64,000 nt of DNA, taken from NCBI RefSeq assembly GCF_014207745.1, contig NZ_JACHJB010000004.1, forward strand, positions 744,001 to 808,000. Direction: 5' to 3'. Made by a program: the position numbers and the translations under genes. The notes beneath the pieces are model-generated. The model saw only the letters and a list, made by a program, of their open reading frames with translations, made no database searches and had not been told where the DNA came from. This DNA is from Nonomuraea muscovyensis. Its GTDB lineage: Bacteria; Actinomycetota; Actinomycetes; Streptosporangiales; Streptosporangiaceae. Of this stretch, positions 1-64,000 are shown piece by piece; the first letter of the stretch is position 1, and every line of letters begins with the position of its first letter.

Positions 1-424
1 CGCAGTAGCCCAGCTCGATCATGTGCTGGAGCTGGATGCCGTTGGTCATGACGACGATGTCGTAGCCCAGCGACTGGCCGGCGCGGAGCACGGGGTCGGC
101 CTTGCCGAAGAACTCGGCGTTCTCCTGGATGACCTCCTTGTACTCGTAGGCGATGCCGGTCTCCTTCTGGAACTGCTTCAGCGGCGCCTGGTCCTCGGGC
201 ATGTACTCCGGCCAGTTGGCGAAGACCACCTTGCCGTGCTTGGTCTGCTTGGCCCAGAAGTCCTGCACCGCGTCGGTCTTCGGCGGCGCCGCCTTCTGCC
301 CCTCCACACCACAGGCGGCCAGGGCCAGGCCCGCGGCGGAGAAACCGGCGATCCGGAAGGCCTCGCGGCGGGTGCGGGGCTGCGTCATGCCCCGCAGCAG
401 AGCGGGGTCGTGCTGGTGGTTCAT
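1..424 (-). CDS. potD: Polyamine (spermidine/putrescine-type) ABC transporter substrate-binding lipoprotein, N-terminal part
   Basis: The gene runs off the left edge, so only about the first 141 residues are visible. The product begins with an RR-containing stretch (TRREAFRIAG), a hydrophobic segment and the lipobox LAACG, so it should be a lipoprotein, possibly Tat-exported, anchored outside the membrane. The mature start resembles PotD/PotF-type solute-binding proteins (VFANWPEYMPEDQ, then an extended-ligand fold start). The ATG at 424 lies 8 bp after the potA stop. A second in-frame ATG at 388 is possible but has no ribosome site. Position directly behind potA and an aldehyde dehydrogenase supports a polyamine or related amine as ligand; the exact ligand is inferred. 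Confidence 0.85.
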   Translation of the reverse strand, partial: MNHQHDPALLRGMTQPRTRREAFRIAGFSAAGLALAACGVEGQKAAPPKTDAVQDFWAKQTKHGKVVFANWPEYMPEDQAPLKQFQKETGIAYEYKEVIQENAEFFGKADPVLRAGQSLGYDIVVMTNGIQLQHMIELGYC

Positions 425-432
425 GTGCTCGG

Positions 433-1500
433 TCAACTTCCTAGTGCGTAGGAGTGCTGCGCCTGCCACGACAGCCACACCGCGTCGCCTCGCTCCGCGA
501 TGTTCCTGGCGTCGTGCGCGTTCTGCTGGAACACCATCACCTCCGTCCCGCCCGCCAGGTTCACGGCGTAGCTGGTGTAGGTCCCCAGGTAGACCACCTC
601 GTTGACGGTCCCGGGCACCACGCTCACCTCGCCGTCCGGCTTCTCGGCGGAGATCGTGATCTTCTCCGGGCGGACGGTCAGCGTGACGTCGCCCTCCCGC
701 TCCGGCACCAGGACCCGGCCGCCGCCCATCTCCAGCACGCCGCCGCTCGCGACGCCGGTCAGGAGGTTGGAGGTGCCGATGAAGCCCGCGACGAAGGCGC
801 TGGCCGGACGCTCGTAGATCTCGCGCGGGCCGGCGAGCTGCTCCACGAGACCGTCCTTCATGACGGCGATGCGGTCGCTCATCGTCAGTGCCTCGCCCTG
901 GTCGTGCGTCACGTACACGAACGTGATGCCGACCTCGCGCTGGATCCGCTTCAGCTCGATCTGCATGGCCTGGCGCAGCTTCAGGTCGAGCGCGCCGAGC
1001 GGCTCGTCGAGCAGCAGCGCCCGCGGCCGGTTGACCAGGGCGCGGGCCAGCGCGACCCGCTGCTGCTGACCGCCCGACATCTCGCGCGGCCGGCGCTTCT
1101 CCCGGCCGGTCAGGTCGACGATCTCCAGCATCTCGCCGACCCGCCGCTTGATCTCCTCCTGCGGCGTCCTGCGCTGCCTGAGGCCGAAGGCCACGTTGTC
1201 CCACACGTTCATGTGCGGGAACAGGGCGTAGGACTGGAAGACCATGTTGACGTCGCGCTTGTTCGGCGGGACGTTCGTCACGTCCTGCCCGCGCAGCCGC
1301 ACCACGCCCTGGGTGGGCTCCTCGAAACCGGCGATCATCCGCATGGTGGTGGTCTTGCCGCAGCCGGAGGGGCCGAGGAGGGAGAAGAACTCCCCCTCGG
1401 CGATGTCCAGCGTGACACCCTTCACCGCCTGGACCGCCTCGCCGTGCGAGACGTACTCCTTGACGACGCCTTCGAGTTCGATCGCGTTCAGCTCGGCCAT
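433..1500 (-). CDS. potA: Polyamine ABC transporter ATP-binding protein
   Basis: A 355-residue ATPase with Walker A GPSGCGKTT at residues ~43-51, the Q-loop region (MVFQSYALFPH), the ABC signature MSGGQQQRVALARAL and Walker B ALLLDEPLGALD. A C-terminal TOBE-like domain (from ~residue 265) is normal for PotA/FbpC/MalK-type importers. It powers uptake through a membrane complex whose permeases are not in view, probably beyond the left edge after potD. It lies 35 bp downstream of the aldehyde dehydrogenase gene on the same strand and is probably co-transcribed with it. Confidence 0.88.
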   Translation of the reverse strand: MAELNAIELEGVVKEYVSHGEAVQAVKGVTLDIAEGEFFSLLGPSGCGKTTTMRMIAGFEEPTQGVVRLRGQDVTNVPPNKRDVNMVFQSYALFPHMNVWDNVAFGLRQRRTPQEEIKRRVGEMLEIVDLTGREKRRPREMSGGQQQRVALARALVNRPRALLLDEPLGALDLKLRQAMQIELKRIQREVGITFVYVTHDQGEALTMSDRIAVMKDGLVEQLAGPREIYERPASAFVAGFIGTSNLLTGVASGGVLEMGGGRVLVPEREGDVTLTVRPEKITISAEKPDGEVSVVPGTVNEVVYLGTYTSYAVNLAGGTEVMVFQQNAHDARNIAERGDAVWLSWQAQHSYALGS

Positions 1501-1535
1501 GTCCAGGTTCTGTTCCTTGTCGTGCCGTTGTCGCG

Positions 1536-2969
1536 TTATTCGCCGATGTAGTGCATGACGTGCTTGACGCGGGTGTAGTCATGCAGCCCGAACACCGACA
1601 GGTCCTTGCCGTAGCCGGAGTGTTTGAAGCCGCCGTGCGGCATCTCCGAGACGAACGGGATGTGAGTGTTGACCCAGACGACGCCGAAGTCGAGCCGGTT
1701 GGACATCCGCATGGCGCGGCCGTGGTCGGAGGTCCACACCGAGCTGCTCAGGCCGTACTGGACGTCGTTGGCCTTGGCCAGCGCGTCGGCCTCGTCGGAG
1801 AAGGTCTGGACGGTGATGACCGGGCCGAAGACCTCGTTCTGCACCATCTCGTCGTCCTGGCGGAGCCCGTCGACGACGGTCGGGGCGAAGAAGTAGCCCT
1901 TGTCGCCGACCCGGTGGCCGCCGGTGAGGACCTTGGCGTGCGAGGGGACCCGCTCGACGAAGCCCTGGACCTTGGCGAGCTGGTTGGCGTTGTTGAGCGG
2001 GCCGTACAGGGCGTCCTCGTCGGACAGGTCGCCCGTGACGGTGGCCGCCGCGGCCTCGGTGAGCGCGGCCACGAACTCGTCGTGCACGCTCTCGTGGACC
2101 AGCACCCGGCAGGCCGCGGTGCAGTCCTGGCCCGCGTTGTAGTAGCCGGCGACGGCGATGTCGGCCGCGGCCTTGCCGAGGTCCTTGACGTCCTCGAAGA
2201 CCACGACGGGCGCCTTGCCGCCCAGCTCCAGGTGGACCCGCTTGAGATCCTCGGCGGCGGTCCTGGCCACCGACATGCCCGCGCCGACCGAACCGGTGAT
2301 GGCGACCATGGCGGCCGTCGGGTGGCCGACCACGAGCGCGCCGGTCTCGCGGTCACCGGTGACGACGTTGAAGACCCCGGCGGGCAGCACCTCGCCGAGA
2401 ATCTCGGCGAGCTTGAGCGTGGCGGCCGGCGTGGTGTCGGAGGGCTTGAGCACGACCGTGTTGCCCGCGGCCAGCGCCGGGGCGATCTTCCACACGGCCA
2501 TCATCATCGGGTAGTTCCACGGCGTGACCTGCCCGACCACGCCGATCGGCTCGTGCCTGATGACGCTGGTGTGCCCGGCCAGGAACTCTCCGGCCGTCGG
2601 GCCCTCCAGCGTGCGCGCGGCGCCGGCGAAGAAGCGGAAGTGGTCGGCGGCCACCGGGGTCTCGTCCTCGGCCATGCGGGCGCGCGGCTTGCCGGTGTTC
2701 AGGCACTCCGCCTCGTTGATCTCGTCGGCCCGCGCGTCGATCGCGTCGGCGACCTTGAGCAGCAGGTTGGCCCGCTCCCCGGGGGTGGTCCGGCCCCATG
2801 ACTCGAACGCGACAGCCGCGGCGGCGTAGGCAGCGTCGACATCCTCCTGGCCGGAGATCGGGGCCTCAAGGTAGGCCTCGCCGGTGCAGGGATCGATGAT
2901 GTCGGAGAATCGGCCGCTCTTGGCGTCCACGAACTCACCGTTGATGAAGTTCTGCAGACGGGTGGTCAA
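1536..2969 (-). CDS. Gamma-aminobutyraldehyde-type NAD(P)+ aldehyde dehydrogenase
   Basis: A 477-residue member of the ALDH superfamily. The general base Glu is in LELGGKAP (~residue 248) and the nucleophile Cys in GQDCTAACR (~282). The family oxidises aldehydes to acids; with PotA/PotD-like genes next door and an agmatinase nearby, the likely step is 4-aminobutanal to GABA in putrescine breakdown (inference). The reading frame stays open far upstream, but homology begins at MTTRLQNFING. A TTG at 2969 preceded by AGGAGG with an 8-nt spacer is the best start. The divergent Lrp-type gene suggests local control. Confidence 0.85.
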   Translation of the reverse strand: MTTRLQNFINGEFVDAKSGRFSDIIDPCTGEAYLEAPISGQEDVDAAYAAAAVAFESWGRTTPGERANLLLKVADAIDARADEINEAECLNTGKPRARMAEDETPVAADHFRFFAGAARTLEGPTAGEFLAGHTSVIRHEPIGVVGQVTPWNYPMMMAVWKIAPALAAGNTVVLKPSDTTPAATLKLAEILGEVLPAGVFNVVTGDRETGALVVGHPTAAMVAITGSVGAGMSVARTAAEDLKRVHLELGGKAPVVVFEDVKDLGKAAADIAVAGYYNAGQDCTAACRVLVHESVHDEFVAALTEAAAATVTGDLSDEDALYGPLNNANQLAKVQGFVERVPSHAKVLTGGHRVGDKGYFFAPTVVDGLRQDDEMVQNEVFGPVITVQTFSDEADALAKANDVQYGLSSSVWTSDHGRAMRMSNRLDFGVVWVNTHIPFVSEMPHGGFKHSGYGKDLSVFGLHDYTRVKHVMHYIGE

Positions 2970-3037
2970 GGCAATGACCTCCTGGTGAGGTGGCTGAGAT
3001 GCCGCGACTCTTACAGAGCACATGCATCTCGACAAGG

Positions 3038-3073
3038 GATTTCGTGGCGAAGATATCAAATTGCTACGAAATC
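3038..3073. promoter_or_regulatory. Inverted repeat between the aldehyde dehydrogenase and lrp-like genes
   Basis: Two perfect 8-bp arms, GATTTCGT (3038-3045) and ACGAAATC (3066-3073), lie 28 bp apart centre to centre in an AT-richer gap between divergent genes. This is a plausible operator for the adjacent Lrp/AsnC regulator, whose family binds repeated dyads and is usually autoregulated. No direct binding evidence. Confidence 0.45.
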
Positions 3074-3173
3074 GCTTGACAGGACCGCCAGAACTGACAA
3101 CATGTCGCACCAGGACGGCAATGAGACGGGAACGCGCCCGTAACGGCGCGACCGGCTGGGAGGACTCCGCGCA

Positions 3174-3668
3174 ATGACGACGCCGCCGCGCGTGCGCCGC
3201 ACCAACGCCGCAACGCCCGGGCCATTCGTGCTCGACGATTTGTCCAAGCAGATCATCGAGCAGCTCCAGGCCGACGGGCGCATGCCGTACGCGGCGATCG
3301 GCAAGGCGGTCGGCCTGTCGGAGGCCGCGGTGCGCCAGCGCGTCCAGCGCCTGCAGGAGGCGGGGGTCATGCAGATCGTCGCGGTGACGGACCCGCTGAC
3401 GCTGGGCTTCCCGCGCCAGGCGATGATCGGCGTCAACTGCGAGGGCGATCTCGACACGGTGGCCGACGAGCTGGCCGCGATCGAGGAGATCGACTATGTG
3501 GTGCTCACGGCGGGCTCTTTCGACCTGATCGTCGAGGTGGTCTGCGAGGGGGACGGCCATCTTTTGGAAATTTTGAGCAAAATTCGCGCCATCCCGTCGG
3601 TGCGGACCACCGAGTCCTTCGTCTATCTCAAGTTGCGCAAGCAGACCTACTCCTGGGGCACCCGCTGA
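3174..3668 (+). CDS. Lrp/AsnC family transcriptional regulator
   Basis: A 164-residue protein with the classic two-part build: N-terminal winged HTH (DDLSKQIIEQLQADGRMPYA ... VGLSEAAVRQRVQRLQEAG, residues ~20-65) and a C-terminal RAM ligand-binding domain (~75-150). The family forms dimers to octamers and senses amino acids or related amines. It is transcribed away from the aldehyde dehydrogenase, so it probably controls the polyamine block. Its last 22 bp overlap the 3' end of the convergent cyclase gene. Confidence 0.9.
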   Translation: MTTPPRVRRTNAATPGPFVLDDLSKQIIEQLQADGRMPYAAIGKAVGLSEAAVRQRVQRLQEAGVMQIVAVTDPLTLGFPRQAMIGVNCEGDLDTVADELAAIEEIDYVVLTAGSFDLIVEVVCEGDGHLLEILSKIRAIPSVRTTESFVYLKLRKQTYSWGTR

Positions 3669-4351
3669 CCGAGCCGCGCGACGGCTCTGACGGGCGCCCC
3701 GTCCGCCGCCCCCAGCCGGAGCGGCAGCATCGACACCTCCACCGCCCGTCCCTCCTCCTGCGCGGCGACCAGCCGGTCGAGCCCCGTGAGGTTCTCGGCG
3801 ATGACGGCGTGCGCGCCGCACAGCACGCGGTGCGCGGGAAGCTCCTCCGCCGGGGTGGGGTCGACGCTCAGCGCGTCGATCCCCACCGTCCTGACGCCCC
3901 GCTCCACCAGGAGCGTGGCGGCCTCCTCGGTCAGGTACGGGTGCTCCAGGTACGCCTGGCTCCCCCAGTGCGCCGACCAGCCGGTCGCCACCAGCACGAT
4001 CATCCCGGCCGGGACCGCCGCGAACGCCTCCGGCCCGATGGGTGAGCGCGGCCTCAGCCCGCGGCGGTCGACGACGACGGCCGGTCCGGTGAAGCGCTCC
4101 AGCGGCAGTTCCTCCAGCGTGGGCAGCGCGTCGTCGATGTGGAACGGCGCGTCCACGTGCGTGCCCGATTGGGAGCCCAGGTGTACCGACAGCACGTTGA
4201 CGCCGTCGCGGGCCACGGTGAGCGCCGCGGCGAGGGTCACCTCCGGGTCGCCGGGATAGACCGGCATCCCGGTGGCGATCGGCACGGACAGATCGACGAG
4301 TTCCATGCCGGACATCATGCCGGGCAGGATGCCGGACGGTGTGCTGGGCAC
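3647..4351 (-). CDS. Cyclase-family metal hydrolase (kynurenine formamidase-like)
   Basis: About 223-234 residues with the hallmark metal-binding motif SGTHVDAPFH (~residues 62-75) of the cyclase/arylformamidase family (PF04199), which hydrolyses amides or formamides. It directly follows the NCS1 permease gene and may act on the compound the permease imports; the substrate is unknown. The start is uncertain: GTG at 4351, just after the permease stop, or ATG at 4318 beginning MMSGMELVDLSVP, which fits the family N-terminus better. No strong ribosome site at either. Confidence 0.75.
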   Translation of the reverse strand: MPSTPSGILPGMMSGMELVDLSVPIATGMPVYPGDPEVTLAAALTVARDGVNVLSVHLGSQSGTHVDAPFHIDDALPTLEELPLERFTGPAVVVDRRGLRPRSPIGPEAFAAVPAGMIVLVATGWSAHWGSQAYLEHPYLTEEAATLLVERGVRTVGIDALSVDPTPAEELPAHRVLCGAHAVIAENLTGLDRLVAAQEEGRAVEVSMLPLRLGAADGAPVRAVARLGQRVPQE

Positions 4352-4352
4352 G

Positions 4353-5870
4353 TCACACGGCCGGCTCGGCCGCCGCGTCCACGATGGGCGGGACCGGGGT
4401 GTCCGCGGTGCGCACCAGCCGCGGCCCCGCCGGGCCGTACACCTCGCGCGGCTCCGGGAAGATCGCCAGCAGCGCCAGGTAGAGCAGCGCGGCCACGGCC
4501 AGTCCGACCGGCAGCGACACGTCCACCCCGCCGGCCAGGTCGCCGAGCGGGCCGACGAACTGGCCCGGCAGGTTGACGAACATCAGCGCCAGGCCCGCCG
4601 AGGCGAGCCAGGCGGTCATGCCGCGCCAGTTCCAGCCGTGGGCGAACCAGTAGCGGCCGCCGCGCTGACGCCGGTTGAACACCTGCAGCGCGTCCGGGTC
4701 GTACCAGCCCCTGCGGGTCACGTAGCCGAGCATCATGATCACCATCCAGGGGGCGGTGCAGGTGATGATCAGCGTGGCGAACGTCGAGATGCTCTGCGTC
4801 AGGTTGGCGGCGAAGCGGCCGACGAAGATGAACGCGATCGCCAGCGTGCCGATGAACACCGTGGCCCGCACCCGGGAGAAGCGCGGGAAGACGCTGGAGA
4901 AGTCCAGCCCGGTGCCGTAGAGGGAGGTCGTGCCGGTGGACATGCCGCCGATCAGCGCGATCAGGCACACGGGCACGAAGTACCAGGTGGGGGCGATGGC
5001 CAGCAGGCCGCCGACGTAGTTGGGCGCGGCGGGGTCCACGTACTGGGCGGCCCTGGCGGCGATGATCGAGGCCGTGGCCAGGCCGAAGAAGAACGGCAGG
5101 ATGGTGGCGATCTGCGACAGGAAGGCGGCCGCCAGCACCTTGCGCCGCGGCGTGCCGGCGGGGATGTAGCGGGACCAGTCGCCGAGGAAGGCGCCGAACG
5201 ACACCGGGTTCGACAGCACGATCAGCGCCGCGCCGATGAACGACGGCCAGAACAGCGGGTCTCCCGGCGACAGCGCGCCCGCGTAGGACGGGTCGAAGTC
5301 CCCGGCGAAGGCGAACGCCCCCAGGACGAACAGCAGCGACGCCGCCACGACCGCGATCTTGTTGACGAACAGCATGAAGCGGAACCCGTACACGCACACG
5401 ACCAGCACCAGGCCCGCGAAGATCGCGTAGGCGGCGGCGTAGGCGACGTCGGACTCCGGCAGGCCGACCAGCCGGTGCGCGCCGCCGACGAGCGCGTCGC
5501 CCGACGACCACACGGAGATGGAGAAGAACGCGACGGCGGTCAGCAGCGCCAGGAACGAGCCCACGATCCTGCCGTGCACGCCCAGGTGAGCGGAGGAGGA
5601 GACGGCGTTGTTGGTGCCGTTCAGCGGGCCGAACAGGGACAGCGGCGCGAGGATCAGCGCGCCCACCACCAGGCCGAGCCCGGTGGCGGCCAGGCCCTGC
5701 CAGAACGACAGCCCGAACAGGATGGGGAAGGAGCCGAGCACGCAGGTGGCGAAGGTGTTCGCACCGCCGAAGGCCACCCTGAACAGGTCGAACGGCCGGG
5801 CGGTGCGGTCGGCGTCGGGGATGCGCTCGACGCCGTAGGTCTCGATCTCGGTGATGGGGGCACTGGTCAT
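4353..5870 (-). CDS. NCS1-family permease (cytosine/allantoin/hydantoin type)
   Basis: A 505-residue polytopic protein with about 12 predicted membrane helices, including the family-typical N-terminal [16 protein letters not shown] and [12 protein letters not shown] regions. NCS1 carriers import nucleobases, hydantoins, allantoin or thiamine with Na+ or H+. The ATG at 5870 overlaps the agmatinase stop in an ATGA, so the two are translationally coupled. Neighbouring ureohydrolase, cyclase-family hydrolase and PucR regulator suggest a nitrogen-rich substrate such as a ureide or guanidino compound (inference). Confidence 0.82.
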
Positions 5871-6823
5871 GACATCTCCCGCGACTGGTCTGACGGTGTC
5901 TGCGACAGGGCGAGCAGGCTGACGAGGTCGTAGGCGACATGGGAGGCCGCGATCGAGGTGATGTCGGCGTGGTCGTAGGCGGGGGCGACCTCCACCACGT
6001 CGGCGCCGACGATGCGGCACCCGGCCAGGCCGCGCAGGATCTCCAGCAGCTCGCGGCTGGTCAGGCCGCCCGCCTCGGGGGTGCCGGTGCCGGGGGCGTG
6101 CGCCGGGTCCAGCACGTCGATGTCGATCGACACGTACAGCGGCCGGTCGCCGACGCGCCGCCGCAGCACGTCGGTCACCTCCCGCACGCCGCGGTACAGG
6201 ACGTCGGCCGCGGTGAGGATGCCGAACCCGAGCCGGCGGTCCTCCTCCAGGTCCTTGCGTCCGTACAGGGGGCCGCGGATGCCGACGTGGCTGAGCGCCT
6301 CGGTGTCGACGACGCCCTCCTCGACGGCACGCCGGAACGGGGTGCCGTGGGTGTACTCGGCGCCGAAGTAGGTGTCCCAGGTGTCGAGGTGGGCGTCGAA
6401 GTGCAGCACCGCCACCGGGCCGTGCCGCCTGGCGACCGACCGGAGCAGCGGCAGCGCGATCGTGTGGTCGCCGCCGATGGTGACCAGGCGGGCGTCGATC
6501 GCGTCCGCCGCCTCCTCGATGCTCTCGATCGCCTGGGCGATGTCGAACGGGTTGGCCGCGATGTCGCCCGCGTCCGCGACCTGGACGCGCTCGAACGGGC
6601 TGACGTCCAGCCCCGGATGGTACGGCCGCAGCAGCCGGGACGCCTCACGGACGGCCGCGGGCCCGAACCTCGCGCCCGGCCGGTAGGACACGCCGCTGTC
6701 GAACGGCACTCCCACGACGGCCACGTCCGCCCGGCCGACCTCGTCCAGGCGGGGCAGGCGGGCGAAGGTGGCGGGACCGGCGAAGCGGGGGACCTGTGCG
6801 GAGTCGACGGGACCTCTGTTCAT
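5867..6823 (-). CDS. speB: Agmatinase/guanidino-acid ureohydrolase
   Basis: A 318-residue arginase-superfamily enzyme. Binuclear Mn-binding motifs are all present: GGDHT (~116-120), FDAHLDTWD (~140) and [19 protein letters not shown] (~232-250). Agmatinase makes putrescine and urea. Close relatives act on 4-guanidinobutyrate or guanidinopropionate, so the substrate cannot be fixed from sequence. The ATG at 6823 matches the family N-terminus; the frame is open further upstream but overlaps the promoter. First gene of the leftward operon, divergent from pucR. Confidence 0.82.
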
Positions 6824-6855
6824 GCCAGGCAGTTTTCGCCAAGCCTCTGACCTGC

Positions 6856-6865
6856 GACAATTGTC
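6856..6865. promoter_or_regulatory. Palindrome GACAATTGTC in the agmatinase/pucR gap
   Basis: A perfect 10-bp palindrome placed in the 70-bp gap between the divergent agmatinase and PucR genes. PucR-type regulators bind short dyads in such gaps, so it is a candidate operator. A single copy of this length can arise by chance. Confidence 0.35.
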
Positions 6866-6893
6866 CACACCACGAACCGTTACGGTGTGTGTT

Positions 6894-8357
6894 GTGGCTG
6901 ACCACAAGGTGACGGTCGAGGACCTCCTGCGTTCCCCTGCCCTGCAGCTGCGCCTGCTGGCCGGGGAGGCGGGGCTCGGGCGGTCGGTGTCCTGGGCGCA
7001 CGTGAGCGAGCTGGACGACCCGACCCCGTGGCTGCTCGGGGCCGAGGTGATCATGACGACGGGCATCGGCGTGCCGCGCTCCGCCGCCCGGCAGCGCGCC
7101 TACCTCGAACGGCTGGACGACGCCGGGGTGTCGGCTCTCGCGCTGTCCGCGCACCTGCACACGCCGCCGCTGCACCCGGCCTTCTTCGCCGCAGCCGAGG
7201 AGCGCGGCATGCCGGTGCTGGAGGTGCCGCTGGCTGTGCCGTTCATCGCCATCGCGCAGGAGGTCGCCGCGGCGGTGCAGGAGGACGCCCGGCACCGGCT
7301 GGGCGCGCAGTTGCAGGTGTTCGGCGCGCTGCGGTGGCTGGCGGCCGAGGCGCTCGACGCGGCCACGCTGTTCAAGCGGCTGGAGCGGCTGTCGGGCTAC
7401 GCGGTCTACCTGTGCACGCCCCAGGGGCGTCCGCTGCTGCCCGGTGTGCCGGTGCCGCCCTCGCCGGACGTGCTGCCGTCGGAGCCGGACGCGCCGCCGA
7501 CCGTCCCCGGCGGGTTCGTCCTGGCGGTGCCGGCGCCGGGCGGGCCGGCCGGTTTCCTGGTGGCGTTCGAGCGGGAGGGCGCCCGCCCGGCGGGGCTGGC
7601 CGTGGTGCAGCACATCGCCACCGTGGCCGCCCTACAGGTCGCCATGGCCCGCCACGAGCGCGAGACGCTCCGCCGCGAGGGCGCCGAGACGCTGGCCGAA
7701 CTCCTCCAGGACGTCCTCGACCCGCCCGCCGCCCGCCGCCGCCTGGCCCGGCACGGCCTCCCGCTCGACGCGGGCACCGTGCTGCTGGTGGTGCGCGACG
7801 TCGCGGACGACGCCCTGCGCCGGGCCCTGGACGACCACCCGCACCTCGTGCTGCGCCGCGGCGACGGCCACTACGTGCTGGGCGGCCCAGCGCTGGCCCC
7901 GGCCGTCGCCGCCGTGCCGGGAGTGGCAGCGGGGATGAGCCGCCCCTTCCCGCCGGGCGAGTCGATGCGGGTCGCCCAGCGCGAGGCCGTCTGGGCGGCG
8001 ACCCGGGCCGCGGAGTCAGGCCGGGCGATGGTGCACTACGGCGACGACACCACCGGCCGCTGGCTGCCCGACGATCCGGCCGTCCTCGCGGCCCTGGTGC
8101 GCGCCGTGCTCGGCGAGGTGCTGGCCTACGACGAGGCCCACGACTCGCACCTGCTCACCTCGGCCCGCACCTGGATGGAACGCGACCGCCGCACGGACGA
8201 CGCGGCGACGGCCCTGCACATCCACCCCAACACGCTGGCCTACCGGCTGCGCCGCTTCGCCGCCCTCACGGGCCGCGACCTGTCGTCGAGCGCCGCCTTC
8301 GCCGAGGTCTGGCTGGCCATCCAGGCCGCCCGCAGCCTCGGCCTCCACGACCAGTGA
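6894..8357 (+). CDS. PucR-family transcriptional regulator
   Basis: A 487-residue regulator with an N-terminal PucR ligand-sensing domain ([20 protein letters not shown] ... EVIMTTGIG, residues ~5-130), a central GGDEF-like/linker region and a C-terminal PucR-type HTH ([24 protein letters not shown], ~437-465). The family controls purine, ureide, GABA or polyamine use. GTG at 6894 fits the domain start. Transcribed away from the agmatinase-permease-cyclase operon, which it probably controls. Confidence 0.88.
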
Positions 8358-8381
8358 CGGCTCCGCCCGGTCGTCAACGAC

Positions 8382-9263
8382 CTAGGCGAAAAGCTCCTCC
8401 ACCGACTCGACGGCGGGCGCCCGCAGGACCCACTTCCGCAGAACGTCCAGGTCGGTGGTGGACATGATGCGCGCCCGGTCCGCCTCGGTCAGCGGAACCC
8501 GCCGGTGGTCGAGCAGCAGCAGCACGGCCTCCGCCTCGCCCTCGGCCTTCCCCTCGGTCTTCCCCTCGGCTCTTCCCTCGGCCTTGAGGCTGCGTGCGTA
8601 CTCGCCCTGGTAGAGGTGCGTCTGGGTGGCCATGAGTCGCTCCATCTCCTTCTGAGCATCGTCTCTCAGCGACACGAGGACGTACTCAGCGTAACGTGTG
8701 GCGATCGGAAGGTCGACGGATGCCAGTGCCTCGGTCAGGGTGGCGAGGATGGCGTTGACCTGCGGGTCGTAGTTGTGGGTGATCGCCGAGACAGCGGCGA
8801 GGCCGATGTTGCCGATGGCCTCCGCGACGTCGGTGATGACGGGCGTGTTGTCGGGGCCGATCACGAGAGGCGTCAGTGTCAGCCCCGGGTGTCCGGTCTC
8901 GATGGGAGTGGCCGCCCACCTGGCCGTGGCCCGGTCGGGGCAGATCACCACCAGGCAGACCGGACACTGGTCGCGGGCCCTCAGGTTGGCGATGTAGGCC
9001 GGCCAGGAGAAGCGTTTCGCCTTGGACGGCCGCAGTTGAACCTCGGCGATGACGCCGAGTCTGGCCTCGGCGCCGTCGCCGTAGAGCAGGGCCGCGTCCG
9101 CCCGGTACTCGACCGGTACGCACTCGGACAGGTCGCACGAGACCACCTTGGCCTCGGCCGATTCGGGGATGGGCAGATCGAAGAGGGCACGCAGCATGTG
9201 CGCGGTGTGCTCGGGCACGAGCGTAGTGATCTTGACCAGCCCCTCATGGAGGGGGGTAACCAT
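8382..9263 (-). CDS. Rpn/PD-(D/E)XK nuclease-like transposase-family protein
   Basis: A 293-residue protein with a nuclease-like core (ALLYGDG ... RLGVIAEVQLRPSKAKRF, residues ~58-85, with D, E and Q/K spacing as in PD-(D/E)XK folds) and a charged linker of repeated EG[RK]xEGK units (~228-245) before a short C-terminal helical region. This layout is typical of the Rpn/YhgA-like families that are abundant in Streptosporangiales. The function is unproven; relatives promote recombination or act in defence. It stands alone between pucR and the mannosidase operon. Confidence 0.6.
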   Translation of the reverse strand: MVTPLHEGLVKITTLVPEHTAHMLRALFDLPIPESAEAKVVSCDLSECVPVEYRADAALLYGDGAEARLGVIAEVQLRPSKAKRFSWPAYIANLRARDQCPVCLVVICPDRATARWAATPIETGHPGLTLTPLVIGPDNTPVITDVAEAIGNIGLAAVSAITHNYDPQVNAILATLTEALASVDLPIATRYAEYVLVSLRDDAQKEMERLMATQTHLYQGEYARSLKAEGRAEGKTEGKAEGEAEAVLLLLDHRRVPLTEADRARIMSTTDLDVLRKWVLRAPAVESVEELFA

Positions 9264-9297
9264 GGCCGAGATATTACTCTACGCGAGCACGCCGCAA
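9264..9297 (-). promoter_or_regulatory. Probable leaderless promoter of the Rpn-like gene
   Basis: On the minus strand a -10-like TAATAT lies 7 nt before the ATG at 9263, with TTGCGG 15 nt upstream of it. There is no Shine-Dalgarno sequence, which fits a leaderless mRNA as is common in actinobacteria. Confidence 0.45.
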
Positions 9298-9300
9298 CGC

Positions 9301-12048
9301 TCAGTCGGCGAGTTGGACGGTGGCGATCTCCCAGGGGTTCAGGGGGAGGCGGAGGGTTCCGCCGGTGACCGGCAGGGCGGTGCCGGCGCGGCCCCGGAGG
9401 TCGGCGTGGCAGGCCCGGGTGAAGGGGCCGGTGATGACCGCTTCCGTGGCCGTCGGGGTGAGGGCCACGACGCGGAGCTCGCGCCGGTCGTCGCGCATCC
9501 GCAGCGAGGTCATGACCACGCCGTCGCCCGTCACCGACAGGCCAGCCGCCGGCGGGGGCAGGGGCAGCGACGGATCGCCCGCGCCGGGGACCGGCAGCAG
9601 GTCGTGCCGGAACGTCTCCGCCGCCGGCGGCACCGCGGACCAGGTCCCGCTGTACGGCATGAGCGCCAGGTCCACCGAGCGCGGGCCGCGCGACTGGGCG
9701 GCGGGTGTGGGCAGCTGGGGGCCGGCGGGCTCGGGACGCAGCGCGTGTCGGTTGCGCGACAGGTAGCCGACCGAGCGGAGCAGGGTGAGCGCCAGTTCGC
9801 GGCCCTCCTCCACCAGCTCGTACTCGGTGACGTGCTCCAGCAGCGCCGCCACTCCCCCGGCGGCCACCCACGAGGCGGCCGGGAACGTGGGCAGCGGCTC
9901 CTCGCCGCACCCGCCCTCGGCGGTCAGGCCGCGGGTGACGACCGCGAACTGGCCCTCGGCGTGGGAGGCGGTCGCCTGTTCGGGCAGCGGCACGTGCAGG
10001 CGGACCCGGTGGTCGGCGCAGCGGTTGTCGAAGGCGACGCGCAGCCGGACGAACGGCTCGTCCGCCCGCAGCTCGACCCTGGTGTCGACGACGATCTCCT
10101 CGGTGGCGTCCGTCCTGGCCGCGGCGGGCAGCTCGGGGGTGCCCTCGATCCCGGCGCCGGCCGCCGGCCAGCGGTAGACGCGGCGCACGTCGAGAGCGGC
10201 CACGAGCGGGCCGGAGCAGACGAGGTCCACCTCGACGCTCTCGGGTTCGCCGACGAGCCGGTCGGTGGCCGGTGGGACGTGGTTGTAGGTGTCGCCGACG
10301 TCGCCGCCGTCGACGATCCGGCCCGCGCCGGTGAGCGTCACGCCGTCGGCGCCGGTCAGCGAGAGCGTCCCGTCGGCCGCCACCTCGACTCGCAGCAGGC
10401 CGTTGTCGAGCACCTGCCCGTCCGCCCGGACCGGGATGATCGCCCTGAAGTCGGCGGGCCGGGGCGCGGTGGCGCCGCCGGCGGTGGCGCGGCCGTGGAC
10501 GCCGTCGTCCGGGGCCGGGCGCAGGCTCGTGTGGCCGAGCGGCGGCACCTCGACGAGCGCGGCGACCGTGCGGCGCGGCTCGGCGACGATCCGCACCCGG
10601 GTCACCCCGTCGAGCCTGCCGCGCAGCTCCGTCACCGTGAACGCGGCCGCGGTCTCGCGGGCCACGGTGAAGGTCAGCACGCCGTCCTCGACGGACCAGC
10701 CGGTGATCTGCTGGCCGTACAGCTCGGTGCCGTGAATGAACGTCAGCGCCGTGGCCGGGTCCATCTCCTCGTCCAGCAGCAGGGTCGGCGCGTACTCCAG
10801 CGGCTGGAGGGGCACGGCGTCGCCCGCGGCGTCCACCAGCGGGTCGTGCCCGGCGACGTCGACGAGGACCACGCTCCGCCGGGCGGCGGGCGTCGGGTTC
10901 ACCACGAGCACGCCGTCGGAGGGCACGGCGGCGGCCAGCCTGGCGGTCACCATGTCGCGGACGGCCTGCCCCAGGTGCTCGGCCTCGGCGATGCGGGCGG
11001 CGACCTGCTGGGCGGTGTCGTCCACGCCGCAGCCGGTGACGGAGTCGTGGCCGCTGGCGTCGACCAGCCGCCACCAGGCCATGTCGAGGAAACGGCCGGG
11101 CCACTCCTCGCCCCAGAGCGCGGCGAGCGGCTCGGCGTACCGTTCGACCATGCGCTCGGCGCGGCCCATGGCCTGCTTGACGTGCGCGCGGACGGAGATG
11201 ACGCCGGGCAGGATGTTCGCGCGGGCGTGGGAGCGCAGCTCTCCGGTGACGCGCGGCAGGCCGTCCACGGCCCCGCCCTGACCGTTCGCCGCGATGTATC
11301 CGGACAGGGTGTCCATGCGGGCGCCGATCGCGGCCACCATGCCCGGCAGGCCGCGCACCGGCGCCGAGTGGTCGGTGCCGTACATCGCGAGCAGCGGCCC
11401 CTCCGGGCCGTGCCACCGGCGCATCCGCCCGGTGAACTCCGCCGCCCGCTCGGCCAGCCGTCCCGGCTCCTCGAACAGGTGGGCGCCGTTGCCGTAACCG
11501 CCCGCCGGGAGGTATTGGGCGCGCACGGCGGTCCCGTCGGGCGCCACCCAGGCGAAGACGTCGGTCACCACGGCCGACGGCACCCCACGGTAGACGCAGG
11601 CGTGCAGCAGCCCGGCCTTGCGCAGGATCTGCGGCATCTGCGCCGTGTGGCCGAACATGTCGGGCAGGTAGCCGACCGGCATGGCCCCGCCGAGCTTGTC
11701 GGCCCGGTCCATGCCCAGTTCGAGGTTGCGGACGATGTTCTCGCCCGAGCACAGGAACTCGTCCAGCAGGATCTGCCACGGCCCCACCGCGAGCCGTCCC
11801 GACTCGACCAGCGCGGCGATCCGGTCACGCTGCTCGGGCCGGACCTCCAGGTAGTCGTCCACGCAGGCGAGCTGCCCGTCGAGGGTGAAGTGGTAGGCGG
11901 GCTCGCGCTCCATCGTGTCGAGCACCTCGTCCAGCAGCGCCACCAGCCGCAGCCGGAAGCGCTGGAACGGCTCGTACCACTCGCGGTCCCAGTGCGTGTG
12001 CGGGACGACGACGATCTCGGCGGGCCTTTCGGTCTGCTCGGCGCTCAC
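9301..12048 (-). CDS. GH38 alpha-mannosidase
   Basis: A 915-residue glycoside hydrolase of family 38. It starts with the zinc-site motif HTHWDREWY (~17-25); the nucleophile Asp is in GYLPDMFGHTAQMPQ (~128), followed by the GH38 middle and C-terminal beta-sandwich domains. Retaining enzymes of this family release terminal alpha-mannose (sometimes from bacterial or fungal glycans). No signal peptide is visible, so it should act in the cytoplasm on imported material. The ATG overlaps the stop of the upstream oxidoreductase in ATGA; it is the last gene of the importer operon. Confidence 0.85.
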   Translation of the reverse strand: MSAEQTERPAEIVVVPHTHWDREWYEPFQRFRLRLVALLDEVLDTMEREPAYHFTLDGQLACVDDYLEVRPEQRDRIAALVESGRLAVGPWQILLDEFLCSGENIVRNLELGMDRADKLGGAMPVGYLPDMFGHTAQMPQILRKAGLLHACVYRGVPSAVVTDVFAWVAPDGTAVRAQYLPAGGYGNGAHLFEEPGRLAERAAEFTGRMRRWHGPEGPLLAMYGTDHSAPVRGLPGMVAAIGARMDTLSGYIAANGQGGAVDGLPRVTGELRSHARANILPGVISVRAHVKQAMGRAERMVERYAEPLAALWGEEWPGRFLDMAWWRLVDASGHDSVTGCGVDDTAQQVAARIAEAEHLGQAVRDMVTARLAAAVPSDGVLVVNPTPAARRSVVLVDVAGHDPLVDAAGDAVPLQPLEYAPTLLLDEEMDPATALTFIHGTELYGQQITGWSVEDGVLTFTVARETAAAFTVTELRGRLDGVTRVRIVAEPRRTVAALVEVPPLGHTSLRPAPDDGVHGRATAGGATAPRPADFRAIIPVRADGQVLDNGLLRVEVAADGTLSLTGADGVTLTGAGRIVDGGDVGDTYNHVPPATDRLVGEPESVEVDLVCSGPLVAALDVRRVYRWPAAGAGIEGTPELPAAARTDATEEIVVDTRVELRADEPFVRLRVAFDNRCADHRVRLHVPLPEQATASHAEGQFAVVTRGLTAEGGCGEEPLPTFPAASWVAAGGVAALLEHVTEYELVEEGRELALTLLRSVGYLSRNRHALRPEPAGPQLPTPAAQSRGPRSVDLALMPYSGTWSAVPPAAETFRHDLLPVPGAGDPSLPLPPPAAGLSVTGDGVVMTSLRMRDDRRELRVVALTPTATEAVITGPFTRACHADLRGRAGTALPVTGGTLRLPLNPWEIATVQLAD

Positions 12049-13133
12049 GCGGCTTCCCCTCCGATGGGCAGGTCGTGCTGTACGGCGTAACGGGCGGCCA
12101 CGCGCTGGGCCGTGACGATGTCCTCCAGGGCGCCGGCCAGGCAGGTGAGCGGCGGCTTGCCGTCGGTGACGAAGGCGTGGAAGGCGGCGAGCTGCGTCTC
12201 GAACGCCTCGGTCACGTCACGCCACTCGGTGCGGCTCTCCCCGCCGGAGCCCGGGGACACGACGGTCAGGGTCGTGGGCGCGTTCATCAGGTAGGGCGCG
12301 GGGAAGGCCAGCTCCAGCGTGCCCCGGTCGTGGTGGATCGCCACGGTCTCGCGGTAGGCGGGGTAGTCCTCCAGGTAGTGCCAGCGGATGGAGAACCGCC
12401 CGGCGGCGGGCAGCGGGCCCGAGACCTCGACCGAGCCCGGCCCGGCCCCCCACGTCTCCACGTGGGAGATCTCGACGGGCGACCCGGTGAACCTCCGCAG
12501 CAGCGACAGGTCGTGGCAGATCGACCCGAGCGCCACCGCGTACAGCGCCCGCACCGGCTGCGGCGCGGACTCGCCGAGAGCCCGGGAGACGAGGGCGTCC
12601 TCGGCCGCCCGCAGCGAGGCGAGCAGGCCGGAGTCGACGTCGCGGGCCTGGGTGAGGTTGGCGAAGGCGAGCTGGGACTCCCCGCTCGGATGCAGCACGG
12701 TCACCTCGACCGACCTGACGGCGGCGGGGCCGCCCAGCTCGGCCAGCAGCTCCTCGGCCCGGCGCACGGCCGGGTCGTACTGCTTCATGTAGCCGACCAT
12801 GAGCCGGCCGGCCGGCAGCGCGGCCGCCTCGGCGCGGGTCAGCGCGAGCGGCTTCTCGCACAGCACGGCGTACCCGGCGGCGAGTGCCTGCCGTACCGGC
12901 TCGCCGTGGGAGCCGGAGGCGAGGACGAGCACGGCGTCGAACCCGCCGGCGGCCAGCATCGGCTCCAGGGCGGTGTACCGGCCGGCCACGCCCAGCCGGT
13001 CGCCCACGGCCTCGGCGAGCGCGCGCGACAGGTCGCAGACGGCGGTCACCTCGAACAGGTCGCGGCGGCGCGACAGCAGCGGCACGTAGACCGCCTGCGT
13101 GACGGCGCCGCACCCGAGCAGCGCGATCTTCAC
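12045..13133 (-). CDS. Gfo/Idh/MocA-family oxidoreductase
   Basis: A 362-residue protein with an N-terminal Rossmann fold (IALLGCGAVTQ, residues 3-13) and the EKPL motif (~92) of the Gfo/Idh/MocA family, which oxidises sugars or inositols with NAD(P). The usual GxGxxG glycine pattern is altered (GCGAVTQ), so the cofactor or the reaction may differ from canonical inositol dehydrogenase IolG. Flanked by a GH38 mannosidase and an IolE-like isomerase, it probably oxidises a sugar or cyclitol released by the mannosidase (inference). Confidence 0.78.
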   Translation of the reverse strand: MKIALLGCGAVTQAVYVPLLSRRRDLFEVTAVCDLSRALAEAVGDRLGVAGRYTALEPMLAAGGFDAVLVLASGSHGEPVRQALAAGYAVLCEKPLALTRAEAAALPAGRLMVGYMKQYDPAVRRAEELLAELGGPAAVRSVEVTVLHPSGESQLAFANLTQARDVDSGLLASLRAAEDALVSRALGESAPQPVRALYAVALGSICHDLSLLRRFTGSPVEISHVETWGAGPGSVEVSGPLPAAGRFSIRWHYLEDYPAYRETVAIHHDRGTLELAFPAPYLMNAPTTLTVVSPGSGGESRTEWRDVTEAFETQLAAFHAFVTDGKPPLTCLAGALEDIVTAQRVAARYAVQHDLPIGGEAA

Positions 13134-13146
13134 AGCGAGCTCCTCA

Positions 13147-14034
13147 TCACAGTCCCAGCTCTTTCAGCTTGTCGCGGTTGGCGGCCTGGTCGGCGATGTT
13201 CCGCTCGACGGAGCGGCGGCCCGGCAGCGTGTCCTGCTCGATGACGACCCACCCCTGGTAGCCGGTGTCGCGCAGCGCGGCGACCACGCCCGGCAGGTCC
13301 AGCTCGCCCTCGCCGAGTGGGGCGAACCCGCCGCGGCCCATGAGCTCGCGCAGGTCGGCCCCGTCGGCGAGCGCCTGGTCGAGGATCTTGGTGTCGCCGT
13401 CCTTGACGTGCACGTGGCCGACGCGGCCCGCCCAGTCGCGCAGGGCGGTGACGGGGTCGCCGCCGGCGAGCAGCAGGTGGCCGGTGTCGAGGCAGAGCGG
13501 CACGTCGGTCAGCTCCAGGAGCCGTTCGACGTCCTGCGGCGTCTCGACGTAGGTGCCGAGGTGGTGGTGGAAGACGGGCTCGAAGCCGCGCTCGCGGCAG
13601 CGGTCTGCGGTCTCCTGCACGCGGGCGGCGTACCCGGCCCAGTCGCCGGGGGCGAGCCCGGGAGCGTTCCCGCCGGGGCGGGCGAAGCGCTCGGGCGACC
13701 CGGAGCAGCCGAGCGTCGGGCGCGGCGCGAACGGCCCGTCCGCGGCGGGCGCCGCCGCGAACACGTCCAGGGTGGCGTCCAGCTCGGGCAGCTTGGCCCG
13801 GAAGCCGTCGGGGTCGCCGTAGGGCAGGTCGGCCCAGCCGCCGGCGAGCAGCAGCCCGCCCAGCCGGCCCGCCAGGTCGGTGGCGGTGCCGAGGTAGCCG
13901 ATCGGGCCGAGGTCGATGCCGTCGTAGCCGGCGCCGGCGATGGCGGCGACCATCTCGGCGGCCGTCAGCGGCGGCGGGGCGTCGCTCAGCTCGAAGACGC
14001 CGAAGCTGACCGGAGCGTTGGCGACCTTGATCAT
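13147..14034 (-). CDS. Sugar phosphate isomerase/epimerase (IolE-like TIM barrel)
   Basis: A 295-residue xylose-isomerase-like TIM barrel. It begins KVANAPVSFGVFEL and carries FHHHLGTYVE and CLDTGHLLLAG, the metal-binding strands typical of IolE/inosose dehydratase relatives. IolE converts scyllo-inosose to a diketone that IolD then hydrolyses, and iolD lies in the divergent operon, so an IolE role is plausible. The ATG at 14034 overlaps the stop of the PHP gene (ATGA). Confidence 0.78.
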   Translation of the reverse strand: MIKVANAPVSFGVFELSDAPPPLTAAEMVAAIAGAGYDGIDLGPIGYLGTATDLAGRLGGLLLAGGWADLPYGDPDGFRAKLPELDATLDVFAAAPAADGPFAPRPTLGCSGSPERFARPGGNAPGLAPGDWAGYAARVQETADRCRERGFEPVFHHHLGTYVETPQDVERLLELTDVPLCLDTGHLLLAGGDPVTALRDWAGRVGHVHVKDGDTKILDQALADGADLRELMGRGGFAPLGEGELDLPGVVAALRDTGYQGWVVIEQDTLPGRRSVERNIADQAANRDKLKELGL

Positions 14035-15218
14035 GCGCACAGCGCCATCACCTCGTTCTCGTGGGTTTCCAGACGGTGCCGTCCCTCCCCGGCCGGCACC
14101 AGCACCCGGTCGCCGCGGATCACCTGGCGGGCGCCGCCGGGGCGCACCAGGACCAGACCGTCGGCGTCCAGGGCGAGCAGTTCGTCGCCGAGCCTGACGA
14201 GCAGTGGCGCGTCGGGCCCGGCCGAGATGGCGGTCCGGCCCGCCGCGACCGCGCCGAAGGCGGCGCCGGGGTCCTCGGCCAGCACCCAGGTGGTGGGCGA
14301 GCCGGGCAGCCCGTCGGAGCCCTCGCGGTGGAAGTCGCTGGCGCCGATCGCGACCAGGTCGTCGCGCCAGGCGTCCGCCCAGGCCAGCGGGGCGCCCCAG
14401 CGGCGGTCCCACCAGCCGGAGTGCCAGACCTCGGCCACCCGGGGGCGTTCGGCGAGCGGCTGCAGCCAGGCGCAGTCGCCGCCCAGCGGGTGGTTGATCG
14501 ACATCAGGCCGCCGTGGTCGTGGGCGTGCCGCAGCCAGGAGTCGGCGCTCTCGCGGAAGTCGACCCAGCCGACGTCACCGAAGACGTTGGCGTGGCCGCG
14601 GTCGGTGGTGACCTCCTGGCCGGGCAGCAGCGCGATGCCGCGGTCCAGCGCGGCCAGCTCGGGGTGGTGGCTGACGGTGTTGTGGTCGGTGACGGCCAGG
14701 AAGTCCAGGCCGCGGCCCCTGGCCAGCGCGGCCAGCTCGCCGACGGTCAGCGTGCCGTCGCTGTGCAGGGTGTGCGCGTGGAAGTCCCCGGCGTACCAGC
14801 GCAGGCCGTCGAGGGCGGGGATGTCGCGGCGCGGCGGCCGCTCGGCGGCTGGCGGCTCGGCGACGGCCGGCCGTTCGGGGGCCGCGGTCTCGGCGCGGAT
14901 GTCCAGCGTGTAGTCGAGGCCCTGGGGCGGCACCCGGTGCAGCCGCAGCCACACGTGCCAGGTGCCCGGTTCGACGGGCCCCGGCAGGTATCCGGGCGTC
15001 GCCCAGTCCTCGGTGATCGTGTAGGTGTCGCGGGCCCCGCCGGACCAGCCGCGGAACCCTTGAGGGGAGGCGCAGCCCAGGTCGAGCACGCCCTGCGCGC
15101 GGTCGTAGCCGAGCCGCACCGTCACGGCCGCGGCGCCCGGCGGCACCTCGAAGGCCACCTCGCGCAGCATCCGCTCCAGCCGGTCGTCCAGGCTCCAGTG
15201 GCCCCGGATCACCGTCAT
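14031..15218 (-). CDS. CehA/McbA-type PHP-domain phosphoesterase
   Basis: A 395-residue protein with an N-terminal beta-rich region (~1-125) and a C-terminal PHP metal-phosphoesterase domain: DFHAHTLHSDG (~145), VTDHNTVSHH, SINHPLGGD and ASDFH. The PHP superfamily hydrolyses phosphoesters using two or three metals. In a sugar-importer operon it may strip a phosphate or phosphodiester from the imported compound (inference). It overlaps both neighbours by 4 bp. Confidence 0.75.
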   Translation of the reverse strand: MTVIRGHWSLDDRLERMLREVAFEVPPGAAAVTVRLGYDRAQGVLDLGCASPQGFRGWSGGARDTYTITEDWATPGYLPGPVEPGTWHVWLRLHRVPPQGLDYTLDIRAETAAPERPAVAEPPAAERPPRRDIPALDGLRWYAGDFHAHTLHSDGTLTVGELAALARGRGLDFLAVTDHNTVSHHPELAALDRGIALLPGQEVTTDRGHANVFGDVGWVDFRESADSWLRHAHDHGGLMSINHPLGGDCAWLQPLAERPRVAEVWHSGWWDRRWGAPLAWADAWRDDLVAIGASDFHREGSDGLPGSPTTWVLAEDPGAAFGAVAAGRTAISAGPDAPLLVRLGDELLALDADGLVLVRPGGARQVIRGDRVLVPAGEGRHRLETHENEVMALCA

Positions 15219-16285
15219 CCCGCCACCAGCTCGCCGTCGCGGTAGACGAGCGCCCGGTCGCGGCGGGGCACCGCCCAGCCCTGGTCGCCGATGGCCGGCT
15301 CGCGGCCCTCGGGCACGATGGCCTGCACCATCACGTCGTTGACGTCGAGCGTCACCAGGTGGGAGGCGCCCAGGTTCTCCATGATCACCACCTTGCCGCC
15401 GAGCGCGTCGGCGGCGGGCTCGGCCGCGTAGGCGTTGTACTCGGGCCGCACGCCGTACACGATCTTCTCGCCGTCGGCCAGCAGCCCCTCCGCCGACGTG
15501 GGGACGGGCAGCGCGCACCCGGCCACCTCCAGCGTGCCACCGTGCGCGACGCCGTCGAGGAGGTTCATGGGGGTGGAGCCGATGAAGCCGGCCACGAACG
15601 TGTTGGCGGGCCGCTGGAACACCTCGGCGGGGGTGCCGATCTGCCGGATGTGCCCGGCCTCCATGACGGCCATCCGGTCGGCCATGGCCAGCGCCTCGGC
15701 CTGGTCGTGGGTGACGAACACGGTGGTGACGCCCAGCTCGCGCTGCAGCTTCTTGAGGAACGTGCGCGCCTCCAGGCGCAGCCGGGCGTCCAGGTTGGAC
15801 AGCGGCTCGTCGAACAGGAACGCCTGGGCCTGCGTCGCCATGACGCGGGCCAGCGCGACGCGCTGCTGCTGGCCGCCGGACAGCTGGCCGGGGCGGCGGT
15901 CCATGAGGTGCTCCAGGCCGAGCCGGGCGCCGACCTCGGCGGCCTTGGCCTGCCGGGTGGTCTTGGCGACCTTCTTGATGCGCAGCGGGTAGGCGATGTT
16001 GTCGGTGACGTCCATGTGCGGGAACAGCGCGTAGTCCTGGAAGACCATGGCGACGTCCCGGCCGCCCGGCTGCACGCCGGTCACGTCGCGCTCGCCGATG
16101 ACGACCGAGCCGCCGGTGGCGGTCTCCAGCCCGGCGATCGTGCGCAGCAGCGTCGTCTTGCCGCACCCGGAGGGGCCGAGCAGGGCGAAGAACTCGCCGT
16201 CGGGGATGACCAGGTCGAGCGCGTCGAGCGCCCGCACCCCGCCCGGGTAGACCTTGGTCAGGCCTCGCAGTTCGATGGCGGCCAT
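15215..16285 (-). CDS. Sugar ABC transporter ATP-binding protein (UgpC/MsmK type)
   Basis: A 356-residue ATPase with Walker A GPSGCGKTT (~39-47), signature LSGGQQQRVALARVM, Walker B AFLFDEPLSNLDA and a C-terminal TOBE domain, as in CUT1 importer ATPases. It is encoded with two permeases and a binding protein, giving a complete importer. The ATG at 16285 overlaps the upstream permease stop. Confidence 0.87.
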   Translation of the reverse strand: MAAIELRGLTKVYPGGVRALDALDLVIPDGEFFALLGPSGCGKTTLLRTIAGLETATGGSVVIGERDVTGVQPGGRDVAMVFQDYALFPHMDVTDNIAYPLRIKKVAKTTRQAKAAEVGARLGLEHLMDRRPGQLSGGQQQRVALARVMATQAQAFLFDEPLSNLDARLRLEARTFLKKLQRELGVTTVFVTHDQAEALAMADRMAVMEAGHIRQIGTPAEVFQRPANTFVAGFIGSTPMNLLDGVAHGGTLEVAGCALPVPTSAEGLLADGEKIVYGVRPEYNAYAAEPAADALGGKVVIMENLGASHLVTLDVNDVMVQAIVPEGREPAIGDQGWAVPRRDRALVYRDGELVAG

Positions 16286-17103
16286 TAGCGCTTGATCCCT
16301 CCGTGGAAGCGGAAGCCGTACTTCTTGCTGACGATCAGATACATGACCACCACGGGCACCGAGTAGAGCAGGCCGAACGTGGACAGCAGGCGCAGGTTGG
16401 CCTGACCGCCCTCGGTGTACAGGGTGTACATGATCACCGCGGCGGGCTGCTTCTCGACGTCCCGCAGCAGCAGGAACGGCATGAGGAAGTTGCCCCACAC
16501 GTTGGCCACGGACCACACCGCGATCGTCGCCAGGCCGGGCCGCACCAGGGGGACGACGACGTGGCGGACGATCTGCAGCGGGGTGGCCCCGAAGACGCGC
16601 GCCGACTCCTCGTACGACTTGGGGGTGGCGTCCATGAAGTCCTTGAGCATGAAGATCGCCGCCGGCAGCAGGCCACCCGACAGGATGAGGATGAGCCCGA
16701 ACTGCGAGTCGATGAGCTGTAGATCCACGGCGAGCTGGAACAGCGGCACCATGGCCGCCGTGCCGGTGATGATGGACGACAGCAGCAGCAGGACGTACAG
16801 CAGCACGTCGCGGCCCGGCAGGTGCACCCGGCTGAGCGCGTACGCGGCCAGCGCGGCCAGCAGCACCACGAGCAGGGCCGTGCCGACCGACAGCACCAGC
16901 GAGTTGTACAGCGACGGCAGCGCGTACGGGTGCTCCAGGATCGTCTGGAAGTTCTCCCAGGTGAAGTCCGGCACCGACACCTTGTACGTCGGGTCGGTGG
17001 TGAGCGGCGCCGACGCCAGCCACAGCAGCGGCAGCGTGAAGAACGCCAGCAGCACCGCGACCAGCGTCGAGAAGCCGATCCGGCCGAGCACGAACCGCGT
17101 CAT
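16285..17103 (-). CDS. Carbohydrate ABC transporter permease (MalG/UgpE type)
   Basis: A 272-residue permease with six predicted membrane helices and the EAA-like cytoplasmic loop YEESARVFGATPLQIVRHVVVPLVRPG (key residues E, A, G) that docks on the ATPase. It overlaps its partner permease by 4 bp and forms the membrane channel of the CUT1 importer. Confidence 0.87.
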   Translation of the reverse strand: MTRFVLGRIGFSTLVAVLLAFFTLPLLWLASAPLTTDPTYKVSVPDFTWENFQTILEHPYALPSLYNSLVLSVGTALLVVLLAALAAYALSRVHLPGRDVLLYVLLLLSSIITGTAAMVPLFQLAVDLQLIDSQFGLILILSGGLLPAAIFMLKDFMDATPKSYEESARVFGATPLQIVRHVVVPLVRPGLATIAVWSVANVWGNFLMPFLLLRDVEKQPAAVIMYTLYTEGGQANLRLLSTFGLLYSVPVVVMYLIVSKKYGFRFHGGIKR

Positions 17104-18026
17104 CGCTTACTCCTGAGCAGGCGCAGGTAGAACACCGCCACGACCAGGTTGATCAGCAGGATGATCGTGGAGATGGCCGCCCCGTAGCCGAGCGAGCCGT
17201 TGCGCACCGCCTCGTTGTAGACGTGCACGGCCAGCACCTCCGACTTGCCGTCGGGTCCGCCCGCGGTGAGCATGAACGGCGAGAAGTCGTTGAACGTCCA
17301 CAGGCTGATCAGCAGCAGGTTGGTCAGGACGTGCCCCCTGATGTGCGGGAAGACGACGTCCCGGAGCTGCTGCCAGTTGGACGCACCGGCCAGGCGGGCG
17401 CTCTCCAGGTGGGAGGGCGGCACGTTGCCGAGGGCGGCGGCGTACAGCATCATCGAGAAGGCGGTGCCGCGCCAGATGTTGAAGACGATGATGGACAGCA
17501 TCGGGTGGTCGAGGAGCCAGGCGAAGTCGGTCAGGCCGAGCACCGCGTTGAGCGTCCCGTCGCGGGGGTCGAGCAGCGCCACCCACAGGAACGCCACCAC
17601 CGCGCTGGGCAGGATCCAGGCGAGGATGACGATGCCCTCGACGATCCGGCGCAGCGGGCCGCGCCGGTCGCGCAGCACCCAGGCGATGGTGAAGCCGAGC
17701 ACGGCCTGGCCGATCACCGCCGAGCCGGCGACGAACTCCACGGTCAGCCAGGTCGAGTTCCAGAACCTGGGGTTGGCCAGCGCGGTGAGGAAGTTGTCGA
17801 TGCCGACGACCTTGGGGTCGGCCGCGGCGATCCCGGTCAGCCGGTAGTTGGTGATCCCCAGGTAGAGCACCCACAGCGCCGGGAACACCAGGAACACCGC
17901 GATGAGCGCCAGCGCGGGCGCGGTGAAGGCGCCCGCGCGCAGCCTGCCCAGGCCCGCCGCGTCCTCGCTGTAGCGGCGGGCCGGCTGCTCCTCGGTGGTG
18001 TCAGGAAGCGATGTTGCCTGCGCCAC
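17100..18026 (-). CDS. Carbohydrate ABC transporter permease (MalF/UgpA type)
   Basis: A 308-residue permease with about six membrane helices and an EAA loop (HLESARLAGASNWQQLRDVV). The GTG at 18026 lies inside the 3' end of the binding-protein gene (26-bp overlap) and is preceded by AAGGA, so the pair is translationally coupled. It pairs with the MalG-type permease. Confidence 0.86.
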   Translation of the reverse strand: MAQATSLPDTTEEQPARRYSEDAAGLGRLRAGAFTAPALALIAVFLVFPALWVLYLGITNYRLTGIAAADPKVVGIDNFLTALANPRFWNSTWLTVEFVAGSAVIGQAVLGFTIAWVLRDRRGPLRRIVEGIVILAWILPSAVVAFLWVALLDPRDGTLNAVLGLTDFAWLLDHPMLSIIVFNIWRGTAFSMMLYAAALGNVPPSHLESARLAGASNWQQLRDVVFPHIRGHVLTNLLLISLWTFNDFSPFMLTAGGPDGKSEVLAVHVYNEAVRNGSLGYGAAISTIILLINLVVAVFYLRLLRSKR

Positions 18027-19389
18027 CGACGATTCCTTCGAGCTTCTTCTGGTAGTCGGCCGCCGCCTGGTCGGGCGTCGTGCCGCCGACCACGGCGGAG
18101 GTGGCCTCCTGCAGCGCCACCGACACCTGCGGGTAGACGGCGACGGGCGGGCGGTAGGCCGTCAGCGGCAGCACCTTCTCGGAGATGAACGTCAGCAGCG
18201 GGTCGCCGGCGAGCAGTTCCTTGTTGACGTCGGTGCGCGGGGTGACGCGCACGCTGCCGTTCTTGGCCTCCTCCTTCAGCGCCTCCGGCGACAGGGTGAA
18301 GGCCAGCAGTTCGAACGCCTCCTTGGGGTGCTTGCTGTGCGGGTTGACCGTGCGCAGCGCGCCGCCGGACATGCTGACGAAGTCCTGGCCGCGGATGCCC
18401 TTGCCCGGCTCGATCGCGGGGATGAGAGCGTAGCCGACGCTCTGATCGCGGTCGTCCATCTTGGCGATGCCGTCCTTGGGGTTGACGACGCCGCGCCAGA
18501 AGTAGTCACCCTCCATGAGGATGCCGACCTCGCCCTCGGCGAAGCGCTGGAACGACTTGTCGCGGCCCTTGGCGTCCTGCTGGAGCCTGGGGTCGCCGAG
18601 CCCGCCGCCGTAGATCTTCTGGTAGAGGCCGAGCGCGTCCTTGAGCGGCTGGGAGGCGCCGGTCCACTTGCCGTCCTTCTGCACCTCGCCGCCCGCGCCC
18701 GCCAGCAGGGGCAGCACGCCCTGCATGGAGGTGGCCTCGCCCATCGCGGTGCCGGCGTTGATCTGGATGGGCACCGGAACGCCCGCTGCCTTGAGCTTGG
18801 CGCCGGCGTCGAGCACCTCCTGCCAGCTCTTCGGCTGCCAGTCGGCGGGCAGTCCGGCCTTGGCGAAGACCGGCTTGCTGAAGTAGAGGACCCGGCCGTC
18901 GGTGCCGACGGGCAGCGCGTACTTCTTGCCCTCGTAGGTGGCCATGCCCTGCACGGCCTCGGGGATCTGCTGCCAGCCGTCCCAGGAGTCGGCCTCCGGG
19001 CCGACCAGCTCCGACAGCGGCTTGATGTATCCGGCCTGGGCGAACTCGCCGGCCCAGATCCCGTCGATGTCGATCACGTCCGCGCCCTTGCCCGACTTCA
19101 GGTCGAGGGAGAGCTTGGTCTTGTACTGCTCGTCGTCGACACCGCTGGGGACGAACTTGACCTTGACGTCCTTGCCCTTGGCCTTCTGGGCCTCCTCGAA
19201 CTTGGGGATCACCCAGTTGGCGATGAACTCCGCGGCCGCGGCGTTCTTGCCGCCCGCGATGGCGTTCTGGGCGATCGTGAGCTCGATCGTGTCCCCGCCG
19301 CCTCCCGATGACTGGCCGCAGGCGGCCAGGGCCAGCCCGGACGCGGCCAGGACCGCAGTGAAACCTAACGACCGCTTCCGCACTCCCAT
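18001..19389 (-). CDS. Sugar ABC transporter substrate-binding lipoprotein
   Basis: A 462-residue extracellular binding protein with a lipoprotein signal (FTAVLAASGLALAACGQSSG; lipobox LAAC, Cys ~24) and an SBP_bac_1/8 fold. It is the first gene of the leftward importer operon and determines its specificity; the ligand cannot be read from sequence. Operon partners point to a mannosylated or phosphorylated inositol-like molecule (inference). Divergent from iolC across an operator-bearing gap. Confidence 0.87.
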   Translation of the reverse strand: MGVRKRSLGFTAVLAASGLALAACGQSSGGGGDTIELTIAQNAIAGGKNAAAAEFIANWVIPKFEEAQKAKGKDVKVKFVPSGVDDEQYKTKLSLDLKSGKGADVIDIDGIWAGEFAQAGYIKPLSELVGPEADSWDGWQQIPEAVQGMATYEGKKYALPVGTDGRVLYFSKPVFAKAGLPADWQPKSWQEVLDAGAKLKAAGVPVPIQINAGTAMGEATSMQGVLPLLAGAGGEVQKDGKWTGASQPLKDALGLYQKIYGGGLGDPRLQQDAKGRDKSFQRFAEGEVGILMEGDYFWRGVVNPKDGIAKMDDRDQSVGYALIPAIEPGKGIRGQDFVSMSGGALRTVNPHSKHPKEAFELLAFTLSPEALKEEAKNGSVRVTPRTDVNKELLAGDPLLTFISEKVLPLTAYRPPVAVYPQVSVALQEATSAVVGGTTPDQAAADYQKKLEGIVGGAGNIAS

Positions 19390-19429
19390 GCGTACCCTCC
19401 GACTGTTCTCTTACGGAGCAAACGCCAAT

Positions 19430-19441
19430 ATGTCATGACAT
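19430..19441. promoter_or_regulatory. GntR-like operator, importer side
   Basis: ATGTCATGACAT is a perfect 12-bp palindrome 41 bp upstream of the binding-protein start, followed at 19444 by a half-site ATATGTCG. The same half-site ATGTC/GACAT recurs next to iolC, suggesting one regulator for both operons. That regulator is not encoded in this window. Confidence 0.55.
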
Positions 19442-19570
19442 TCATATGTCGTAAAGGCCTGGCTATATTTCAGGAACGTGTCGGACCGGTGACCGGCGGG
19501 AGTCGCGGCCCCCTACCCGGCCCGTGCCCGGCGATGTGTCGCACCCCGAGCAAACGATAACGGACATGCT

Positions 19571-19584
19571 AATGTCAGGACATT
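19571..19584. promoter_or_regulatory. GntR-like operator, iolC side
   Basis: AATGTCAGGACATT (6-bp arms AATGTC/GACATT around AG) lies 38 bp upstream of the iolC start and shares its half-sites with the palindrome at 19430. The placement near the start fits repression. Confidence 0.55.
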
Positions 19585-19621
19585 ACGTCGTACTGGGGGA
19601 CCAGAGCCCTCTGGAGGTGCG

Positions 19622-20545
19622 TTGTTCGACCTGATCACGATCGGACGCTGCGGCGTCGACGTCTACCCGCTCCAGACCGGCGTGGGGCTCGCCCACGTCG
19701 AGTCCTTCGGCAAGTTCCTCGGCGGCAGCCCCACGAACGTCGCCGTGGCGGCGGCCCGCCACGGCCTGCGCTCGGCGGTGATCACCGCCACCGGCGCGGA
19801 CCCCTTCGGTGAGTACGTCAAGCAGGCGATCCGCGGATTCGGCGTCGACGACTCCTTCGTGGCCACGGTCGACGGACCGGCCACCCCGGTCACCTTCTGC
19901 GAGATCTTCCCGCCCGACCACTTCCCGCTCTACTTCTACCGCGGCGAGCATCCACCCGACCTCCAGGTGAGCGCGCAGTCGCTCGACCTCGCCGCGATCC
20001 GCGACGCCCGGGTGTTCTGGTTCACCGCGACCGGCCTCAGCCAGGAACCCAGCCGCTCCGCCCACGCCGCCGCGCTCGCCGCGCGCACCTCCGGCTGGAC
20101 CGTCTTCGACCTGGACTACCGGCCCATGCTGTGGGAGTCGGCCGAGGCGGGCCGGCACTGGGTGCGCGAGATGCTCCCGCACGCGAACGTGGCCGTCGGC
20201 AACCTCGACGAGGTGGACAACGCCGTCGGCACCCGCGACCCCGAGGCCGCCGCGCAGGCGCTGCTCGACGCCGGGATGCGGGTGGCGATCGTGAAGATGG
20301 GGCCCGAGGGCGTGCTGGCGCGCAGCGCCACGGAGAGCGTGGTGGCCGAGCCGGTCAAGGTCGAGGTGGTCAACGGCATCGGCGCGGGTGACGCGTTCGG
20401 CGGCGCGGTCTGCCTCGGGCTGGTGCGGGGCTGGTCGCTGGAGCGCACGATCCGCTTCGCCAACGCGGCGGGCGCGTTCGTCGCCTCCCGCCTGGCCTGC
20501 GCCGACGCCATGCCGACGACGGACGAGGTGCAGGCGCTGCTATGA
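19622..20545 (+). CDS. iolC: 5-dehydro-2-deoxygluconokinase
   Basis: A 307-residue PfkB-family kinase (GGSPTNVAVAAARHG near residue 37; catalytic GIGAGDAFGGA near 253). In inositol catabolism IolC phosphorylates 5-dehydro-2-deoxygluconate. The start is TTG at 19622, placed by GGAGG 5 nt upstream; no ATG/GTG lies nearer. It overlaps the next gene by 4 bp and heads the iolC-aldolase-iolB-iolD operon. Confidence 0.88.
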   Translation: MFDLITIGRCGVDVYPLQTGVGLAHVESFGKFLGGSPTNVAVAAARHGLRSAVITATGADPFGEYVKQAIRGFGVDDSFVATVDGPATPVTFCEIFPPDHFPLYFYRGEHPPDLQVSAQSLDLAAIRDARVFWFTATGLSQEPSRSAHAAALAARTSGWTVFDLDYRPMLWESAEAGRHWVREMLPHANVAVGNLDEVDNAVGTRDPEAAAQALLDAGMRVAIVKMGPEGVLARSATESVVAEPVKVEVVNGIGAGDAFGGAVCLGLVRGWSLERTIRFANAAGAFVASRLACADAMPTTDEVQALL

Positions 20546-21483
20546 ACGAGACGACCCTGCCCCCGGCGCCCGCCTCGGGCGCCGCCCGGCACCCCTCCCC
20601 CGCCGCCACCTCCTACGAGCACCTCACCCGCATCCGCGCCACCAACCCCGGCGGCATCGCCGAGGCGGCCGCCCGGCGGCAACGGCGCGAGCTGCCCGGC
20701 GACGGCGACCGGCTGCTCGTCATCGCCGCCGACCACCCGGCCCGGGGCGCGCTGGCCGTGCGCGACCGGCCGCTGGCCATGGCCAGCCGCACCGACCTGC
20801 TCGACCGGCTGCGCATGGCGCTGGGCCGGCCCGGCGTCGACGGCATCCTCGCCACACCCGACGTGCTGGAGGACCTGCTGCTGCTCGGGGCGCTGGAGGG
20901 CAAGCTGGCCTTCGGCTCGATGAACCGGGGCGGCCTGCAGGGCGCGGTGTTCGAGGCGGACGACCGGTTCACCGGCTACGACGCGGCCACGATCGACGCG
21001 ATGGGCCTCGACGGCGGCAAGATGCTCTGCCGCATCGACCCGGCCGACCCGGGGACGGCCTCGACGCTGGAGTCGTGCGCGCACGCGGTGACCGACCTGG
21101 CCCGCAGGCGGCTCGTCGCCATGGTCGAGCCGTTCTGGTCGCGCCGCTCCGGCGCCGGGACGCTGCGCAACGACCTGTCACCCGACGCCGTCATCAAGGC
21201 CATCAGCATCGCCCAGGCGCTCGGCGTCACCTCCGCCTACACCTGGCTGAAGATCCCGGCGGTCGCCGAGATGGAGCGGGTCATGGCGGCCACCACGCTG
21301 CCCGCCCTGCTCCTGGGCGGCGACCCGCCCGACATCGACACCGCCTACGCCGACTGGGGCCGGGCGCTGCGGCTTCCCGGGGTGCGCGGGCTCGTGGTCG
21401 GGCGCGCGTTGCTCTACCCTCCCGACGACGACGTCGCCGCGGCCGTGGACGGCGCGGCCGCCCTGGTTCGAGAGGTTCAGTGA
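20542..21483 (+). CDS. DeoC/Cgl0159-type aldolase of the iol operon
   Basis: A 313-residue TIM-barrel aldolase-like protein (LLVIAADHPARGALAV ... VDGILATPDVLEDL ... LKIPAV, the Lys being the likely Schiff-base residue, ~236). Actinobacterial iol operons place such a protein directly after iolC, where it probably takes the IolJ role: cleavage of 6-phospho-5-dehydro-2-deoxygluconate. This is inferred from context. Overlaps iolC (ATGA) and iolB (TGATG). Confidence 0.75.
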   Translation: MNETTLPPAPASGAARHPSPAATSYEHLTRIRATNPGGIAEAAARRQRRELPGDGDRLLVIAADHPARGALAVRDRPLAMASRTDLLDRLRMALGRPGVDGILATPDVLEDLLLLGALEGKLAFGSMNRGGLQGAVFEADDRFTGYDAATIDAMGLDGGKMLCRIDPADPGTASTLESCAHAVTDLARRRLVAMVEPFWSRRSGAGTLRNDLSPDAVIKAISIAQALGVTSAYTWLKIPAVAEMERVMAATTLPALLLGGDPPDIDTAYADWGRALRLPGVRGLVVGRALLYPPDDDVAAAVDGAAALVREVQ

Positions 21484-22346
21484 TGACATACCTTCCGTAC
21501 GGCAAGGCCGCAGCCGATCCCTGGTCGGTGGAGATCACCCCCGAGACGGCGGGCTGGACCTACTCCGGCCTGCGGGTGGTGGAGCTGGACGGCGCGCCGG
21601 TGTCGTTCGGCACCGGCGAGGAGGAGATGGTGATCCTGCCGCTGGCGGGCTCCTGCACCGTCCGGTGCGCTCCTTCCTCCGGTTCGCCTGACGAGACGGT
21701 CGGGTGGGAGTTGCGGGGCAGGGAGTCGGTGTTCGACAGCCCCTCCGATTTCGCCTATGTCCCGATTGCTTCCCAGGTGACGCTGGAGGGCCGGGGCCGC
21801 ATCGCGCTGCCGGCCGCCAGGGCCACCCGCCGGCTCGAACCCCGCTACGTGCCCGCCTCCGAGGTGCCCGTGGAGATCCGGGGCGCCGGGCAGGCCACCC
21901 GCCAGGTGAACAACTTCTGCGCCCCCGGCGTCTTCGACTGCGACAAGCTCGTGGCCGTCGAGGTGCTCACCCCCGGCGGCAACTGGTCCTCCTATCCCCC
22001 GCACAAGCACGACACCGCCGGCGAGGGCGAGGCGGTGCTGGAGGAGATCTACTACTTCGAGGTCGCCGGAGAGGGCATGGGCTACCAGCGGGTCTACTCC
22101 TCCGAGCGGGGCCGCATCGACACCCTCGCCGAGGTGACCTCCGGCGACGTGGTGCTCGTCCCCTACGGCTACCACGGCCCGTCCATGGCCACGCCCGGCT
22201 ACGACATGTACTACCTGAACGTCCTGGCCGGCCCCGCCGAGGAGCGCACCATGGCCTTCTGCGACGACCCCCGCCACGCCTGGATCCGCTCCTCCTGGGA
22301 GGACCAGGCCCCCGACCCCAGGCTGCCGTTCGGGAGGACCCGATGA
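21483..22346 (+). CDS. iolB: 5-deoxy-glucuronate isomerase
   Basis: A 287-residue double-cupin protein with the metal-binding run SYPPHKHD ... EEIYYFEV and a late PYGYHGPSMATPGYDMYYLNV block, all diagnostic of IolB. It converts 5-deoxy-glucuronate to 5-dehydro-2-deoxygluconate, the IolC substrate. Coupled to both neighbours by overlapping stop/start codons. Confidence 0.92.
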   Translation: MTYLPYGKAAADPWSVEITPETAGWTYSGLRVVELDGAPVSFGTGEEEMVILPLAGSCTVRCAPSSGSPDETVGWELRGRESVFDSPSDFAYVPIASQVTLEGRGRIALPAARATRRLEPRYVPASEVPVEIRGAGQATRQVNNFCAPGVFDCDKLVAVEVLTPGGNWSSYPPHKHDTAGEGEAVLEEIYYFEVAGEGMGYQRVYSSERGRIDTLAEVTSGDVVLVPYGYHGPSMATPGYDMYYLNVLAGPAEERTMAFCDDPRHAWIRSSWEDQAPDPRLPFGRTR

Positions 22347-24220
22347 CGATGACGACCCGGTTGACCGTCGCCCAGGCCGTCGTCCGGTTCCTGGCCGCGC
22401 AGTGGACCGAACGCGACGGCGCCGAGCACCGCTTCTTCGGCGGCTGTCTCGGCATCTTCGGCCACGGCAACGTGGCCGGCCTCGGCCAGGCGCTGGCCAC
22501 CTCCCCCGGCGACCTGCCCTACCGCCTGGCCCGCAACGAGCAGGCGATGGTGCACACCGCCGCCGCCTACGCCCGCGCCGCCAACCGCCTGTCGACGCTG
22601 GCCTGCACCACCTCGATCGGGCCCGGCGCGACCAACATGGTGACCGGAGCGGCCGGGGCGACGATCAACCGGCTGCCGGTGCTGCTGCTGCCCGGTGACG
22701 TGTTCTCCACCCGCGTGGCCAACCCGGTGCTGCAGGAGCTGGAGGACCCGCGCTCCTACGACGTTTCGGTGAACGACTGCTTCCGGCCGGTCTCCCGCTA
22801 CTGGGACCGGATCAACCGGCCCGAGCAGCTTCCCGCCGCGCTGCTCGCCGCCATGCGGGTGCTCACCGACCCGGCCGAGACGGGCGCGGTGACGCTGGCC
22901 CTGCCGCAGGACGTGCAGGCAGAGGCGTGGGACTGGCCGGAGGAGCTGTTCGCCCGGCGCGTCTGGCACATCGCCCGGCCGCGCCCCGAACGGGCCTCCG
23001 TCGCCCGCGCCGCCGAGCTGGTCAGGTCGGCCCGGCGGCCGCTGATCATCGCCGGGGGCGGGGTGCTCTACAGCGAGGCCACCGACGCCCTGGGCGCCTT
23101 CGCCGAGACGCACGGCGTCCCGGTCGCCGAGACGCAGGCGGGCAAGGGGGCGCTGCCGCACGGCCACCCTCTGGCGGTCGGCGCGGTCGGCGCGACCGGC
23201 ACGACCGCCGCCAACGCGCTCGCCCGCGAGGCCGACGTCGTCATCGGCGTCGGCACCCGCTACAGCGACTTCACCACGGCCTCCCGATCGCTGTTCGCGG
23301 CGGACACCCGGTTCGTCAACCTCAACGTCACCGGCTTCGACGCGGCCAAGCTGTCCGGCGTGCAGCTCGTCGCCGACGCCCGCGAGGGCCTGGCCGACCT
23401 GTCGCAGGCGTGCGCGGGCTGGGCCGCACCCGACGCCCACCGGGCCAGGGCCGCCGAGCTGAACCGCGCCTGGGACTCCGCCGTGGACGCCGCCTACGCC
23501 GCCGACGCCGCCGGCGGCTCGCCCCTGCCGCAGCCGGCCGTCATCGGCGCCGTCAACGCCGCCGCGGGCGATGACGGCGTGGTGGTGTGCGCGGCCGGCT
23601 CCATGCCCGGCGACCTGCACAAGCTCTGGCGGCCCAGCGGGCCGGGCAGCTACCACGTCGAGTACGGCTACTCGTGCATGGGCTACGAGATCGCCGGCGG
23701 GCTCGGCATCAAGCTGGCGGCGCCCGAGCGCGAGGTGTTCGTCATGGTGGGCGACGGGTCCTACCTGATGATGGCCCAGGAACTCGTCACGGCCGTCGCC
23801 GAGCGCGTCAAGCTGGTCGTCGTGCTGGTCGACAACTCGGGGTTCGCCTCGATCGGCAACCTCTCCGAGAGCGTCGGCGCCGAACGGCTGGGCACCTCCT
23901 ACGCCTACCGCGGCGGCGGCCGCTACGACGGCGGGCCGCTCCCCGTGGACCTCGCCGCCAACGCCGCCAGCCTGGGCGCCTCGGTGTTGCGGGCCGACTC
24001 GCTGGACGGCCTGCGCAAGGCCCTCGAGACCGCCCGCGCCGCCACCGAGACCACGGTGATCTACGTCAGGACCGACCCGACGGTCTCGGCGCCCTCGTCC
24101 GAGGCGTGGTGGGACGTGCCGGTGGCGGAGCTGTCCACCACCGACGCGGGCCGGGAGTCCCGGCAGGCGTACGAGGCGGGCAAGAAGGAACAGCGCCACC
24201 ACCTCACCCCGCCAGGCTGA
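22343..24220 (+). CDS. iolD: 3D-(3,5/4)-trihydroxycyclohexane-1,2-dione hydrolase
   Basis: A 625-residue thiamine-diphosphate enzyme of the acetolactate-synthase superfamily: N-terminal pyrimidine-binding domain with the catalytic Glu in RNEQAMVHTAAAYARA (~64), central domain, and C-terminal PP domain with GDGSYLMMAQE ... VLVDNSGF (the GDG-N Mg motif). It opens the ring of the inosose-derived diketone. Last gene of the operon; ATG overlaps the iolB stop. Confidence 0.92.
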   Translation: MTMTTRLTVAQAVVRFLAAQWTERDGAEHRFFGGCLGIFGHGNVAGLGQALATSPGDLPYRLARNEQAMVHTAAAYARAANRLSTLACTTSIGPGATNMVTGAAGATINRLPVLLLPGDVFSTRVANPVLQELEDPRSYDVSVNDCFRPVSRYWDRINRPEQLPAALLAAMRVLTDPAETGAVTLALPQDVQAEAWDWPEELFARRVWHIARPRPERASVARAAELVRSARRPLIIAGGGVLYSEATDALGAFAETHGVPVAETQAGKGALPHGHPLAVGAVGATGTTAANALAREADVVIGVGTRYSDFTTASRSLFAADTRFVNLNVTGFDAAKLSGVQLVADAREGLADLSQACAGWAAPDAHRARAAELNRAWDSAVDAAYAADAAGGSPLPQPAVIGAVNAAAGDDGVVVCAAGSMPGDLHKLWRPSGPGSYHVEYGYSCMGYEIAGGLGIKLAAPEREVFVMVGDGSYLMMAQELVTAVAERVKLVVVLVDNSGFASIGNLSESVGAERLGTSYAYRGGGRYDGGPLPVDLAANAASLGASVLRADSLDGLRKALETARAATETTVIYVRTDPTVSAPSSEAWWDVPVAELSTTDAGRESRQAYEAGKKEQRHHLTPPG

Positions 24221-24354
24221 CCACCTCCACGGTGCCCGGGCGGCGTCACGGCGGCCCGCCGCCACCCGGTCAGCGGGCGTCTTCCTGGAGGCCCCCCGCC
24301 CCGTGCGGCGGGTGGCGGTGCCGGCGGCCGTGCCGTACGGGAGGGATGTACGAC

Positions 24355-24509
24355 GGGAAGACGCGTCACACGGCACGGTGCGGCGGGAAGACGCGTGACA
24401 CGGCCAGGTGCGGCGGGAAGACCCGCGGCACCGTCCGGCGTGTACGGCAGGGTACGGCTGGAAGACCCGCGGCGCCGTCCGGGGTGTACGGCAGGGTACG
24501 GCGGGAAGG
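24355..24509. repeat. Two adjoining tandem arrays (30 bp x ~2, then 45 bp x 2)
   Basis: GGGAAG recurs at 24355, 24385 and 24415 (period 30, units containing GACGCGTGACACGG), then a 45-bp unit beginning ACCCGCGGC is present twice (24421-24465, 24466-24509). It fills the iolD/AI-2E gap; the open frames across it are by-products of the repeat. Confidence 0.75.
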
Positions 24510-24542
24510 CTGCTCACCAGACACGACGTCGGGAGGGCCGGG

Positions 24543-25595
24543 ATGAGGGCGTGGCGGGCGCTCGGATGGATCGCGATCATCGCGGTCGGGCTGTTCCTGT
24601 TCCAGGTCCTGCGCACCGTGGTCATCTCGGTCATCGTCGGCGTGTTCATCACCGCGCTGCTGCTGCCGCCCGCCCGGTGGCTGATGCGGCGGGGGCTCAA
24701 CCGGGCGCTGGCCACCGCCGTGGTCTTCGTGAGCGGGCTGCTCGTGGGCGGGGCGTTCATCGCGCTGCTCGTGCCGCCCACCATCGCCAGCGTCTCCGAT
24801 CTGAGCGCCAGCCTCGGCAAGGCCGTCACCGACCTCAACAGCCTCGCCGCCGGGTTCGGCCTCAACGGCGCGGCGGTGGTCGATCAGGTCGGCGACTACC
24901 TGTCGAAGCAGGGCCAGACGATCGCCACCGGGGCGCTCACCGGCGTGCGGACCGCGGGCGAGATCCTCGTCGGGACCGTGCTGGCCCTCATCCTGGCGGT
25001 GTACTTCGTGCACGGCGGTGACCGGTTGTTCCGGTGGCTGGTCGAGCTGACCCCCGTCCAGGCGAGGCGAACCCTCGTCGACAGCGGTGAGCTGATCTTC
25101 ACGGTCATCGGCCGCTACATCCGTGGCGTGGCGCTCGTGGGGCTGGTCGACGGCTTCTTCATCGGGCTGGCGCTGTGGATCATGGGGGTGCCGCTCGCGC
25201 TGCCGCTGGCCGTGCTGACGTTCGTGGGGTCGTTCCTGCCGGTCGTCGGGGCGTTCGCCGCGGGGTTGCTGGCCGCGGTGGTGGCGTTCGTGGCCAAGGG
25301 CTGGCTGGTCGCGCTGATCGTTGTGGCGGTGACCGTGCTGGTGCAGCAGCTCGAGGGGCACGTGCTGGCCCCCCAGATCTACGGCCGGGCGCTCGACCTG
25401 CCCGGCGCGGTGATCATCCTGGCCATCGCCGTGGGCAGCCTGGTCGCCGGCATCATCGGTGCGTTCCTCGCGGCGCCCGTCACGTCGGTGGTCGTGGCCC
25501 TGCTCCACCGCAACGTCACGGCGGCAGAGGGAGCTCCAGCTCCAGCTCGTGCCGGTCCGGGATCCCATCCGCCTGCGAAGGAATCCCCGGCTTGA
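24543..25595 (+). CDS. AI-2E family transporter (PF01594)
   Basis: A 350-residue integral membrane protein with about seven to eight helices in the paired N- and C-terminal arrangement of the family, including the conserved FVGSFLPVVGAF and QQLEGHVLAPQIYG stretches. Members export or exchange autoinducer-2, Na+/H+ or unknown solutes; the role here is open. The ATG at 24543 is preceded by GGGAGGG. Its last ~80 bp overlap a decayed acetyltransferase gene on the other strand, and the Pro/Ala-rich tail looks like antisense of that gene. Confidence 0.8.
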   Translation: MRAWRALGWIAIIAVGLFLFQVLRTVVISVIVGVFITALLLPPARWLMRRGLNRALATAVVFVSGLLVGGAFIALLVPPTIASVSDLSASLGKAVTDLNSLAAGFGLNGAAVVDQVGDYLSKQGQTIATGALTGVRTAGEILVGTVLALILAVYFVHGGDRLFRWLVELTPVQARRTLVDSGELIFTVIGRYIRGVALVGLVDGFFIGLALWIMGVPLALPLAVLTFVGSFLPVVGAFAAGLLAAVVAFVAKGWLVALIVVAVTVLVQQLEGHVLAPQIYGRALDLPGAVIILAIAVGSLVAGIIGAFLAAPVTSVVVALLHRNVTAAEGAPAPARAGPGSHPPAKESPA

Positions 25596-25812
25596 GCTGC
25601 CGCGCCCGGTCCACCCCGTGCCGCCGCCCAGCGGACCGCGTGGAGCAGCCTGCGGCCGACGTCCCTGCCGGGGACGACCGCGTCCAGCGTGACGACCTCG
25701 ACGGACCCGTCGCCCTCGGCGTAGGTGACGACTCCGGCGCCTCACCCTCGAACGCGACCAACCCGGGCAGCGCGCTCGCGTCGACAAGCTCGCCCCGCCC
25801 GTACGCCACCGG
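25516..25812 (-). pseudogene. Decayed GNAT acetyltransferase
   Basis: Family-typical pieces appear in order but in different frames: LPGLVAFEGEAPE, then VVTYAEGDGSVEVVTLDAV and GRDVGRRLLHAVRWAAA after a frameshift near 25740, then VDRARQLKPGIP ... GIPDRHELELEL after a second shift near 25612. The acetyl-CoA-loop-to-C-terminus segment usually between the last two pieces (with the N...ALRFY region) is deleted. No start or continuous frame remains. Confidence 0.65.
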
Positions 25813-26375
25813 CCTCGACCTGATCCTGCCGGGGCGGGGCGAGCGGCTGCTCGACGGCCACGTCCGCCACGAGTTCGCCGTGCAGACCGAGGCGCCGGTC
25901 GCTACCGCGAGGTCCTCGCCGAGTCGCTGCGCCGCGCCTGCGCCGAGACCGGGACGGCGCTCCGGCCGGACGACGCGTCCGTGCCGGCCGCCACGCCGGT
26001 CTCCCCGAGGTGCGCGAGGAGCTGACCATGCTGCGGGCCGCCGGGTGGCGCCTGGCACTGCTCACCAACTGCGACCGCGACCTGATCGCCGAGACGCGGC
26101 GACGGCTGGAGGTGCCGTTCGACGCGGTGGTGACCGCCGCGAACGTGGGCGCCTGCAAACCGGCCGACGCGCACTGCACCGCGTACCGGGAGTCGTTCGA
26201 GCCGGATCGGTGGGTGCACACCGCACAGAGCAACGTCCACGACATCGTGCCCGCCCACCGGCCGGACATCCGCCGCGGGTGGATCAACCGCCGGGCCGAG
26301 CGGCCCACCGACCCGGCGATCGTGCAGGACGAGCTGCCCGCCCTGCACGGCCTCCTGAACGTCCTCGGCCCCTGA
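25811..26375 (+). pseudogene. Decayed HAD-superfamily hydrolase
   Basis: Recognisable haloacid-dehalogenase parts are split over three frames: LLDGHVRHEFAVQTEAPV, then RYREVLAESLRRACAETG (frame shift near 25900), then LPEVREELTMLRAAGWRLALLTNCDRDLI with the motif II region and VGACKPADAHCTAYRE (shift near 26000). The N-terminal DxD motif is not found. A 121-residue open frame at 26010-26375 could still be translated but would lack the catalytic aspartates. Confidence 0.65.
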
Positions 26376-26397
26376 CCGCGCGCCCGCCCGCGTGGCG

Positions 26398-26952
26398 TCA
26401 GCCGCGCTGGTCCAGGACGTCGGCGATGCCCGCGAGGAAGGCGTCCACGTCGGCGATGAGGTAGCCCGACCGCAGCAGCACGGTCGAGAACCTCGCCTCA
26501 CGCACCTCCTTGGCCGTCACCGGATAGTCCGTCGTGCCGCGCAGCGTGGCCACGATCCGGTCGAGGAAGGCGTCCACCTCGTCCTCGTTGTAGCCGGTGC
26601 CCATCCGGCCGGGCCGGAACGCCACCCGTTCGACCCGCGCCGCCTGGGTCTCGAACCACTCCTCGCGTAGCATGTCGCCGGTCGGTTCGGCCATCGCCAG
26701 CCGCATCGGCGCGGTGGCCTTCGTCTCCAGCGCCACGACGAACGCCTCCAGCGCGAAGTCCACGGCCGTCTCGTGGTAGCCGCCGCGCTTGGCCCGGAAC
26801 GTGGCCCTGCGCACGTCGTCGGCCGTGACCGGCTCCAGGTCGCGCGCCCCCCGGCCCAGCGTCGACTCGATCCGCCCGATGAGGGCGTCGACCTCGGCCG
26901 GGTCGTAGCCTGAACGCATACCCATGACGCGCGGAAAGCGGTTCAAGCCCAC
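26398..26952 (-). CDS. DivIVA-domain repeat protein
   Basis: A 184-residue protein with four related modules: SGYDPAEVDALI, GGYHETAVDFAL, TGYNEDEVDAFL and SGYLIADVDAFL, the first and third followed by a V[TN]A..VR.A.F stretch. This is the N-terminal membrane-curvature-binding motif of DivIVA/Wag31-like proteins, here doubled or quadrupled without the usual long coiled coil. It may be a small polar or septal adaptor; the role is unknown. Confidence 0.7.
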   Translation of the reverse strand: MGLNRFPRVMGMRSGYDPAEVDALIGRIESTLGRGARDLEPVTADDVRRATFRAKRGGYHETAVDFALEAFVVALETKATAPMRLAMAEPTGDMLREEWFETQAARVERVAFRPGRMGTGYNEDEVDAFLDRIVATLRGTTDYPVTAKEVREARFSTVLLRSGYLIADVDAFLAGIADVLDQRG

Positions 26953-27037
26953 TCCTTCGGGGTTGTGCCGGGGGGTTCGTCTCTATTGTGGGGTTCTTTA
27001 TCGTGACAATGCGAGTCGTGCTCTACGGTTACCGCAC

Positions 27038-27766
27038 ATGCGGCTCTCACAGGTCTCGTTCCGCTACCGAAGGCGTGAGCGTTATGTCATCCGGGAGGCG
27101 GAGGCCGGCCTCAACCCCGGTGACGTGATCGAGCTGGCCGGGGCGAACGGCGCCGGCAAGTCGACGCTGCTGCGTCTGCTGGCCGGGCTCACCCCGCCCA
27201 CCTCGGGAACGGTGACGGACCGGCCGGCCGTCGTGGGCTTCGCCCCCGACCGTTTCCCCGCCGGGCAGCCGTTCACCGTGGCCGGCTACCTGCGGCACAT
27301 GTCCCGGGTCCGCGGCGGCGCCCGCTGGGAGCCGTGGGCGGAGCGCCTGAACATGACACACCTGCTGAACGTGCGGCTGCGGGAGTTGTCCAAGGGCAGC
27401 GCGCACAAGGTGGGGCTCGCCCAGGCGCTGATGGCCGAGCCGGGGCTGCTCATCCTCGACGAGCCGTTCGCCGGGCTGGACCGGGACACCCGCGACGAAC
27501 TGCCCTCGATCGCGGCGGAGGTCGCCGCCCGGGGCGGCATCGTCGTGGCCAGCGACCACCAGGGCGGCCTACGCGACCATGCCGCGCTGCGCCACTGGAC
27601 GCTGCGGGACGGCCGCCTCGCCGAGGTCGCCGCCCCCGGCGGGCCGCGCGAGGATCACGTGACCGTGGAGGTGCGGGTGCCGGCGGGCGAGCTGCGGGCT
27701 TTCCTGGACAGGGTCCGCGACGAGAGGTACCCGGCCCGCGCCGTGACCCCGGAGGAGGTCGGATGA
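27038..27766 (+). CDS. ABC transporter ATP-binding protein
   Basis: A 242-residue ATPase: Walker A GANGAGKST (~35-43), Walker B GLLILDEPFAGLD, switch His in ASDHQGG. The signature loop is LSKGSAHKVGLAQAL rather than LSGGQ, as in many export-type ABC-2 ATPases. ATG at 27038 has no ribosome site and a TACGGT box 8 nt upstream, consistent with a leaderless mRNA. Coupled (ATGA) to the membrane protein that follows. Confidence 0.82.
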   Translation: MRLSQVSFRYRRRERYVIREAEAGLNPGDVIELAGANGAGKSTLLRLLAGLTPPTSGTVTDRPAVVGFAPDRFPAGQPFTVAGYLRHMSRVRGGARWEPWAERLNMTHLLNVRLRELSKGSAHKVGLAQALMAEPGLLILDEPFAGLDRDTRDELPSIAAEVAARGGIVVASDHQGGLRDHAALRHWTLRDGRLAEVAAPGGPREDHVTVEVRVPAGELRAFLDRVRDERYPARAVTPEEVG

Positions 27767-28434
27767 TCGCCCTGGTGGTCTTCCGCGTCACCGCCTACCT
27801 GCGCTCCCACCGAGCCTTCCAGGCCCTGCTCCCCGTGCTGGCCGTGCTCGCGATCGTGCACGGCAACAGCGCGCCCGTGGGTTCCGAGGCGACCGCGCTG
27901 GCGGACTCGGCCGTGCTCGTCCTGCCGTTCCTGGCCTGGGCCGCGAGGAGCGTTCTCGACACCGAGCCCGACCAGCAGCGGGTCATCTCCGCCACCGGTG
28001 CCGGCGGCGGAGCGCGTGAGGTCGTGGCGGGGTTGCTGGCCGCTCTGACGGCGTGCGTGGCGTTCGCGGCGCTGGCGTTCGGGTGGGGCCTGACGCTGGG
28101 GCTGTCGGCCCTTCCCTCCCCGGCGGTCACCGGGGCCGCCGCCACGCTGCACGTCCTCGCCGCCCTGGCCGGTGTCGTCCTGGGCGCTCTCACCAGCCGC
28201 GTGATCGTCCCGTCGCCGGCGCTCTCGATCATGGGATTGCTCGCCGGCTATCTGGCGATGCTGCTGGTCAGCGCCTCACCGCTGTACTGGCTGACGGTGC
28301 CGGTGACGGCCTGGATCAAGGCCGCCACCGCCGGCGACCTGCCCGCCCGACTGCCCGCGCTGGCCACCGTCTCGCTGGTGTGGTGTGTCGCCGGCCTCGC
28401 CGCGTACGCCGCCCTGCGCCGCACCCGTCCGTGA
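27763..28434 (+). CDS. ABC transporter membrane protein
   Basis: A 223-residue protein with about six hydrophobic helices and no soluble domain. It is coupled by 4 bp to the ATPase gene and so is probably the permease of the same exporter. No substrate can be inferred; there is no regulator next to it. Confidence 0.7.
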   Translation: MIALVVFRVTAYLRSHRAFQALLPVLAVLAIVHGNSAPVGSEATALADSAVLVLPFLAWAARSVLDTEPDQQRVISATGAGGGAREVVAGLLAALTACVAFAALAFGWGLTLGLSALPSPAVTGAAATLHVLAALAGVVLGALTSRVIVPSPALSIMGLLAGYLAMLLVSASPLYWLTVPVTAWIKAATAGDLPARLPALATVSLVWCVAGLAAYAALRRTRP

Positions 28435-28631
28435 CATACGGCCGGTCACTCGGACGGATCACTCCAGCAGGTCGCTTCGCAGCGGAGCAGATCACTCCGA
28501 CCGGCCACCCCCCACCGGACCAGGCACTACGGCCAGTCACTTCCCGCCGAAGCGGGCACTCCGGCGGCCCACTCCGACCGATCGCTCACGCCGGACCAGG
28601 TCATTCCAGCAGGTCACTCCAGCAGACCACT

Positions 28632-28865
28632 CCGGGCCGGGTGCCCCGGGGCGGGCCGGGTGCCTCGCTCCGGGCCGGGTGCCCCGGGGCGGGCCGGGTG
28701 CCCCGGGGCGGGCCGGGTGCCCCGGGGCGGGCCGGGTGCCCCGGGGCGGGCCGGGTGCCCCGGGGCGGGCCGGGTGCCCCGGGGCGGGCCGGGTGCCCCG
28801 GGGCGGGCCGGGTGCCCCGGGGCGGGCCGGGTGCCTCGGGGCGGGCCGGGTGCCTCGGGGCGGGT
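28632..28865. repeat. 19-bp tandem array, about 12 copies
   Basis: Units start at 28643 and every 19 bp to 28852; the consensus is GCCCCGGGGCGGGCCGGGT. Nine units are identical and the second and the last two carry substitutions. Extreme GC and the phase shift of 1 every unit make three long artificial frames on both strands. The flanks (28440-28630 and 28866-28930) hold degenerate copies of a GTCACTCC-type motif, the last one reaching the rlmN stop codon. Confidence 0.92.
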
Positions 28866-28925
28866 CACTCCGTCGCCGACTTGAGTCACTCGGCGACGGG
28901 ACGAGTCATTCTGCGGCGGGACGGG

Positions 28926-30026
28926 TCATTCTGCGGCGGCGAGCTGGCCGCAGGCACCGTCGATCTCGCGGCCGCGCGTGTCGCGGACCGTCACCGGCAC
29001 GCCGTGGAACTGCAGGCGCCGCACGAACGCCCGCTCGTCCTCCGGGCGGGAGGCCGTCCACTTCGAGCCCGGCGTCGGGTTGAGCGGGATCAGGTTGACG
29101 TGCACCAACTTGTTCTTGACCAGCTTGCCAAGCAGGTCGGCGCGCCACTCCTGGTCGTTGACGTCCTTGATGAGGGCGTACTCGATCGACACGCGCCGCT
29201 TGGTCCGCGCCGCGTACGCCCAGGCCGCGTCGAGCACCTCCGACACCTTCCAGCGCGTGTTGATCGGCACCAGCGTGTCGCGTAGTTCGTCGTCGGGCGC
29301 GTGCAGGGACAGGGCGAGCGTCACCGGCAGGCCCTCGTCGGCGAGCTTGCCGATCGCGGGCACCAGACCGACCGTGGAGACCGTGACACCGCGCGCAGAG
29401 ATGCCGAGCCCGTGCGGAGCCGGCTCCACCATGCGGCGGACGGCGCCGATGACCTGCTTGTAGTTGGCCAGCGGCTCGCCCATGCCCATGAACACGACGT
29501 TGCTGACCCGGCCCGGCCCGCCCGGCACCTCGCCGGCGGCCAGGGCGCGGGCGCCCGAGACGACCTGCTCGACGATCTCGGCCGTGGACATGTTGCGCGT
29601 CAGCCCGGCCTGGCCGGTGGCGCAGAACGGGCAGTTCATCCCGCAGCCCGCCTGCGACGACACGCACATCGTCACCCGGTCGGGGTAACGCATGAGCACA
29701 GACTCCACCAGCGCGCCGTCGAACAGCCGCCAGAGCGTCTTGCGCGTGGTGCCCCCGTCGGTGGTGAGCTCCTTGACCGGGGTGAGCAGCGGCGGCAGCA
29801 GCGTCGCCAGCCTGTCGCGGGAGGCGGCGGGCAGGTCGGTCATCGCCTGCACGTCGGCGGTGAGCCGCTCGAAGTAGTGGCGCGACAACTGGTCGGCGCG
29901 GAACGCCTTCTCGCCCAGCTCGGCGACCGCCGTGCGGCGGTCCGCCATCGACAGGTCGGCCAGGTGCCTGGCGGGCTTGGCCCGGCGCGGCGCGACAAAG
30001 GTGAGCTGGCCTGGCTGCTGGGACAC
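28926..30026 (-). CDS. rlmN: Dual-specificity 23S rRNA/tRNA adenine-C2 methyltransferase
   Basis: A 366-residue radical-SAM enzyme with the CxxxCxxC cluster in [12 protein letters not shown] (~125) and catalytic cysteines in CVSSQAGC and near the C-terminus (DIDGACGQL). It methylates A2503 of 23S rRNA and A37 of some tRNAs. GTG at 30026 with AAGG ~8 nt upstream. It sits downstream of cdsA as in other actinobacteria, although a SUFU gene and repeats now separate them. Confidence 0.92.
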
Positions 30027-30099
30027 GGGACTGCCTTCTGCTAGAGGGTTACCGACCAGGGTAGTGAACGCTCGGGCCACCCCGCGCCATTCCACCGTG

Positions 30100-30410
30100 A
30101 CGGTTGCAGCGGCACCGCCCCGCCGTCCGAGCCACCCACCCTCAGGCCGCCCGCCGTACAGACGCCCCCGTACAGACCACCCCGCCCCACAGCCAGTCCG
30201 CCTCGCCGCACAGACGGCTCGCCGCACAGACCGCCCCCGCCGTCCGGACCATGCCCACCCCACGGACCACCTCGCCGCGCAGACCACCTCGCCGCGCAGG
30301 CCGCCCCCGCCGCACGCCACACCCCGCCCTACAGATCGCGCCTCGCCGTACGGACGCCCCTCCGCGCGCCTCCCGCACAGGCCGCCCTTGCCGTACGGGT
30401 CGCCTGAGGT
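30100..30410. repeat. Degenerate short repeats in the rlmN/SUFU gap
   Basis: Roughly 300 bp built from variations of GCCGCACAGACCGCCC and CTCGCCGCGCAG, with spacing of about 15-20 bp. No gene or clear signal is seen; apparent frames are biased by the repeat. Confidence 0.55.
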
Positions 30411-30437
30411 CATCGGCCGTTCTACAGTCATTGTCGT

Positions 30438-31460
30438 ATGGCGATTTTCCGGTCGGCGTCTGGCGAGGGGCGGACCGAGGTCGTCCTCACCGCCGGCAAC
30501 CCGTACGGCAGCCGGACACTCGTGGTCGAACGAGACGAGGACGCCTCGGCGGCCTACCTGTGCTCTCCCGACGGCACCGTGCACGGCGCCGTGTGGCTCG
30601 CCAACCACCGGCCCGCCCCGGCGACGATCGATCCGGCCAGGGTCTCCGCCGGCCTGCCGCCCGTGATGCACGCCCCCGCCACGACGCACCCCGACGGCCG
30701 CCGCCCGCTCGGGCCGCTGACCGCGTTGTGGTTCGAGGAGGGCGACGGGGTCGCGATCTACGAGGACGACGACCTCCTCGCGGTGATCCCCGGCTGGGCC
30801 GACATGAGCAGGGGGATGCCCGGCTACGCCCGTGACGCCGTGGGTGAGACGCCGTTCGCCTGGGCGCTGTCCGAGGCGCTCGAAGGGCTGGGGCCGCGCC
30901 TCGCCAACGCCCGCTCCTACTGGCGGTGGCGGCACTCGCCGGGGTCGTGGCCGTCGTTCCAGCAGTTCGTGCTGGGCCATCTCGACCGGGTGCTCGGACC
31001 GGCGGGCCGCTACTGGGACGTGAGCGGCGAGCGGCTGCCCACCGTCGGCGTCACCGAGCGCCCCCCGCACGCGGGCCGCGCGGTCACGGTGCTGTCCACC
31101 GTGGGCATGAGCTGCCAGCGCATGCCCACGGTCGAGCAGTGGATCGACAAGCCCGACGCCTACGCCCGCATCGAACTGGCCGTGGCCACCCGCGACGACC
31201 CGCGCGAGGCGGCGCTGCTGCTGGTGTGGCTGTCGCAGTATCCGTGGCACTCGGTCACCTGGCTCGGTCACGGGCACACGGCCAAGTGGTATCACGAGCC
31301 GTCGACGTTCCCGCTGGGGCCGCAGTACGCCGGGGTGCTCATGCTGGCCGATCAGCCGGGTATGCCGCACATGTCAGGGTTCACGTTCGGCGGCGAGGGC
31401 GTTCGCTGGCTGTGGCTCGTACCCGTGACCGCCCAGCAGTTGGAGGAGCACCGCCACTAG
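30438..31460 (+). CDS. Suppressor-of-fused (SUFU) domain protein
   Basis: A 340-residue protein. The C-terminal ~170 residues ([16 protein letters not shown] ... [28 protein letters not shown] ... [10 protein letters not shown] ... [14 protein letters not shown]) match the SUFU domain (PF05076), present in many bacterial proteins and sometimes in polymorphic-toxin immunity proteins. The N-terminal part is unassigned. No toxin gene is next to it, so an immunity role has no local support. Confidence 0.7.
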
Positions 31461-31824
31461 CCCCACCCGGTGGCGGCCGGGAGTCTCGCCGGTCACCAAC
31501 GCCTCGCGGAGATGCTGAACCCGAGGCCACCGAGATGATGTCCGCAGCACCGCGGCGGTCAGCCGGACGCCGAGCACGCGGATCTCGTGTTCCCCACCTC
31601 GGGACGACCCCGACATGTCGGCCGCGCTGCACGAACCAGGCGAGGAAACCTTGACGACGCTGCGACACTCGAAGACTCCGCGGCCGGGGGCCGCCACCGT
31701 CCCGTCCCGCAGGTCGGCCCGCCCTCCCCCGGACGCCACCCACCGACGGCATCCGCCGCCGAAAGCATCCGGCGTCAGACAGCCCCCGCCACCGGGAACA
31801 CCCCGTGGCAGACTGCTCCCGGCG
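31461..31824. other. 364-bp gap between SUFU and cdsA genes
   Basis: The genes converge here. I see no coding sequence with normal third-position bias, no strong hairpin-T signal and no clear tandem repeat. Confidence 0.5.
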
Positions 31825-32664
31825 TCAGAAGAACCACGACAGCAGCAACCAGACCGGCACCAGCGTCGTCACCAGCGAGTCGAGCCGGTCCATCAGCCCG
31901 CCATGGCCCGGCAGGATCGAGCCGAGATCCTTGATGCCGAGATCCCGTTTGATCATCGACTCGATCAGGTCGCCCGCGGTCGCCAGCATCGCGGCCAGCA
32001 CACCGATCAGCGCACCCTGCCAGATCGCCCCGTCGAACAGCCAGACGACCAGCCACGCCCCCACCGCCATGCACGCGATGACGGACCCGGCGAACCCCTC
32101 CCACGTCTTCTTCGGGCTGATGACGCTCATCTTGTGCCGCCCGAACAGCACACCCGCGATGTAGCCGCCGATGTCGCTCGCCACGGTCACCGCGATGAAC
32201 ACGACCACCCGGCTCTTCCCGTCCGGCGGCGCCAGCAGCAGCGCGACGAACCCCGCCAGCAAGGGGGGATAGGCCAGCAGGAACACCGACGCCGTCGCGT
32301 CCCGCACGTAGCCGTCCGTGCCGTCGCTGAACATCCGCCAGATCAGCAACACGAAGGTGAACACCACGAACGTGCCCAGCAGCCAGACCGGCCCACCCCA
32401 GTAAGCCCCGGCCTGCATGGCGGCCAGCGCCGCCAGCACCGGCACGACGGGCACCCGGATGCCACGCGTCGCGAACGCCCGCACCAGTTCCACCGTGCCG
32501 ACTCCGACGGCCGCCACGACCACGAGCAGGAAGAGCTCCTTGATCGTGTAGAGAGAGGCGATGACCAGCGTGCCCAGCCCCACGCCCACCGCGATCGCGG
32601 CGGGCAGGTTTCTCCCGGTACGGCTGCCGCCGCTCGGGCTGCTGCCAGCCGTACGTTCTTCCAC
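31825..32664 (-). CDS. cdsA: Phosphatidate cytidylyltransferase
   Basis: A 279-residue membrane enzyme with about seven helices and the CDP-alcohol signature near the C-terminus (S.KKTWEGF ... GDLIESMIKRDLGIKDLG ... PGHGGLMDRLDS). It makes CDP-diacylglycerol, the precursor of phosphatidylinositol, cardiolipin and PE. It follows frr at the usual position, after a hairpin. Confidence 0.93.
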   Translation of the reverse strand: MEERTAGSSPSGGSRTGRNLPAAIAVGVGLGTLVIASLYTIKELFLLVVVAAVGVGTVELVRAFATRGIRVPVVPVLAALAAMQAGAYWGGPVWLLGTFVVFTFVLLIWRMFSDGTDGYVRDATASVFLLAYPPLLAGFVALLLAPPDGKSRVVVFIAVTVASDIGGYIAGVLFGRHKMSVISPKKTWEGFAGSVIACMAVGAWLVVWLFDGAIWQGALIGVLAAMLATAGDLIESMIKRDLGIKDLGSILPGHGGLMDRLDSLVTTLVPVWLLLSWFF

Positions 32665-32680
32665 TGAGACTCTCCATGTG

Positions 32681-32710
32681 CCACGGCCCTCGCCGCGAGG
32701 CGAGGGCCGT
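32681..32710 (-). terminator. Perfect hairpin after frr
   Basis: CACGGCCCTCGCC (32681-32693) pairs perfectly with GGCGAGGGCCGTG (32698-32710) around a GCGA loop. There is no T-run on the transcribed side, as in many actinobacterial terminators. It may partly separate frr from cdsA. Confidence 0.65.
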
Positions 32711-32720
32711 GCGGCGCCGC

Positions 32721-33278
32721 TCAGACCTCGAGCAGCTCGGCTTCCTTGTGCTTGAGCAACTCGTCGATCTTGGCGACGTGCTTCTGCGTGATGTCGTCGA
32801 GCTCTTTCTCGGCGCGCCGGACCTCGTCCTCGCCGGCGTCGCCATCCTTGATCATCTTGTCAAGGATCTCCTTGGCCGTACGACGGATGTTGCGCACCGA
32901 CACCTTGGCGTGCTCGCCCTTGTTCCGGGCGACCTTGATGTACTCCTTGCGGCGCTCCTCCGAAAGCTCGGGGAACGAGACCCGGATCACCGCGCCGTCG
33001 TTGCCCGGGTTGACGCCCAGGTCGGAGTCGCGGATCGCCTTTTCGATCGCGGCCATCGAGCCCTTGTCGTAGGGCTGGATGATGACCATGCGGGCCTCGG
33101 GCACGTGGAACGAGGCCAGCTGCTGGATCGGTGTCGGCGAACCGTAGTACTCGGCACTGATCTTGTTGAACATGGAGGGGGTGACACGACCCGTGCGGAT
33201 GCCCGCGAAGTCCTCCTTCGCGACCGACACGGCCTTGTCCATCTTTTCCTCGGCTTCGAGGAGAGTTTCGTCGATCAC
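32721..33278 (-). CDS. frr: Ribosome recycling factor
   Basis: 185 residues, full family length, with the RRF hallmark [11 protein letters not shown] and [16 protein letters not shown], and the C-terminal helix [21 protein letters not shown]. Splits post-termination ribosomes with EF-G. GTG start at 33278; 42 bp after pyrH, same strand. Confidence 0.96.
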
Positions 33279-33320
33279 AGCGGCTCCCTGTCTTCTAGCT
33301 GGCGGATCGGGCTCGCTCCG

Positions 33321-34148
<828 letters not shown>

Positions 34149-34154
34149 TCAAGC

Positions 34155-34985
34155 CTAAGCCTGACCGACCTTGAAGCGAACGAACCCGAGTACCTCGACG
34201 CCGTTCTCCTCCGCGTACTTGCCCACGCTCTTCTTGTTGTCCTTGACGAACGCCTGCTGGAGCAGAGTGAAGTCCTTGTACCAGCCGTTGACGCGGCCTT
34301 CGACGATCTTGCCGATGGCGGCCTCGGGCTTGCCCTCCTCGCGGGTCATCTCCTCGAAGAGCTTGCGCTCCTTCTCGATGACCTCGCCCGGCACGGCGGC
34401 GGCGTTGAGGTACTGCGGGGCCATCGCGGCGGCGTGCTGCGCGATGTCCTTGGCCACGTCGGCGTTGGGCTTGTCGAGCTGCACGAGCACGCCGACGGCC
34501 GGCGGCAGCGCCGGGTCGGTGCGGTGCATGTAGGCGCCGATGTAGCCGCCCTCCAGCACCGCGAAGCGGCGGACCTCGATCTTCTCTCCGAGCGCGGCGT
34601 TGGCGATGTCGAGGTGCTCCTTGACGGTCTTGCCGTCGAAGGAGGACTCCAGCAGGGACGCCACGTCGGCCGGCTTGGTGGCCAGCACGTGCTCGACGAC
34701 CTGGGCGGCCAGTTCCTGGAAACGCTCGCCCTTGGCGACGAAGTCGGTCTCGCAGTTGAGCTCGACCAGCGCGGCGGCGTCGCCGTCCTGCTTGAGCGCG
34801 ACCAGGCCGTTGGAGGCGGTGCGCGTCTCGCGCTTGCCCACGTCCTTGGCGCCCTTGAGACGCAGCAGCTCGATGGCGCGGTCGAAGTCGCCGTCGGCCT
34901 CCTCGAGCGCCTTCTTGCAGTCCATCATGCCGGCAGCGGTGATCTCGCGAAGCCGCTTGACGTCGGCCATGTTCACGGAAGCCAT
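34155..34985 (-). CDS. tsf: Elongation factor Ts
   Basis: 276 residues with the N-terminal UBA-like domain and TDFVAKGERFQELA and DIAQHAAAMAPQYL signatures of EF-Ts, the nucleotide exchanger for EF-Tu. ATG at 34985 with GAGGAAA 7 nt upstream; ATG at 34970 is possible. Unusually, rpsB ends more than 1 kb upstream (see the repeats between). Confidence 0.95.
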   Translation of the reverse strand: MASVNMADVKRLREITAAGMMDCKKALEEADGDFDRAIELLRLKGAKDVGKRETRTASNGLVALKQDGDAAALVELNCETDFVAKGERFQELAAQVVEHVLATKPADVASLLESSFDGKTVKEHLDIANAALGEKIEVRRFAVLEGGYIGAYMHRTDPALPPAVGVLVQLDKPNADVAKDIAQHAAAMAPQYLNAAAVPGEVIEKERKLFEEMTREEGKPEAAIGKIVEGRVNGWYKDFTLLQQAFVKDNKKSVGKYAEENGVEVLGFVRFKVGQA

Positions 34986-35099
34986 TGCTTTTTCCTCGTG
35001 GGATTTCGTCGTGGATCGGGTGGGCGCCGAGGGTCCGGCGCTCATCCTTTGTCGTACGGCCGGCGGGCGCCGTACTGGAGCTTGGCTTGCTCGGTCACT

Positions 35100-35640
35100 A
35101 ACCCGAGCCGGTGGCCGCCCACCCGAGCCGTCGGGCTCTGGCCGGCGACCGTGATGTGCGGTCCGTCGATGTACGTGCTGTCGATTCGTAGTCCGTCGGT
35201 AGGCGGCCCATCGGCACGCGGCCCGGGGATCGGCGACCCGTCGGCACATGGCCTGTCGGAACGCGCTCCGTCGATCGGCGGCCAGCCGGTACGCGGTCGG
35301 TCGGCACCGAGTCCGACGCCTCGCCCGGTGCCGGCGGCCGAGAGCCTTCGCCCCGGCCCCGAGCTACCGCCCCAGGCCCTGACCTCAGGCCGACTACCCA
35401 AGCAACCGCCCGGAGCCCAGACCCCGGACCGGCTGCTCAAGCCACCACCCTGAACCCAGACCTCAGGTCGGCCGGCCAGGCCACCACACCAAGCCCAGAC
35501 CTCAGGTCGGCTGCTCAAGCCACCACCCCCAAGCTCTGGCCCCAGGCCGGCCACCCGGACCACCACCCTGAGCCTCGACTCCAGGTCGGCCACTCTCGCC
35601 ACCGCCCCGAGCCGACAGCCCCGAACTGCTTCGGTCGATC
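35100..35640. repeat. Two degenerate tandem arrays between rpsB and tsf (18 bp and 39 bp)
   Basis: From about 35160 to 35300 a GTCGGCACGCGGCCC-like unit recurs at ~18-bp steps. From about 35380 to 35600 a 39-bp unit with the core CCTCAGGTCGG recurs at 35382, 35421, 35461, 35500, 35540 and 35579, giving a 13-residue repeat in one minus-strand frame. No conventional gene is seen in the ~1.04-kb spacer. Confidence 0.75.
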
Positions 35641-35880
35641 TGAGCCCTCAAGCCCACCCATCGGGCAGACCCCGGACCCTCCACCGGCCGTCAGCCTGGG
35701 CCTTCAGCACCTGACCTTCGGCCCAGCCTCACCAGTCACGAACCTTCACTACGAACGCTGCGACCCTGACCCCTCGGACCAGGCCACCAGCCCCGGCCTC
35801 TACCGAGACCCTGGACCACGGCCCCTGCCCCGAAGCGCCGGAGCCTCACCCGGGCCGCGCTCCCAGCCCCGGCCGTCGGG

Positions 35881-35916
35881 GTTCTGGCCCTCACACCTCG
35901 CGGCGAGGGGCCAGAA
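35881..35916 (-). terminator. Hairpin downstream of rpsB
   Basis: GTTCTGGCCCTC (35881-35892) pairs with GAGGGGCCAGAAC (35904-35916) with one bulged base. It lies ~110 bp after the rpsB stop and has no T-run. It could end or attenuate rpsB transcripts before the repeats. Confidence 0.5.
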
Positions 35917-36027
35917 CCTCCGGTCGTGAGCCGGAGCCAAGAGCCAATCGTGCCTCCTGGCCGCCGGCCCGACGCGGTCGGGCCGGAAGCTCGGAGCCGG
36001 ACCAGGACGGACCCAGCACCTGACAGG

Positions 36028-36978
<951 letters not shown>

Positions 36979-37394
36979 GTGCTGGTCCTCCAGGTCTGGG
37001 CGCCGTGGCGGGCAGGGCGCCATTCTCGGTTGTGTCGCGGCAGCCCGGCGGCTACCGCCCTGATGCCCCGAACCGCTCCAGCCGAGCCGAAACCCGGACC
37101 GATGGTGCGATCCGCGATGGGGCATGCGAAGTCGGCCTGTGGTGACAGGCCACCGGAAAGTCTACCTCCCGCGCCGCCCCCACCTGACCGCCTGAGGTCA
37201 ACACTCCCCTGCCGTCAGCCACCCCGCGAGCCCCACAGCCTGCAGCAAGAGATCACCAGTCGCCACGAGCCCGCGGTCGGCACATGGTCCGGCCCACCGC
37301 TGACGCCGAGCCCACGCCGGCGACCACATCGACCCTCGAGGTCGCAGCTCCCTTCGACAACCCGCACATTGCCGGACCCGCCTTCCGGCAAGCC

Positions 37395-37545
37395 CACCCC
37401 AGCATGCCCACATCACCAGAGCACACGTCCCGCAGGCCCCACACCACCAAGGCACACATCCCATAGCCCACACCACACGGGGGGCACATCCCATAGCCCG
37501 CACCACACAGGGCACACATCTCTCAGCCCAGACCACCAGGCCGAA
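37395..37545. repeat. 30-bp tandem array upstream of rpsB
   Basis: CAC[AG]TCCC recurs at about 37395, 37425, 37455, 37485 and 37515; the best-conserved units contain CACATCCCATAGCCC. It lies in the ~670-bp gap between rpsB and the ArsR gene, in which I see no gene. Confidence 0.75.
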
Positions 37546-37650
37546 CCGTCCAGGAGCCCCACACATCAACCCACGACGGGGCCGCACCCCGGTACTCCCG
37601 CCTCGGTGCCCCCACATCGATGGTCAACCCGGAAGCCCCGACACGACGGG

Positions 37651-38265
37651 TCACCTGGCGTCATGGTCCTCGGTGGGCAGACCCGGCACAGGTCTCGGCA
37701 CCTGCGGGAAGAGGTTGACCTGCGCCTCCGCGATCCTGGCACCACTCGGGGCGTCTTCAGCGCTCCGGTGCTGAGCGACGTACGGCCGGAGCAGCTTCTC
37801 GATCTCCGTGTTCAGCCACGCCAACTCGGCCGCGTCGACCCGGAGCGACGTACGGCTGAACCGGGTGGCGTCACGCCACTCTTTCGGCAACTGGTCGATG
37901 CCGGCCAGCGCCCGCTCCCCCTCTTCGTTCGCCGCCCTGCGGACCGCCTGGATGAGCAGCCCCTTCGCCTCTCGCACCTCCGGCTGGTCGTCGGGGCGCA
38001 CACCGACGCTGAAGGGCCGGTCCACGGCGCGCCACAGACGCTCCCTACCGTCCCCGCGTGGCTGCGCATCTTCCACGAATCCGTACTTCGCCAGCATGCG
38101 CAGGTGATAGCTGGCGGCGCTCGGGGTGATGCCGGCCACCTCGGCGACCTCGGTAGCCGTCGCAGACCCTCCCATGCCGAGCCTGTTCAGGATGGCGAGC
38201 CTCGCCGGATGCGCCAGTGCCCGCATCGCCTTGGGATCGCTGAGGCTCTCCCGTTCCTGCGTCAT
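37651..38265 (-). CDS. ArsR-type winged-helix transcriptional regulator
   Basis: 204 residues: an N-terminal winged HTH (MRALAHPARLAILNRLG ... TATEVAEVAGITPSAASYHLRMLAKYGFVED, ~12-70) and a C-terminal helical region. No metal-binding cysteine motif, so the signal is probably not a metal. ATG at 38265 chosen; an in-frame start at 38331 would cover the operators. Divergent from an MFS exporter, which it very likely represses together with itself. Confidence 0.85.
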   Translation of the reverse strand: MTQERESLSDPKAMRALAHPARLAILNRLGMGGSATATEVAEVAGITPSAASYHLRMLAKYGFVEDAQPRGDGRERLWRAVDRPFSVGVRPDDQPEVREAKGLLIQAVRRAANEEGERALAGIDQLPKEWRDATRFSRTSLRVDAAELAWLNTEIEKLLRPYVAQHRSAEDAPSGARIAEAQVNLFPQVPRPVPGLPTEDHDAR

Positions 38266-38293
38266 GCGCCCCAAGGTACCCCGATCACGATAC

Positions 38294-38351
38294 GAAGCAT
38301 TGCTTTCATAACTATGAAGCAATACCTTCACGCTTATGAAGCGAATCCTTC
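38294..38351. promoter_or_regulatory. Three 14-bp operators at exact 22-bp steps
   Basis: GAAGCATTGCTTTC (38294-38307), GAAGCAATACCTTC (38316-38329) and GAAGCGAATCCTTC (38338-38351) share GAAGC-N4-5-CTTC-type dyads in identical phase on the helix. They fill the gap between the ArsR-type gene and the MFS gene and are the obvious binding sites of this regulator. The third covers the first codons of the annotated MFS frame. Confidence 0.75.
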
Positions 38352-39943
38352 AGAGTTTGTCTCCCCAGAAGCAGGCGCCCCTGTTCCAGCAGAACCCAGT
38401 GCCCCCCTCCCGGCACGGACCAGCGGCCCCGTCCCACCGCATAGCCGTTGACGCTCCCCCACCGCAGGAGGCCATCACCTCACCGACACAACGGGGCGGC
38501 GCCTCGCCCCACCCTCCGCACAGCGGAACCAGCGCCTTCGAGCCTCACCACACCACTCCCCAAAGTCACCACCCCACCGCTGCAGACGACCGCGCCGCTG
38601 CCCCAGATCACCGCACCCTGCTCCTTGATCACTCCGCCAGCCCCACAAGACCCACCAGCACCACCGACTCCAGCGGCTCGATCGCGTCCCTGCCGGCCCC
38701 GTCCGCGGCCCCTCTCCACAAACAACGCGACTATCGGCTCCTCTGGACCGCCCGCACCATCTCCATCACCGGCTCCGAGGTGTCGAAGCTGGCCGTCCCT
38801 CTCACCGCGGTGACGTTACTCACCGCCTCCCCCGCCGAGATGGGCCTGCTCACGGCCGCCACCTCCGTACCCGCTCTGCTCTTCGGCCTCCAATCGGGCG
38901 CGATCGCGGACCGCCTCACCAGGCACCGCCCGCTCATGATCGCTTGCGAGCTGGCCTCCTGCGCCGCCGCGCTGACCGTCCCTCTTGCCTGGTGGCTCGG
39001 CTTGCTCAACCTCACCCTTCTGATCGCGGTCGCCCTCACCATCGGCGCGGCAGGTGTACTGTTCCGGGCCGCGAACTTTCCGCACCTAGCCGCCGTCGTC
39101 TCCCCCACGCAACGGACGGAAGCCATGGCCGGCCTGAACGCCTCCTATTCGGTCGCCTCAGTGGGTGGCCCAGGCCTGGCCGGTGTCCTTGTACAGCTGC
39201 TGACCGCTCCCATCGCCGTGCTGGCGGAGGCACTGACGTTCCTGGCATCAGCCCTGCTGCTGCGCTCCATCCGCACTCCCGAGCACTCCGAACCCGCCGC
39301 GTCGCGGGGCATGTGGCGCGACGTGGCCGAAGGGCTCCGTTACAGCCTCACCCACCCGATCTTGCGAGCCCTCCTGGGCGCGGGAGTCACGATCAACTTC
39401 TTCGCAATGACGTACACGGCCGTCTACATGCTCTACATGGTCAACACTCTGGGCATCCCTCATGGGCTGATCGGAGTACTCATCGCCCTCAGTGGCCTGG
39501 GCGGTGTCCTCGGCGCATGGGCCACCTCGCGCCTGGCGAAGCGAATCGGGGAGGAACGAGTGATGCTCTTCTCCGTGCTGCTCTTCCCCATCGAGATCCT
39601 GGCTGTGGGCCTGCTCTCCGGTCCGCTCTGGTGGAAACTGGCGGTGCTCGCCCTCATGGGCACGATGACCGGCAGCATCGTGGTGGCGTACGCCACCTGC
39701 ATGGGCGCGATCACGCTGCGAGAAACCTCCCCGGAACTTCGTGGCCGCGTCAACGCGACCATGACGTTCGCCGTACAGGGCGTGATGGCCCTTGGCGGGC
39801 TGATGGGCGGCCTGCTGGCCGAGCTCGTCGGCCTGCGCCCGGTCATCATCATCTCCGCGGCCGGGATCGCACTCAGCACCATCTGGATCTGGTCGTCCCC
39901 GCTACGCGTCGCATCCCATGCGCCGACTGCCGAGCGTGGATGA
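38336..39943 (+). CDS. MFS transporter with long Pro-rich N-terminus
   Basis: 535 residues. Residues ~1-130 are low-complexity, rich in Pro, His, Thr and Ser. From LHKQRDYRLLW on it is a 12-helix major-facilitator protein of the enterobactin/macrolide exporter type (FGLQSGAIADRLTRHRPLM, the A-loop motif). ATG at 38336 is the only obvious start but lies inside an operator, so the true start may be a downstream GTG (for example 38399). Controlled by the divergent ArsR-type regulator; probably drug or metabolite export. Confidence 0.75.
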   Translation: MKRILQSLSPQKQAPLFQQNPVPPSRHGPAAPSHRIAVDAPPPQEAITSPTQRGGASPHPPHSGTSAFEPHHTTPQSHHPTAADDRAAAPDHRTLLLDHSASPTRPTSTTDSSGSIASLPAPSAAPLHKQRDYRLLWTARTISITGSEVSKLAVPLTAVTLLTASPAEMGLLTAATSVPALLFGLQSGAIADRLTRHRPLMIACELASCAAALTVPLAWWLGLLNLTLLIAVALTIGAAGVLFRAANFPHLAAVVSPTQRTEAMAGLNASYSVASVGGPGLAGVLVQLLTAPIAVLAEALTFLASALLLRSIRTPEHSEPAASRGMWRDVAEGLRYSLTHPILRALLGAGVTINFFAMTYTAVYMLYMVNTLGIPHGLIGVLIALSGLGGVLGAWATSRLAKRIGEERVMLFSVLLFPIEILAVGLLSGPLWWKLAVLALMGTMTGSIVVAYATCMGAITLRETSPELRGRVNATMTFAVQGVMALGGLMGGLLAELVGLRPVIIISAAGIALSTIWIWSSPLRVASHAPTAERG

Positions 39944-40070
39944 CTGGCTGACGACGACAGGGACGTCCACGGGGCAGCCACTCGTAGACCGTCACCCCAC
40001 GAACCCATCCATGCATGGCCCGGGTACCTCCGAGTCGCGTGGCCGCCGGGCTTCCGCACACGGCCCGCCG

Positions 40071-40544
40071 TCAAATCAGCTCGTCCGCCAGCAAATCCAT
40101 CAGCAGCCCGTCATGGAACCGCTTGGTCCCCGGATCCCGCTCATACGCCCGCATGATCCCGACTCGCCGGAACCCAACTCGCTCATATGCCCTGATCGCC
40201 GTCTCGTTGTGCGCTGCGGGATCGATCGTCAACCGGTGATGCCCACGTTCCTCGATCAACCACCGCGCCAGGATCCGGATCGCCTCCTGCCCGTATCCCT
40301 GACCATGGCACCGAGGGTCAAGAAAGATGTCGATCCCCGCGCTGCGGTACATCGGGTCCTCGACCTCTTCGTACTGGATCGCGCCGATCACTTCGCCGCC
40401 GCGCGTGATGGCGAGCATGTCGTCGAACTCGTCTACCGGGCCCCACCACTTGGCCACTTCCGGCGTCTCGAGGATCTCCCGCAACCGCGCCACATCGCCC
40501 TCAACAGCGTCTCGTAGCACCAGCCGGTCCCCGCGCAACTCCAT
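40071..40544 (-). CDS. GNAT acetyltransferase, AAC(6')/RimJ-like
   Basis: 157 residues covering a complete GNAT fold: LRDAVEGDVARLREILETPEV, WWGPVDEF, the acetyl-CoA loop CHGQGYGQEAIRILA and PAAHNETAIRAYERVGFRRVG. The N-terminal layout resembles aminoglycoside 6'-N-acetyltransferases, but this subfamily also includes enzymes with unrelated amine substrates; no resistance claim can be made. ATG at 40544 with GGGAGGG upstream. Confidence 0.8.
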   Translation of the reverse strand: MELRGDRLVLRDAVEGDVARLREILETPEVAKWWGPVDEFDDMLAITRGGEVIGAIQYEEVEDPMYRSAGIDIFLDPRCHGQGYGQEAIRILARWLIEERGHHRLTIDPAAHNETAIRAYERVGFRRVGIMRAYERDPGTKRFHDGLLMDLLADELI

Positions 40545-40675
40545 CTTGCACCCTCCCGAACCCCGCTGCAGCCAGATGCGAGCGGTTGTCCACAGCCTTG
40601 CGCAGCAGGGCCGCGTTATCCACAGAATTTCGTTCAGCCTCACGCCACAACCCGCCCGCTGCCCAAACTCCCGGC

Positions 40676-42205
40676 ATGCCACGTCCCCACCACCCGGCCC
40701 CCGTTCACGACGCACCGGCCGGCCCCGACCAGTCCACCGCGATCCCCGCGCCGACCAGCCCACCGGCCATCCGCGCACATCCCAAGCATGTCGACCTCAT
40801 CCGTGCTGGCCTCATCGCAGCTGGCCTCATCGCCGCTGGCCTGATACGCGCACACGCCCTGCGCGCACACGCCATTCGTGCCTGTCTCATCCGCGCGCAC
40901 GCCATCATCACGGGCCTCATCCGTGCGCGTCCGGCCGTTTCCGCACGTCCGATCGTTCGGGCACGTCGCCGGCACAGGCTGGCATCCACGCCCACCGCGG
41001 CGGCATCGACAGTGATCCTTTTCATGACCGCCGCCCCATTGCTCTGCCCCAGCCCAGCCTCAGCCGAGCCGGAATCCTGGCGTTGGCCTCTGGACGGTCG
41101 TCCGCGAATCCTGCACCGCTACGCCCCTCCTCCCGAGCGCTGGCTGGCGGGACACCGCGGGGTCGATCTCGCCGCCCCACCGGGCACACCGGTCCTCGCC
41201 GCAGGGCCGGGCGTTGTCCGCTATGCCGGGCCTCTCGCCGGCCGTGGAGTGGTGTCCATCGAACATCTCGGCGGACTCCGCACCACGTACCTCCCTGTAA
41301 CGACCTCGGTACAACCAGGGCAGCACGTCACTCAAGGAGATCACTTGGGGGTCGTCGCGGCGTCGCCGTCGCACTGCACGGAATCCTGCCTGCACTGGGG
41401 ACTCGTACGCGAGCCTTTCTACCTCGACCCCTTGCTACTGCTGGGCAGATCCCGTGTCCGCCTCCTCCCGTTCTGGCCCGAGGAGCAGACCTCTCACACA
41501 GCCACCCCCACAATGGAGCCAGGCCCGGCCCCTCCCCTTCCCACCCTCGCCATCCCGCCACATCTCCCGGCGCTCACATCCAGCAGCGCGCCGTCGGCCT
41601 TGCCTCCGAGCATGAGGCCGGCCCTGATAGCAGCGTCACCGTTCGCGCCGGGGCGTACGCCGCCTCCCGACCCCACGCCCACCGGCCACGGTCCTCATGA
41701 CTGGATGACCAGCCACGGCCCATCCCCGTTCGCTCCCCGCCTCACACCACAGCCGGCAATGCCTCCAGCCCCAGACGGCTTCCGCACGGCGCGAGCAGGC
41801 CCCACCATGGCGAGACCGGCCCCCACCACGCCGAGCAAGCAACGGCCTGCCCAGAGCACCCACCCCCGCCCGCACCCGAGCACGCATAGCCCGCCAAGCC
41901 CCGACGTCGGCTCCACGTTCGAGGTCTCCTCATTCGCCGACGGTAGAGCCCGAGGGTGGTCCACACCGGCCTCCGAACGCACCGCTCTCCGAAGCCAAGG
42001 CTCCGACCGCTCGCCCCCGAATCTCACACCGCGCTCGATCGTCGTGTCCGCGGTCACCGGCGTCGGCACCACCGCGGTCTTCGGCGTCCTCCTCCTTATG
42101 GCCCTGCGCAACCGCCGAACCGGCCCACGCCGAGTCGACACCCCAAGAGGCCGTCACAGAAGAGGACGCCACAGACGACCAGCAAGCCGCCACCGAGTCG
42201 CGTAG
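40676..42205 (+). CDS. M23-family peptidase, probably membrane-anchored
   Basis: About 509 residues. A low-complexity N-terminus with LIRAGLIAAGLIAAG-like repeats precedes a signal-peptide-like stretch (STVILFMTAAPLLCPSPASA, ~115-135). The M23 (LytM) domain follows (~138-265: HRGVDLAAPPGTPVLAAGPGVV ... HCTESCLHWGL, with the metal HxxxD and HxH-like HWG sites). Then a ~200-residue Pro-rich linker and a C-terminal helix (VVSAVTGVGTTAVFGVLLLM) plus basic tail. Such peptidases cut peptidoglycan cross-links. Placement divergent from xerC near rpsB is standard in actinobacteria. The start is uncertain. Confidence 0.75.
   Translation: MPRPHHPAPVHDAPAGPDQSTAIPAPTSPPAIRAHPKHVDLIRAGLIAAGLIAAGLIRAHALRAHAIRACLIRAHAIITGLIRARPAVSARPIVRARRRHRLASTPTAAASTVILFMTAAPLLCPSPASAEPESWRWPLDGRPRILHRYAPPPERWLAGHRGVDLAAPPGTPVLAAGPGVVRYAGPLAGRGVVSIEHLGGLRTTYLPVTTSVQPGQHVTQGDHLGVVAASPSHCTESCLHWGLVREPFYLDPLLLLGRSRVRLLPFWPEEQTSHTATPTMEPGPAPPLPTLAIPPHLPALTSSSAPSALPPSMRPALIAASPFAPGRTPPPDPTPTGHGPHDWMTSHGPSPFAPRLTPQPAMPPAPDGFRTARAGPTMARPAPTTPSKQRPAQSTHPRPHPSTHSPPSPDVGSTFEVSSFADGRARGWSTPASERTALRSQGSDRSPPNLTPRSIVVSAVTGVGTTAVFGVLLLMALRNRRTGPRRVDTPRGRHRRGRHRRPASRHRVA
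40796..40935 (+). repeat. 15-bp minisatellite inside the M23 gene
   Basis: Variations of CTCATCGCAGCTGGC run in frame for ~9 units, encoding LIRAG/LIAAG/AIRAH-type five-residue repeats upstream of the apparent signal peptide. Confidence 0.7.
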
Positions 42206-42426
42206 AGCCGGACATCCGCACAGGGCCAGCTCCTGGTGACAACAGGCGGGCAGCTCGCGGAGCGCCTCATGGCGCAGCTTGAGAGGCGCACCTAACACAG
42301 CGCTGCTTGCAAAGGGCATCTCTCAGCGGAGCTTGCAGGCAGGCGGCGAGCCCATGTAGCGCAATTCAGTTCGCAGCCCACATAGCTCCGCTAATGGGTC
42401 TTACGTCCTCGTCACTTGCCGGGGAG

Positions 42427-43335
42427 TCACGCTCTCGGGTGGGCCTGCCGGTACGCGGTTCGCAGCCGCTCGATCGAGACGTGGGTGTAAATCTGGGTCG
42501 TGTTGAGCGAGGCGTGCCCCAGCAGTTCCTGAACGCTTCGCAGGTCGGCACCACCTTCCAGCAAGTGGGTGGCCGCCGTGTGTCTCAGCCCGTGGGGCCC
42601 CAGGTCAGGAGCTCCTTCGACATCGCGCAAGCAACCGTGAACCACCCGCCGCACAGTCCCCGGGTCGATACGTCCGCCCCGCACCCCCAGGAACAACGCC
42701 GCACCGGAGCCAGGTTTGATCCACAACGGCCGCCCATGAACACACCACGTGTCCAGGGCCCGTAGGGCGGGCGTCCCGAGCGGCACGGTCCGCTCCTTGC
42801 GCCCCTTGCCCAGCACCCGGATGACGTGGCGATCCCGGTCAACGTCGTCCACATCGAGGGCGCACAGTTCGCTCACCCGGACGCCCGTGGCATACAGCAG
42901 TTCCAGGATCGCCTGATCCCGTAGCTCCTTGGGTTCACCGGTCGATGACCCATCCAGCGCGGTCCGCGCCTGCTCCTGATCCAGTACGGCCGGCAGGGAT
43001 CGTGGCGCCTTGGCACTTCCTAGCAGGAGGCCCGGATCATCCGGCAGCCTGCCCTGGCGATGGCAGAACGCGGTGAACGTGCGTGCGCAGGCGGTCCGCC
43101 GTGCCAGAGTGGCCCGCGACTTGCCTTCGGCGTGCTGCTCGGCCAGCCACTCCCGCAACGCGCTGATCTCCAGGCCGTCGATCCGCCCACCCAGATGGTC
43201 CAGCAGAGCCCGGACATCCGACAGGTAAGCCCGCACGGTGTGCGGTGACAGGTCCCGCTCGAACCGTAGGTACCGTTCGAACTCGCCGACCACCTCGTCG
43301 GCATCGGCCATGCCGTGGCCGTCTCCACCCGTCAC
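42427..43335 (-). CDS. xerC: Tyrosine recombinase XerC
   Basis: 302 residues. N-terminal SAM-like core-binding domain and C-terminal catalytic domain with the R..K..H-x-x-R..H/W..Y set (GVRVSELCALD; HGLRHTAATHLLEGG; LGHASLNTTQIYTHV). Resolves chromosome dimers at dif with XerD. GTG at 43335 has GAGGA 8 nt upstream; ATG at 43311 is the alternative. Conserved place downstream of dprA. Confidence 0.92.
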   Translation of the reverse strand: MTGGDGHGMADADEVVGEFERYLRFERDLSPHTVRAYLSDVRALLDHLGGRIDGLEISALREWLAEQHAEGKSRATLARRTACARTFTAFCHRQGRLPDDPGLLLGSAKAPRSLPAVLDQEQARTALDGSSTGEPKELRDQAILELLYATGVRVSELCALDVDDVDRDRHVIRVLGKGRKERTVPLGTPALRALDTWCVHGRPLWIKPGSGAALFLGVRGGRIDPGTVRRVVHGCLRDVEGAPDLGPHGLRHTAATHLLEGGADLRSVQELLGHASLNTTQIYTHVSIERLRTAYRQAHPRA

Positions 43336-43720
43336 AGCACATCCTCACCCATCACCGCGGGGCCGCAGCCACAGTCGCCATGGAACAGGCACCCTCTCCA
43401 CCACTCCGCCTGTCCGAACGCCCCTCGTTTCTACCATTCGACATGCACCGAAAATTCGCTGCGCAACCGCTCAATACGCGCACGGCAACCGCCCACCGCT
43501 CATTCATCCTTCCCCTGAGCAGGCGGCGACAGTCCCCCGAGCCAAAGCCAGGACCGTGGTTCCGGTGGATAGGCGTCCTGCATGATCGAGCCGTATCCGC
43601 TGCTGGCCATGACAGGGCCGCGCTCGGCACAGCCCGTGGCCCACATGGGCTCGGATGCACAACACGACCCCGACCTCCGCGCCTCACCTCGTCCACGCAT
43701 GCGTGCCCGGTACGCGTATG
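43336..43720. other. 385-bp gap between dprA and xerC
   Basis: No gene, terminator or tandem repeat stands out; short frames on both strands lack coding bias. Confidence 0.5.
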
Positions 43721-44989
43721 TCATCCCGACCCGGAGAAGGGTGCCGTCTGATCATGAGGCCCTGGGGGTTCGTTGAAGGCGTCCGCTCCGGAGGAGTCCA
43801 CAGGATCCGGCAGGACATCGTGCTTGCGGTAGGCGGCTGACGCCGGCTTGCGGAGGCGCCATCCCTTGTCCACGCGTTCGACGTAGCCCGCCGCGGCGAG
43901 GCCTCCCAGCGAGCTGAGAGCGGCGTCCAGGGGCACACCCGCGGCCAGCGCGATCGATGCGGGCCCGGCACCGCCTCGGGACGGCACCGCGTCGAGGACC
44001 TTGCTGGTGACCTCGTTGAGGGCGTCCCGGGGAACCACGGGGCTTCGGGGCGACGGGGAAAGGTCGTCACCCAGGACGCCCACCAGGTCGATCATCTCCT
44101 CTGGTGTGGCGACGCAGACCGCCTTGCGCTCGCGCAGGAGCCGGTGGCAGCCGGCCGACATGACGGAGGTGACGGGGCCGGGGACGGCCGCCAGGTGGCG
44201 GTTCAGGGCGAGGGCGTGTGTGGCCGTGTTGAGCGCGCCACTGCGCAACGCCGCCTCCACGACGACCGTGCCTCGTGACAGGGCGGCGATCAGACGGTTT
44301 CGGATGAGGAACCGGGCACGGGTGGGATGGACGCCTGGAGGGCACTCGCTGACGACCACGCCCTGGTCACGTACTGCGGTGAACAGATCGAGATGGCCCC
44401 GTGGATAGGCGATGTCGACGCCGCATGCGAGCACCACGACGGTGGGCGAGTCGGCGGCCAGAGCGCCACGGTGCGCAGCCCCGTCCACACCGTAGGCACC
44501 GCCCGAGACCACGGTCCAGCCGGCCTCACTGAGGCCGATCCCGAACTCGGCCGCCACATGGGTGCCGTACGAGGTGGCCGACCGTGCTCCCACGACAGAA
44601 ACGGAACGCAGGCAGGAGAAACGCAGGTCAGCGGAGCCGTGCAGCCACAGTCCGAGCGGACGGCTCGGGCCGAGCTGATCGAGCTGGCTCGGCCACTCAG
44701 GGCTACCGGGGATGATCAGCCTCGCTCCGGACCGCTCTCCGGCCGCGATGTCGGTCGCTGGGTCCGCAACCGACATTCTGGCGTGCCAGGTGTTCAGCCT
44801 CTGGTCGAGTTTGGTGGCGCGTTCCTGTCGCATCTCCTGGGCGACGAAGGCGGGTGGGAGCATCCGGCCGCGTACGGCGTCTACGGCCGCGATCGCGCCG
44901 CAGGAGGCCACGAGCCGGCCCATCGTCGTGTCACCCGTGTCGGCGACGCGCATGAGCGCGGCTCGGGCCTCGAGTTCGAAGCTGCTCAT
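43721..44989 (-). CDS. dprA: DNA-processing protein DprA
   Basis: 422 residues with the Rossmann-like DNA-binding core (SVVGARSATSYGTHVA ... GWTVVSGGAYGVDGAAHRGAL ... SECPPGVHPTRARFLIRNRLIA) and a C-terminal winged-helix domain (~345-400). DprA loads RecA on incoming single strands. ATG at 44989 with AGGAG 6 nt upstream. Lies just after comM, as in most actinobacteria, but comM here is split. Confidence 0.93.
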   Translation of the reverse strand: MSSFELEARAALMRVADTGDTTMGRLVASCGAIAAVDAVRGRMLPPAFVAQEMRQERATKLDQRLNTWHARMSVADPATDIAAGERSGARLIIPGSPEWPSQLDQLGPSRPLGLWLHGSADLRFSCLRSVSVVGARSATSYGTHVAAEFGIGLSEAGWTVVSGGAYGVDGAAHRGALAADSPTVVVLACGVDIAYPRGHLDLFTAVRDQGVVVSECPPGVHPTRARFLIRNRLIAALSRGTVVVEAALRSGALNTATHALALNRHLAAVPGPVTSVMSAGCHRLLRERKAVCVATPEEMIDLVGVLGDDLSPSPRSPVVPRDALNEVTSKVLDAVPSRGGAGPASIALAAGVPLDAALSSLGGLAAAGYVERVDKGWRLRKPASAAYRKHDVLPDPVDSSGADAFNEPPGPHDQTAPFSGSG

Positions 44990-45024
44990 TGTGACTCCTA
45001 GAGGTTGAGGTGGGTGTCCCGGAC

Positions 45025-45153
45025 CTGCCTGCACCACAAGGACTCCGTCGGCATCCGCCGCCCTTCCCAGAGGACCGAAGCACCCGACCTGCCTGCACCA
45101 CCGGAACTCCGTCGGCATCCGCCGCCCATCTCAGGGGACCGAAGCGCCCGGAC
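45025..45153. repeat. 64-bp direct duplication upstream of dprA
   Basis: Two adjacent copies, about 90% identical, starting ACCTGCCTGCACCAC at about 45024 and 45088, both containing ACTCCGTCGGCATCCGCCGC. The first lies ~35 bp upstream of dprA. Confidence 0.75.
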
Positions 45154-45186
45154 CCGGATCGCCGGCCGAGGTGGTCACGGCCGACG

Positions 45187-45385
45187 TGACGATCGGCTCT
45201 GACCACCCGAGGGGGGCGGGACCAGGCATCGATGGCCGCTTCGGCTCCCGGAGTCCGCAATCAGGAGCCAAGGAACTACAGGACGATCGGCCCCGACCAC
45301 CCAAAGGCACGGGAACCAGGCATCGATGACAGGCTCGGCTCCCAGGGCCACGTTCAGGGGCGAGGGCCTACAGGGCGATCGGCGC
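45187..45385. repeat. ~88-bp degenerate direct duplication in the comM/dprA gap
   Basis: Copies beginning GACGATCGGC (45188 and 45282), sharing ACCAGGCATCGATG and the following CTCGGCTCC-type segment. No gene is seen between 44990 and 45544. Confidence 0.65.
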
Positions 45386-45544
45386 GGAGCAGCGTCTCGT
45401 TCCCGTTGTCGCCCCGTGGCGCGCGGGCCGGTTTCCGGCACCCGAGCCGGCCGCAGCCGACTACCCCGGTAAGGCAACAACCGGCGGCAGGTCTGGATGG
45501 GCCGCGGTCTGGCGTCTGTGTGGGTCGGCTGAACGCGGGGATGG

Positions 45545-46834
45545 TCATGTGTTCACGCCCAGCCATAGTGCGAGTGCCGTGCCGGTCTCATCTTGTCCTG
45601 GTGTGTCCTTTCCGGCCAGGTCCGCAATCGTCCAGGCGACTCTCACGACCCGATCGAGGCCGCGAGCACTCAGCGCGCCCGAGTCGAGGCAGGCGGTCAC
45701 CGGCTTCATGGCTTCGCCCGACAGCCGGTAGTCGGCGTGCAGGGCGGAGGACGGGATCTCGGCGTTGGTGCGCCAGAGGGTGCCGGAGAGCCGGTCGGCC
45801 GCTCGCTTTCGCGCTTCGAGGACCCGTTCGGCGACGACCTTGCTCGACTCGACGAACTGGCGGTCGGCCATGAGTTCGCGTCTCGAGGAACGGGCGACGG
45901 TGACCTTCATGTCGATGCGGTCGATGAGCGGGCCCGAAAGCCTGCCGAGATAGCGGCGCCTGAGCGTGGGGGTGCACTGGCAGGTGTCGGTGTGGTCCTG
46001 GGGCTGGGCGCAGGGGCAGGGGTTGGCCGCCAGCACCAGCATGAACCGCGCCGGGAACGTGACCGAGCCCGCAGACCTGGACACGGTCACCCGGCCCGAC
46101 TCCAGTGGCTGGCGCAGCGAATCGAGCACGTGACGCGGGAACTCCGGAGCCTCGTCCATGAACAGCACACCTCTGTGAGCCAGGGAGACCGCGCCGGGGC
46201 GGACGACAGTGCTGCCGCCGCCGATGATGGCGGCGGTGCTGGCCGTGTGGTGTGGGCTGACGAACGGTGGTCTGCTCACCATGGGACTGTTGGGCGGCAG
46301 TGCACCCGCGACCGACTGGATTGCGGTCACTTCGAGCGCGTGATCGAGCTCCAGGTCGGGGAGGAGGGTCGGCAGCCGTTCGGCGAGCAGCGTCTTGCCC
46401 GTGCCGGGCGGGCCGAGCATCCAGAGGTTGTGGCCGCCGGCCGCGCAGATCTCCAACGCGCGGCGCGCCACCGGCTGGCCGACCACGTCCGACAGGTCGA
46501 CCGCGGGATGGGTGGCGGGTGGGGCCGGGGCGTCGAGATCCGGTGCCAGGGGCTCCGGCGGGGCGTCTCCCCGGCGTAGCCACTCGACGAGCTGCCGCAG
46601 GTCCGCCACCGGCACGACGCGCACGCCAGGCACCAGGGCCGCCTCGGCGGCATTCGCCGATGGGATCACGACGGTGGCGTCGCCGTCGCAGGCCGCGCCG
46701 AGCACGGACGGCAGGACGCCTCGCACGGGTCTGAGGCGTCCATCGAGTCCGAGCTCACCCAGGAAGAACGGCTCGGCGATGCGCTCGGCCGGGACCACAC
46801 CGGCGGCCCCCAGGATCGCGATGGCAATGGCGAG
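45545..46834 (-). pseudogene. comM: comM (yifB), 3' part, cut off by element insertion
   Basis: Encodes ~430 residues of the Mg-chelatase-like AAA+ helicase ComM: Walker A GPPGTGKTLLAERLPTLLPDL, the sensor-rich RPPFVSPHHTAS region and the C-terminal Mg-chelatase-C domain (DRVVRVAWTIADLAGKD). The first ~83 codons are at 61732-61978. Rejoining at the AG crossover restores GSQFDLAIAIAILGAAG in frame. The fragment has no evident start signal of its own (a TTG at 46840 lies inside the element). Confidence 0.92.
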
Positions 46835-46858
46835 TGCCAAGGGCAGGCTATGGCTTAG
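46808..46858. other. attL (left junction)
   Basis: Host comM sequence up to the AG at 46833-46834, then 13 nt, then the element arm CTATGGCTTAG (46848-46858). That arm is the inverted partner (10 of 11) of the right-end arm at 61707-61717. Confidence 0.85.
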
Positions 46859-46872
46859 CTAGAAAGCAAGAC

Positions 46873-46906
46873 GGACGGGCCAGGTGTGCGACCACCGGAC
46901 CCGTCC
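46873..46906. other. Stem-loop at the left end of the element
   Basis: GGACGGGCCAGGTG (46873-46886) and CACCGGACCCGTCC (46893-46906) pair at 12 of 14 positions around a 6-nt loop. It lies between attL and the first rightward gene and, after circularisation, ~40 nt upstream of attP and the integrase. It could be a terminator or a binding site; no T-run follows. Confidence 0.55.
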
Positions 46907-46943
46907 TTGATCCCCAACCTGTCCTAGCAGGAGGAGACCCAAG

Positions 46944-47534
46944 GTGAATTTCACCACGCCTAACCACGGTCCCGCGAGGCCCCAGCTCCCGCCCACCGTC
47001 CGCGAGCGTGCCCTTGAGGCCGGCCGCCGGGCCGTCGAGGACTACGAGCGCACCTACCAGGCGGAGATGCGCGCCCACCGGAACGCGGCCCACGCCCGCC
47101 AGTCCGGTACGGCGCAGCCCGCCCGTTGGCTGGCCGACGACCCGTGCCCCGACTGGTGTGTCGGCGGCATCGACCACGAGGACGGCACACACCCCGACGA
47201 CCGCGCCCACTTCGGCCCCACGCACATCGTGGAGCTCGTCACGATGGAATCGACCGTGTCCGGACACGACCGCTGGGAGCCGGTCGAGGCGCAGATCGCC
47301 ATCGACAAGCGGTACCGCGAGCGGGAGGCGCGCGTCATCATCGGGACCGGCGACGACACGCACATCTGGGCGACCCTCAGCGAGGCCGAGGAGATCGCCA
47401 CGACGATCCTCGACATGGTGCGGCAGGCCCGCGGCACGTGGACGCCGGTCGTGCTGCCGTTCGACCCGAACGGCGGATGCCCCGACGCGACGTGCAAGAA
47501 CTGCCACCCGCTGCCGGGCGAGGTGTCCGCGTGA
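46944..47534 (+). CDS. DUF6907-like CPxWC protein
   Basis: 196 residues. The C-terminal two thirds carry DPCPDWCVGGIDHEDGTHPDD and a later TEHIVEL-like beta region, the pattern of the DUF6907 family found in Streptomyces mobile elements; a further CKNCH near the C-terminus may add a metal site. The N-terminal ~60 residues are helical and charged. Function unknown. GTG at 46944 with AGGAGGAG upstream; first gene of a tightly overlapping operon leading to the TraB-like translocase. Confidence 0.65.
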   Translation: MNFTTPNHGPARPQLPPTVRERALEAGRRAVEDYERTYQAEMRAHRNAAHARQSGTAQPARWLADDPCPDWCVGGIDHEDGTHPDDRAHFGPTHIVELVTMESTVSGHDRWEPVEAQIAIDKRYREREARVIIGTGDDTHIWATLSEAEEIATTILDMVRQARGTWTPVVLPFDPNGGCPDATCKNCHPLPGEVSA

Positions 47535-47704
47535 TGGCGGGCAAGGTCACGCTCGACCTGCTGTTCGACGTACAGGAAGTGCTTGAGCGGCACGGCTTCG
47601 CCCTGCCCAGCGACGAGCGGAAGCGGCACCTCGCGCACGCTGACACGGCGCTGGCGCTCGTGGCGCTGGTCGAGGCGTTCGAGGGACGGGGGGCGTCCTC
47701 GTGA
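47534..47704 (+). CDS. Small hypothetical protein
   Basis: 56 residues (MAGKVTLDLLFDVQEVLERH...), overlapping the upstream stop in TGATG and the next start in GTGA. Predicted largely helical and acidic/basic mixed. No known family recognised; the dense overlaps on both sides support it being real. Confidence 0.6.
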   Translation: MAGKVTLDLLFDVQEVLERHGFALPSDERKRHLAHADTALALVALVEAFEGRGASS

Positions 47705-48027
47705 CCTTCCCCCGCACCGCGGGTTGCCCCTCCTGGTGCGCTGAGCCGCACCAGGAGCCGGGCAGGCCCCACTTCGCGAACCTCGACCTGATCGAGCACC
47801 TGGACGACTCCGACTGTCTCGTCGAGGTGAACGTCCGGCAGCTCGACGGCCAGGGCGTCGTCTTGGTGCTGTTCACCGACCGGGACGGCGAGAGCACCCG
47901 CGTGGAGATGTCGCAGGAGGCGGCCGGCGTCGTCGGCTACATCCTGCGCGAGTTCGACCGCCGCGGCGCCAAGGAGTTCGGGCACCTGCTGTTCGAGGCC
48001 GCGCAACTGCTGGAGGTGACCCAGTGA
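47701..48027 (+). CDS. Second DUF6907-like CPxWC protein
   Basis: 108 residues with CPSWCAEPHQEPGRPHF near the N-terminus (the CPxWC...H motif) followed by beta strands (LVEVNVRQLDGQGVVLVLFTD). It looks like a shorter relative of the protein two genes upstream. GTG at 47701; overlaps the next gene (GTGA). Confidence 0.65.
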   Translation: MTFPRTAGCPSWCAEPHQEPGRPHFANLDLIEHLDDSDCLVEVNVRQLDGQGVVLVLFTDRDGESTRVEMSQEAAGVVGYILREFDRRGAKEFGHLLFEAAQLLEVTQ

Positions 48028-48986
48028 AGCGCGATTGGGTTCTCATCGTCTCCGTGGTGCTCGTGGCCGCGTCCACGGTCATCGCCTCGTTCACCGCTCA
48101 GGCCGGCCTAGGTCTCCTGGCCGGATGGAAGACGAGCGTCGACGCGTTCGGCGTGGAGCTGCGGCTGTCGTGGCTGCTGCCGTTGACGGTGGACGCGTAC
48201 GGCATCGGCGCTACCCGGATCGCGACGAACAAGCGGGCGTACTCGGCGGAGGTGCGCCGGCACGCGTTCGGTCACGCGCTCGCCGCGGTGGCGGTGTCGG
48301 TGGTCGCCAACGCGGTGTTCCATCTCATCGAGGCCGGCGTGATCGTGCTCGGCTCGTCGGCCTGGCTTCTGGTGGTCGCGGTGAGCATCGTCCCCCCGGT
48401 CGCCCTGGGCGGTCTGGCGCACCTGCTGAGCATCGCGGCCCGGGATGAGATCGAGTCGGCAGATGGACCGCACACAACAACTGTTGTGCCCCGACCAACG
48501 GTTGCCACCGTTACAGATGTAACGCCCGTACCTGAGGCCGTACCTGGCGTACCTGCAACCGTGGGCGAGAGCCCCACAGTTGAGGTCGAGAGAGTCGGCT
48601 ACTCCTCCGCGATCAGTTCCCCAATTGGGGAAAGCGAGCCGTTCGCGGAGCGGGAGATCGCCGTTCCCCTTCGCTTCCCTTTCGTCGTACCTGCCGTGTA
48701 CCCGCCTGTACCTGTGCAGGTCGCGCCAGTTCCCGATGCCGGGAAGTCGAACACGAGCGAGCCTGTCGAGCACGCTGGAACTGAGGGTCAGGTACACGCC
48801 GGTACGGCCGTACCGGAGCACCCGCCGATCGTGCAGAAGGCCGTCGAGGAGTTCGCCGAGACGCTGCGCGGCGGGCAGACGCCGCCGGTCCGGGAGATCA
48901 AGGCGAGGCTCGGCGTAGGTACGGACCGGGCCCGCGAGGTACGCGTGTACCTCGACCGGCTCGCCACCTCGGGGGCGTCGTCATGA
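48024..48986 (+). CDS. DUF2637 membrane protein (SpdB-like)
   Basis: 320 residues. Four predicted membrane helices in residues ~5-140, with the DUF2637 hallmark SWLLPLTVDAYGIGATR and a conserved HLIEAG region; then a ~120-residue linker rich in Val, Pro and Thr and a C-terminal helix-turn-helix-like segment (VQKAVEEFAETLRGG ... VREIKARLGVGTDRAREVRVYLDRL). DUF2637 proteins lie beside traB in actinomycete plasmids and AICEs, where Spd proteins aid spread between mycelial compartments. Confidence 0.75.
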   Translation: MKRDWVLIVSVVLVAASTVIASFTAQAGLGLLAGWKTSVDAFGVELRLSWLLPLTVDAYGIGATRIATNKRAYSAEVRRHAFGHALAAVAVSVVANAVFHLIEAGVIVLGSSAWLLVVAVSIVPPVALGGLAHLLSIAARDEIESADGPHTTTVVPRPTVATVTDVTPVPEAVPGVPATVGESPTVEVERVGYSSAISSPIGESEPFAEREIAVPLRFPFVVPAVYPPVPVQVAPVPDAGKSNTSEPVEHAGTEGQVHAGTAVPEHPPIVQKAVEEFAETLRGGQTPPVREIKARLGVGTDRAREVRVYLDRLATSGASS

Positions 48987-49216
48987 GGACCGCCTACGTG
49001 ATCACCACAGCGCGCAACCGGCGGGCCGTCCGCCGTGTCCTGGCCACCGTCGTGGCCGCCGTCATCACCGCGGTCACCTGGCTCGGCCACGTCCTGGCGC
49101 TCCTGGCCGGCGCCGTCGACGCCCTGGTGACCGCGCTGCTCGGCGTGCCCCGGATGGCGTACGGGGCCCGCCGCTTCGCCGACGTTATCCGCGAGACCTG
49201 GAAGGAGGACCTGTGA
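48983..49216 (+). CDS. Small membrane protein
   Basis: 77 residues with a basic N-terminus (TTARNRRAVRRVLATVV) and one or two hydrophobic helices (VVAAVITAVTWLGHVLALLAG, AVDALVTALLGV). Overlaps both neighbours by 4 bp. Resembles small Spd-type proteins of transfer operons in size and position only. Confidence 0.6.
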   Translation: MRTAYVITTARNRRAVRRVLATVVAAVITAVTWLGHVLALLAGAVDALVTALLGVPRMAYGARRFADVIRETWKEDL

Positions 49217-49599
49217 GCGAGCAGCAGGGCCGCAGCCGGATCCCCGAGCTGTCGGCCATCCCCTGGGAGGGCCCACGGGCCATCACCGACTACGCCCGCA
49301 TCAGCCGGAACCTGTGCCGGGACCTGGGCGAGGAGCTCAACATCGGGTCCGACGAGCTGTACGCGGTGCTGATCCGCAGCTTCAAGGGCCACCCGGTGCT
49401 GAGCGTGTTCGGCGCCCTGGACGTCCGGCTGCGGGCCCGCCGCGTCGTTAAGCGGCTCAAGAGGGCCGCCGAGCTGCAGAGGGGCGCCGGTGTGGAGCTG
49501 GTGAAGTTCCACGCCCAGTTCCGCAAGGAGTTCGTCGACATCTTGCCGGCCGCGAAGCCGGAGAAGCGGCAGAAGACGTTCAACTGGGATGACGTGTGA
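49213..49599 (+). CDS. Hypothetical protein of the transfer operon
   Basis: 128 residues, mixed charge, mainly helical, ending KPEKRQKTFNWDDV. No family recognised. GTG at 49213 overlaps the upstream stop, and its own stop overlaps the translocase start, so it is translated together with the DNA pump and may be its partner. Confidence 0.55.
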   Translation: MSEQQGRSRIPELSAIPWEGPRAITDYARISRNLCRDLGEELNIGSDELYAVLIRSFKGHPVLSVFGALDVRLRARRVVKRLKRAAELQRGAGVELVKFHAQFRKEFVDILPAAKPEKRQKTFNWDDV

Positions 49600-51614
49600 T
49601 GGCCGGGCGTACGAAGGACCTGGTGTCCGTCGAGACCGAGTCGAGCCTGTCGAAGGTCGCGGCCAAGGAGGTGTCCAAGCTCGTCACGCTGACGAGCCCG
49701 TGGGTGGCGTACGTGCTGGTGTTCGGCATCGGGTCGGCGTTCCACTTCATCCTCGACTCCGACGACCCGGACGTGGTCGCGTGGACGATGTTCCTGATGT
49801 CCGCCGCGGTGCTGGTGCTGACCGCAGTGACGTTCGGCCAGTCCCACGCCCGCGGCGTGTGGGGCAAGACCCACACCACGCTGACGACGCTGCTGGCCGG
49901 CCTGTGGGTGTGCGCGGCGACCGTCAACGGGCCCACCACGGTCGTCACCGGACGGCTGATCCTCATCGGCGGCGTCACCGTCGCCCTGACCTGGAACATC
50001 CGAACCGTCATCAGGATGAAAGGGCTCGACCAGCCTGGTGCCATCGCCGACCCGCTCGCGCTCCTGTTCGGTCAGGGCGCCGAGCGGGCGGGGATGCCCG
50101 CCGTCGAGGCGCGCACCGTCAAGGCGACCGCGCACAAGGTCGAGGGTGACGTGCAGTTGGAGCAGGGCCGCCAGGTGGCCGAGGACCTGACGCGGAAGGT
50201 CGGCTACGTCGAGTCGGGTATCGGCCTGCCGCCCGGCAGCATCACCACCGCGATAGACCCGGACGACGCCAGCAAGGCGAAGGTCGTCATCTCCGATCCG
50301 CGGGTGATGAAGAAGCCGATCCCGCGGAACTCCCCCTCGCGGCCGGGCCTGTCGATCGCCGACCCGCTCAACATCGCCCTCTGGCAGGACCTCGATGAGG
50401 TCGAATACTGCGTGGTCGGCCACCACCTGCAGATCATGGGGCAGACCGGTAGCGGCAAGAGCATCGGCGGAGCGTGGAACATCCTCGCCGAGGTCGTCAC
50501 CCGCTATGACGTGGCGGTGTTCGCCGGCGACATCACCAAGGGAGAGCAGACGCTCGGCCCGATGCGTGAGGCGCTGCACCGGTTCGAGACGACCAAGGCC
50601 GGCGTCAAGGCGATGCTGCGCGAGCTGCAAGAGCAGGTGAAGGAGCGCACCAACTACCTGGCGTCCAAGCAGCTGCAGAAGTGGAAGCGCGGATGCGGCC
50701 TGACGTACTGGATCGTCTGGTTGGAGGAGTTCCCGGACATCTTCGACTGCCTCAGCGACAAGGAGCAGGACGCGTTCCTGTCGATGCTGAAGGCGATCCG
50801 GTCCGCCGGCGGCACGATCGTCATGAGCTTGCAGCGGGCCGACTACTCGCAGATGCCGACCCTGGCGCGCGGCCAGCTCGCCAAGATGTGCTTCGGCGTC
50901 GAGTCGGCCCATGACGCGTCGTTCGGCCTCTCAGAGGCGCAGCAGGACGCCAACGCCCGCCCCGAGCTGTGGAGCAACAAGCAGCCCGGTATGGCCTACC
51001 TCGACGCCCCCAGCATCGAGGACACGCGGATCGCGATGCCGCTACGCACCTACGCGTGGGGCCTCACAGAGGAGGGGCGCGTGGACGACGAGTTGGCCAA
51101 CACGCAGATGCGCGCCCACGCCGCCCAGTGGCCGGCCGCGGCCAAGCCGGTCGACGTCACCACGGCGGCGCTGTCGAGGCTGCACGACGGCGGCCAGGCC
51201 GCCACGGCGCCGGCCGGGCTCCTGGAGGCCGACGCCGAGGACGACGACGAGGAGGTGCGCAACGTGGCCAGCGAGTACCTGGAGACCGACGACCCGGACC
51301 CGGAGGTGCGGGGCGGCCTGGACGACGAGATCCCCGACCTGCCCGAGGGCGACCCGCCGATGACGTTCGCGCCGCCGGCGCAGCGGATGACCGCCGAGGA
51401 ACGCGGAGCGGCGCTCATCAAGCACCTGCAAGACATGTGGGACGGCGGCGCCCGCGACTTCTCCAGCGGCGACCTGAAGCCGCTGTGGGAGACGACGGAC
51501 ATGTCCCGCGCGTGGGTGCAGAAGACGCTCAAGAAGCTCGTCGAGGCGACCGTGCTTGGCGATTACGACGAGGACGCTCAGCGGTACCTCATGCCCACCC
51601 GTCCCGAAGTCTGA
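49599..51614 (+). CDS. traB: FtsK/SpoIIIE-type DNA translocase (TraB-like)
   Basis: About 671 residues. Four hydrophobic segments (~33-140), then an FtsK-type motor: Walker A GQTGSGKS (~281-288), Walker B YWIVWLEEFPDIF (~370-382), arginine-rich sensor region QRADYSQMPTLARGQ. The C-terminal ~75 residues (AALIKHLQDMWDGG ... WVQKTLKKLVEATVLGDY) form a winged-helix like the gamma domain with which FtsK and TraB read short DNA repeats. TraB pumps double-stranded DNA between mycelial cells in Streptomyces conjugation. The repeat cluster at 51926-52072 is its likely target. Confidence 0.85.
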   Translation: MAGRTKDLVSVETESSLSKVAAKEVSKLVTLTSPWVAYVLVFGIGSAFHFILDSDDPDVVAWTMFLMSAAVLVLTAVTFGQSHARGVWGKTHTTLTTLLAGLWVCAATVNGPTTVVTGRLILIGGVTVALTWNIRTVIRMKGLDQPGAIADPLALLFGQGAERAGMPAVEARTVKATAHKVEGDVQLEQGRQVAEDLTRKVGYVESGIGLPPGSITTAIDPDDASKAKVVISDPRVMKKPIPRNSPSRPGLSIADPLNIALWQDLDEVEYCVVGHHLQIMGQTGSGKSIGGAWNILAEVVTRYDVAVFAGDITKGEQTLGPMREALHRFETTKAGVKAMLRELQEQVKERTNYLASKQLQKWKRGCGLTYWIVWLEEFPDIFDCLSDKEQDAFLSMLKAIRSAGGTIVMSLQRADYSQMPTLARGQLAKMCFGVESAHDASFGLSEAQQDANARPELWSNKQPGMAYLDAPSIEDTRIAMPLRTYAWGLTEEGRVDDELANTQMRAHAAQWPAAAKPVDVTTAALSRLHDGGQAATAPAGLLEADAEDDDEEVRNVASEYLETDDPDPEVRGGLDDEIPDLPEGDPPMTFAPPAQRMTAEERGAALIKHLQDMWDGGARDFSSGDLKPLWETTDMSRAWVQKTLKKLVEATVLGDYDEDAQRYLMPTRPEV

Positions 51615-51631
51615 GCCCAAGGAGACAGACC

Positions 51632-51877
51632 GTGAAGCTACTCCTCATGCTGCCTGCCCTGGCGCTGACGACTGGGCTCGCCTCGAGCTCCTGCGGAGAC
51701 CTCCCCCACGCCTCGACGGACGACCCATCCGGCATCGTCATGGGCCGGCGAGGCGACGACGAGTTGATGGTGGGACCGCGAGACGGCTCGCCGGCGTTCA
51801 TCCGCAAGGCGACCCGCGTACAGATCAAGGCGTGCACGCGGGAACCGGATCTGATGTATCCGGCCTGCCTGCCGTAG
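51632..51877 (+). CDS. Small exported protein
   Basis: 81 residues. The N-terminus (KLLLMLPALALTTGLASSSCGD) is a signal peptide; the SSSC is a poor lipobox, so lipoprotein status is doubtful. GTG at 51632 with AAGGAG 7 nt upstream. Last gene of the transfer operon; function unknown. Confidence 0.6.
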   Translation: MKLLLMLPALALTTGLASSSCGDLPHASTDDPSGIVMGRRGDDELMVGPRDGSPAFIRKATRVQIKACTREPDLMYPACLP

Positions 51878-51925
51878 GGCTCGCACGGCTGCGCGTGGGA
51901 TGCGCGCGAACCGCTTTTTGATCAT

Positions 51926-52072
51926 GCTGCCACGGTGCCACAGGAGGGGTGCCACGCCCCTGCCACGGGGGGGCCACGAGGGGGCCACGAGGGGGTGCCA
52001 CGGACCGTGGCACCCCCTCCGACCTGTAACCCTCCCTCGCGTGGCACCCCCCAGCCCCCACGTGGGTGCCAC
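51926..52072. repeat. GGTGCCAC 8-mer cluster with two palindromes (candidate clt/TRS)
   Basis: Perfect GGTGCCAC at 51934, 51948, 51994 and 52065; perfect inverse copies at 52007 and 52041; near copies (xxxGCCAC) at 51926, 51959, 51970 and 51981, many at 11-14-bp steps. The copies at 51994 and 52007 form a perfect hyphenated palindrome (arms 51989-52003 and 52005-52019, GAGGGGGTGCCACGG). A second palindrome, GTGGCACCC/GGGTGCCAC, spans 52041-52072. Position just after traB matches the clt loci of Streptomyces plasmids, which contain repeated 8-bp TraB sites. Confidence 0.7.
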
Positions 52073-52149
52073 GCCCCCCGGACAGAGGTCCCGCGAGGAC
52101 CTGAGTGGCCGGGATACGTGCCCGACTTCTCCGCGACGCCGCGAAGAAC

Positions 52150-52395
52150 TCAGTCGGTGGGCCAGTCCTCGACCGGCCGGACGTACACGCCCTTCTGTGG
52201 CAGGACCGACACCCAGCCCTCATCGCGGAGCACGCCAACTGCCCGCCGCGCCGAACCGACCGACACGCCCAGCTCGTCGGCAAGACGTCGCTCGGCCGGG
52301 ATCGGCATGCCCGGCTGATACTGGCCTGCCTTGATTCGGCTTATGAGTTCATCCGCAACCTGTCGCCACACGTAGGCGTCTGGGCGAAGTTCCAT
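52150..52395 (-). CDS. GntR-family regulator, short (KorSA-like)
   Basis: 81 residues consisting almost only of a GntR winged HTH (YVWRQVADELISRIKAGQYQ ... IPAERRLADELGVSVGSARRAVGVLRDEG). AICEs use a KorSA-type GntR repressor to hold back transfer and replication. This one lacks the usual C-terminal effector domain. ATG at 52395 fits the domain start; the frame upstream is open but non-homologous. Faces away from the 52579-53006 pair. Confidence 0.8.
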   Translation of the reverse strand: MELRPDAYVWRQVADELISRIKAGQYQPGMPIPAERRLADELGVSVGSARRAVGVLRDEGWVSVLPQKGVYVRPVEDWPTD

Positions 52396-52578
52396 GCACT
52401 GCACGCTACTGACCTGCAGTGATGCCCATTCCAGCAGGTTGCAGCACGCTGCACTAGGAAGTAGGTAGTAGCAGTGTGTAGCAGAGGGGTGCAGACTGAG
52501 TGCGGACATAGTTCGGGCCCGCCCACGCGCTGCGAACGCGAGGAACGGGCCCTCGATCGGACGGTGGAGGTCCGACCC
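52396..52578. promoter_or_regulatory. Regulatory gap with repeated TGCA/GCAG motifs
   Basis: Between the GntR gene and the rightward pair, TGCAG/CTGCA-type motifs recur at least eight times. GGTGCAGAC at 52488-52496 is repeated at 59602-59610 beside the excisionase gene, so the same factor may act at both sites. Confidence 0.45.
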
Positions 52579-52791
52579 ATGAGCGAGCGTAACCCGCCCC
52601 TCGAGATCCCCGAGTGCTCTACGAACGTTGACGCCGCAGGCATCATCCACCTGCAACACAAGGGGACCGGCCGAACCGCCGAGGCCCACAGCGAACAGGA
52701 AGCAGTCCAGCAGGGGATGCTGCTGCGCATCCTCGCCGCGTACCGACGGCCCGAGAGTGAGATCCCATTCACCACGGGCGACATGCCATGA
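52579..52791 (+). CDS. Small hypothetical protein
   Basis: 70 residues (MSERNPPLEIPECSTNVD...). ATG at 52579 with GGAGG ~9 nt upstream; overlaps the next gene in ATGA. No family recognised. Confidence 0.5.
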   Translation: MSERNPPLEIPECSTNVDAAGIIHLQHKGTGRTAEAHSEQEAVQQGMLLRILAAYRRPESEIPFTTGDMP

Positions 52792-53006
52792 GCCCGAGCA
52801 TCATCCAGGTGTGGGCCGACAGGCACAGCCGCGTATGGGTCGACACAGGCAAGATCCACCGCGAATCCAAGCAGCCCATCATCGAGCTGCTGAACGGAGA
52901 AGCGTCCGGCGCTCTCGGCTGGGTCAACGCCCAGTTCGGCCCGCTACAGAACCTCTCCCTGCACAGCACCAACGAATCCAGGCGCGCGGCCGGCGGCCCC
53001 CCGTAG
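52788..53006 (+). CDS. Small hypothetical protein
   Basis: 72 residues (MSPSIIQVWADRHSRVW...), coupled to the previous gene and followed within 15 bp by a strong terminator. No family recognised. Confidence 0.5.
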   Translation: MSPSIIQVWADRHSRVWVDTGKIHRESKQPIIELLNGEASGALGWVNAQFGPLQNLSLHSTNESRRAAGGPP

Positions 53007-53020
53007 GCAGCCCATGAGCT

Positions 53021-53066
53021 GGCCGGCCCCGCACACCGTGGAGGGAAGTGCGGGGCCGGCCTTTTT
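53021..53066 (+). terminator. Rho-independent terminator
   Basis: GGCCGGCCCCGCAC (53021-53034) and GTGCGGGGCCGGCC (53048-53061) pair perfectly and are followed by TTTTT (53062-53066). It ends the rightward 52579-53006 unit and separates it from the converging packaging genes. Confidence 0.92.
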
Positions 53067-53122
53067 CACGCGCGTGCGCGTAGGAGCCTCGCGAAACTGG
53101 CGAAACCGCGGGATGCGCCGCC

Positions 53123-53371
53123 TCACGACAGCCTCGCCAAGATGCGGCCGGCCGCCGCGGCGTCGATCGTGCGATGCCCCTCAACGTCCACGGCGATCCT
53201 CTCCAGCCGAGCCACCTCCGCCCCATCGAGCATGCCCCGCGCCGCCAACGTCGCAGCGGCCAGTTTCGGCAGCGCATTCATCATCGCCGCACAGCGATGC
53301 GGCACGACCGTCTGCCACTCCCGATCCGTGCGGGTCAGAAACCGACCCTCAGCGCTGCCCCTGCGCTTCAC
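53123..53371 (-). CDS. Small protein coupled to the terminase-like gene
   Basis: 82 residues, helical and basic, with a C-terminal DGAEVARLERIAVDVEGHRTID region. GTG at 53371 overlaps the upstream stop. No family recognised; its coupling suggests a role in the packaging module. Confidence 0.5.
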   Translation of the reverse strand: MKRRGSAEGRFLTRTDREWQTVVPHRCAAMMNALPKLAAATLAARGMLDGAEVARLERIAVDVEGHRTIDAAAAGRILARLS

Positions 53372-53748
53372 GACACCACCCCCCTGATTCCGTACACGCC
53401 GCGCGCCCCAACACGCCTCTGCGGACGCCTGGCACCCTTCTGCGTGTCGTCCTCCTCACCCGCCGGCAGTCGCAGCGCCGCCGCAAGCCGGGCAAGGGCA
53501 ATCTTCTGCTGACGCGCCTCGATAGCGGCCGGATGCACGCGCTGCTGCAGGCCCGGACCCGACACCATGAGCCCATCCGCGTAAACCGCGTCATTCAGGC
53601 TGTCGAGCAGGTCAACCGTGCGAACCATCTCCCGCAGCAGAGCGAGCTCATGTTCTTCAAGCTCGTACTCGGCCACAACGGACGCCCACAGGCGACGGCC
53701 AGACACGCCGGTGTCATCGGGCGGCTTCATCTCGTCAGAATCGGACAT
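53368..53748 (-). CDS. Terminase small-subunit-like protein (P27-like)
   Basis: 126 residues following the actinophage pattern for small terminases: GRRLWASVVAEYELEEHELALLREMVRTVDLLDSLNDAV, then G....GLQQRVHPAAIEARQQKIALARLAAALRLP. Small terminases recognise DNA for packaging and recruit the large subunit. No large subunit is encoded in the element, so it would have to use one from a helper phage (inference). ATG at 53748 with GAGG ~9 nt upstream. Confidence 0.7.
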   Translation of the reverse strand: MSDSDEMKPPDDTGVSGRRLWASVVAEYELEEHELALLREMVRTVDLLDSLNDAVYADGLMVSGPGLQQRVHPAAIEARQQKIALARLAAALRLPAGEEDDTQKGARRPQRRVGARGVYGIRGVVS

Positions 53749-53802
53749 AAATGGACACCTCGTTCGTTTCAGATCGCACGCAAAGAGAGCCAGCTAGGCG
53801 AA

Positions 53803-53833
53803 GGGTCACGAGGGGGGTACCCTTCGACTTTTG
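53803..53833 (-). promoter_or_regulatory. 31-bp conserved box, copy 1
   Basis: On the minus strand it reads CAAAAGTCGA then a GC-rich stretch ending GTGACCC, 55 bp upstream of the terminase-like gene. It matches the copy at 56255-56285 at 25 of 31 positions without gaps. Likely a shared promoter or activator site. Confidence 0.6.
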
Positions 53834-53934
53834 CATGCCCCCTCCCCCTTTGGAGGTGGAGCGAGAACCGGCGCAGGTACAGCTCAGCATGTTGGTTGCC
53901 CTACCGCGTCGTGGCTGTCCTTGCGGAAGGAGGC

Positions 53935-53964
53935 GAGCCCCTCACTGCGCTCTCCGAGGGGCTC
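53935..53964 (-). terminator. Hairpin after the capsid unit
   Basis: GAGCCCCTC (53935-53943) and GAGGGGCTC (53956-53964) pair perfectly around a 12-nt loop, ~40 bp downstream of the capsid-linked small gene. No T-run on the minus strand. Confidence 0.45.
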
Positions 53965-54002
53965 ACGGCCCGTTTGACGCCGATTCCCGCTGGTCTGGTG
54001 GT

Positions 54003-54248
54003 CTAGCTCTTGGTCTTGTCCTTGGCCGCTGCTCGCCGCGGTGTGGGACTCTTCACGGTGGTCTGCTGTGGTGCCTGGTCGGGTGTGCGCGGGCTGGTGG
54101 TGAGCTCGTGAGGTTCGGTCGCGAACAGATCGGGCCGTGCCTGCACGAGCGGGTCGTCAGCGGGCCACACCTGGCCGTAGGTGAGGCGTACGACGGCGCC
54201 TTGCCACCGGACGGCGCCTGCGATCTTCGGGAACTTGTAGCCGCTCAT
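54003..54248 (-). CDS. Capsid-linked small protein
   Basis: 81 residues: a beta-rich first half (YKFPKIAGAVRWQGAVVRLTYGQVW), then DDPLVQARPDLFA and a Pro/Thr/Lys-rich tail. Short proteins with a W...DPLV...P.LF motif directly follow the capsid gene in several actinophages. It starts 5 bp after the capsid stop. Exact role (head assembly or connector) unknown. Confidence 0.65.
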   Translation of the reverse strand: MSGYKFPKIAGAVRWQGAVVRLTYGQVWPADDPLVQARPDLFATEPHELTTSPRTPDQAPQQTTVKSPTPRRAAAKDKTKS

Positions 54249-54253
54249 GCTGG

Positions 54254-55735
54254 TCACTGGTTCTGCAGGATGCGGAAGCCGAGATCGTTCACCGAGCCGG
54301 ATCCGATGCGCGCCCACGCGAACAGGCCGCGCTGACCGGTCGGGCGGCCGGCGGCGCCGAGCATGTGCGGCACCAGCTCGACTGACATGCCGGCGCGCTG
54401 CGCGACGAGGAAGTTCTTCCAGTCGCCGACGATGAGCAGGTTCGCCGCACCAACGGAGCTGGTGAAGTCGGCCATCCAGTCGTTGAGGAAGTAGCGGCGG
54501 CCGAACAGGCGCGGGATCGCCTCGTCGGTGAGGTCGACGGTGAAGTTTGATCCCATGGTGGTGCCGAAGTTGCGGACCTCGTTCTGTACGTCGGTGCTCG
54601 ACATCCAGGCGACGCGGTCGCCGCGGTTGCGGTACTTAATGGGCAGGGCGTCCCACAGCTTGTATAGGTCGGCGGCGACGAATGCGCCGTCTGTGGTGGG
54701 CAGCACCTCGACGGCCGCGTTGGCGTCGAGGGCGGTCACGATGCCGGTCGGCTCGTTGACGCCGGTGCCGAGGGTGGTCTTCTGGGAGACGAGCTCCATG
54801 TATCCCTCGCGGAGCATCGTCGCGAGCTCGTCGGCGAATCCGGGGTAGTCCATGCCGATTTCGATGGAGAACGGCACGAATCCGCGGGCGGTGTGGACGG
54901 GCACCTCTGGCTGGGCGAGCGTTGGCGAGTCGTCGCTGACTTCCGCCCCTTCGGTGTCGAACGACCAGGAGACGCCGGCGGAGGAGACGCCCTTCCAGCT
55001 ATCGGTGGTGATGGTGACCAGTTGGGCGATGTCGAGGATGTCGTTCGGCGATCCTTGCGCGGTCATGATGATGCTCGGGTCGATGAACACCGGGACGCCG
55101 AACCCGCCGGCGGAGTCGGTGCCGCCCGACATGGCGCGAAATTCCTCGAACGCGCGCAGCGCGCGGGACTCGTTCTCGGTGAGGATCGCCTTGGGGTCGG
55201 TGGTGACGCGCATGAACGCGGACCGGTAGTCGTCGTTTTCGGTGAGCAGGATGCGGCGGGCGATGAGCGATCCGTCGCACTGCGTGTGGTTGGTCAGGTT
55301 CGACCGAACCAGCTTGTCGACCTTGTCCATCGCCGGGGTGGGCAAGTTGAGGTCCTTGTGGCGGTACTCCAGCGCGGCCAGCGCCTTGTCCCGTACCACC
55401 TGCGGGCGTAGCGCCAGCGCGTCGGATCCGTCGAACGGGGCCACGCGTTGCATGAACTGCGGTGCGTCCTTGGGGTTGTCGCCAGTCATGATGATCTGCG
55501 AGCGGTCGATCTTCACCTCGTCGTGGAGCACTTCGAGCTTCGAGATCTCCTGCATGTGCTCCTTGTACTGGCGCTGCTCGGAGGCGAGCAGGTCACGGCC
55601 CGCAAAGGTGGCCGTCTTCATGATGTCGTCCTTGCTGCGGTGGTGCTGGACCAGCGCATCGGTGACGGTCTCAGCGGTGATTTCGTCGATGCGGCTGCGC
55701 AGGTCGGCAGCCGTGGGCAGCTTGAGCTTGGGCAC
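54254..55735 (-). CDS. HK97-family phage major capsid protein
   Basis: 493 residues. The N-terminal ~100 residues are helical and charged (delta/scaffold-like); the HK97 fold follows: TDSAGGFGVPVFIDPSIIMTAQ, VPVHTARGFVPFSIEIGMDYPGF, ELVSQKTTLGTGVNEPTGIV, LYKLWDALPIKYR and the C-terminal GDWKNFLVAQRAGMSVELVPH. It would form an icosahedral shell. GTG at 55735 with AAGG ~8 nt upstream. A GGGGGC/GCCCCC hairpin (55846-55860) lies upstream. No prohead protease or portal gene is present. Confidence 0.92.
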   Translation of the reverse strand: MPKLKLPTAADLRSRIDEITAETVTDALVQHHRSKDDIMKTATFAGRDLLASEQRQYKEHMQEISKLEVLHDEVKIDRSQIIMTGDNPKDAPQFMQRVAPFDGSDALALRPQVVRDKALAALEYRHKDLNLPTPAMDKVDKLVRSNLTNHTQCDGSLIARRILLTENDDYRSAFMRVTTDPKAILTENESRALRAFEEFRAMSGGTDSAGGFGVPVFIDPSIIMTAQGSPNDILDIAQLVTITTDSWKGVSSAGVSWSFDTEGAEVSDDSPTLAQPEVPVHTARGFVPFSIEIGMDYPGFADELATMLREGYMELVSQKTTLGTGVNEPTGIVTALDANAAVEVLPTTDGAFVAADLYKLWDALPIKYRNRGDRVAWMSSTDVQNEVRNFGTTMGSNFTVDLTDEAIPRLFGRRYFLNDWMADFTSSVGAANLLIVGDWKNFLVAQRAGMSVELVPHMLGAAGRPTGQRGLFAWARIGSGSVNDLGFRILQNQ

Positions 55736-55913
55736 CGTGGTTCATCCTTCGGTGTAGAGAACAGCATGGAAGGGTCGCGTCTGTCCCGGTGCGGAGCAAC
55801 GACGGGAGCGCGTCAGGCGGTGGTGCGTGTCCATGCCCGGTGCCGGGGGGCGGTGCCCCCTTGCTCGGCGGGGGATGGACTGGCGGTGCCCGCATCCTGT
55901 GCCTGTGATCAGA

Positions 55914-56165
55914 CTACTCGCCATTGCCGACATTCCCGGCATGCGACGCGAGGTTGAGCGACATCTCGGCGAGGAACTTGTCGGCGTCGGGGGTGCGGTC
56001 GAGGAAGTAGTCGAGGACTTTGAGCATGCTGGCGAGCGTCATGCCGGCCTGCTCGGGTGTGGTCAGTTCGGCCAGCAGGGCGGAGACTGCCGGCCAGTCC
56101 TGGCGGCGGTGGTGCTGGACGAGCGCGAGGGTACGGCCGTGGATGGCGGCGTACTCAGCGGACAT
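55914..56165 (-). CDS. Hypothetical protein between capsid and replication genes
   Basis: 83 residues, helical (MSAEYAAIHGRTLALVQHHR ... MTLASMLKVLDYFLDRTPDADKFLAEMSLNL). No family recognised. Starts 90 bp downstream of the second 31-bp box. Possibly an assembly or regulatory partner of the capsid. Confidence 0.5.
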   Translation of the reverse strand: MSAEYAAIHGRTLALVQHHRRQDWPAVSALLAELTTPEQAGMTLASMLKVLDYFLDRTPDADKFLAEMSLNLASHAGNVGNGE

Positions 56166-56254
56166 GATGCCTCCTAGGGAGTCGGTAAACCAGTGGAAGA
56201 GAGCGGGCCGAAAAACGGGCTGGAACCTCTACGCGGAGAAGTTCGACTGTCTGG

Positions 56255-56285
56255 GGGTCACGGAAGGGGCACCGCTCGACTTTTG
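56255..56285 (-). promoter_or_regulatory. 31-bp conserved box, copy 2
   Basis: Minus-strand CAAAAGTCGA followed by GCGGTGCC and ending GTGACCC; ungapped 25/31 match to 53803-53833. Placed upstream of the 56165 gene and the capsid unit. Confidence 0.6.
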
Positions 56286-56302
56286 GCCCCGCCCTTCCCG
56301 TG

Positions 56303-56683
56303 TCAACGGCTTGTGGTCGGGCTTGCCAGCTCGTCACGGCCGGGCGGGAAGACGCCGTGCTCGCGGTGCAGGCCACGCATCACCTGAAACATCTGCATCG
56401 TGTTGTAGCGAGCCATGAGCTCCTTGGCTCGGCGGCGGGCTCCGGGCTGCCATTCCTTGGGGACGTTGAACGTCTTCTGCACGCCGAGCCGCATGGCGGG
56501 CAGTTGCCGTTCCCATTCGGCGTTGAACTCGTCCAGGTCGCGGGCGAGCAGCAGGCCGAGGGTCCGTGGGGGGACGATGACCTCCCCGTCGAGCGGGTCG
56601 CCGGGCCGGTCGAGTACGGCGATGTGGGGGAACAGGTCCTCGTATCCGGGGACGGGCAGGGTGGGCCGGGCGGACGTGGTCAT
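56303..56683 (-). CDS. Hypothetical protein of the packaging side
   Basis: 126 residues (YEDLFPHIAVLDRPGDPLDGEVIVPPRTLGLLLARDLDEFNAEWERQLPAM ... REHGVFPPGRDELASP). No family recognised. ATG at 56683 with GGAGA upstream. Lies between the origin-like repeats and the second 31-bp box. Confidence 0.5.
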   Translation of the reverse strand: MTTSARPTLPVPGYEDLFPHIAVLDRPGDPLDGEVIVPPRTLGLLLARDLDEFNAEWERQLPAMRLGVQKTFNVPKEWQPGARRRAKELMARYNTMQMFQVMRGLHREHGVFPPGRDELASPTTSR

Positions 56684-56701
56684 GGATGTTGTCTCCGTTC
56701 C

Positions 56702-56885
56702 GCGAGAAAAGGTAAGTAAGCGAGATATGCCTTGTGACCTGCGGTGAGAGCACTTCTCAGCTCGCGAGGTAAGTGCGAGAAAAGGCGTCGGGTTGGACTT
56801 AGCTCGCACTTTGCTCGCGAGCTTTGGTGATACGTCCATGCAGGTCAGACGCCTTTTCTCGCCTTCTTTGCTTTACTCGCCAGGT
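56702..56885. other. Origin-like repeat region
   Basis: AT-richer than its surroundings. A perfect 15-bp inverted repeat GCGAGAAAAGGCGTC (56775-56789) / GACGCCTTTTCTCGC (56848-56862); a further GCGAGAAAAGG at 56702; two CTCGCGAG palindromes (56761, 56814); two GGTAAGT motifs. It abuts the end of the DUF3987 gene and the replication operon. A plausible replication origin or partition-like site of the element. Confidence 0.5.
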
Positions 56886-58117
56886 TCGGCGAACGTGAGG
56901 ACCTTGGCGGGACGGCCCGCTGTCTTGATCTCGTCCTCAGTGAAGCCAGGGAACTCCAACAGGTCCTTGATCAGGTCTGCCCGCTGTTGCCGGTTGTGGT
57001 GGCTGAACAGCTTGGTCACGTCCGTCTTCTTCAGGCCGTCCGTGCCCGCGTTCCGGACGGCAGTCATGAGCTTGTCCAGGTCCGGGTTTCCGGTTGAGGT
57101 GCCCAGGATGTAGGCAGCGCTTGCGTGGGAGTAGTTGACCAGCGCGTAGCCGGCGCGGAGGTGCTGCTCCTCGACCACCGTGAAGCCGTCGAGGAGGGCG
57201 TACACCATGGCCAGACGCCGGCAGTAGGCCGCGGCCCTGGCGGTGAACTCCGCAAGGGGACCGTCTTCCCCGTCGCTGCTCAGTTCGGGGTAGTAGTCCT
57301 CTTCCCATAGCTTCTCGGCGCGCCCCGACATGCCCACCGCTCCGCACGCTCGCGCGTGAGCGATGCGGTCACGGAAGGTCTGCGCGTGGGCTTGGACTAC
57401 GTCCGTCCGTGCGCCGGTCGGCAGGGCAAGTAAGGCGTTGCGGTGGGAGTAGATCGGAAGGAAACGGTTGTAGGTGCCGCCGGCCAACTCGCGGTCACTC
57501 AGCCTGAGACGGAACTCCCTCGGTGGGATGTGCGCCACGATGCCGATGTGCGCCCCGGTCGCCACGAGCTTCTTCTTGGTCATGACGCCGAGGTGCTCGC
57601 CATCCCAGGCAAGGCGGAGGACGGCGGGCAGGCTGTTGCCCTCGCGGGCACACCGGGCCATCGTTGAGGCGAACTCCAGCTCCATGACGAGTCGCCGCTT
57701 GTCTCTGTCTGGGTCGTCGGGGTCATCCTTGACGTCCTCGATAAGCCCTTCCCCGCTGGACAGGCCCGAGGTGAGGAACGGCGCGTGAGAGAACTCCGCA
57801 TCGGCACCGGCGATGATCCGCATGGCTGTGCCTTTGGAGGCGCCCTTGCGGCCGGAGTTCGTCTTGCCGACGATCATCGTCCAGACGAGAGCGGGGTGCC
57901 GGTCGTCGCCGATCTGCACGTACGGCTTGCGCCCCATCATCACGCTTGCGGCAACCAGCAGTGTCGCGAGGACTGACACGGGGTCGGCCTCGGTGGTGGG
58001 GTCGAGGTCCCGAACAACCTCGCCGATGAAGCCGCAGAACACGTCCGGATCGGGTGTCGGTCCCGGACGCTCGGGGCGGTTCTGCCCGCTGTACATCGGA
58101 TCGATACGGTCGCTCAC
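56873..58117 (-). CDS. DUF3987-type ATPase/helicase-like replication protein
   Basis: 414 residues with a P-loop variant VGKTNSGRKG (~85) and a RecA-like body (VMELEFASTMAR, GEHLGVMTKKK, HIGIVAHIPPREFR), then a C-terminal helical/winged part. DUF3987 proteins partner Prim-Pol primases in phages and AICEs. GTG at 58117 overlaps the primase stop (GTGA), so both are co-translated. Confidence 0.75.
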   Translation of the reverse strand: MSDRIDPMYSGQNRPERPGPTPDPDVFCGFIGEVVRDLDPTTEADPVSVLATLLVAASVMMGRKPYVQIGDDRHPALVWTMIVGKTNSGRKGASKGTAMRIIAGADAEFSHAPFLTSGLSSGEGLIEDVKDDPDDPDRDKRRLVMELEFASTMARCAREGNSLPAVLRLAWDGEHLGVMTKKKLVATGAHIGIVAHIPPREFRLRLSDRELAGGTYNRFLPIYSHRNALLALPTGARTDVVQAHAQTFRDRIAHARACGAVGMSGRAEKLWEEDYYPELSSDGEDGPLAEFTARAAAYCRRLAMVYALLDGFTVVEEQHLRAGYALVNYSHASAAYILGTSTGNPDLDKLMTAVRNAGTDGLKKTDVTKLFSHHNRQQRADLIKDLLEFPGFTEDEIKTAGRPAKVLTFAEPGE

Positions 58118-58896
58118 GCGCTCCTCCTGGTGGTCCTGAGCGCGGAGCGCACGGTACGGAGGGCCTCGCGCTGGTCGAGGCCGATGGATTGGGCAACGGT
58201 CACCAGCTCGTCAAGGTCGCTCTCGGCGGCGCCGTTCTCCAGTGCACGGCAGCACGCCCAAAACAGGGAGCTGTTGCGGTTTCCCTCGGCCTGCGCGGCC
58301 AGCCATGCCGCGAGGCCGGGGATGCCGGCTCCTTCTGGTCGGGGCCGACCGAAAGTCCGCACGGGGGATGTCCGGGGCGGCGCGAGCAGGTCCTTGACGG
58401 CTGACCAGTTGAGCATTCCCGCGGCGCTGCCCTCGTGGACGAAGCTGTACGGCCTGCCGTTGACCTCGCTCGGCGGGGCGAGCACATACCCGCCCGACGC
58501 CTTGAAGTCGATGTGGTGTGCCTTCAGCCGGCCGCACGCCTGGTCGCTGCCGGCGAAGTAGCCATGCATGCCGCCGCGGGGCGTGGCGACGATCGCGAGA
58601 GGCTCGGGGATGAGTCCGGCCCGCTTGAGCTGGTTGAACGCCGGGTAGCCGGTGCCGCTCGGCTCCACGTCAACGTCGAGGACGTCGAATGTTGCAGCGC
58701 CAGTGGGGATCGCGACGTTCGCGGCCGGATACCGCGTCCACCAGCGCCGGACATGCTCAACATCGAGGGTCGCGTCCTTGAAGCCGCGCGGGACACAGAC
58801 GCCAAGCGGCGCCTTCTCCCCGGGCTCGCAGGGGAACACCGGCCAGCCTCGGCCGACGTAGGCGAGGGCGGCAGCCAGCATCTTGGATTCGCTCAC
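58114..58896 (-). CDS. Bifunctional primase/polymerase (Prim-Pol)
   Basis: 260 residues. Prim-Pol fold: ALAYVGRGWPVFPCEPGEKAP (~10-30), catalytic DVLDVDVEPSGT (~65) and TPRGGMHGYFAG with the conserved His (~108), then a C-terminal helical region. Primes and extends element DNA, a typical AICE replication initiator (RepPP type). GTG at 58896 overlaps the upstream stop and has GGAGGG. Confidence 0.85.
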   Translation of the reverse strand: MSESKMLAAALAYVGRGWPVFPCEPGEKAPLGVCVPRGFKDATLDVEHVRRWWTRYPAANVAIPTGAATFDVLDVDVEPSGTGYPAFNQLKRAGLIPEPLAIVATPRGGMHGYFAGSDQACGRLKAHHIDFKASGGYVLAPPSEVNGRPYSFVHEGSAAGMLNWSAVKDLLAPPRTSPVRTFGRPRPEGAGIPGLAAWLAAQAEGNRNSSLFWACCRALENGAAESDLDELVTVAQSIGLDQREALRTVRSALRTTRRSA

Positions 58897-59240
58897 GCTG
58901 CCCTCCGAGTACGGCGGGCGCGCGGCGCGTGCAGGTACAGCTCGTACTTGGTGCCGCACCGGGCGGTACGGCGGAGCAGCGCGGGGGCCGGCGCCTTGAC
59001 GCGGTGGGCGTGGTAGTAACCGCACTCGCATTCACTGTCGAGCACGATTAACGCCGTGACCATGCCCCACGCGGGCGGGTATGCGGTTGCGCTGCGAACG
59101 AGCGGGAGTTGCCGACCCGGAGTGTTCCGCTTGTCGCCCCCGTTGTGTACCTTGGTCTTGTCGTTGGTGGCCTTGATGGTCATCGAGTTCGAGAGCCGCT
59201 CCCTGGCCGGAGCGGCTTTCGTGTTCTCAGGCGGCGACAT
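58893..59240 (-). CDS. Small protein with CxCGxxHxHR motif, upstream of primase
   Basis: 115 residues. Basic N-terminus, then SECECGYYHAHRVK and CGTKYELYL near the C-terminus, which together resemble a zinc ribbon. ATG at 59240 with GAGGAGG 7 nt upstream. Translationally coupled to Prim-Pol; may help it bind DNA. Confidence 0.6.
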   Translation of the reverse strand: MSPPENTKAAPARERLSNSMTIKATNDKTKVHNGGDKRNTPGRQLPLVRSATAYPPAWGMVTALIVLDSECECGYYHAHRVKAPAPALLRRTARCGTKYELYLHAPRARRTRRAA

Positions 59241-59360
59241 CGGCGCCCTCCTCGTTGCTCCTGGAGCCACAGAGGATCAGTCGCAGACGCGCGAGCTGCT
59301 CTCGGCTCGGCGGCGGCGCCTGGTCGACGACCGCCTTCACGAATGCCTGCATGTCGAGCA

Positions 59361-59537
59361 TCAGGCCGCCTCGCCCCTGGCCTGAGCCTCCAGGCGTTCG
59401 ACCTCTGTGAGCGGGAACCGCCAGTCGCGGCCGTAGCGGTGGCCCTTGAGCCGGCCTGAGTACACCCAGCGCCGGATGGTGGACGGGTCAACGCGGAACC
59501 GCGCTGCCACTTCCTTGGAGAGCAGGTCCTCAGACAT
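59361..59537 (-). CDS. xis: Excisionase-like HTH protein (BldC/MerR-like)
   Basis: 58 residues: SKEVAARFRVDPSTIRRWVYSGRLKGHRYGRDWRFP, the single winged HTH of MerR/BldC-type excisionases. ATG at 59537 with AGGAGGG 6 nt upstream. Such proteins tip integrases towards excision or act as small regulators; serine integrases usually need a distinct recombination directionality factor, so this could instead control transcription. Confidence 0.7.
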   Translation of the reverse strand: MSEDLLSKEVAARFRVDPSTIRRWVYSGRLKGHRYGRDWRFPLTEVERLEAQARGEAA

Positions 59538-59656
59538 GCGTCCCTCCTGTCGCATCGCGTGGATTACGTGCACGACGAGCGTAGCGCATGTTGCAGAGTT
59601 TGGTGCAGACCTGGATATGCAGTTATGCCGACCGCCAAAACTGCTAGGTTGGTGGC
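59538..59656. promoter_or_regulatory. Divergent promoter region of xis-like and 59657 genes
   Basis: TGCAG motifs at 59592, 59605 and 59619, including GGTGCAGAC (59602-59610) shared with the GntR gene region. A TAGGTT box lies 5 nt before the GTG at 59657, fitting a leaderless mRNA. Confidence 0.4.
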
Positions 59657-60250
59657 GTGCCGCAAGCCGTGAAGACGCGCATCAACTTCGAGACCGGGTA
59701 CGCCGAGACCGAGGGCGGGACCCCGCTTGTCCGGGTAGGCGATCGGCTGCTTCCGCAGCGCATCACCGTGGTGGTGCCTTGTAGAGCAGGTCAGCCACGC
59801 ATAACAGCTCGCCTGGAGGTGCTGGACGGGATACCGCAGTGCCGGGAACTATCCTTCGCCAGCCTCGAGAACGGCCGGGAGATTAAGCAGCTCGACCTGC
59901 GGGACATCAGCATCGCCGACCTGGTCGAACGCACGTTCGCCCTGTTCTCGCAGCGCGTCATCCTTGAAGAGAGTGACCATATGGTCGCGGTGCAAGACTT
60001 CGGTAGTGGAGCGCGCGCCGAGGCTGCGCGCATAATCGGCCAAGCACGCAAGGGTAAAGGCGCCCGGAAGATCACGCCGGCCTTCCTCGCTGAAGTGGCG
60101 AAGGTATACCGGGAGCACGGGGAAAAGAACCCTACGCAGGCTGTACAGCGTGCCTTTGATGTGAGCCCGCGCATGGCGGGGAACTACATCCGGAAGGCCC
60201 GCGACCTGGAGCTACTGCCCGAGGTCACGGACGGTCGACGGAAACGCTAG
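59657..60250 (+). CDS. Hypothetical DNA-binding-like protein next to integrase
   Basis: 197 residues. N-terminal beta-rich part, a central helical stretch (GAEAARIIGQARKGK-like), and a C-terminal HTH-like segment (FLAEVAKVYREHGEKNPTQAVQRAFDVSPRMAGNYIRKARDLELLP). The last part resembles small terminase or repressor HTHs. Converges on the integrase with a 4-bp stop overlap. A regulator or a directionality factor is possible. Confidence 0.55.
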   Translation: MPQAVKTRINFETGYAETEGGTPLVRVGDRLLPQRITVVVPCRAGQPRITARLEVLDGIPQCRELSFASLENGREIKQLDLRDISIADLVERTFALFSQRVILEESDHMVAVQDFGSGARAEAARIIGQARKGKGARKITPAFLAEVAKVYREHGEKNPTQAVQRAFDVSPRMAGNYIRKARDLELLPEVTDGRRKR

Positions 60251-61698
60251 GCGCGAACCCTCCACTCGACTCGGATGTACTTCGGGTCGAAGTATCCCCA
60301 CTCTTTGCCGTACTCGGGCGTCCACCCCTCGGGACGCCCCAGCTTCCCCGGCAGGATGATGACGCGCATGATCTGCGATATGACGGCTCGCCGACGGTCG
60401 AGGTCGAGGCCATCCCAGACGGCTTGAGGGTCACCCTTGCGGAACGGCGCCAACGCAGTCACGCGGGCTGCGGCAGCGTCGGCCTGGTCGAGCTCTGAGC
60501 GACGCTGAGCGGTCTTCTCGTTGGCGGCGATGAGCTGAGCTTTGGTCATCTGGCCGGCCGCGAACATCTCGGCGGCCTCCTCGTCACGGATGCGCAGCGC
60601 TTCACGCTCAAGGACACGGGCCCGCGCTGCGGAGTCGTCCCCCTTCCGCTCGAACGCCTCGACGGCGCCGGGACGGGAGAGCCACTCGACGGCCAGCATG
60701 GACACGTACCGGTCGAGGTGTATTGGACTGCGAGCTACGTGGTTACGGCCGGCGGCACACCGGTAGGACGGAACCGTCTTCCGCTGACCACCCTTGCTTA
60801 GGCCCGCGGTCGCGACAACAACTGTTGTCTTCTCCTCCTCCGCCTCGACGCAGATGCCACACTCATAGAGCCCTGAGCCCATCCACCGACGCTGCGGGCC
60901 GGGTGTCGTCCGTCGAGACGGGTCGTTGAGCAGCGCGACGATGGCCCGCCACTTGGTCTCCTCGATGATCGCTGGCCACTTCGCCGGCCCGACGATCTCG
61001 CCGCGGTGCTCCATCAGGCCAGCGTTGCGAGGCCGCAGGAAGACTCTCCGGACGCTGTTGGGGGTCCACTTGCCTCCGGTGGCCGTCGTCACGCCTCGGG
61101 CGTTCCAGTCGCGCACAACAGCATGGACACTCAGTCCGGACAGGAGGTCGTCTCCCCTGGCGTCGAGCTCGGCGGCCTCCGTAGTCCGCACGGTCACCCC
61201 GTCAGGCTCGAACCCGAACGGCCTACGTCCCCCGAACCACTCGCCGGCGGCGGCCTTCTGCAGCTTCTTCGCCTGCTGGCGCTCGCTCATGTGCTCGACC
61301 TCATATCGTGCGAAGTTGCCAAGGTTGCGGGCGTTCATTCGGCCGGCCGGCGTGGACAGGTCGAGCTGACCAGTCCGCACGGTCTGCGTGTCGACGCCGT
61401 GACGCTCCACGATCTGGATGTACTCCTCTAACTCCGTGGGCGATCGGTGGAGTCTGTCGGTGTGCCAGGCCAATACACCGGTTGCTGAGCCTGCTCTGAG
61501 ATCCTCAAGCATGCGTTTGTAGCCGGGCCTCGGCTTGCCCGAGTAGGCGGACATGTCGTTGTCGTCGTAGACCGCCACGACGTTCCAGCCGAGGCGAGCG
61601 GCGAGATTCTCGCAGTCGATTCGCTGCCGTTCAACGCCTAGACCTGCGCCGATACGGTCCCGAGAGATGCGGACGTAGATGATCGCGTCACGTTGCAT
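60247..61698 (-). CDS. int: Large serine integrase
   Basis: 483 residues. Catalytic Ser12 in DAIIYVRISRD, resolvase domain through ~140 (SAYSGKPRPGYKRMLEDL; VLAWHTDRLHRSPTEL), recombinase domain, zinc-ribbon cysteines in GLYECGIC (~280) and YRCAAGRNH (~310), and a coiled-coil region (~345-400). ATG at 61698 puts the nucleophile at residue 12, as in phiC31 integrase; an upstream ATG at 61725 is less likely. It starts 4 nt after the comM stub stop and 33 nt from the crossover. Confidence 0.93.
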   Translation of the reverse strand: MQRDAIIYVRISRDRIGAGLGVERQRIDCENLAARLGWNVVAVYDDNDMSAYSGKPRPGYKRMLEDLRAGSATGVLAWHTDRLHRSPTELEEYIQIVERHGVDTQTVRTGQLDLSTPAGRMNARNLGNFARYEVEHMSERQQAKKLQKAAAGEWFGGRRPFGFEPDGVTVRTTEAAELDARGDDLLSGLSVHAVVRDWNARGVTTATGGKWTPNSVRRVFLRPRNAGLMEHRGEIVGPAKWPAIIEETKWRAIVALLNDPSRRTTPGPQRRWMGSGLYECGICVEAEEEKTTVVVATAGLSKGGQRKTVPSYRCAAGRNHVARSPIHLDRYVSMLAVEWLSRPGAVEAFERKGDDSAARARVLEREALRIRDEEAAEMFAAGQMTKAQLIAANEKTAQRRSELDQADAAAARVTALAPFRKGDPQAVWDGLDLDRRRAVISQIMRVIILPGKLGRPEGWTPEYGKEWGYFDPKYIRVEWRVRA

Positions 61699-61702
61699 AG
61701 CG

Positions 61703-61978
61703 TTAACTATGCCATAGCTTGACATTCGTTAGATCGAACTGGCTGCCTCGCTTGGGCAGACTCGCCGGAAACAGGCTCACGGTGATGCGGGCGTCGGGCC
61801 AGGGATAGTGGCTGTTGACCATCGCCGACCTGACCCGTTCGCGCGCCTCGCTCAGGGCCGTGTCGGGGAGGCCGATGAGGTGGATGCCGGCCAGTCCGTT
61901 GCCGACGTCGGCCTCCACCTCGACCGTACGGCCGGTCACTCCGACCAGGGCGACGCTGCGGGTGCGTGCGACCGCCAT
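61703..61978 (-). pseudogene. comM: comM (yifB), 5' part, fused to element end
   Basis: Codes for residues 1-82 of ComM (MAVARTRSVALVGVTGRTVEV ... ASLPKRGSQFDL), then continues into the element for TNVKLWHS before TAA at 61703-61705. The truncated peptide is only the N-terminal domain and cannot be an active helicase. It starts directly after yraN and still has the normal host expression signals. Confidence 0.9.
61707..61757. other. attR (right junction)
   Basis: Element arm CTATGCCATAG (61707-61717), 13 nt, AG crossover (61731-61732), then comM sequence beginning ATCGAACTGG. Joining the two arms gives a 50-bp attP with symmetric 11-13-2-13-11 spacing, the size expected for large serine integrases. 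Confidence 0.85.
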
Positions 61979-62332
61979 CTAGACCACACCCCGGACGTGA
62001 CGCAAGGAGTAGTCGCCCGCGAAGCGCTCCAGGGCGATGACGTCGACCCTGACCGTGGGGAACGTACGCGGCTGGGACGCCAGCCACTTCGCGGCCAGCA
62101 TGCGCAACCTGCTCAGCTTGGCCGGACGAACGGACTCCAGCGCCGTGCCGTGGGACCTGCCCGACCTGGTCTTGACCTCGACCACCACCAGTGTGGAGCC
62201 GTCCTCTGCGATGACGTCTATCTCGCCGTGACGGCAGCGCCAGTTGCGTTCGATGATCTTCATTCCCTCGGCTTCCAGGTAGTCGACGGCTAGTTGCTCG
62301 CCGTGTCTGCCGAGGTCGTTCTTCGCGGCCAT
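61979..62332 (-). CDS. yraN: UPF0102/YraN family protein
   Basis: 117 residues with the nuclease-like core LGRHGEQLAVDYLEAEG, NWRCRHGEIDVIA and LVVVEVKTRSG (PD-(D/E)XK pattern E, D, ExK). Conserved just upstream of comM in most bacteria; biochemical role unsettled. Its stop abuts the comM ATG. Confidence 0.9.
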   Translation of the reverse strand: MAAKNDLGRHGEQLAVDYLEAEGMKIIERNWRCRHGEIDVIAEDGSTLVVVEVKTRSGRSHGTALESVRPAKLSRLRMLAAKWLASQPRTFPTVRVDVIALERFAGDYSLRHVRGVV

Positions 62333-62697
62333 GTGCCACCTCCGGGCACGACCTTCGCCCAGTGGGGGCAGGGGCGGGGCTCGCGAACGGGGTTCTGGGG
62401 AAAAGGTCGCCGGAGAGTCGGAAGGTTGTGGACAACGCCGGGTTCAGCGGCACGTGGGCGGCCTGGTGGTGGGCCTGGGTCCAAGCCTGGACAGAAGGCA
62501 CATGGCTGGGCCCGGCGTCCGCGGGGGCGGTTCTGTGGTGGTTCGCTGCGGCTGCGTCTTTTCTCAACAGCCACTTGTTTCAAGAGCCGAAGGGCTACCA
62601 CCACCGTGTTCTCCGCGTCGGGACATGCGTGCATGTCGCACGTGCGATCAGCGGGCTACGGGTGTGCGGTGTAGTTCGTGATACGGGAACGACGCGG

Positions 62698-63070
62698 CCG
62701 AAGGCGGGTTAGGAGGTGGATCCCGGACGCGGGCGGGTTCCAGGTACGGAACGAGAGGCGAGGGATGCCGGACGTGAGGTCGGTGCAGAGCCTGGGCGCC
62801 AGGCGGCTGACGGACGCGGACGAGGAATGCCGGACCTGAGATCGATGCGGAGCCTGGGCGCCAGGCGGGTGACGGACGCGGACGAGGAATGCCCGACCTG
62901 AGATCGATGCGGAGCCTCGGCGCCAGGCGGGTGACGGACGCGGACGAGGAATGCCGGACCTGAGATCGATGCGGAGCCTCGGCGCCAGGCGGCTGACGGA
63001 CGCGGACGCGAGAGGGTGCCAGACGAGTGAGCGACCCGAACCCGAAAGGGTCCCAAGACGAGTGAGCGAC
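62698..63070. repeat. 62-bp tandem array between DUF2469 and yraN
   Basis: Units at 62760, 62822, 62884 and 62946, each containing GAGGAATGCCGGACCTGAG and a following GATGCGGAGCCT, with degenerate units at about 62698 and 63008. Units 2-4 are ~97% identical. The long minus-strand frame across it is a by-product of the array. Confidence 0.9.
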
Positions 63071-63136
63071 CTGGACGCTAGGAGGGCCAGGCGCGAGCCG
63101 AGGGGGTGCCGACGCGGGCGTGAGGCGGGTTCCGGG

Positions 63137-63184
63137 AGGCGGACGTGCCGGAGGCGGACGTGCCGGAGGCGGACGTGCCGGAGG
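63137..63184. repeat. 15-bp repeat, 3-4 copies
   Basis: GGAGGCGGACGTGCC is repeated in tandem three times from about 63138, followed by a changed copy. The rest of the 62333-63620 gap holds no gene I can support. Confidence 0.8.
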
Positions 63185-63620
63185 CCCACGTGAGGCGTTG
63201 GGTGTCGGGGCCGTGAGCACGCGCGGGGAAGTTCCACGTCGTCGCGCACGCGGGTGAGGGTCGCGTGCGAGGTGGGCGGGCGCGGAACGATCGCCTTGGG
63301 GCGCGCGCACCGGGGGCCTGCATCGGACCCCCGGGTCGGACCCCGGGTCGGCGAGCGTGCACGAGTGGGCAGGACGGGTGGCCGGGGTGCGGATGCGGGC
63401 CACCCACGATCAGCCGCATCGGTCACGCCGCCGGTCAACACGTCGGGAGGCGCTCCTCGTCGCCGCAGCGCGGCGCCGAGCCGGGAGGCCGGCGCGCGTT
63501 CGGGCGCCAAAAGGACGAGCCAACAGGACGATGTGTGATCCGCCCGGACCACGCGACCACCGCGCAACGCCCGGAAAGCCCCCAGCGGTCAGCCGGAGGA
63601 GCCCTCCGGACGCGCCGGTG

Positions 63621-63944
63621 TCACTGGGAGAAGCCCTCCTTCGGCATTTCCAGGTCGGCCTTGGACAGTTCCTCCACGTTGACGTCCTTGAACGTGACCA
63701 CGCGGACGTTCTTCACGAACCGCGCCGGACGGTACATGTCCCACACCCACGCGTCCTGCATCTTCACGTCGAAGAACACGTCCCCGTTCTCGGCGGTGCG
63801 AACGTCGAGGTCGACCGAGTTGGTCAGGTAGAAGCGCCGCTCCGTCTCCACGACGTAGGTGAACAGTCCGACGACATCACGGTATTCGCGGTAAAGCTGC
63901 AGCTCCATCTCGGTTTCGTACTTTTCGAGATCCTCTGCGCTCAT
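63621..63944 (-). CDS. DUF2469 family protein
   Basis: 107 residues (MSAEDLEKYETEMELQLYREYRDVVGLFTYVVETERRFYLTN ... DVFFDVKMQDAWVWDMYRPARFVKNVRVVTFKDVNVEEL), the highly conserved actinobacterial DUF2469 found between rnhB and yraN. Function unknown. ATG at 63944 with AGGAGG upstream; rnhB is expected just beyond the right edge. Confidence 0.92.
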   Translation of the reverse strand: MSAEDLEKYETEMELQLYREYRDVVGLFTYVVETERRFYLTNSVDLDVRTAENGDVFFDVKMQDAWVWDMYRPARFVKNVRVVTFKDVNVEELSKADLEMPKEGFSQ

Positions 63945-64000
63945 CGCGGTCCTCCTGTCGTACCGGTCCCCCGGTGTGCCTGGTCAGGCAACCCCGGCCC

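Follow-up and report, generated by a model that had tools for sequence, protein, structure and literature searches.

Mobile genetic elements are classed by how they travel, by conjugation or in virions, and a single integrase-bounded unit in the genome of Nonomuraea muscovyensis carries signature genes of both. The window examined here is a stretch of 64,000 nt (GCF_014207745.1, NZ_JACHJB010000004.1, 744,001-808,000, forward strand), in which a preliminary description made from the letters alone had placed an AICE kit and phage capsid and packaging genes within one mobile unit. That proposal is now strongly supported: among the 45 TraB loci compared, 13 count as hybrids of this sort, and 11 of the 13 are closed by an integrase. 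Our own reading, to which we assign a probability of about 0.55, is that the window element is a hybrid between an AICE and a phage satellite, which would conjugate by TraB and also exploit the assembly of a helper phage.

One element with exact ends

The integrated element comprises 14,898 bp inside the host gene yifB/comM (Table 1). Comparison of both junctions with the intact yifB of a Nonomuraea relative whose site is empty (G122; yifB protein 90% identical) places the crossovers at a 2-bp CT core, exactly at the ends 46833..61732 proposed earlier. Two adjacent elements are ruled out, since a single att pair spans both halves and a sister element occupies the same site. A transfer module is followed by a convergent operon with Xis, Prim-Pol, DUF3987, the major capsid protein (MCP), its small neighbour and the terminase small subunit (TerS). 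Of the features that define AICEs, site-specific integration at att sites, for which the integrase may be of the tyrosine or the serine type, is represented by the serine integrase and its att pair, and the replication module, which may be RepSA, RepAM or Prim-Pol with a partner, by Prim-Pol and DUF3987. The excisionase-like protein also matches a TerS family (phrog_57, E 7.2e-6). A promoter and terminator scan gave nothing above chance level.

Table 1. Features of the integrated element and its host gene, in window coordinates
Feature	Position	Strand	Evidence
Host yifB/comM, C-terminal part	45545..46840	-	PF01078 E 9.1e-89
Whole element	46833..61732	.	attL core CT 46833-46834; attR core CT 61731-61732
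DUF6907 protein	46944..47534	+	PF21848 E 1.2e-14
Second DUF6907-like protein	47701..48027	+	PF21848 E 0.013, under cut-off
DUF2637/Spd-like membrane protein	48024..48986	+	PF10935 E 7.9e-4, under cut-off
Small membrane-like protein	48983..49216	+	Open frame; relatives adjoin TraB in several loci
TraA-like transfer protein	49213..49599	+	NCBIfam NF041213 (plasmid TraA) E 1.3e-8, under cut-off
TraB dsDNA translocase, Walker A intact	49596..51614	+	NCBIfam NF041214; alignment
clt-like cluster, six GGTGCCAC sites, both strands	51934..52072	.	Word scan and control windows
KorSA-like GntR regulator	52150..52689	-	PF00392 E 6.4e-17, frame residues 109-170
Small protein conserved next to TraB	52474..52791	+	Relatives in ownC1, G221, G229
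Small protein, last gene common to second element	52788..53006	+	94% in ownC1
Small protein overlapping end of TerS	53123..53371	-	Open frame; no family match above cut-off
Terminase small subunit (TerS)	53368..53748	-	phrog_1496 E 3.5e-19
Small MCP-linked protein, downstream of MCP in phages	54003..54317	-	No domain match; conserved linkage
HK97-type MCP, 493 aa	54254..55735	-	PF05065 E 6.2e-26; TIGR01554; PDB 9lw6 E 4.6e-70
Small protein	55914..56165	-	No Pfam or PHROG match
Protein without assigned family	56303..56839	-	Residues 2-44 common to G229, same place
DUF3987 replication protein	56873..58117	-	PF13148 E 6.1e-8; 86% identical in G229
Prim-Pol primase/polymerase	58114..59031	-	PF09250 E 5.9e-36
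Excisionase-like HTH_17 protein	59361..59573	-	PF12728 E 2.6e-12; phrog_66 excisionase E 1.5e-8
Divergent regulator-like protein, kept with this integrase	59657..60250	+	No family match; 66% G003, 70% G101
Large serine integrase	60247..61725	-	PF00239 E 1.8e-28, PF07508 E 3.2e-10; 78% in G003
Host yifB/comM, N-terminal part	61703..61978	-	Junction comparison with G122

Transfer module and candidate clt sites

TraB matches NF041214 (plasmid_TraB) over residues 30-668 (E 2.2e-114, 383 bits), under the strict 800-bit equivalog cut-off of that model, and annotated Streptomyces TraB proteins at 28-29% over 95-98%; by these two likenesses it provides the FtsK-like TraB translocase of an AICE, while its match to Pfam FtsK itself (E 0.057) falls below cut-off. 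The rest of the kit named in the preliminary description (integrase, Prim-Pol, DUF3987 and GntR) was recovered by Pfam. The DUF2637/Spd-like protein held up less well, as its PF10935 match exists and is weak, under the family cut-off.

Downstream of TraB lies a cluster of GGTGCCAC sites. Where a cluster is counted as at least three sites in the 1,050 bp that follow TraB, one is present in 22 of the 45 TraB loci (11/13 hybrids, 4/10 phage-like loci, 7/22 others) and in 0 of 866 control windows, which are not blind because the 8-bp word was chosen after inspection of the same loci. Many of the 23 loci lacking a cluster so defined have more distant TraBs. The cluster is a candidate clt tied to TraB, whose binding there is predicted, and it offers a testable candidate for an AICE clade. 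A function as GntR operator is unlikely, given that the plain AICEs G225 and G218 have the cluster downstream of TraB and the GntR gene upstream. Within the window, the GntR gene, with its real start probably near 52400, adjoins the cluster, which could act as an operator there.

Capsid and packaging genes

The MCP frame is open through 493 codons and can be aligned to 15 family relatives over their matched stretches; its TIGR01554 match reaches 117.6 bits (cut-off 27.5), and a profile built from the window MCP and 42 relatives finds a solved capsid, the match taking in profile positions 2-465 of 467 (E 1.1e-106). An AlphaFold model based on 16 sequences was of low quality (pLDDT 54, pTM 0.37); the protein is called a capsid by sequence profiles, which make it a true HK97 relative. 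A pseudogene or an unrelated fold is ruled out by PF05065, TIGR01554, the relatives' alignment, the capsid profile and PDB 9lw6, and the HK97 capsid gene of the preliminary description thus stands with its frame intact. What had been called a capsid-linked protein has no domain match among Pfam, PHROG and NCBIfam profiles, but 54 of 80 viral contigs (the best 80 of 575 with this MCP) encode a homologue no more than 1 kb downstream of the MCP. The small terminase-like protein proved to be a TerS by PHROG profile, its Pfam Terminase_4 match (E 0.0065) being under cut-off.

The MCP precedes TerS in the window operon, and phage-like regions of G099 and PA05 have it after the terminase genes. Since this MCP type is also rare in TraB-bearing virus records (only one of nine, some of them fragments), the gene was probably acquired. 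Among the element proteins scanned, no portal, large terminase (TerL), tail or lysis genes, the set that marks a tailed phage or prophage, were found, a PHROG scan of 10 right-half proteins having given no match to tail or lysis functions; nor was a protease or connector found in the element. With portal, TerL, protease and connector not found, a capsid of its own would need a helper accepting this MCP, and we know of none.

It had been foreseen that the missing head genes might lie elsewhere in the host. A genome search covering three families found no portal (PF04860) and no TerL (phrog_9), and phrog_2 gave only two marginal partial matches (E 4.7e-4 and 7.7e-4); no second MCP of the same family was found, and no cognate resident prophage by these combined searches. 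A tblastn search of 50,697 isolate-phage records at E 0.01 found nothing to match the window TerS, and TraB had no match in isolate phages at E 1e-5. The viral contig L253, which has an MCP alongside a brief TraB-like match, looked by eye like an ordinary partial phage. In the one TraB plasmid examined, a 48-kb Nonomuraea gerenzanensis plasmid (37% TraB), none of 49 annotated features is named as a phage structural gene; an N. gerenzanensis record also holds an unannotated stretch with 69% TraB.

A family of relatives

The loci compared are the top TraB matches of several searches with some weaker ones, 47 in all (one search alone gave 138 TraB-positive genomes), reduced to 45 for the tree by dropping the near-copies V143 and G254c. 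Short contigs or partial TraB led to the omission of G234, G305, G138, G103, G012 and G059, and L115, L116, L120, L142 and the named copies L121-L141 were left out as duplicates. Labels were assigned within ~20 kb of TraB by a custom gene finder and blastp clusters; those for integrase and endolysin are HMM-checked for the window and PA05 and blastp-based for the remaining loci, and labels for the TerS of G229, G214, G271 and G300, and for the tape measures (TMP) of G214 and G005b, likewise come from blastp clusters. Some loci are cut by contig ends, where "none seen" does not mean absent. An order-level TraB search matched 60 of 297 genomes, all listed in the same family.

The 13 hybrids hold TerS, TerL, tape-measure or capsid genes, with no endolysin recognised. 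On the point of shared gene order, raised at the outset as a check, the 11 hybrids delimited by an integrase (12.3-18.4 kb) show a recurrent design: a transfer module, a convergent minus-strand block with phage genes, and Int; for G214 and G005b no integrase lies within the fetched stretch. The slot for phage genes is variously filled with TMP alone, TerS alone, TerS with TerL, or TerS with MCP, with HNH adjoining TerS-TerL; TerS occurs in nine of the 13 and MCP in one only. A short TMP-like match beyond the integrase of G098 was counted as none seen. Plain AICEs within the same TraB clade had no recognised TerS, TerL or MCP. Another ten loci look phage-like, which was verified for one of them, a 47-kb contig that carries TraB; G232 is a complete-looking TraB phage with the same convergent layout. 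The premise that capsid satellites and TraB elements inhabit separate worlds is contradicted by this phage and by the hybrid family. Hybrids and phage-like loci interleave on the TraB tree, where the hybrid label needs at least six changes; hybrids have therefore originated, or been put together anew, several times with the same kinds of gene.

A second element in the same genome (ownC1) has a 98.5% identical TraB and a tape-measure-like gene instead; the two transfer modules share 93.5-94.5% DNA identity, and beyond a break at 53064 the right halves are unrelated. The tape-measure call is weak in ownC1 (PHROG E 1.5e-5) and made by blastp linkage only in G221. In N. deserti, a sister element with TerS and TerL occupies the same yifB site. 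The clt-like cluster, the second element and the family of relatives all go beyond the preliminary description.

Selection figures refer to genes of relatives and not to the window element's own MCP or TerS. Between the N. deserti and N. jiangxiensis elements, TerL and TerS are under purifying selection (dN/dS 0.18 and 0.29; TraB 0.31), and the TMP pair G123/G101 gives 0.34. TMP and TerS pairs of 31-44% identity give 0.59-0.92, near saturation, and a coiled gene before TerS 1.53. In the hybrid G005a, the TraB frame meets a stop codon towards its end.

How the element may travel

The serine integrase and Xis would excise the element, and Prim-Pol/DUF3987 would replicate it. TraB, under KorSA-type control, would act on the clt-like cluster and pump dsDNA to neighbouring hyphae. 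Were a tailed phage to develop in the same cell, proteins of the putative morphogenesis cassette (TerS, HK97 MCP and MCP-linked protein, at the distal end of the replication operon) could join its assembly line, with TerS directing the helper's large terminase onto element DNA and the MCP forming or joining shells; the element would then also exit in particles, at the helper's cost. Conjugation combined with helper-phage packaging is the best reading. The sequence itself shows a single mobile unit with intact genes, clt-like sites, conserved architecture and purifying selection on the TerS/TerL of two relatives, while transfer, expression, a helper and packaging are inferred.

This hybrid reading is favored by the exact, integrase-defined ends of the unit at a named attB; by the TraA, TraB and GntR matches with a clt-like cluster in 22/45 loci; by the same layout in 11 hybrids, whose phage genes are packaging or assembly parts; by the relatives' purifying selection, the MCP profile match and the phage-like pairing of MCP and linked protein; and by two elements in one genome with shared transfer modules and unrelated right halves. 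Against it stand the MCP in only 1/13 hybrids with no cognate resident prophage found, the lone tape-measure gene of the second element, which offers no obvious aid to packaging, the weak ownC1 and G221 calls, the dN/dS values of 0.59-0.92 and 1.53, the G005a stop, and a GGTGCCAC word picked post hoc with 23/45 loci lacking the cluster. More tentatively, Streptosporangiaceae may harbor a dual-route class, in which AICE-type conjugative elements also travel in hijacked virions and exchange genes with TraB/clt phages, themselves possibly mating through the mycelium particle-free.

The phage genes could instead be anti-phage decoys, a mismatched MCP, TerS or TMP poisoning incoming phage assembly in dominant-negative fashion and protecting host and element, which would move by TraB only. 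A slot with differing single assembly parts suits interference better than self-packaging, and no resident helper was found by the PF04860, phrog_9 and phrog_2 searches; however, TerS recurs in 9/13 hybrids as in packaging-redirecting satellites, and the TerS-TerL with HNH of G229 is a near-complete packaging set, beyond what a decoy needs. No PADLOC model matched among 10 element proteins, in a library that would not hold such decoys. On balance we regard decoys as rather unlikely.

Less probable again is that the hybrids are worn-down TraB prophages, sustained by conjugation while structural genes decay and leftover phage genes lose their role. The layout of G232 and the interleaving of hybrid and phage-like TraBs would fit such an origin, but two relatives' TerL/TerS are under purifying selection, frames are intact, the MCP (in 1/9 TraB virus records, before TerS) was probably acquired, and the same gene kinds recur across at least six label changes. 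It is very improbable that the phage proteins serve the conjugation machine, as a peptidoglycan-cleaving TMP aiding TraB through the wall might, or build a shell for something other than DNA delivery: the G123 tape measure does bear an NlpC/P60 domain, yet phage tape measures usually have such domains, it is implausible that TerS, TerL or MCP take part in a TraB pore, and plain AICEs of the same clade have none of these three recognised. An accidental juxtaposition of AICE and prophage remnant, to which the modular swapping of halves might point, is scarcely credible given the single att pair around both halves (internal att sites were looked for by repeat scan only) and the N. deserti sister at the same site with another phage gene set.

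Should either route of the hybrid be confirmed, conjugative elements could become phage parasites, or the reverse, by one module swap; this would suggest an origin for satellites and provide a mycelial system for measuring both transfer modes of one element.

Comparison with known systems

A TraB transfer module and phage assembly genes in one element were not found in the literature searched. PICIs are defined by integrase, regulator, excisionase and primase/replication genes in order, and by their own TerS or a capsid-redirecting gene with no lysis or tail genes. The window element has this gene order, its regulator having no family match, and a TerS by PHROG with no tail or lysis match among 10 right-half proteins scanned. 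Capsid-forming PICIs have TerS, TerL, portal, protease, MCP and connectors together; here only TerS, MCP and the linked protein were found. Mycobacterial phiRv1/phiRv2 are short elements with integrase, primase-like genes, TerS and HK97 MCP and, to our knowledge, no TraB, and the Streptomyces plasmid-phage pZL12 combines phage genes with transfer on a large replicon.

The window element resembles PICIs and capsid-forming PICIs, a group reviewed in PMC11389934, in its size near 15 kb, its Int-regulator-Xis-primase order, its distal TerS or capsid gene and the absence of lysis genes among those found; unlike PICIs it has a TraB module, and unlike capsid-forming PICIs it lacks portal, protease and TerL. 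With AICEs of the pSAM2 and SLP1 kind, as portrayed in the available part of PMC3218068, it shares integrase, Prim-Pol and partner, TraB/FtsK-type translocase, KorSA-like GntR and, in candidate form, clt, but it differs in having TerS and HK97 MCP inside the unit; "capsid" and "terminase" are absent from the main text of that 2011 survey, as available. In the portion available of a 2022 Streptomyces survey (PMC9513070), "phage" is one AICE cargo class, capsid and terminase do not appear, and the authors state that for pSAM2 a clt motif had yet to be described. The Streptomyces satellite phages Mulch and Flayer, in the excerpted account of PMC10690885, are likewise actinobacterial satellites encoding their own encapsidation genes; they are without key replication genes, whereas the window element is integrated and conjugative and has such genes. 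Prophage Phi1207.3 of Streptococcus pyogenes, as presented in the accessible portion of PMC4260502, is a phage-type element whose transfer fits the definition of conjugation by a mechanism there called unexplained, while the window element has TraB and clt-like sites.

Integration site and ends of the element

The genome of the host, a Nonomuraea of the Streptosporangiaceae, measures 9.23 Mb in 5 contigs, and within it the window element breaks the yifB/comM reading frame in two (see table). An empty site is seen in G122, a family genome with an uninterrupted yifB whose protein is 90% identical, and the dinucleotide CT is common to both junctions and to this empty site. The comparison confirms the ends and size given in the preliminary description, a length of 14,898 bp. 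Large serine integrases typically use a 2-bp core, and the element's own integrase lies at the right end. Excision should restore yifB/comM. Given that an element with a serine integrase also adjoins a long yifB frame in G300, another family genome, yifB looks like a hot spot for insertion.

Features of the window element and its flanks
Feature	Position	Strand	Remark
yifB/comM, C-terminal part	45545-46840		
CT crossover, left	46833-46834		
Block shared with second host element	46979-53064		93.5-94.5% DNA identity, two blocks
TraA-like gene	49213-49599	plus	
GGTGCCAC cluster	51934-52072	both	six copies
Last small gene	53123-53371	minus	
Linked protein gene	54003-54317	minus	
Xis gene	59361-59573	minus	
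yifB/comM, N-terminal part	61703-61978		
CT crossover, right	61731-61732		
Tandem copies	62759-63006		62-bp period, just beyond right end
Repeat	63135-63192		15-bp repeat

A transfer module beside phage genes

By profile searches, the left half carries on the plus strand two DUF6907 genes, a DUF2637 gene, a small membrane-like gene, a TraA-like gene and TraB; the second DUF6907 match and the DUF2637 match both lie under the cut-off. The Walker A motif of TraB (GxxGxGKS, 282-289) is invariant in an alignment of nine relatives. Downstream of TraB lies the cluster of the 8-bp word GGTGCCAC, adjoined by a GntR regulator gene; one further copy occurs elsewhere in the whole 64-kb window. The word was picked by 8-mer counts downstream of TraB in 13 loci, before the control test, and a cluster was counted where at least three copies fall in the 1,050 bp that follow TraB. 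Such clusters occur in 22 of 45 TraB loci (11/13 hybrids, 4/10 phage-like, 7/22 others; layouts described below) and in none of 866 control windows from the same sequences. Two reports describe clt as repeated 8-bp motifs bound by TraB via its C-terminal winged helix (PMC10191066, PMC12857230), and the cluster is read here as a putative clt.

The right half runs on the minus strand in the order Xis, Prim-Pol, DUF3987, two unknowns, HK97-type major capsid protein (MCP), linked protein, small terminase (TerS) and a last small gene, with short overlaps of Prim-Pol with DUF3987 and of TerS with the last gene. The MCP frame shows no interruption across its 493 codons; its product reaches 117.6 bits with TIGR01554 and can be aligned with 15 Streptosporangiaceae relatives at 31-63% identity. 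Searched as a profile of 43 sequences, the MCP matches the capsid structure 9lw6 at E 1.1e-106 and, at E 4.2e-8, the capsid Rcc01687, a gene transfer agent protein; the AlphaFold model of the window MCP was too poor for use. Of 80 viral contigs (the best 80 of 575), 54 have the linked protein less than 1 kb downstream of the MCP, and a match to it stands beside the MCP in 5 of 10 family loci compared, those of the closest MCP relatives. Two of these, G099 and G133, were inspected and by eye are phage regions. Among the ten right-half proteins scanned, PHROGs recognised no portal, large terminase (TerL), protease, tail or lysis protein.

Three layouts of TraB loci

TraB relatives are present in 138 of 341 Streptosporangiaceae genomes (E 0.001). 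Genes beside TraB were mapped in 47 gathered loci, comprising the top matches and some weaker ones, and layouts were counted over 45. In plain actinomycete integrative conjugative elements (AICEs; for example G225, G218, G252), genes after TraB lie mostly on the same strand, with a tyrosine integrase at the end. Phage-like loci (10/45) carry an endolysin in a convergent block, in most cases alongside tail or tape-measure genes; the label denotes an endolysin-type gene and was verified in one locus, that of Nonomuraea sp. PA05. Its 47-kb contig encodes, by PHROGs, MCP, portal, TerL, minor head, tape measure, minor tail, endolysin and primase, together with TraB and six GGTGCCAC sites. This contig 71 (47,073 bp; L062+L075+L076) resembles a complete phage with TraB and clt-like sites; it has no exact terminal overlap and no integrase recognised by eye, and could be either a phage-plasmid or a prophage interrupted at repeats.

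Hybrids (13/45) have a convergent block with packaging, tape-measure or capsid genes and no recognised endolysin; 11 of the 13 close with an integrase and, measured from the first transfer gene recognised, are 12.3-18.4 kb long. TerS occurs in nine (window, G003, G229, G123, G071, G005a, G214, G271, G300), a tape measure in seven (ownC1, G221, G123, G005a, G005b, G101, G214), TerL in two and MCP in one, the window. PHROGs confirm TerS of G003, G071, G123 and G005a, the HNH gene of G229, and TerL of G003 (N. deserti, E 1.2e-49) and G229 (N. jiangxiensis, E 5.4e-56); tape-measure matches are strong for G123, G005a and G101, weak for ownC1 and absent for G221. The tape measure of one small hybrid (L064:6622-10632) has a C-terminal NlpC/P60 peptidase domain. 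The union of both toolkits in one unit, as first proposed for the window, is real, beyond chance and general within this family.

Module exchange, selection and history

The host's own genome holds a second element (ownC1; G000 contig C1:282900-299400, L057-L058), whose similarity to the window's transfer module ends immediately before the packaging genes; past the break it carries a 969-aa tape-measure-like gene and, at its end, a tyrosine integrase. The N. deserti element is inserted at this yifB site as well; its integrase is 78% identical to the window's, it shares the regulator, and it has TerS and TerL in place of the window's MCP and TerS. The DUF3987 of N. jiangxiensis is 86% identical to the window's, and its TerS-TerL are 83-85% identical to those of N. 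deserti. These comparisons show that genes for transfer, integration, replication and assembly are exchanged as blocks. Against the C1 copy, dS is 0.52 for the TraA-like gene and 0.06 for neighbouring TraB, which suggests mosaic exchange inside the transfer module as well.

Selection was gauged by Nei-Gojobori dN/dS on relatives' genes, the window MCP having no near copy. Between N. deserti and N. jiangxiensis, values of 0.18 (TerL), 0.29 (TerS) and 0.31 (TraB) argue that the TerS-TerL pair, at least, is kept for use. Tape measures of G123 and G101 give 0.34; tape-measure and TerS pairs of 31-44% identity give 0.59-0.92, near saturation, and the coiled gene preceding TerS gives an unreliable 1.53 at 26% identity.

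On an IQ-TREE tree of 45 TraBs, well supported branches force at least six label changes for hybrids and at least seven for phage-like loci. The three labels jointly need 14 changes against a shuffled mean of 19.5 (as low in 0/200 shuffles), so labels are partly clustered and far from single origins. The N. deserti hybrid TraB is sister to the PA05 phage TraB (support 98/93). The TraB pump has moved several times among plain AICEs, hybrids and phage-like loci. A window-type MCP occurs in one of nine TraB-bearing virus records, some of them fragmentary, and the window capsid gene therefore probably derives from another phage.

Mode of spread and comparison with known elements

Membership of the TraB family and the clt-like sites point to conjugation, and the nature of the phage genes carried points to use of a helper phage; judged from gene content, the window element most likely combines the two. 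In the host genome, PF04860 and phrog_9 found no resident helper, and phrog_2 gave two marginal partial matches, not convincing. The serious rival is that the phage genes serve as anti-phage decoys, a reading favoured by the lone tape measure, which is hard to account for by packaging.

A capsid gene also occurs in a stretch of ~8-9 kb at 52% GC in G142, a family genome (C1 ~3212-3221 kb; L029-L030), with Prim-Pol, HNH-like, 496-aa HK97 MCP and serine integrase genes and no TraB recognised; it appears to be a capsid-carrying, satellite-like element. Among the literature matches listed, judged by titles, term counts and the openings of abstracts and with subscription journals thinly covered, none describes AICEs with capsid or terminase genes, an absence not thereby proven, and none of the AICE papers listed contains the term "major capsid". 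The main text of a 2011 AICE survey contains neither "capsid" nor "terminase" (PMC3218068); the same holds for the text of a 2022 Streptomyces survey, where "phage" is one AICE cargo class (PMC9513070). The combination found in the window element is, as far as this literature shows, a new one that unites two known kinds of element.
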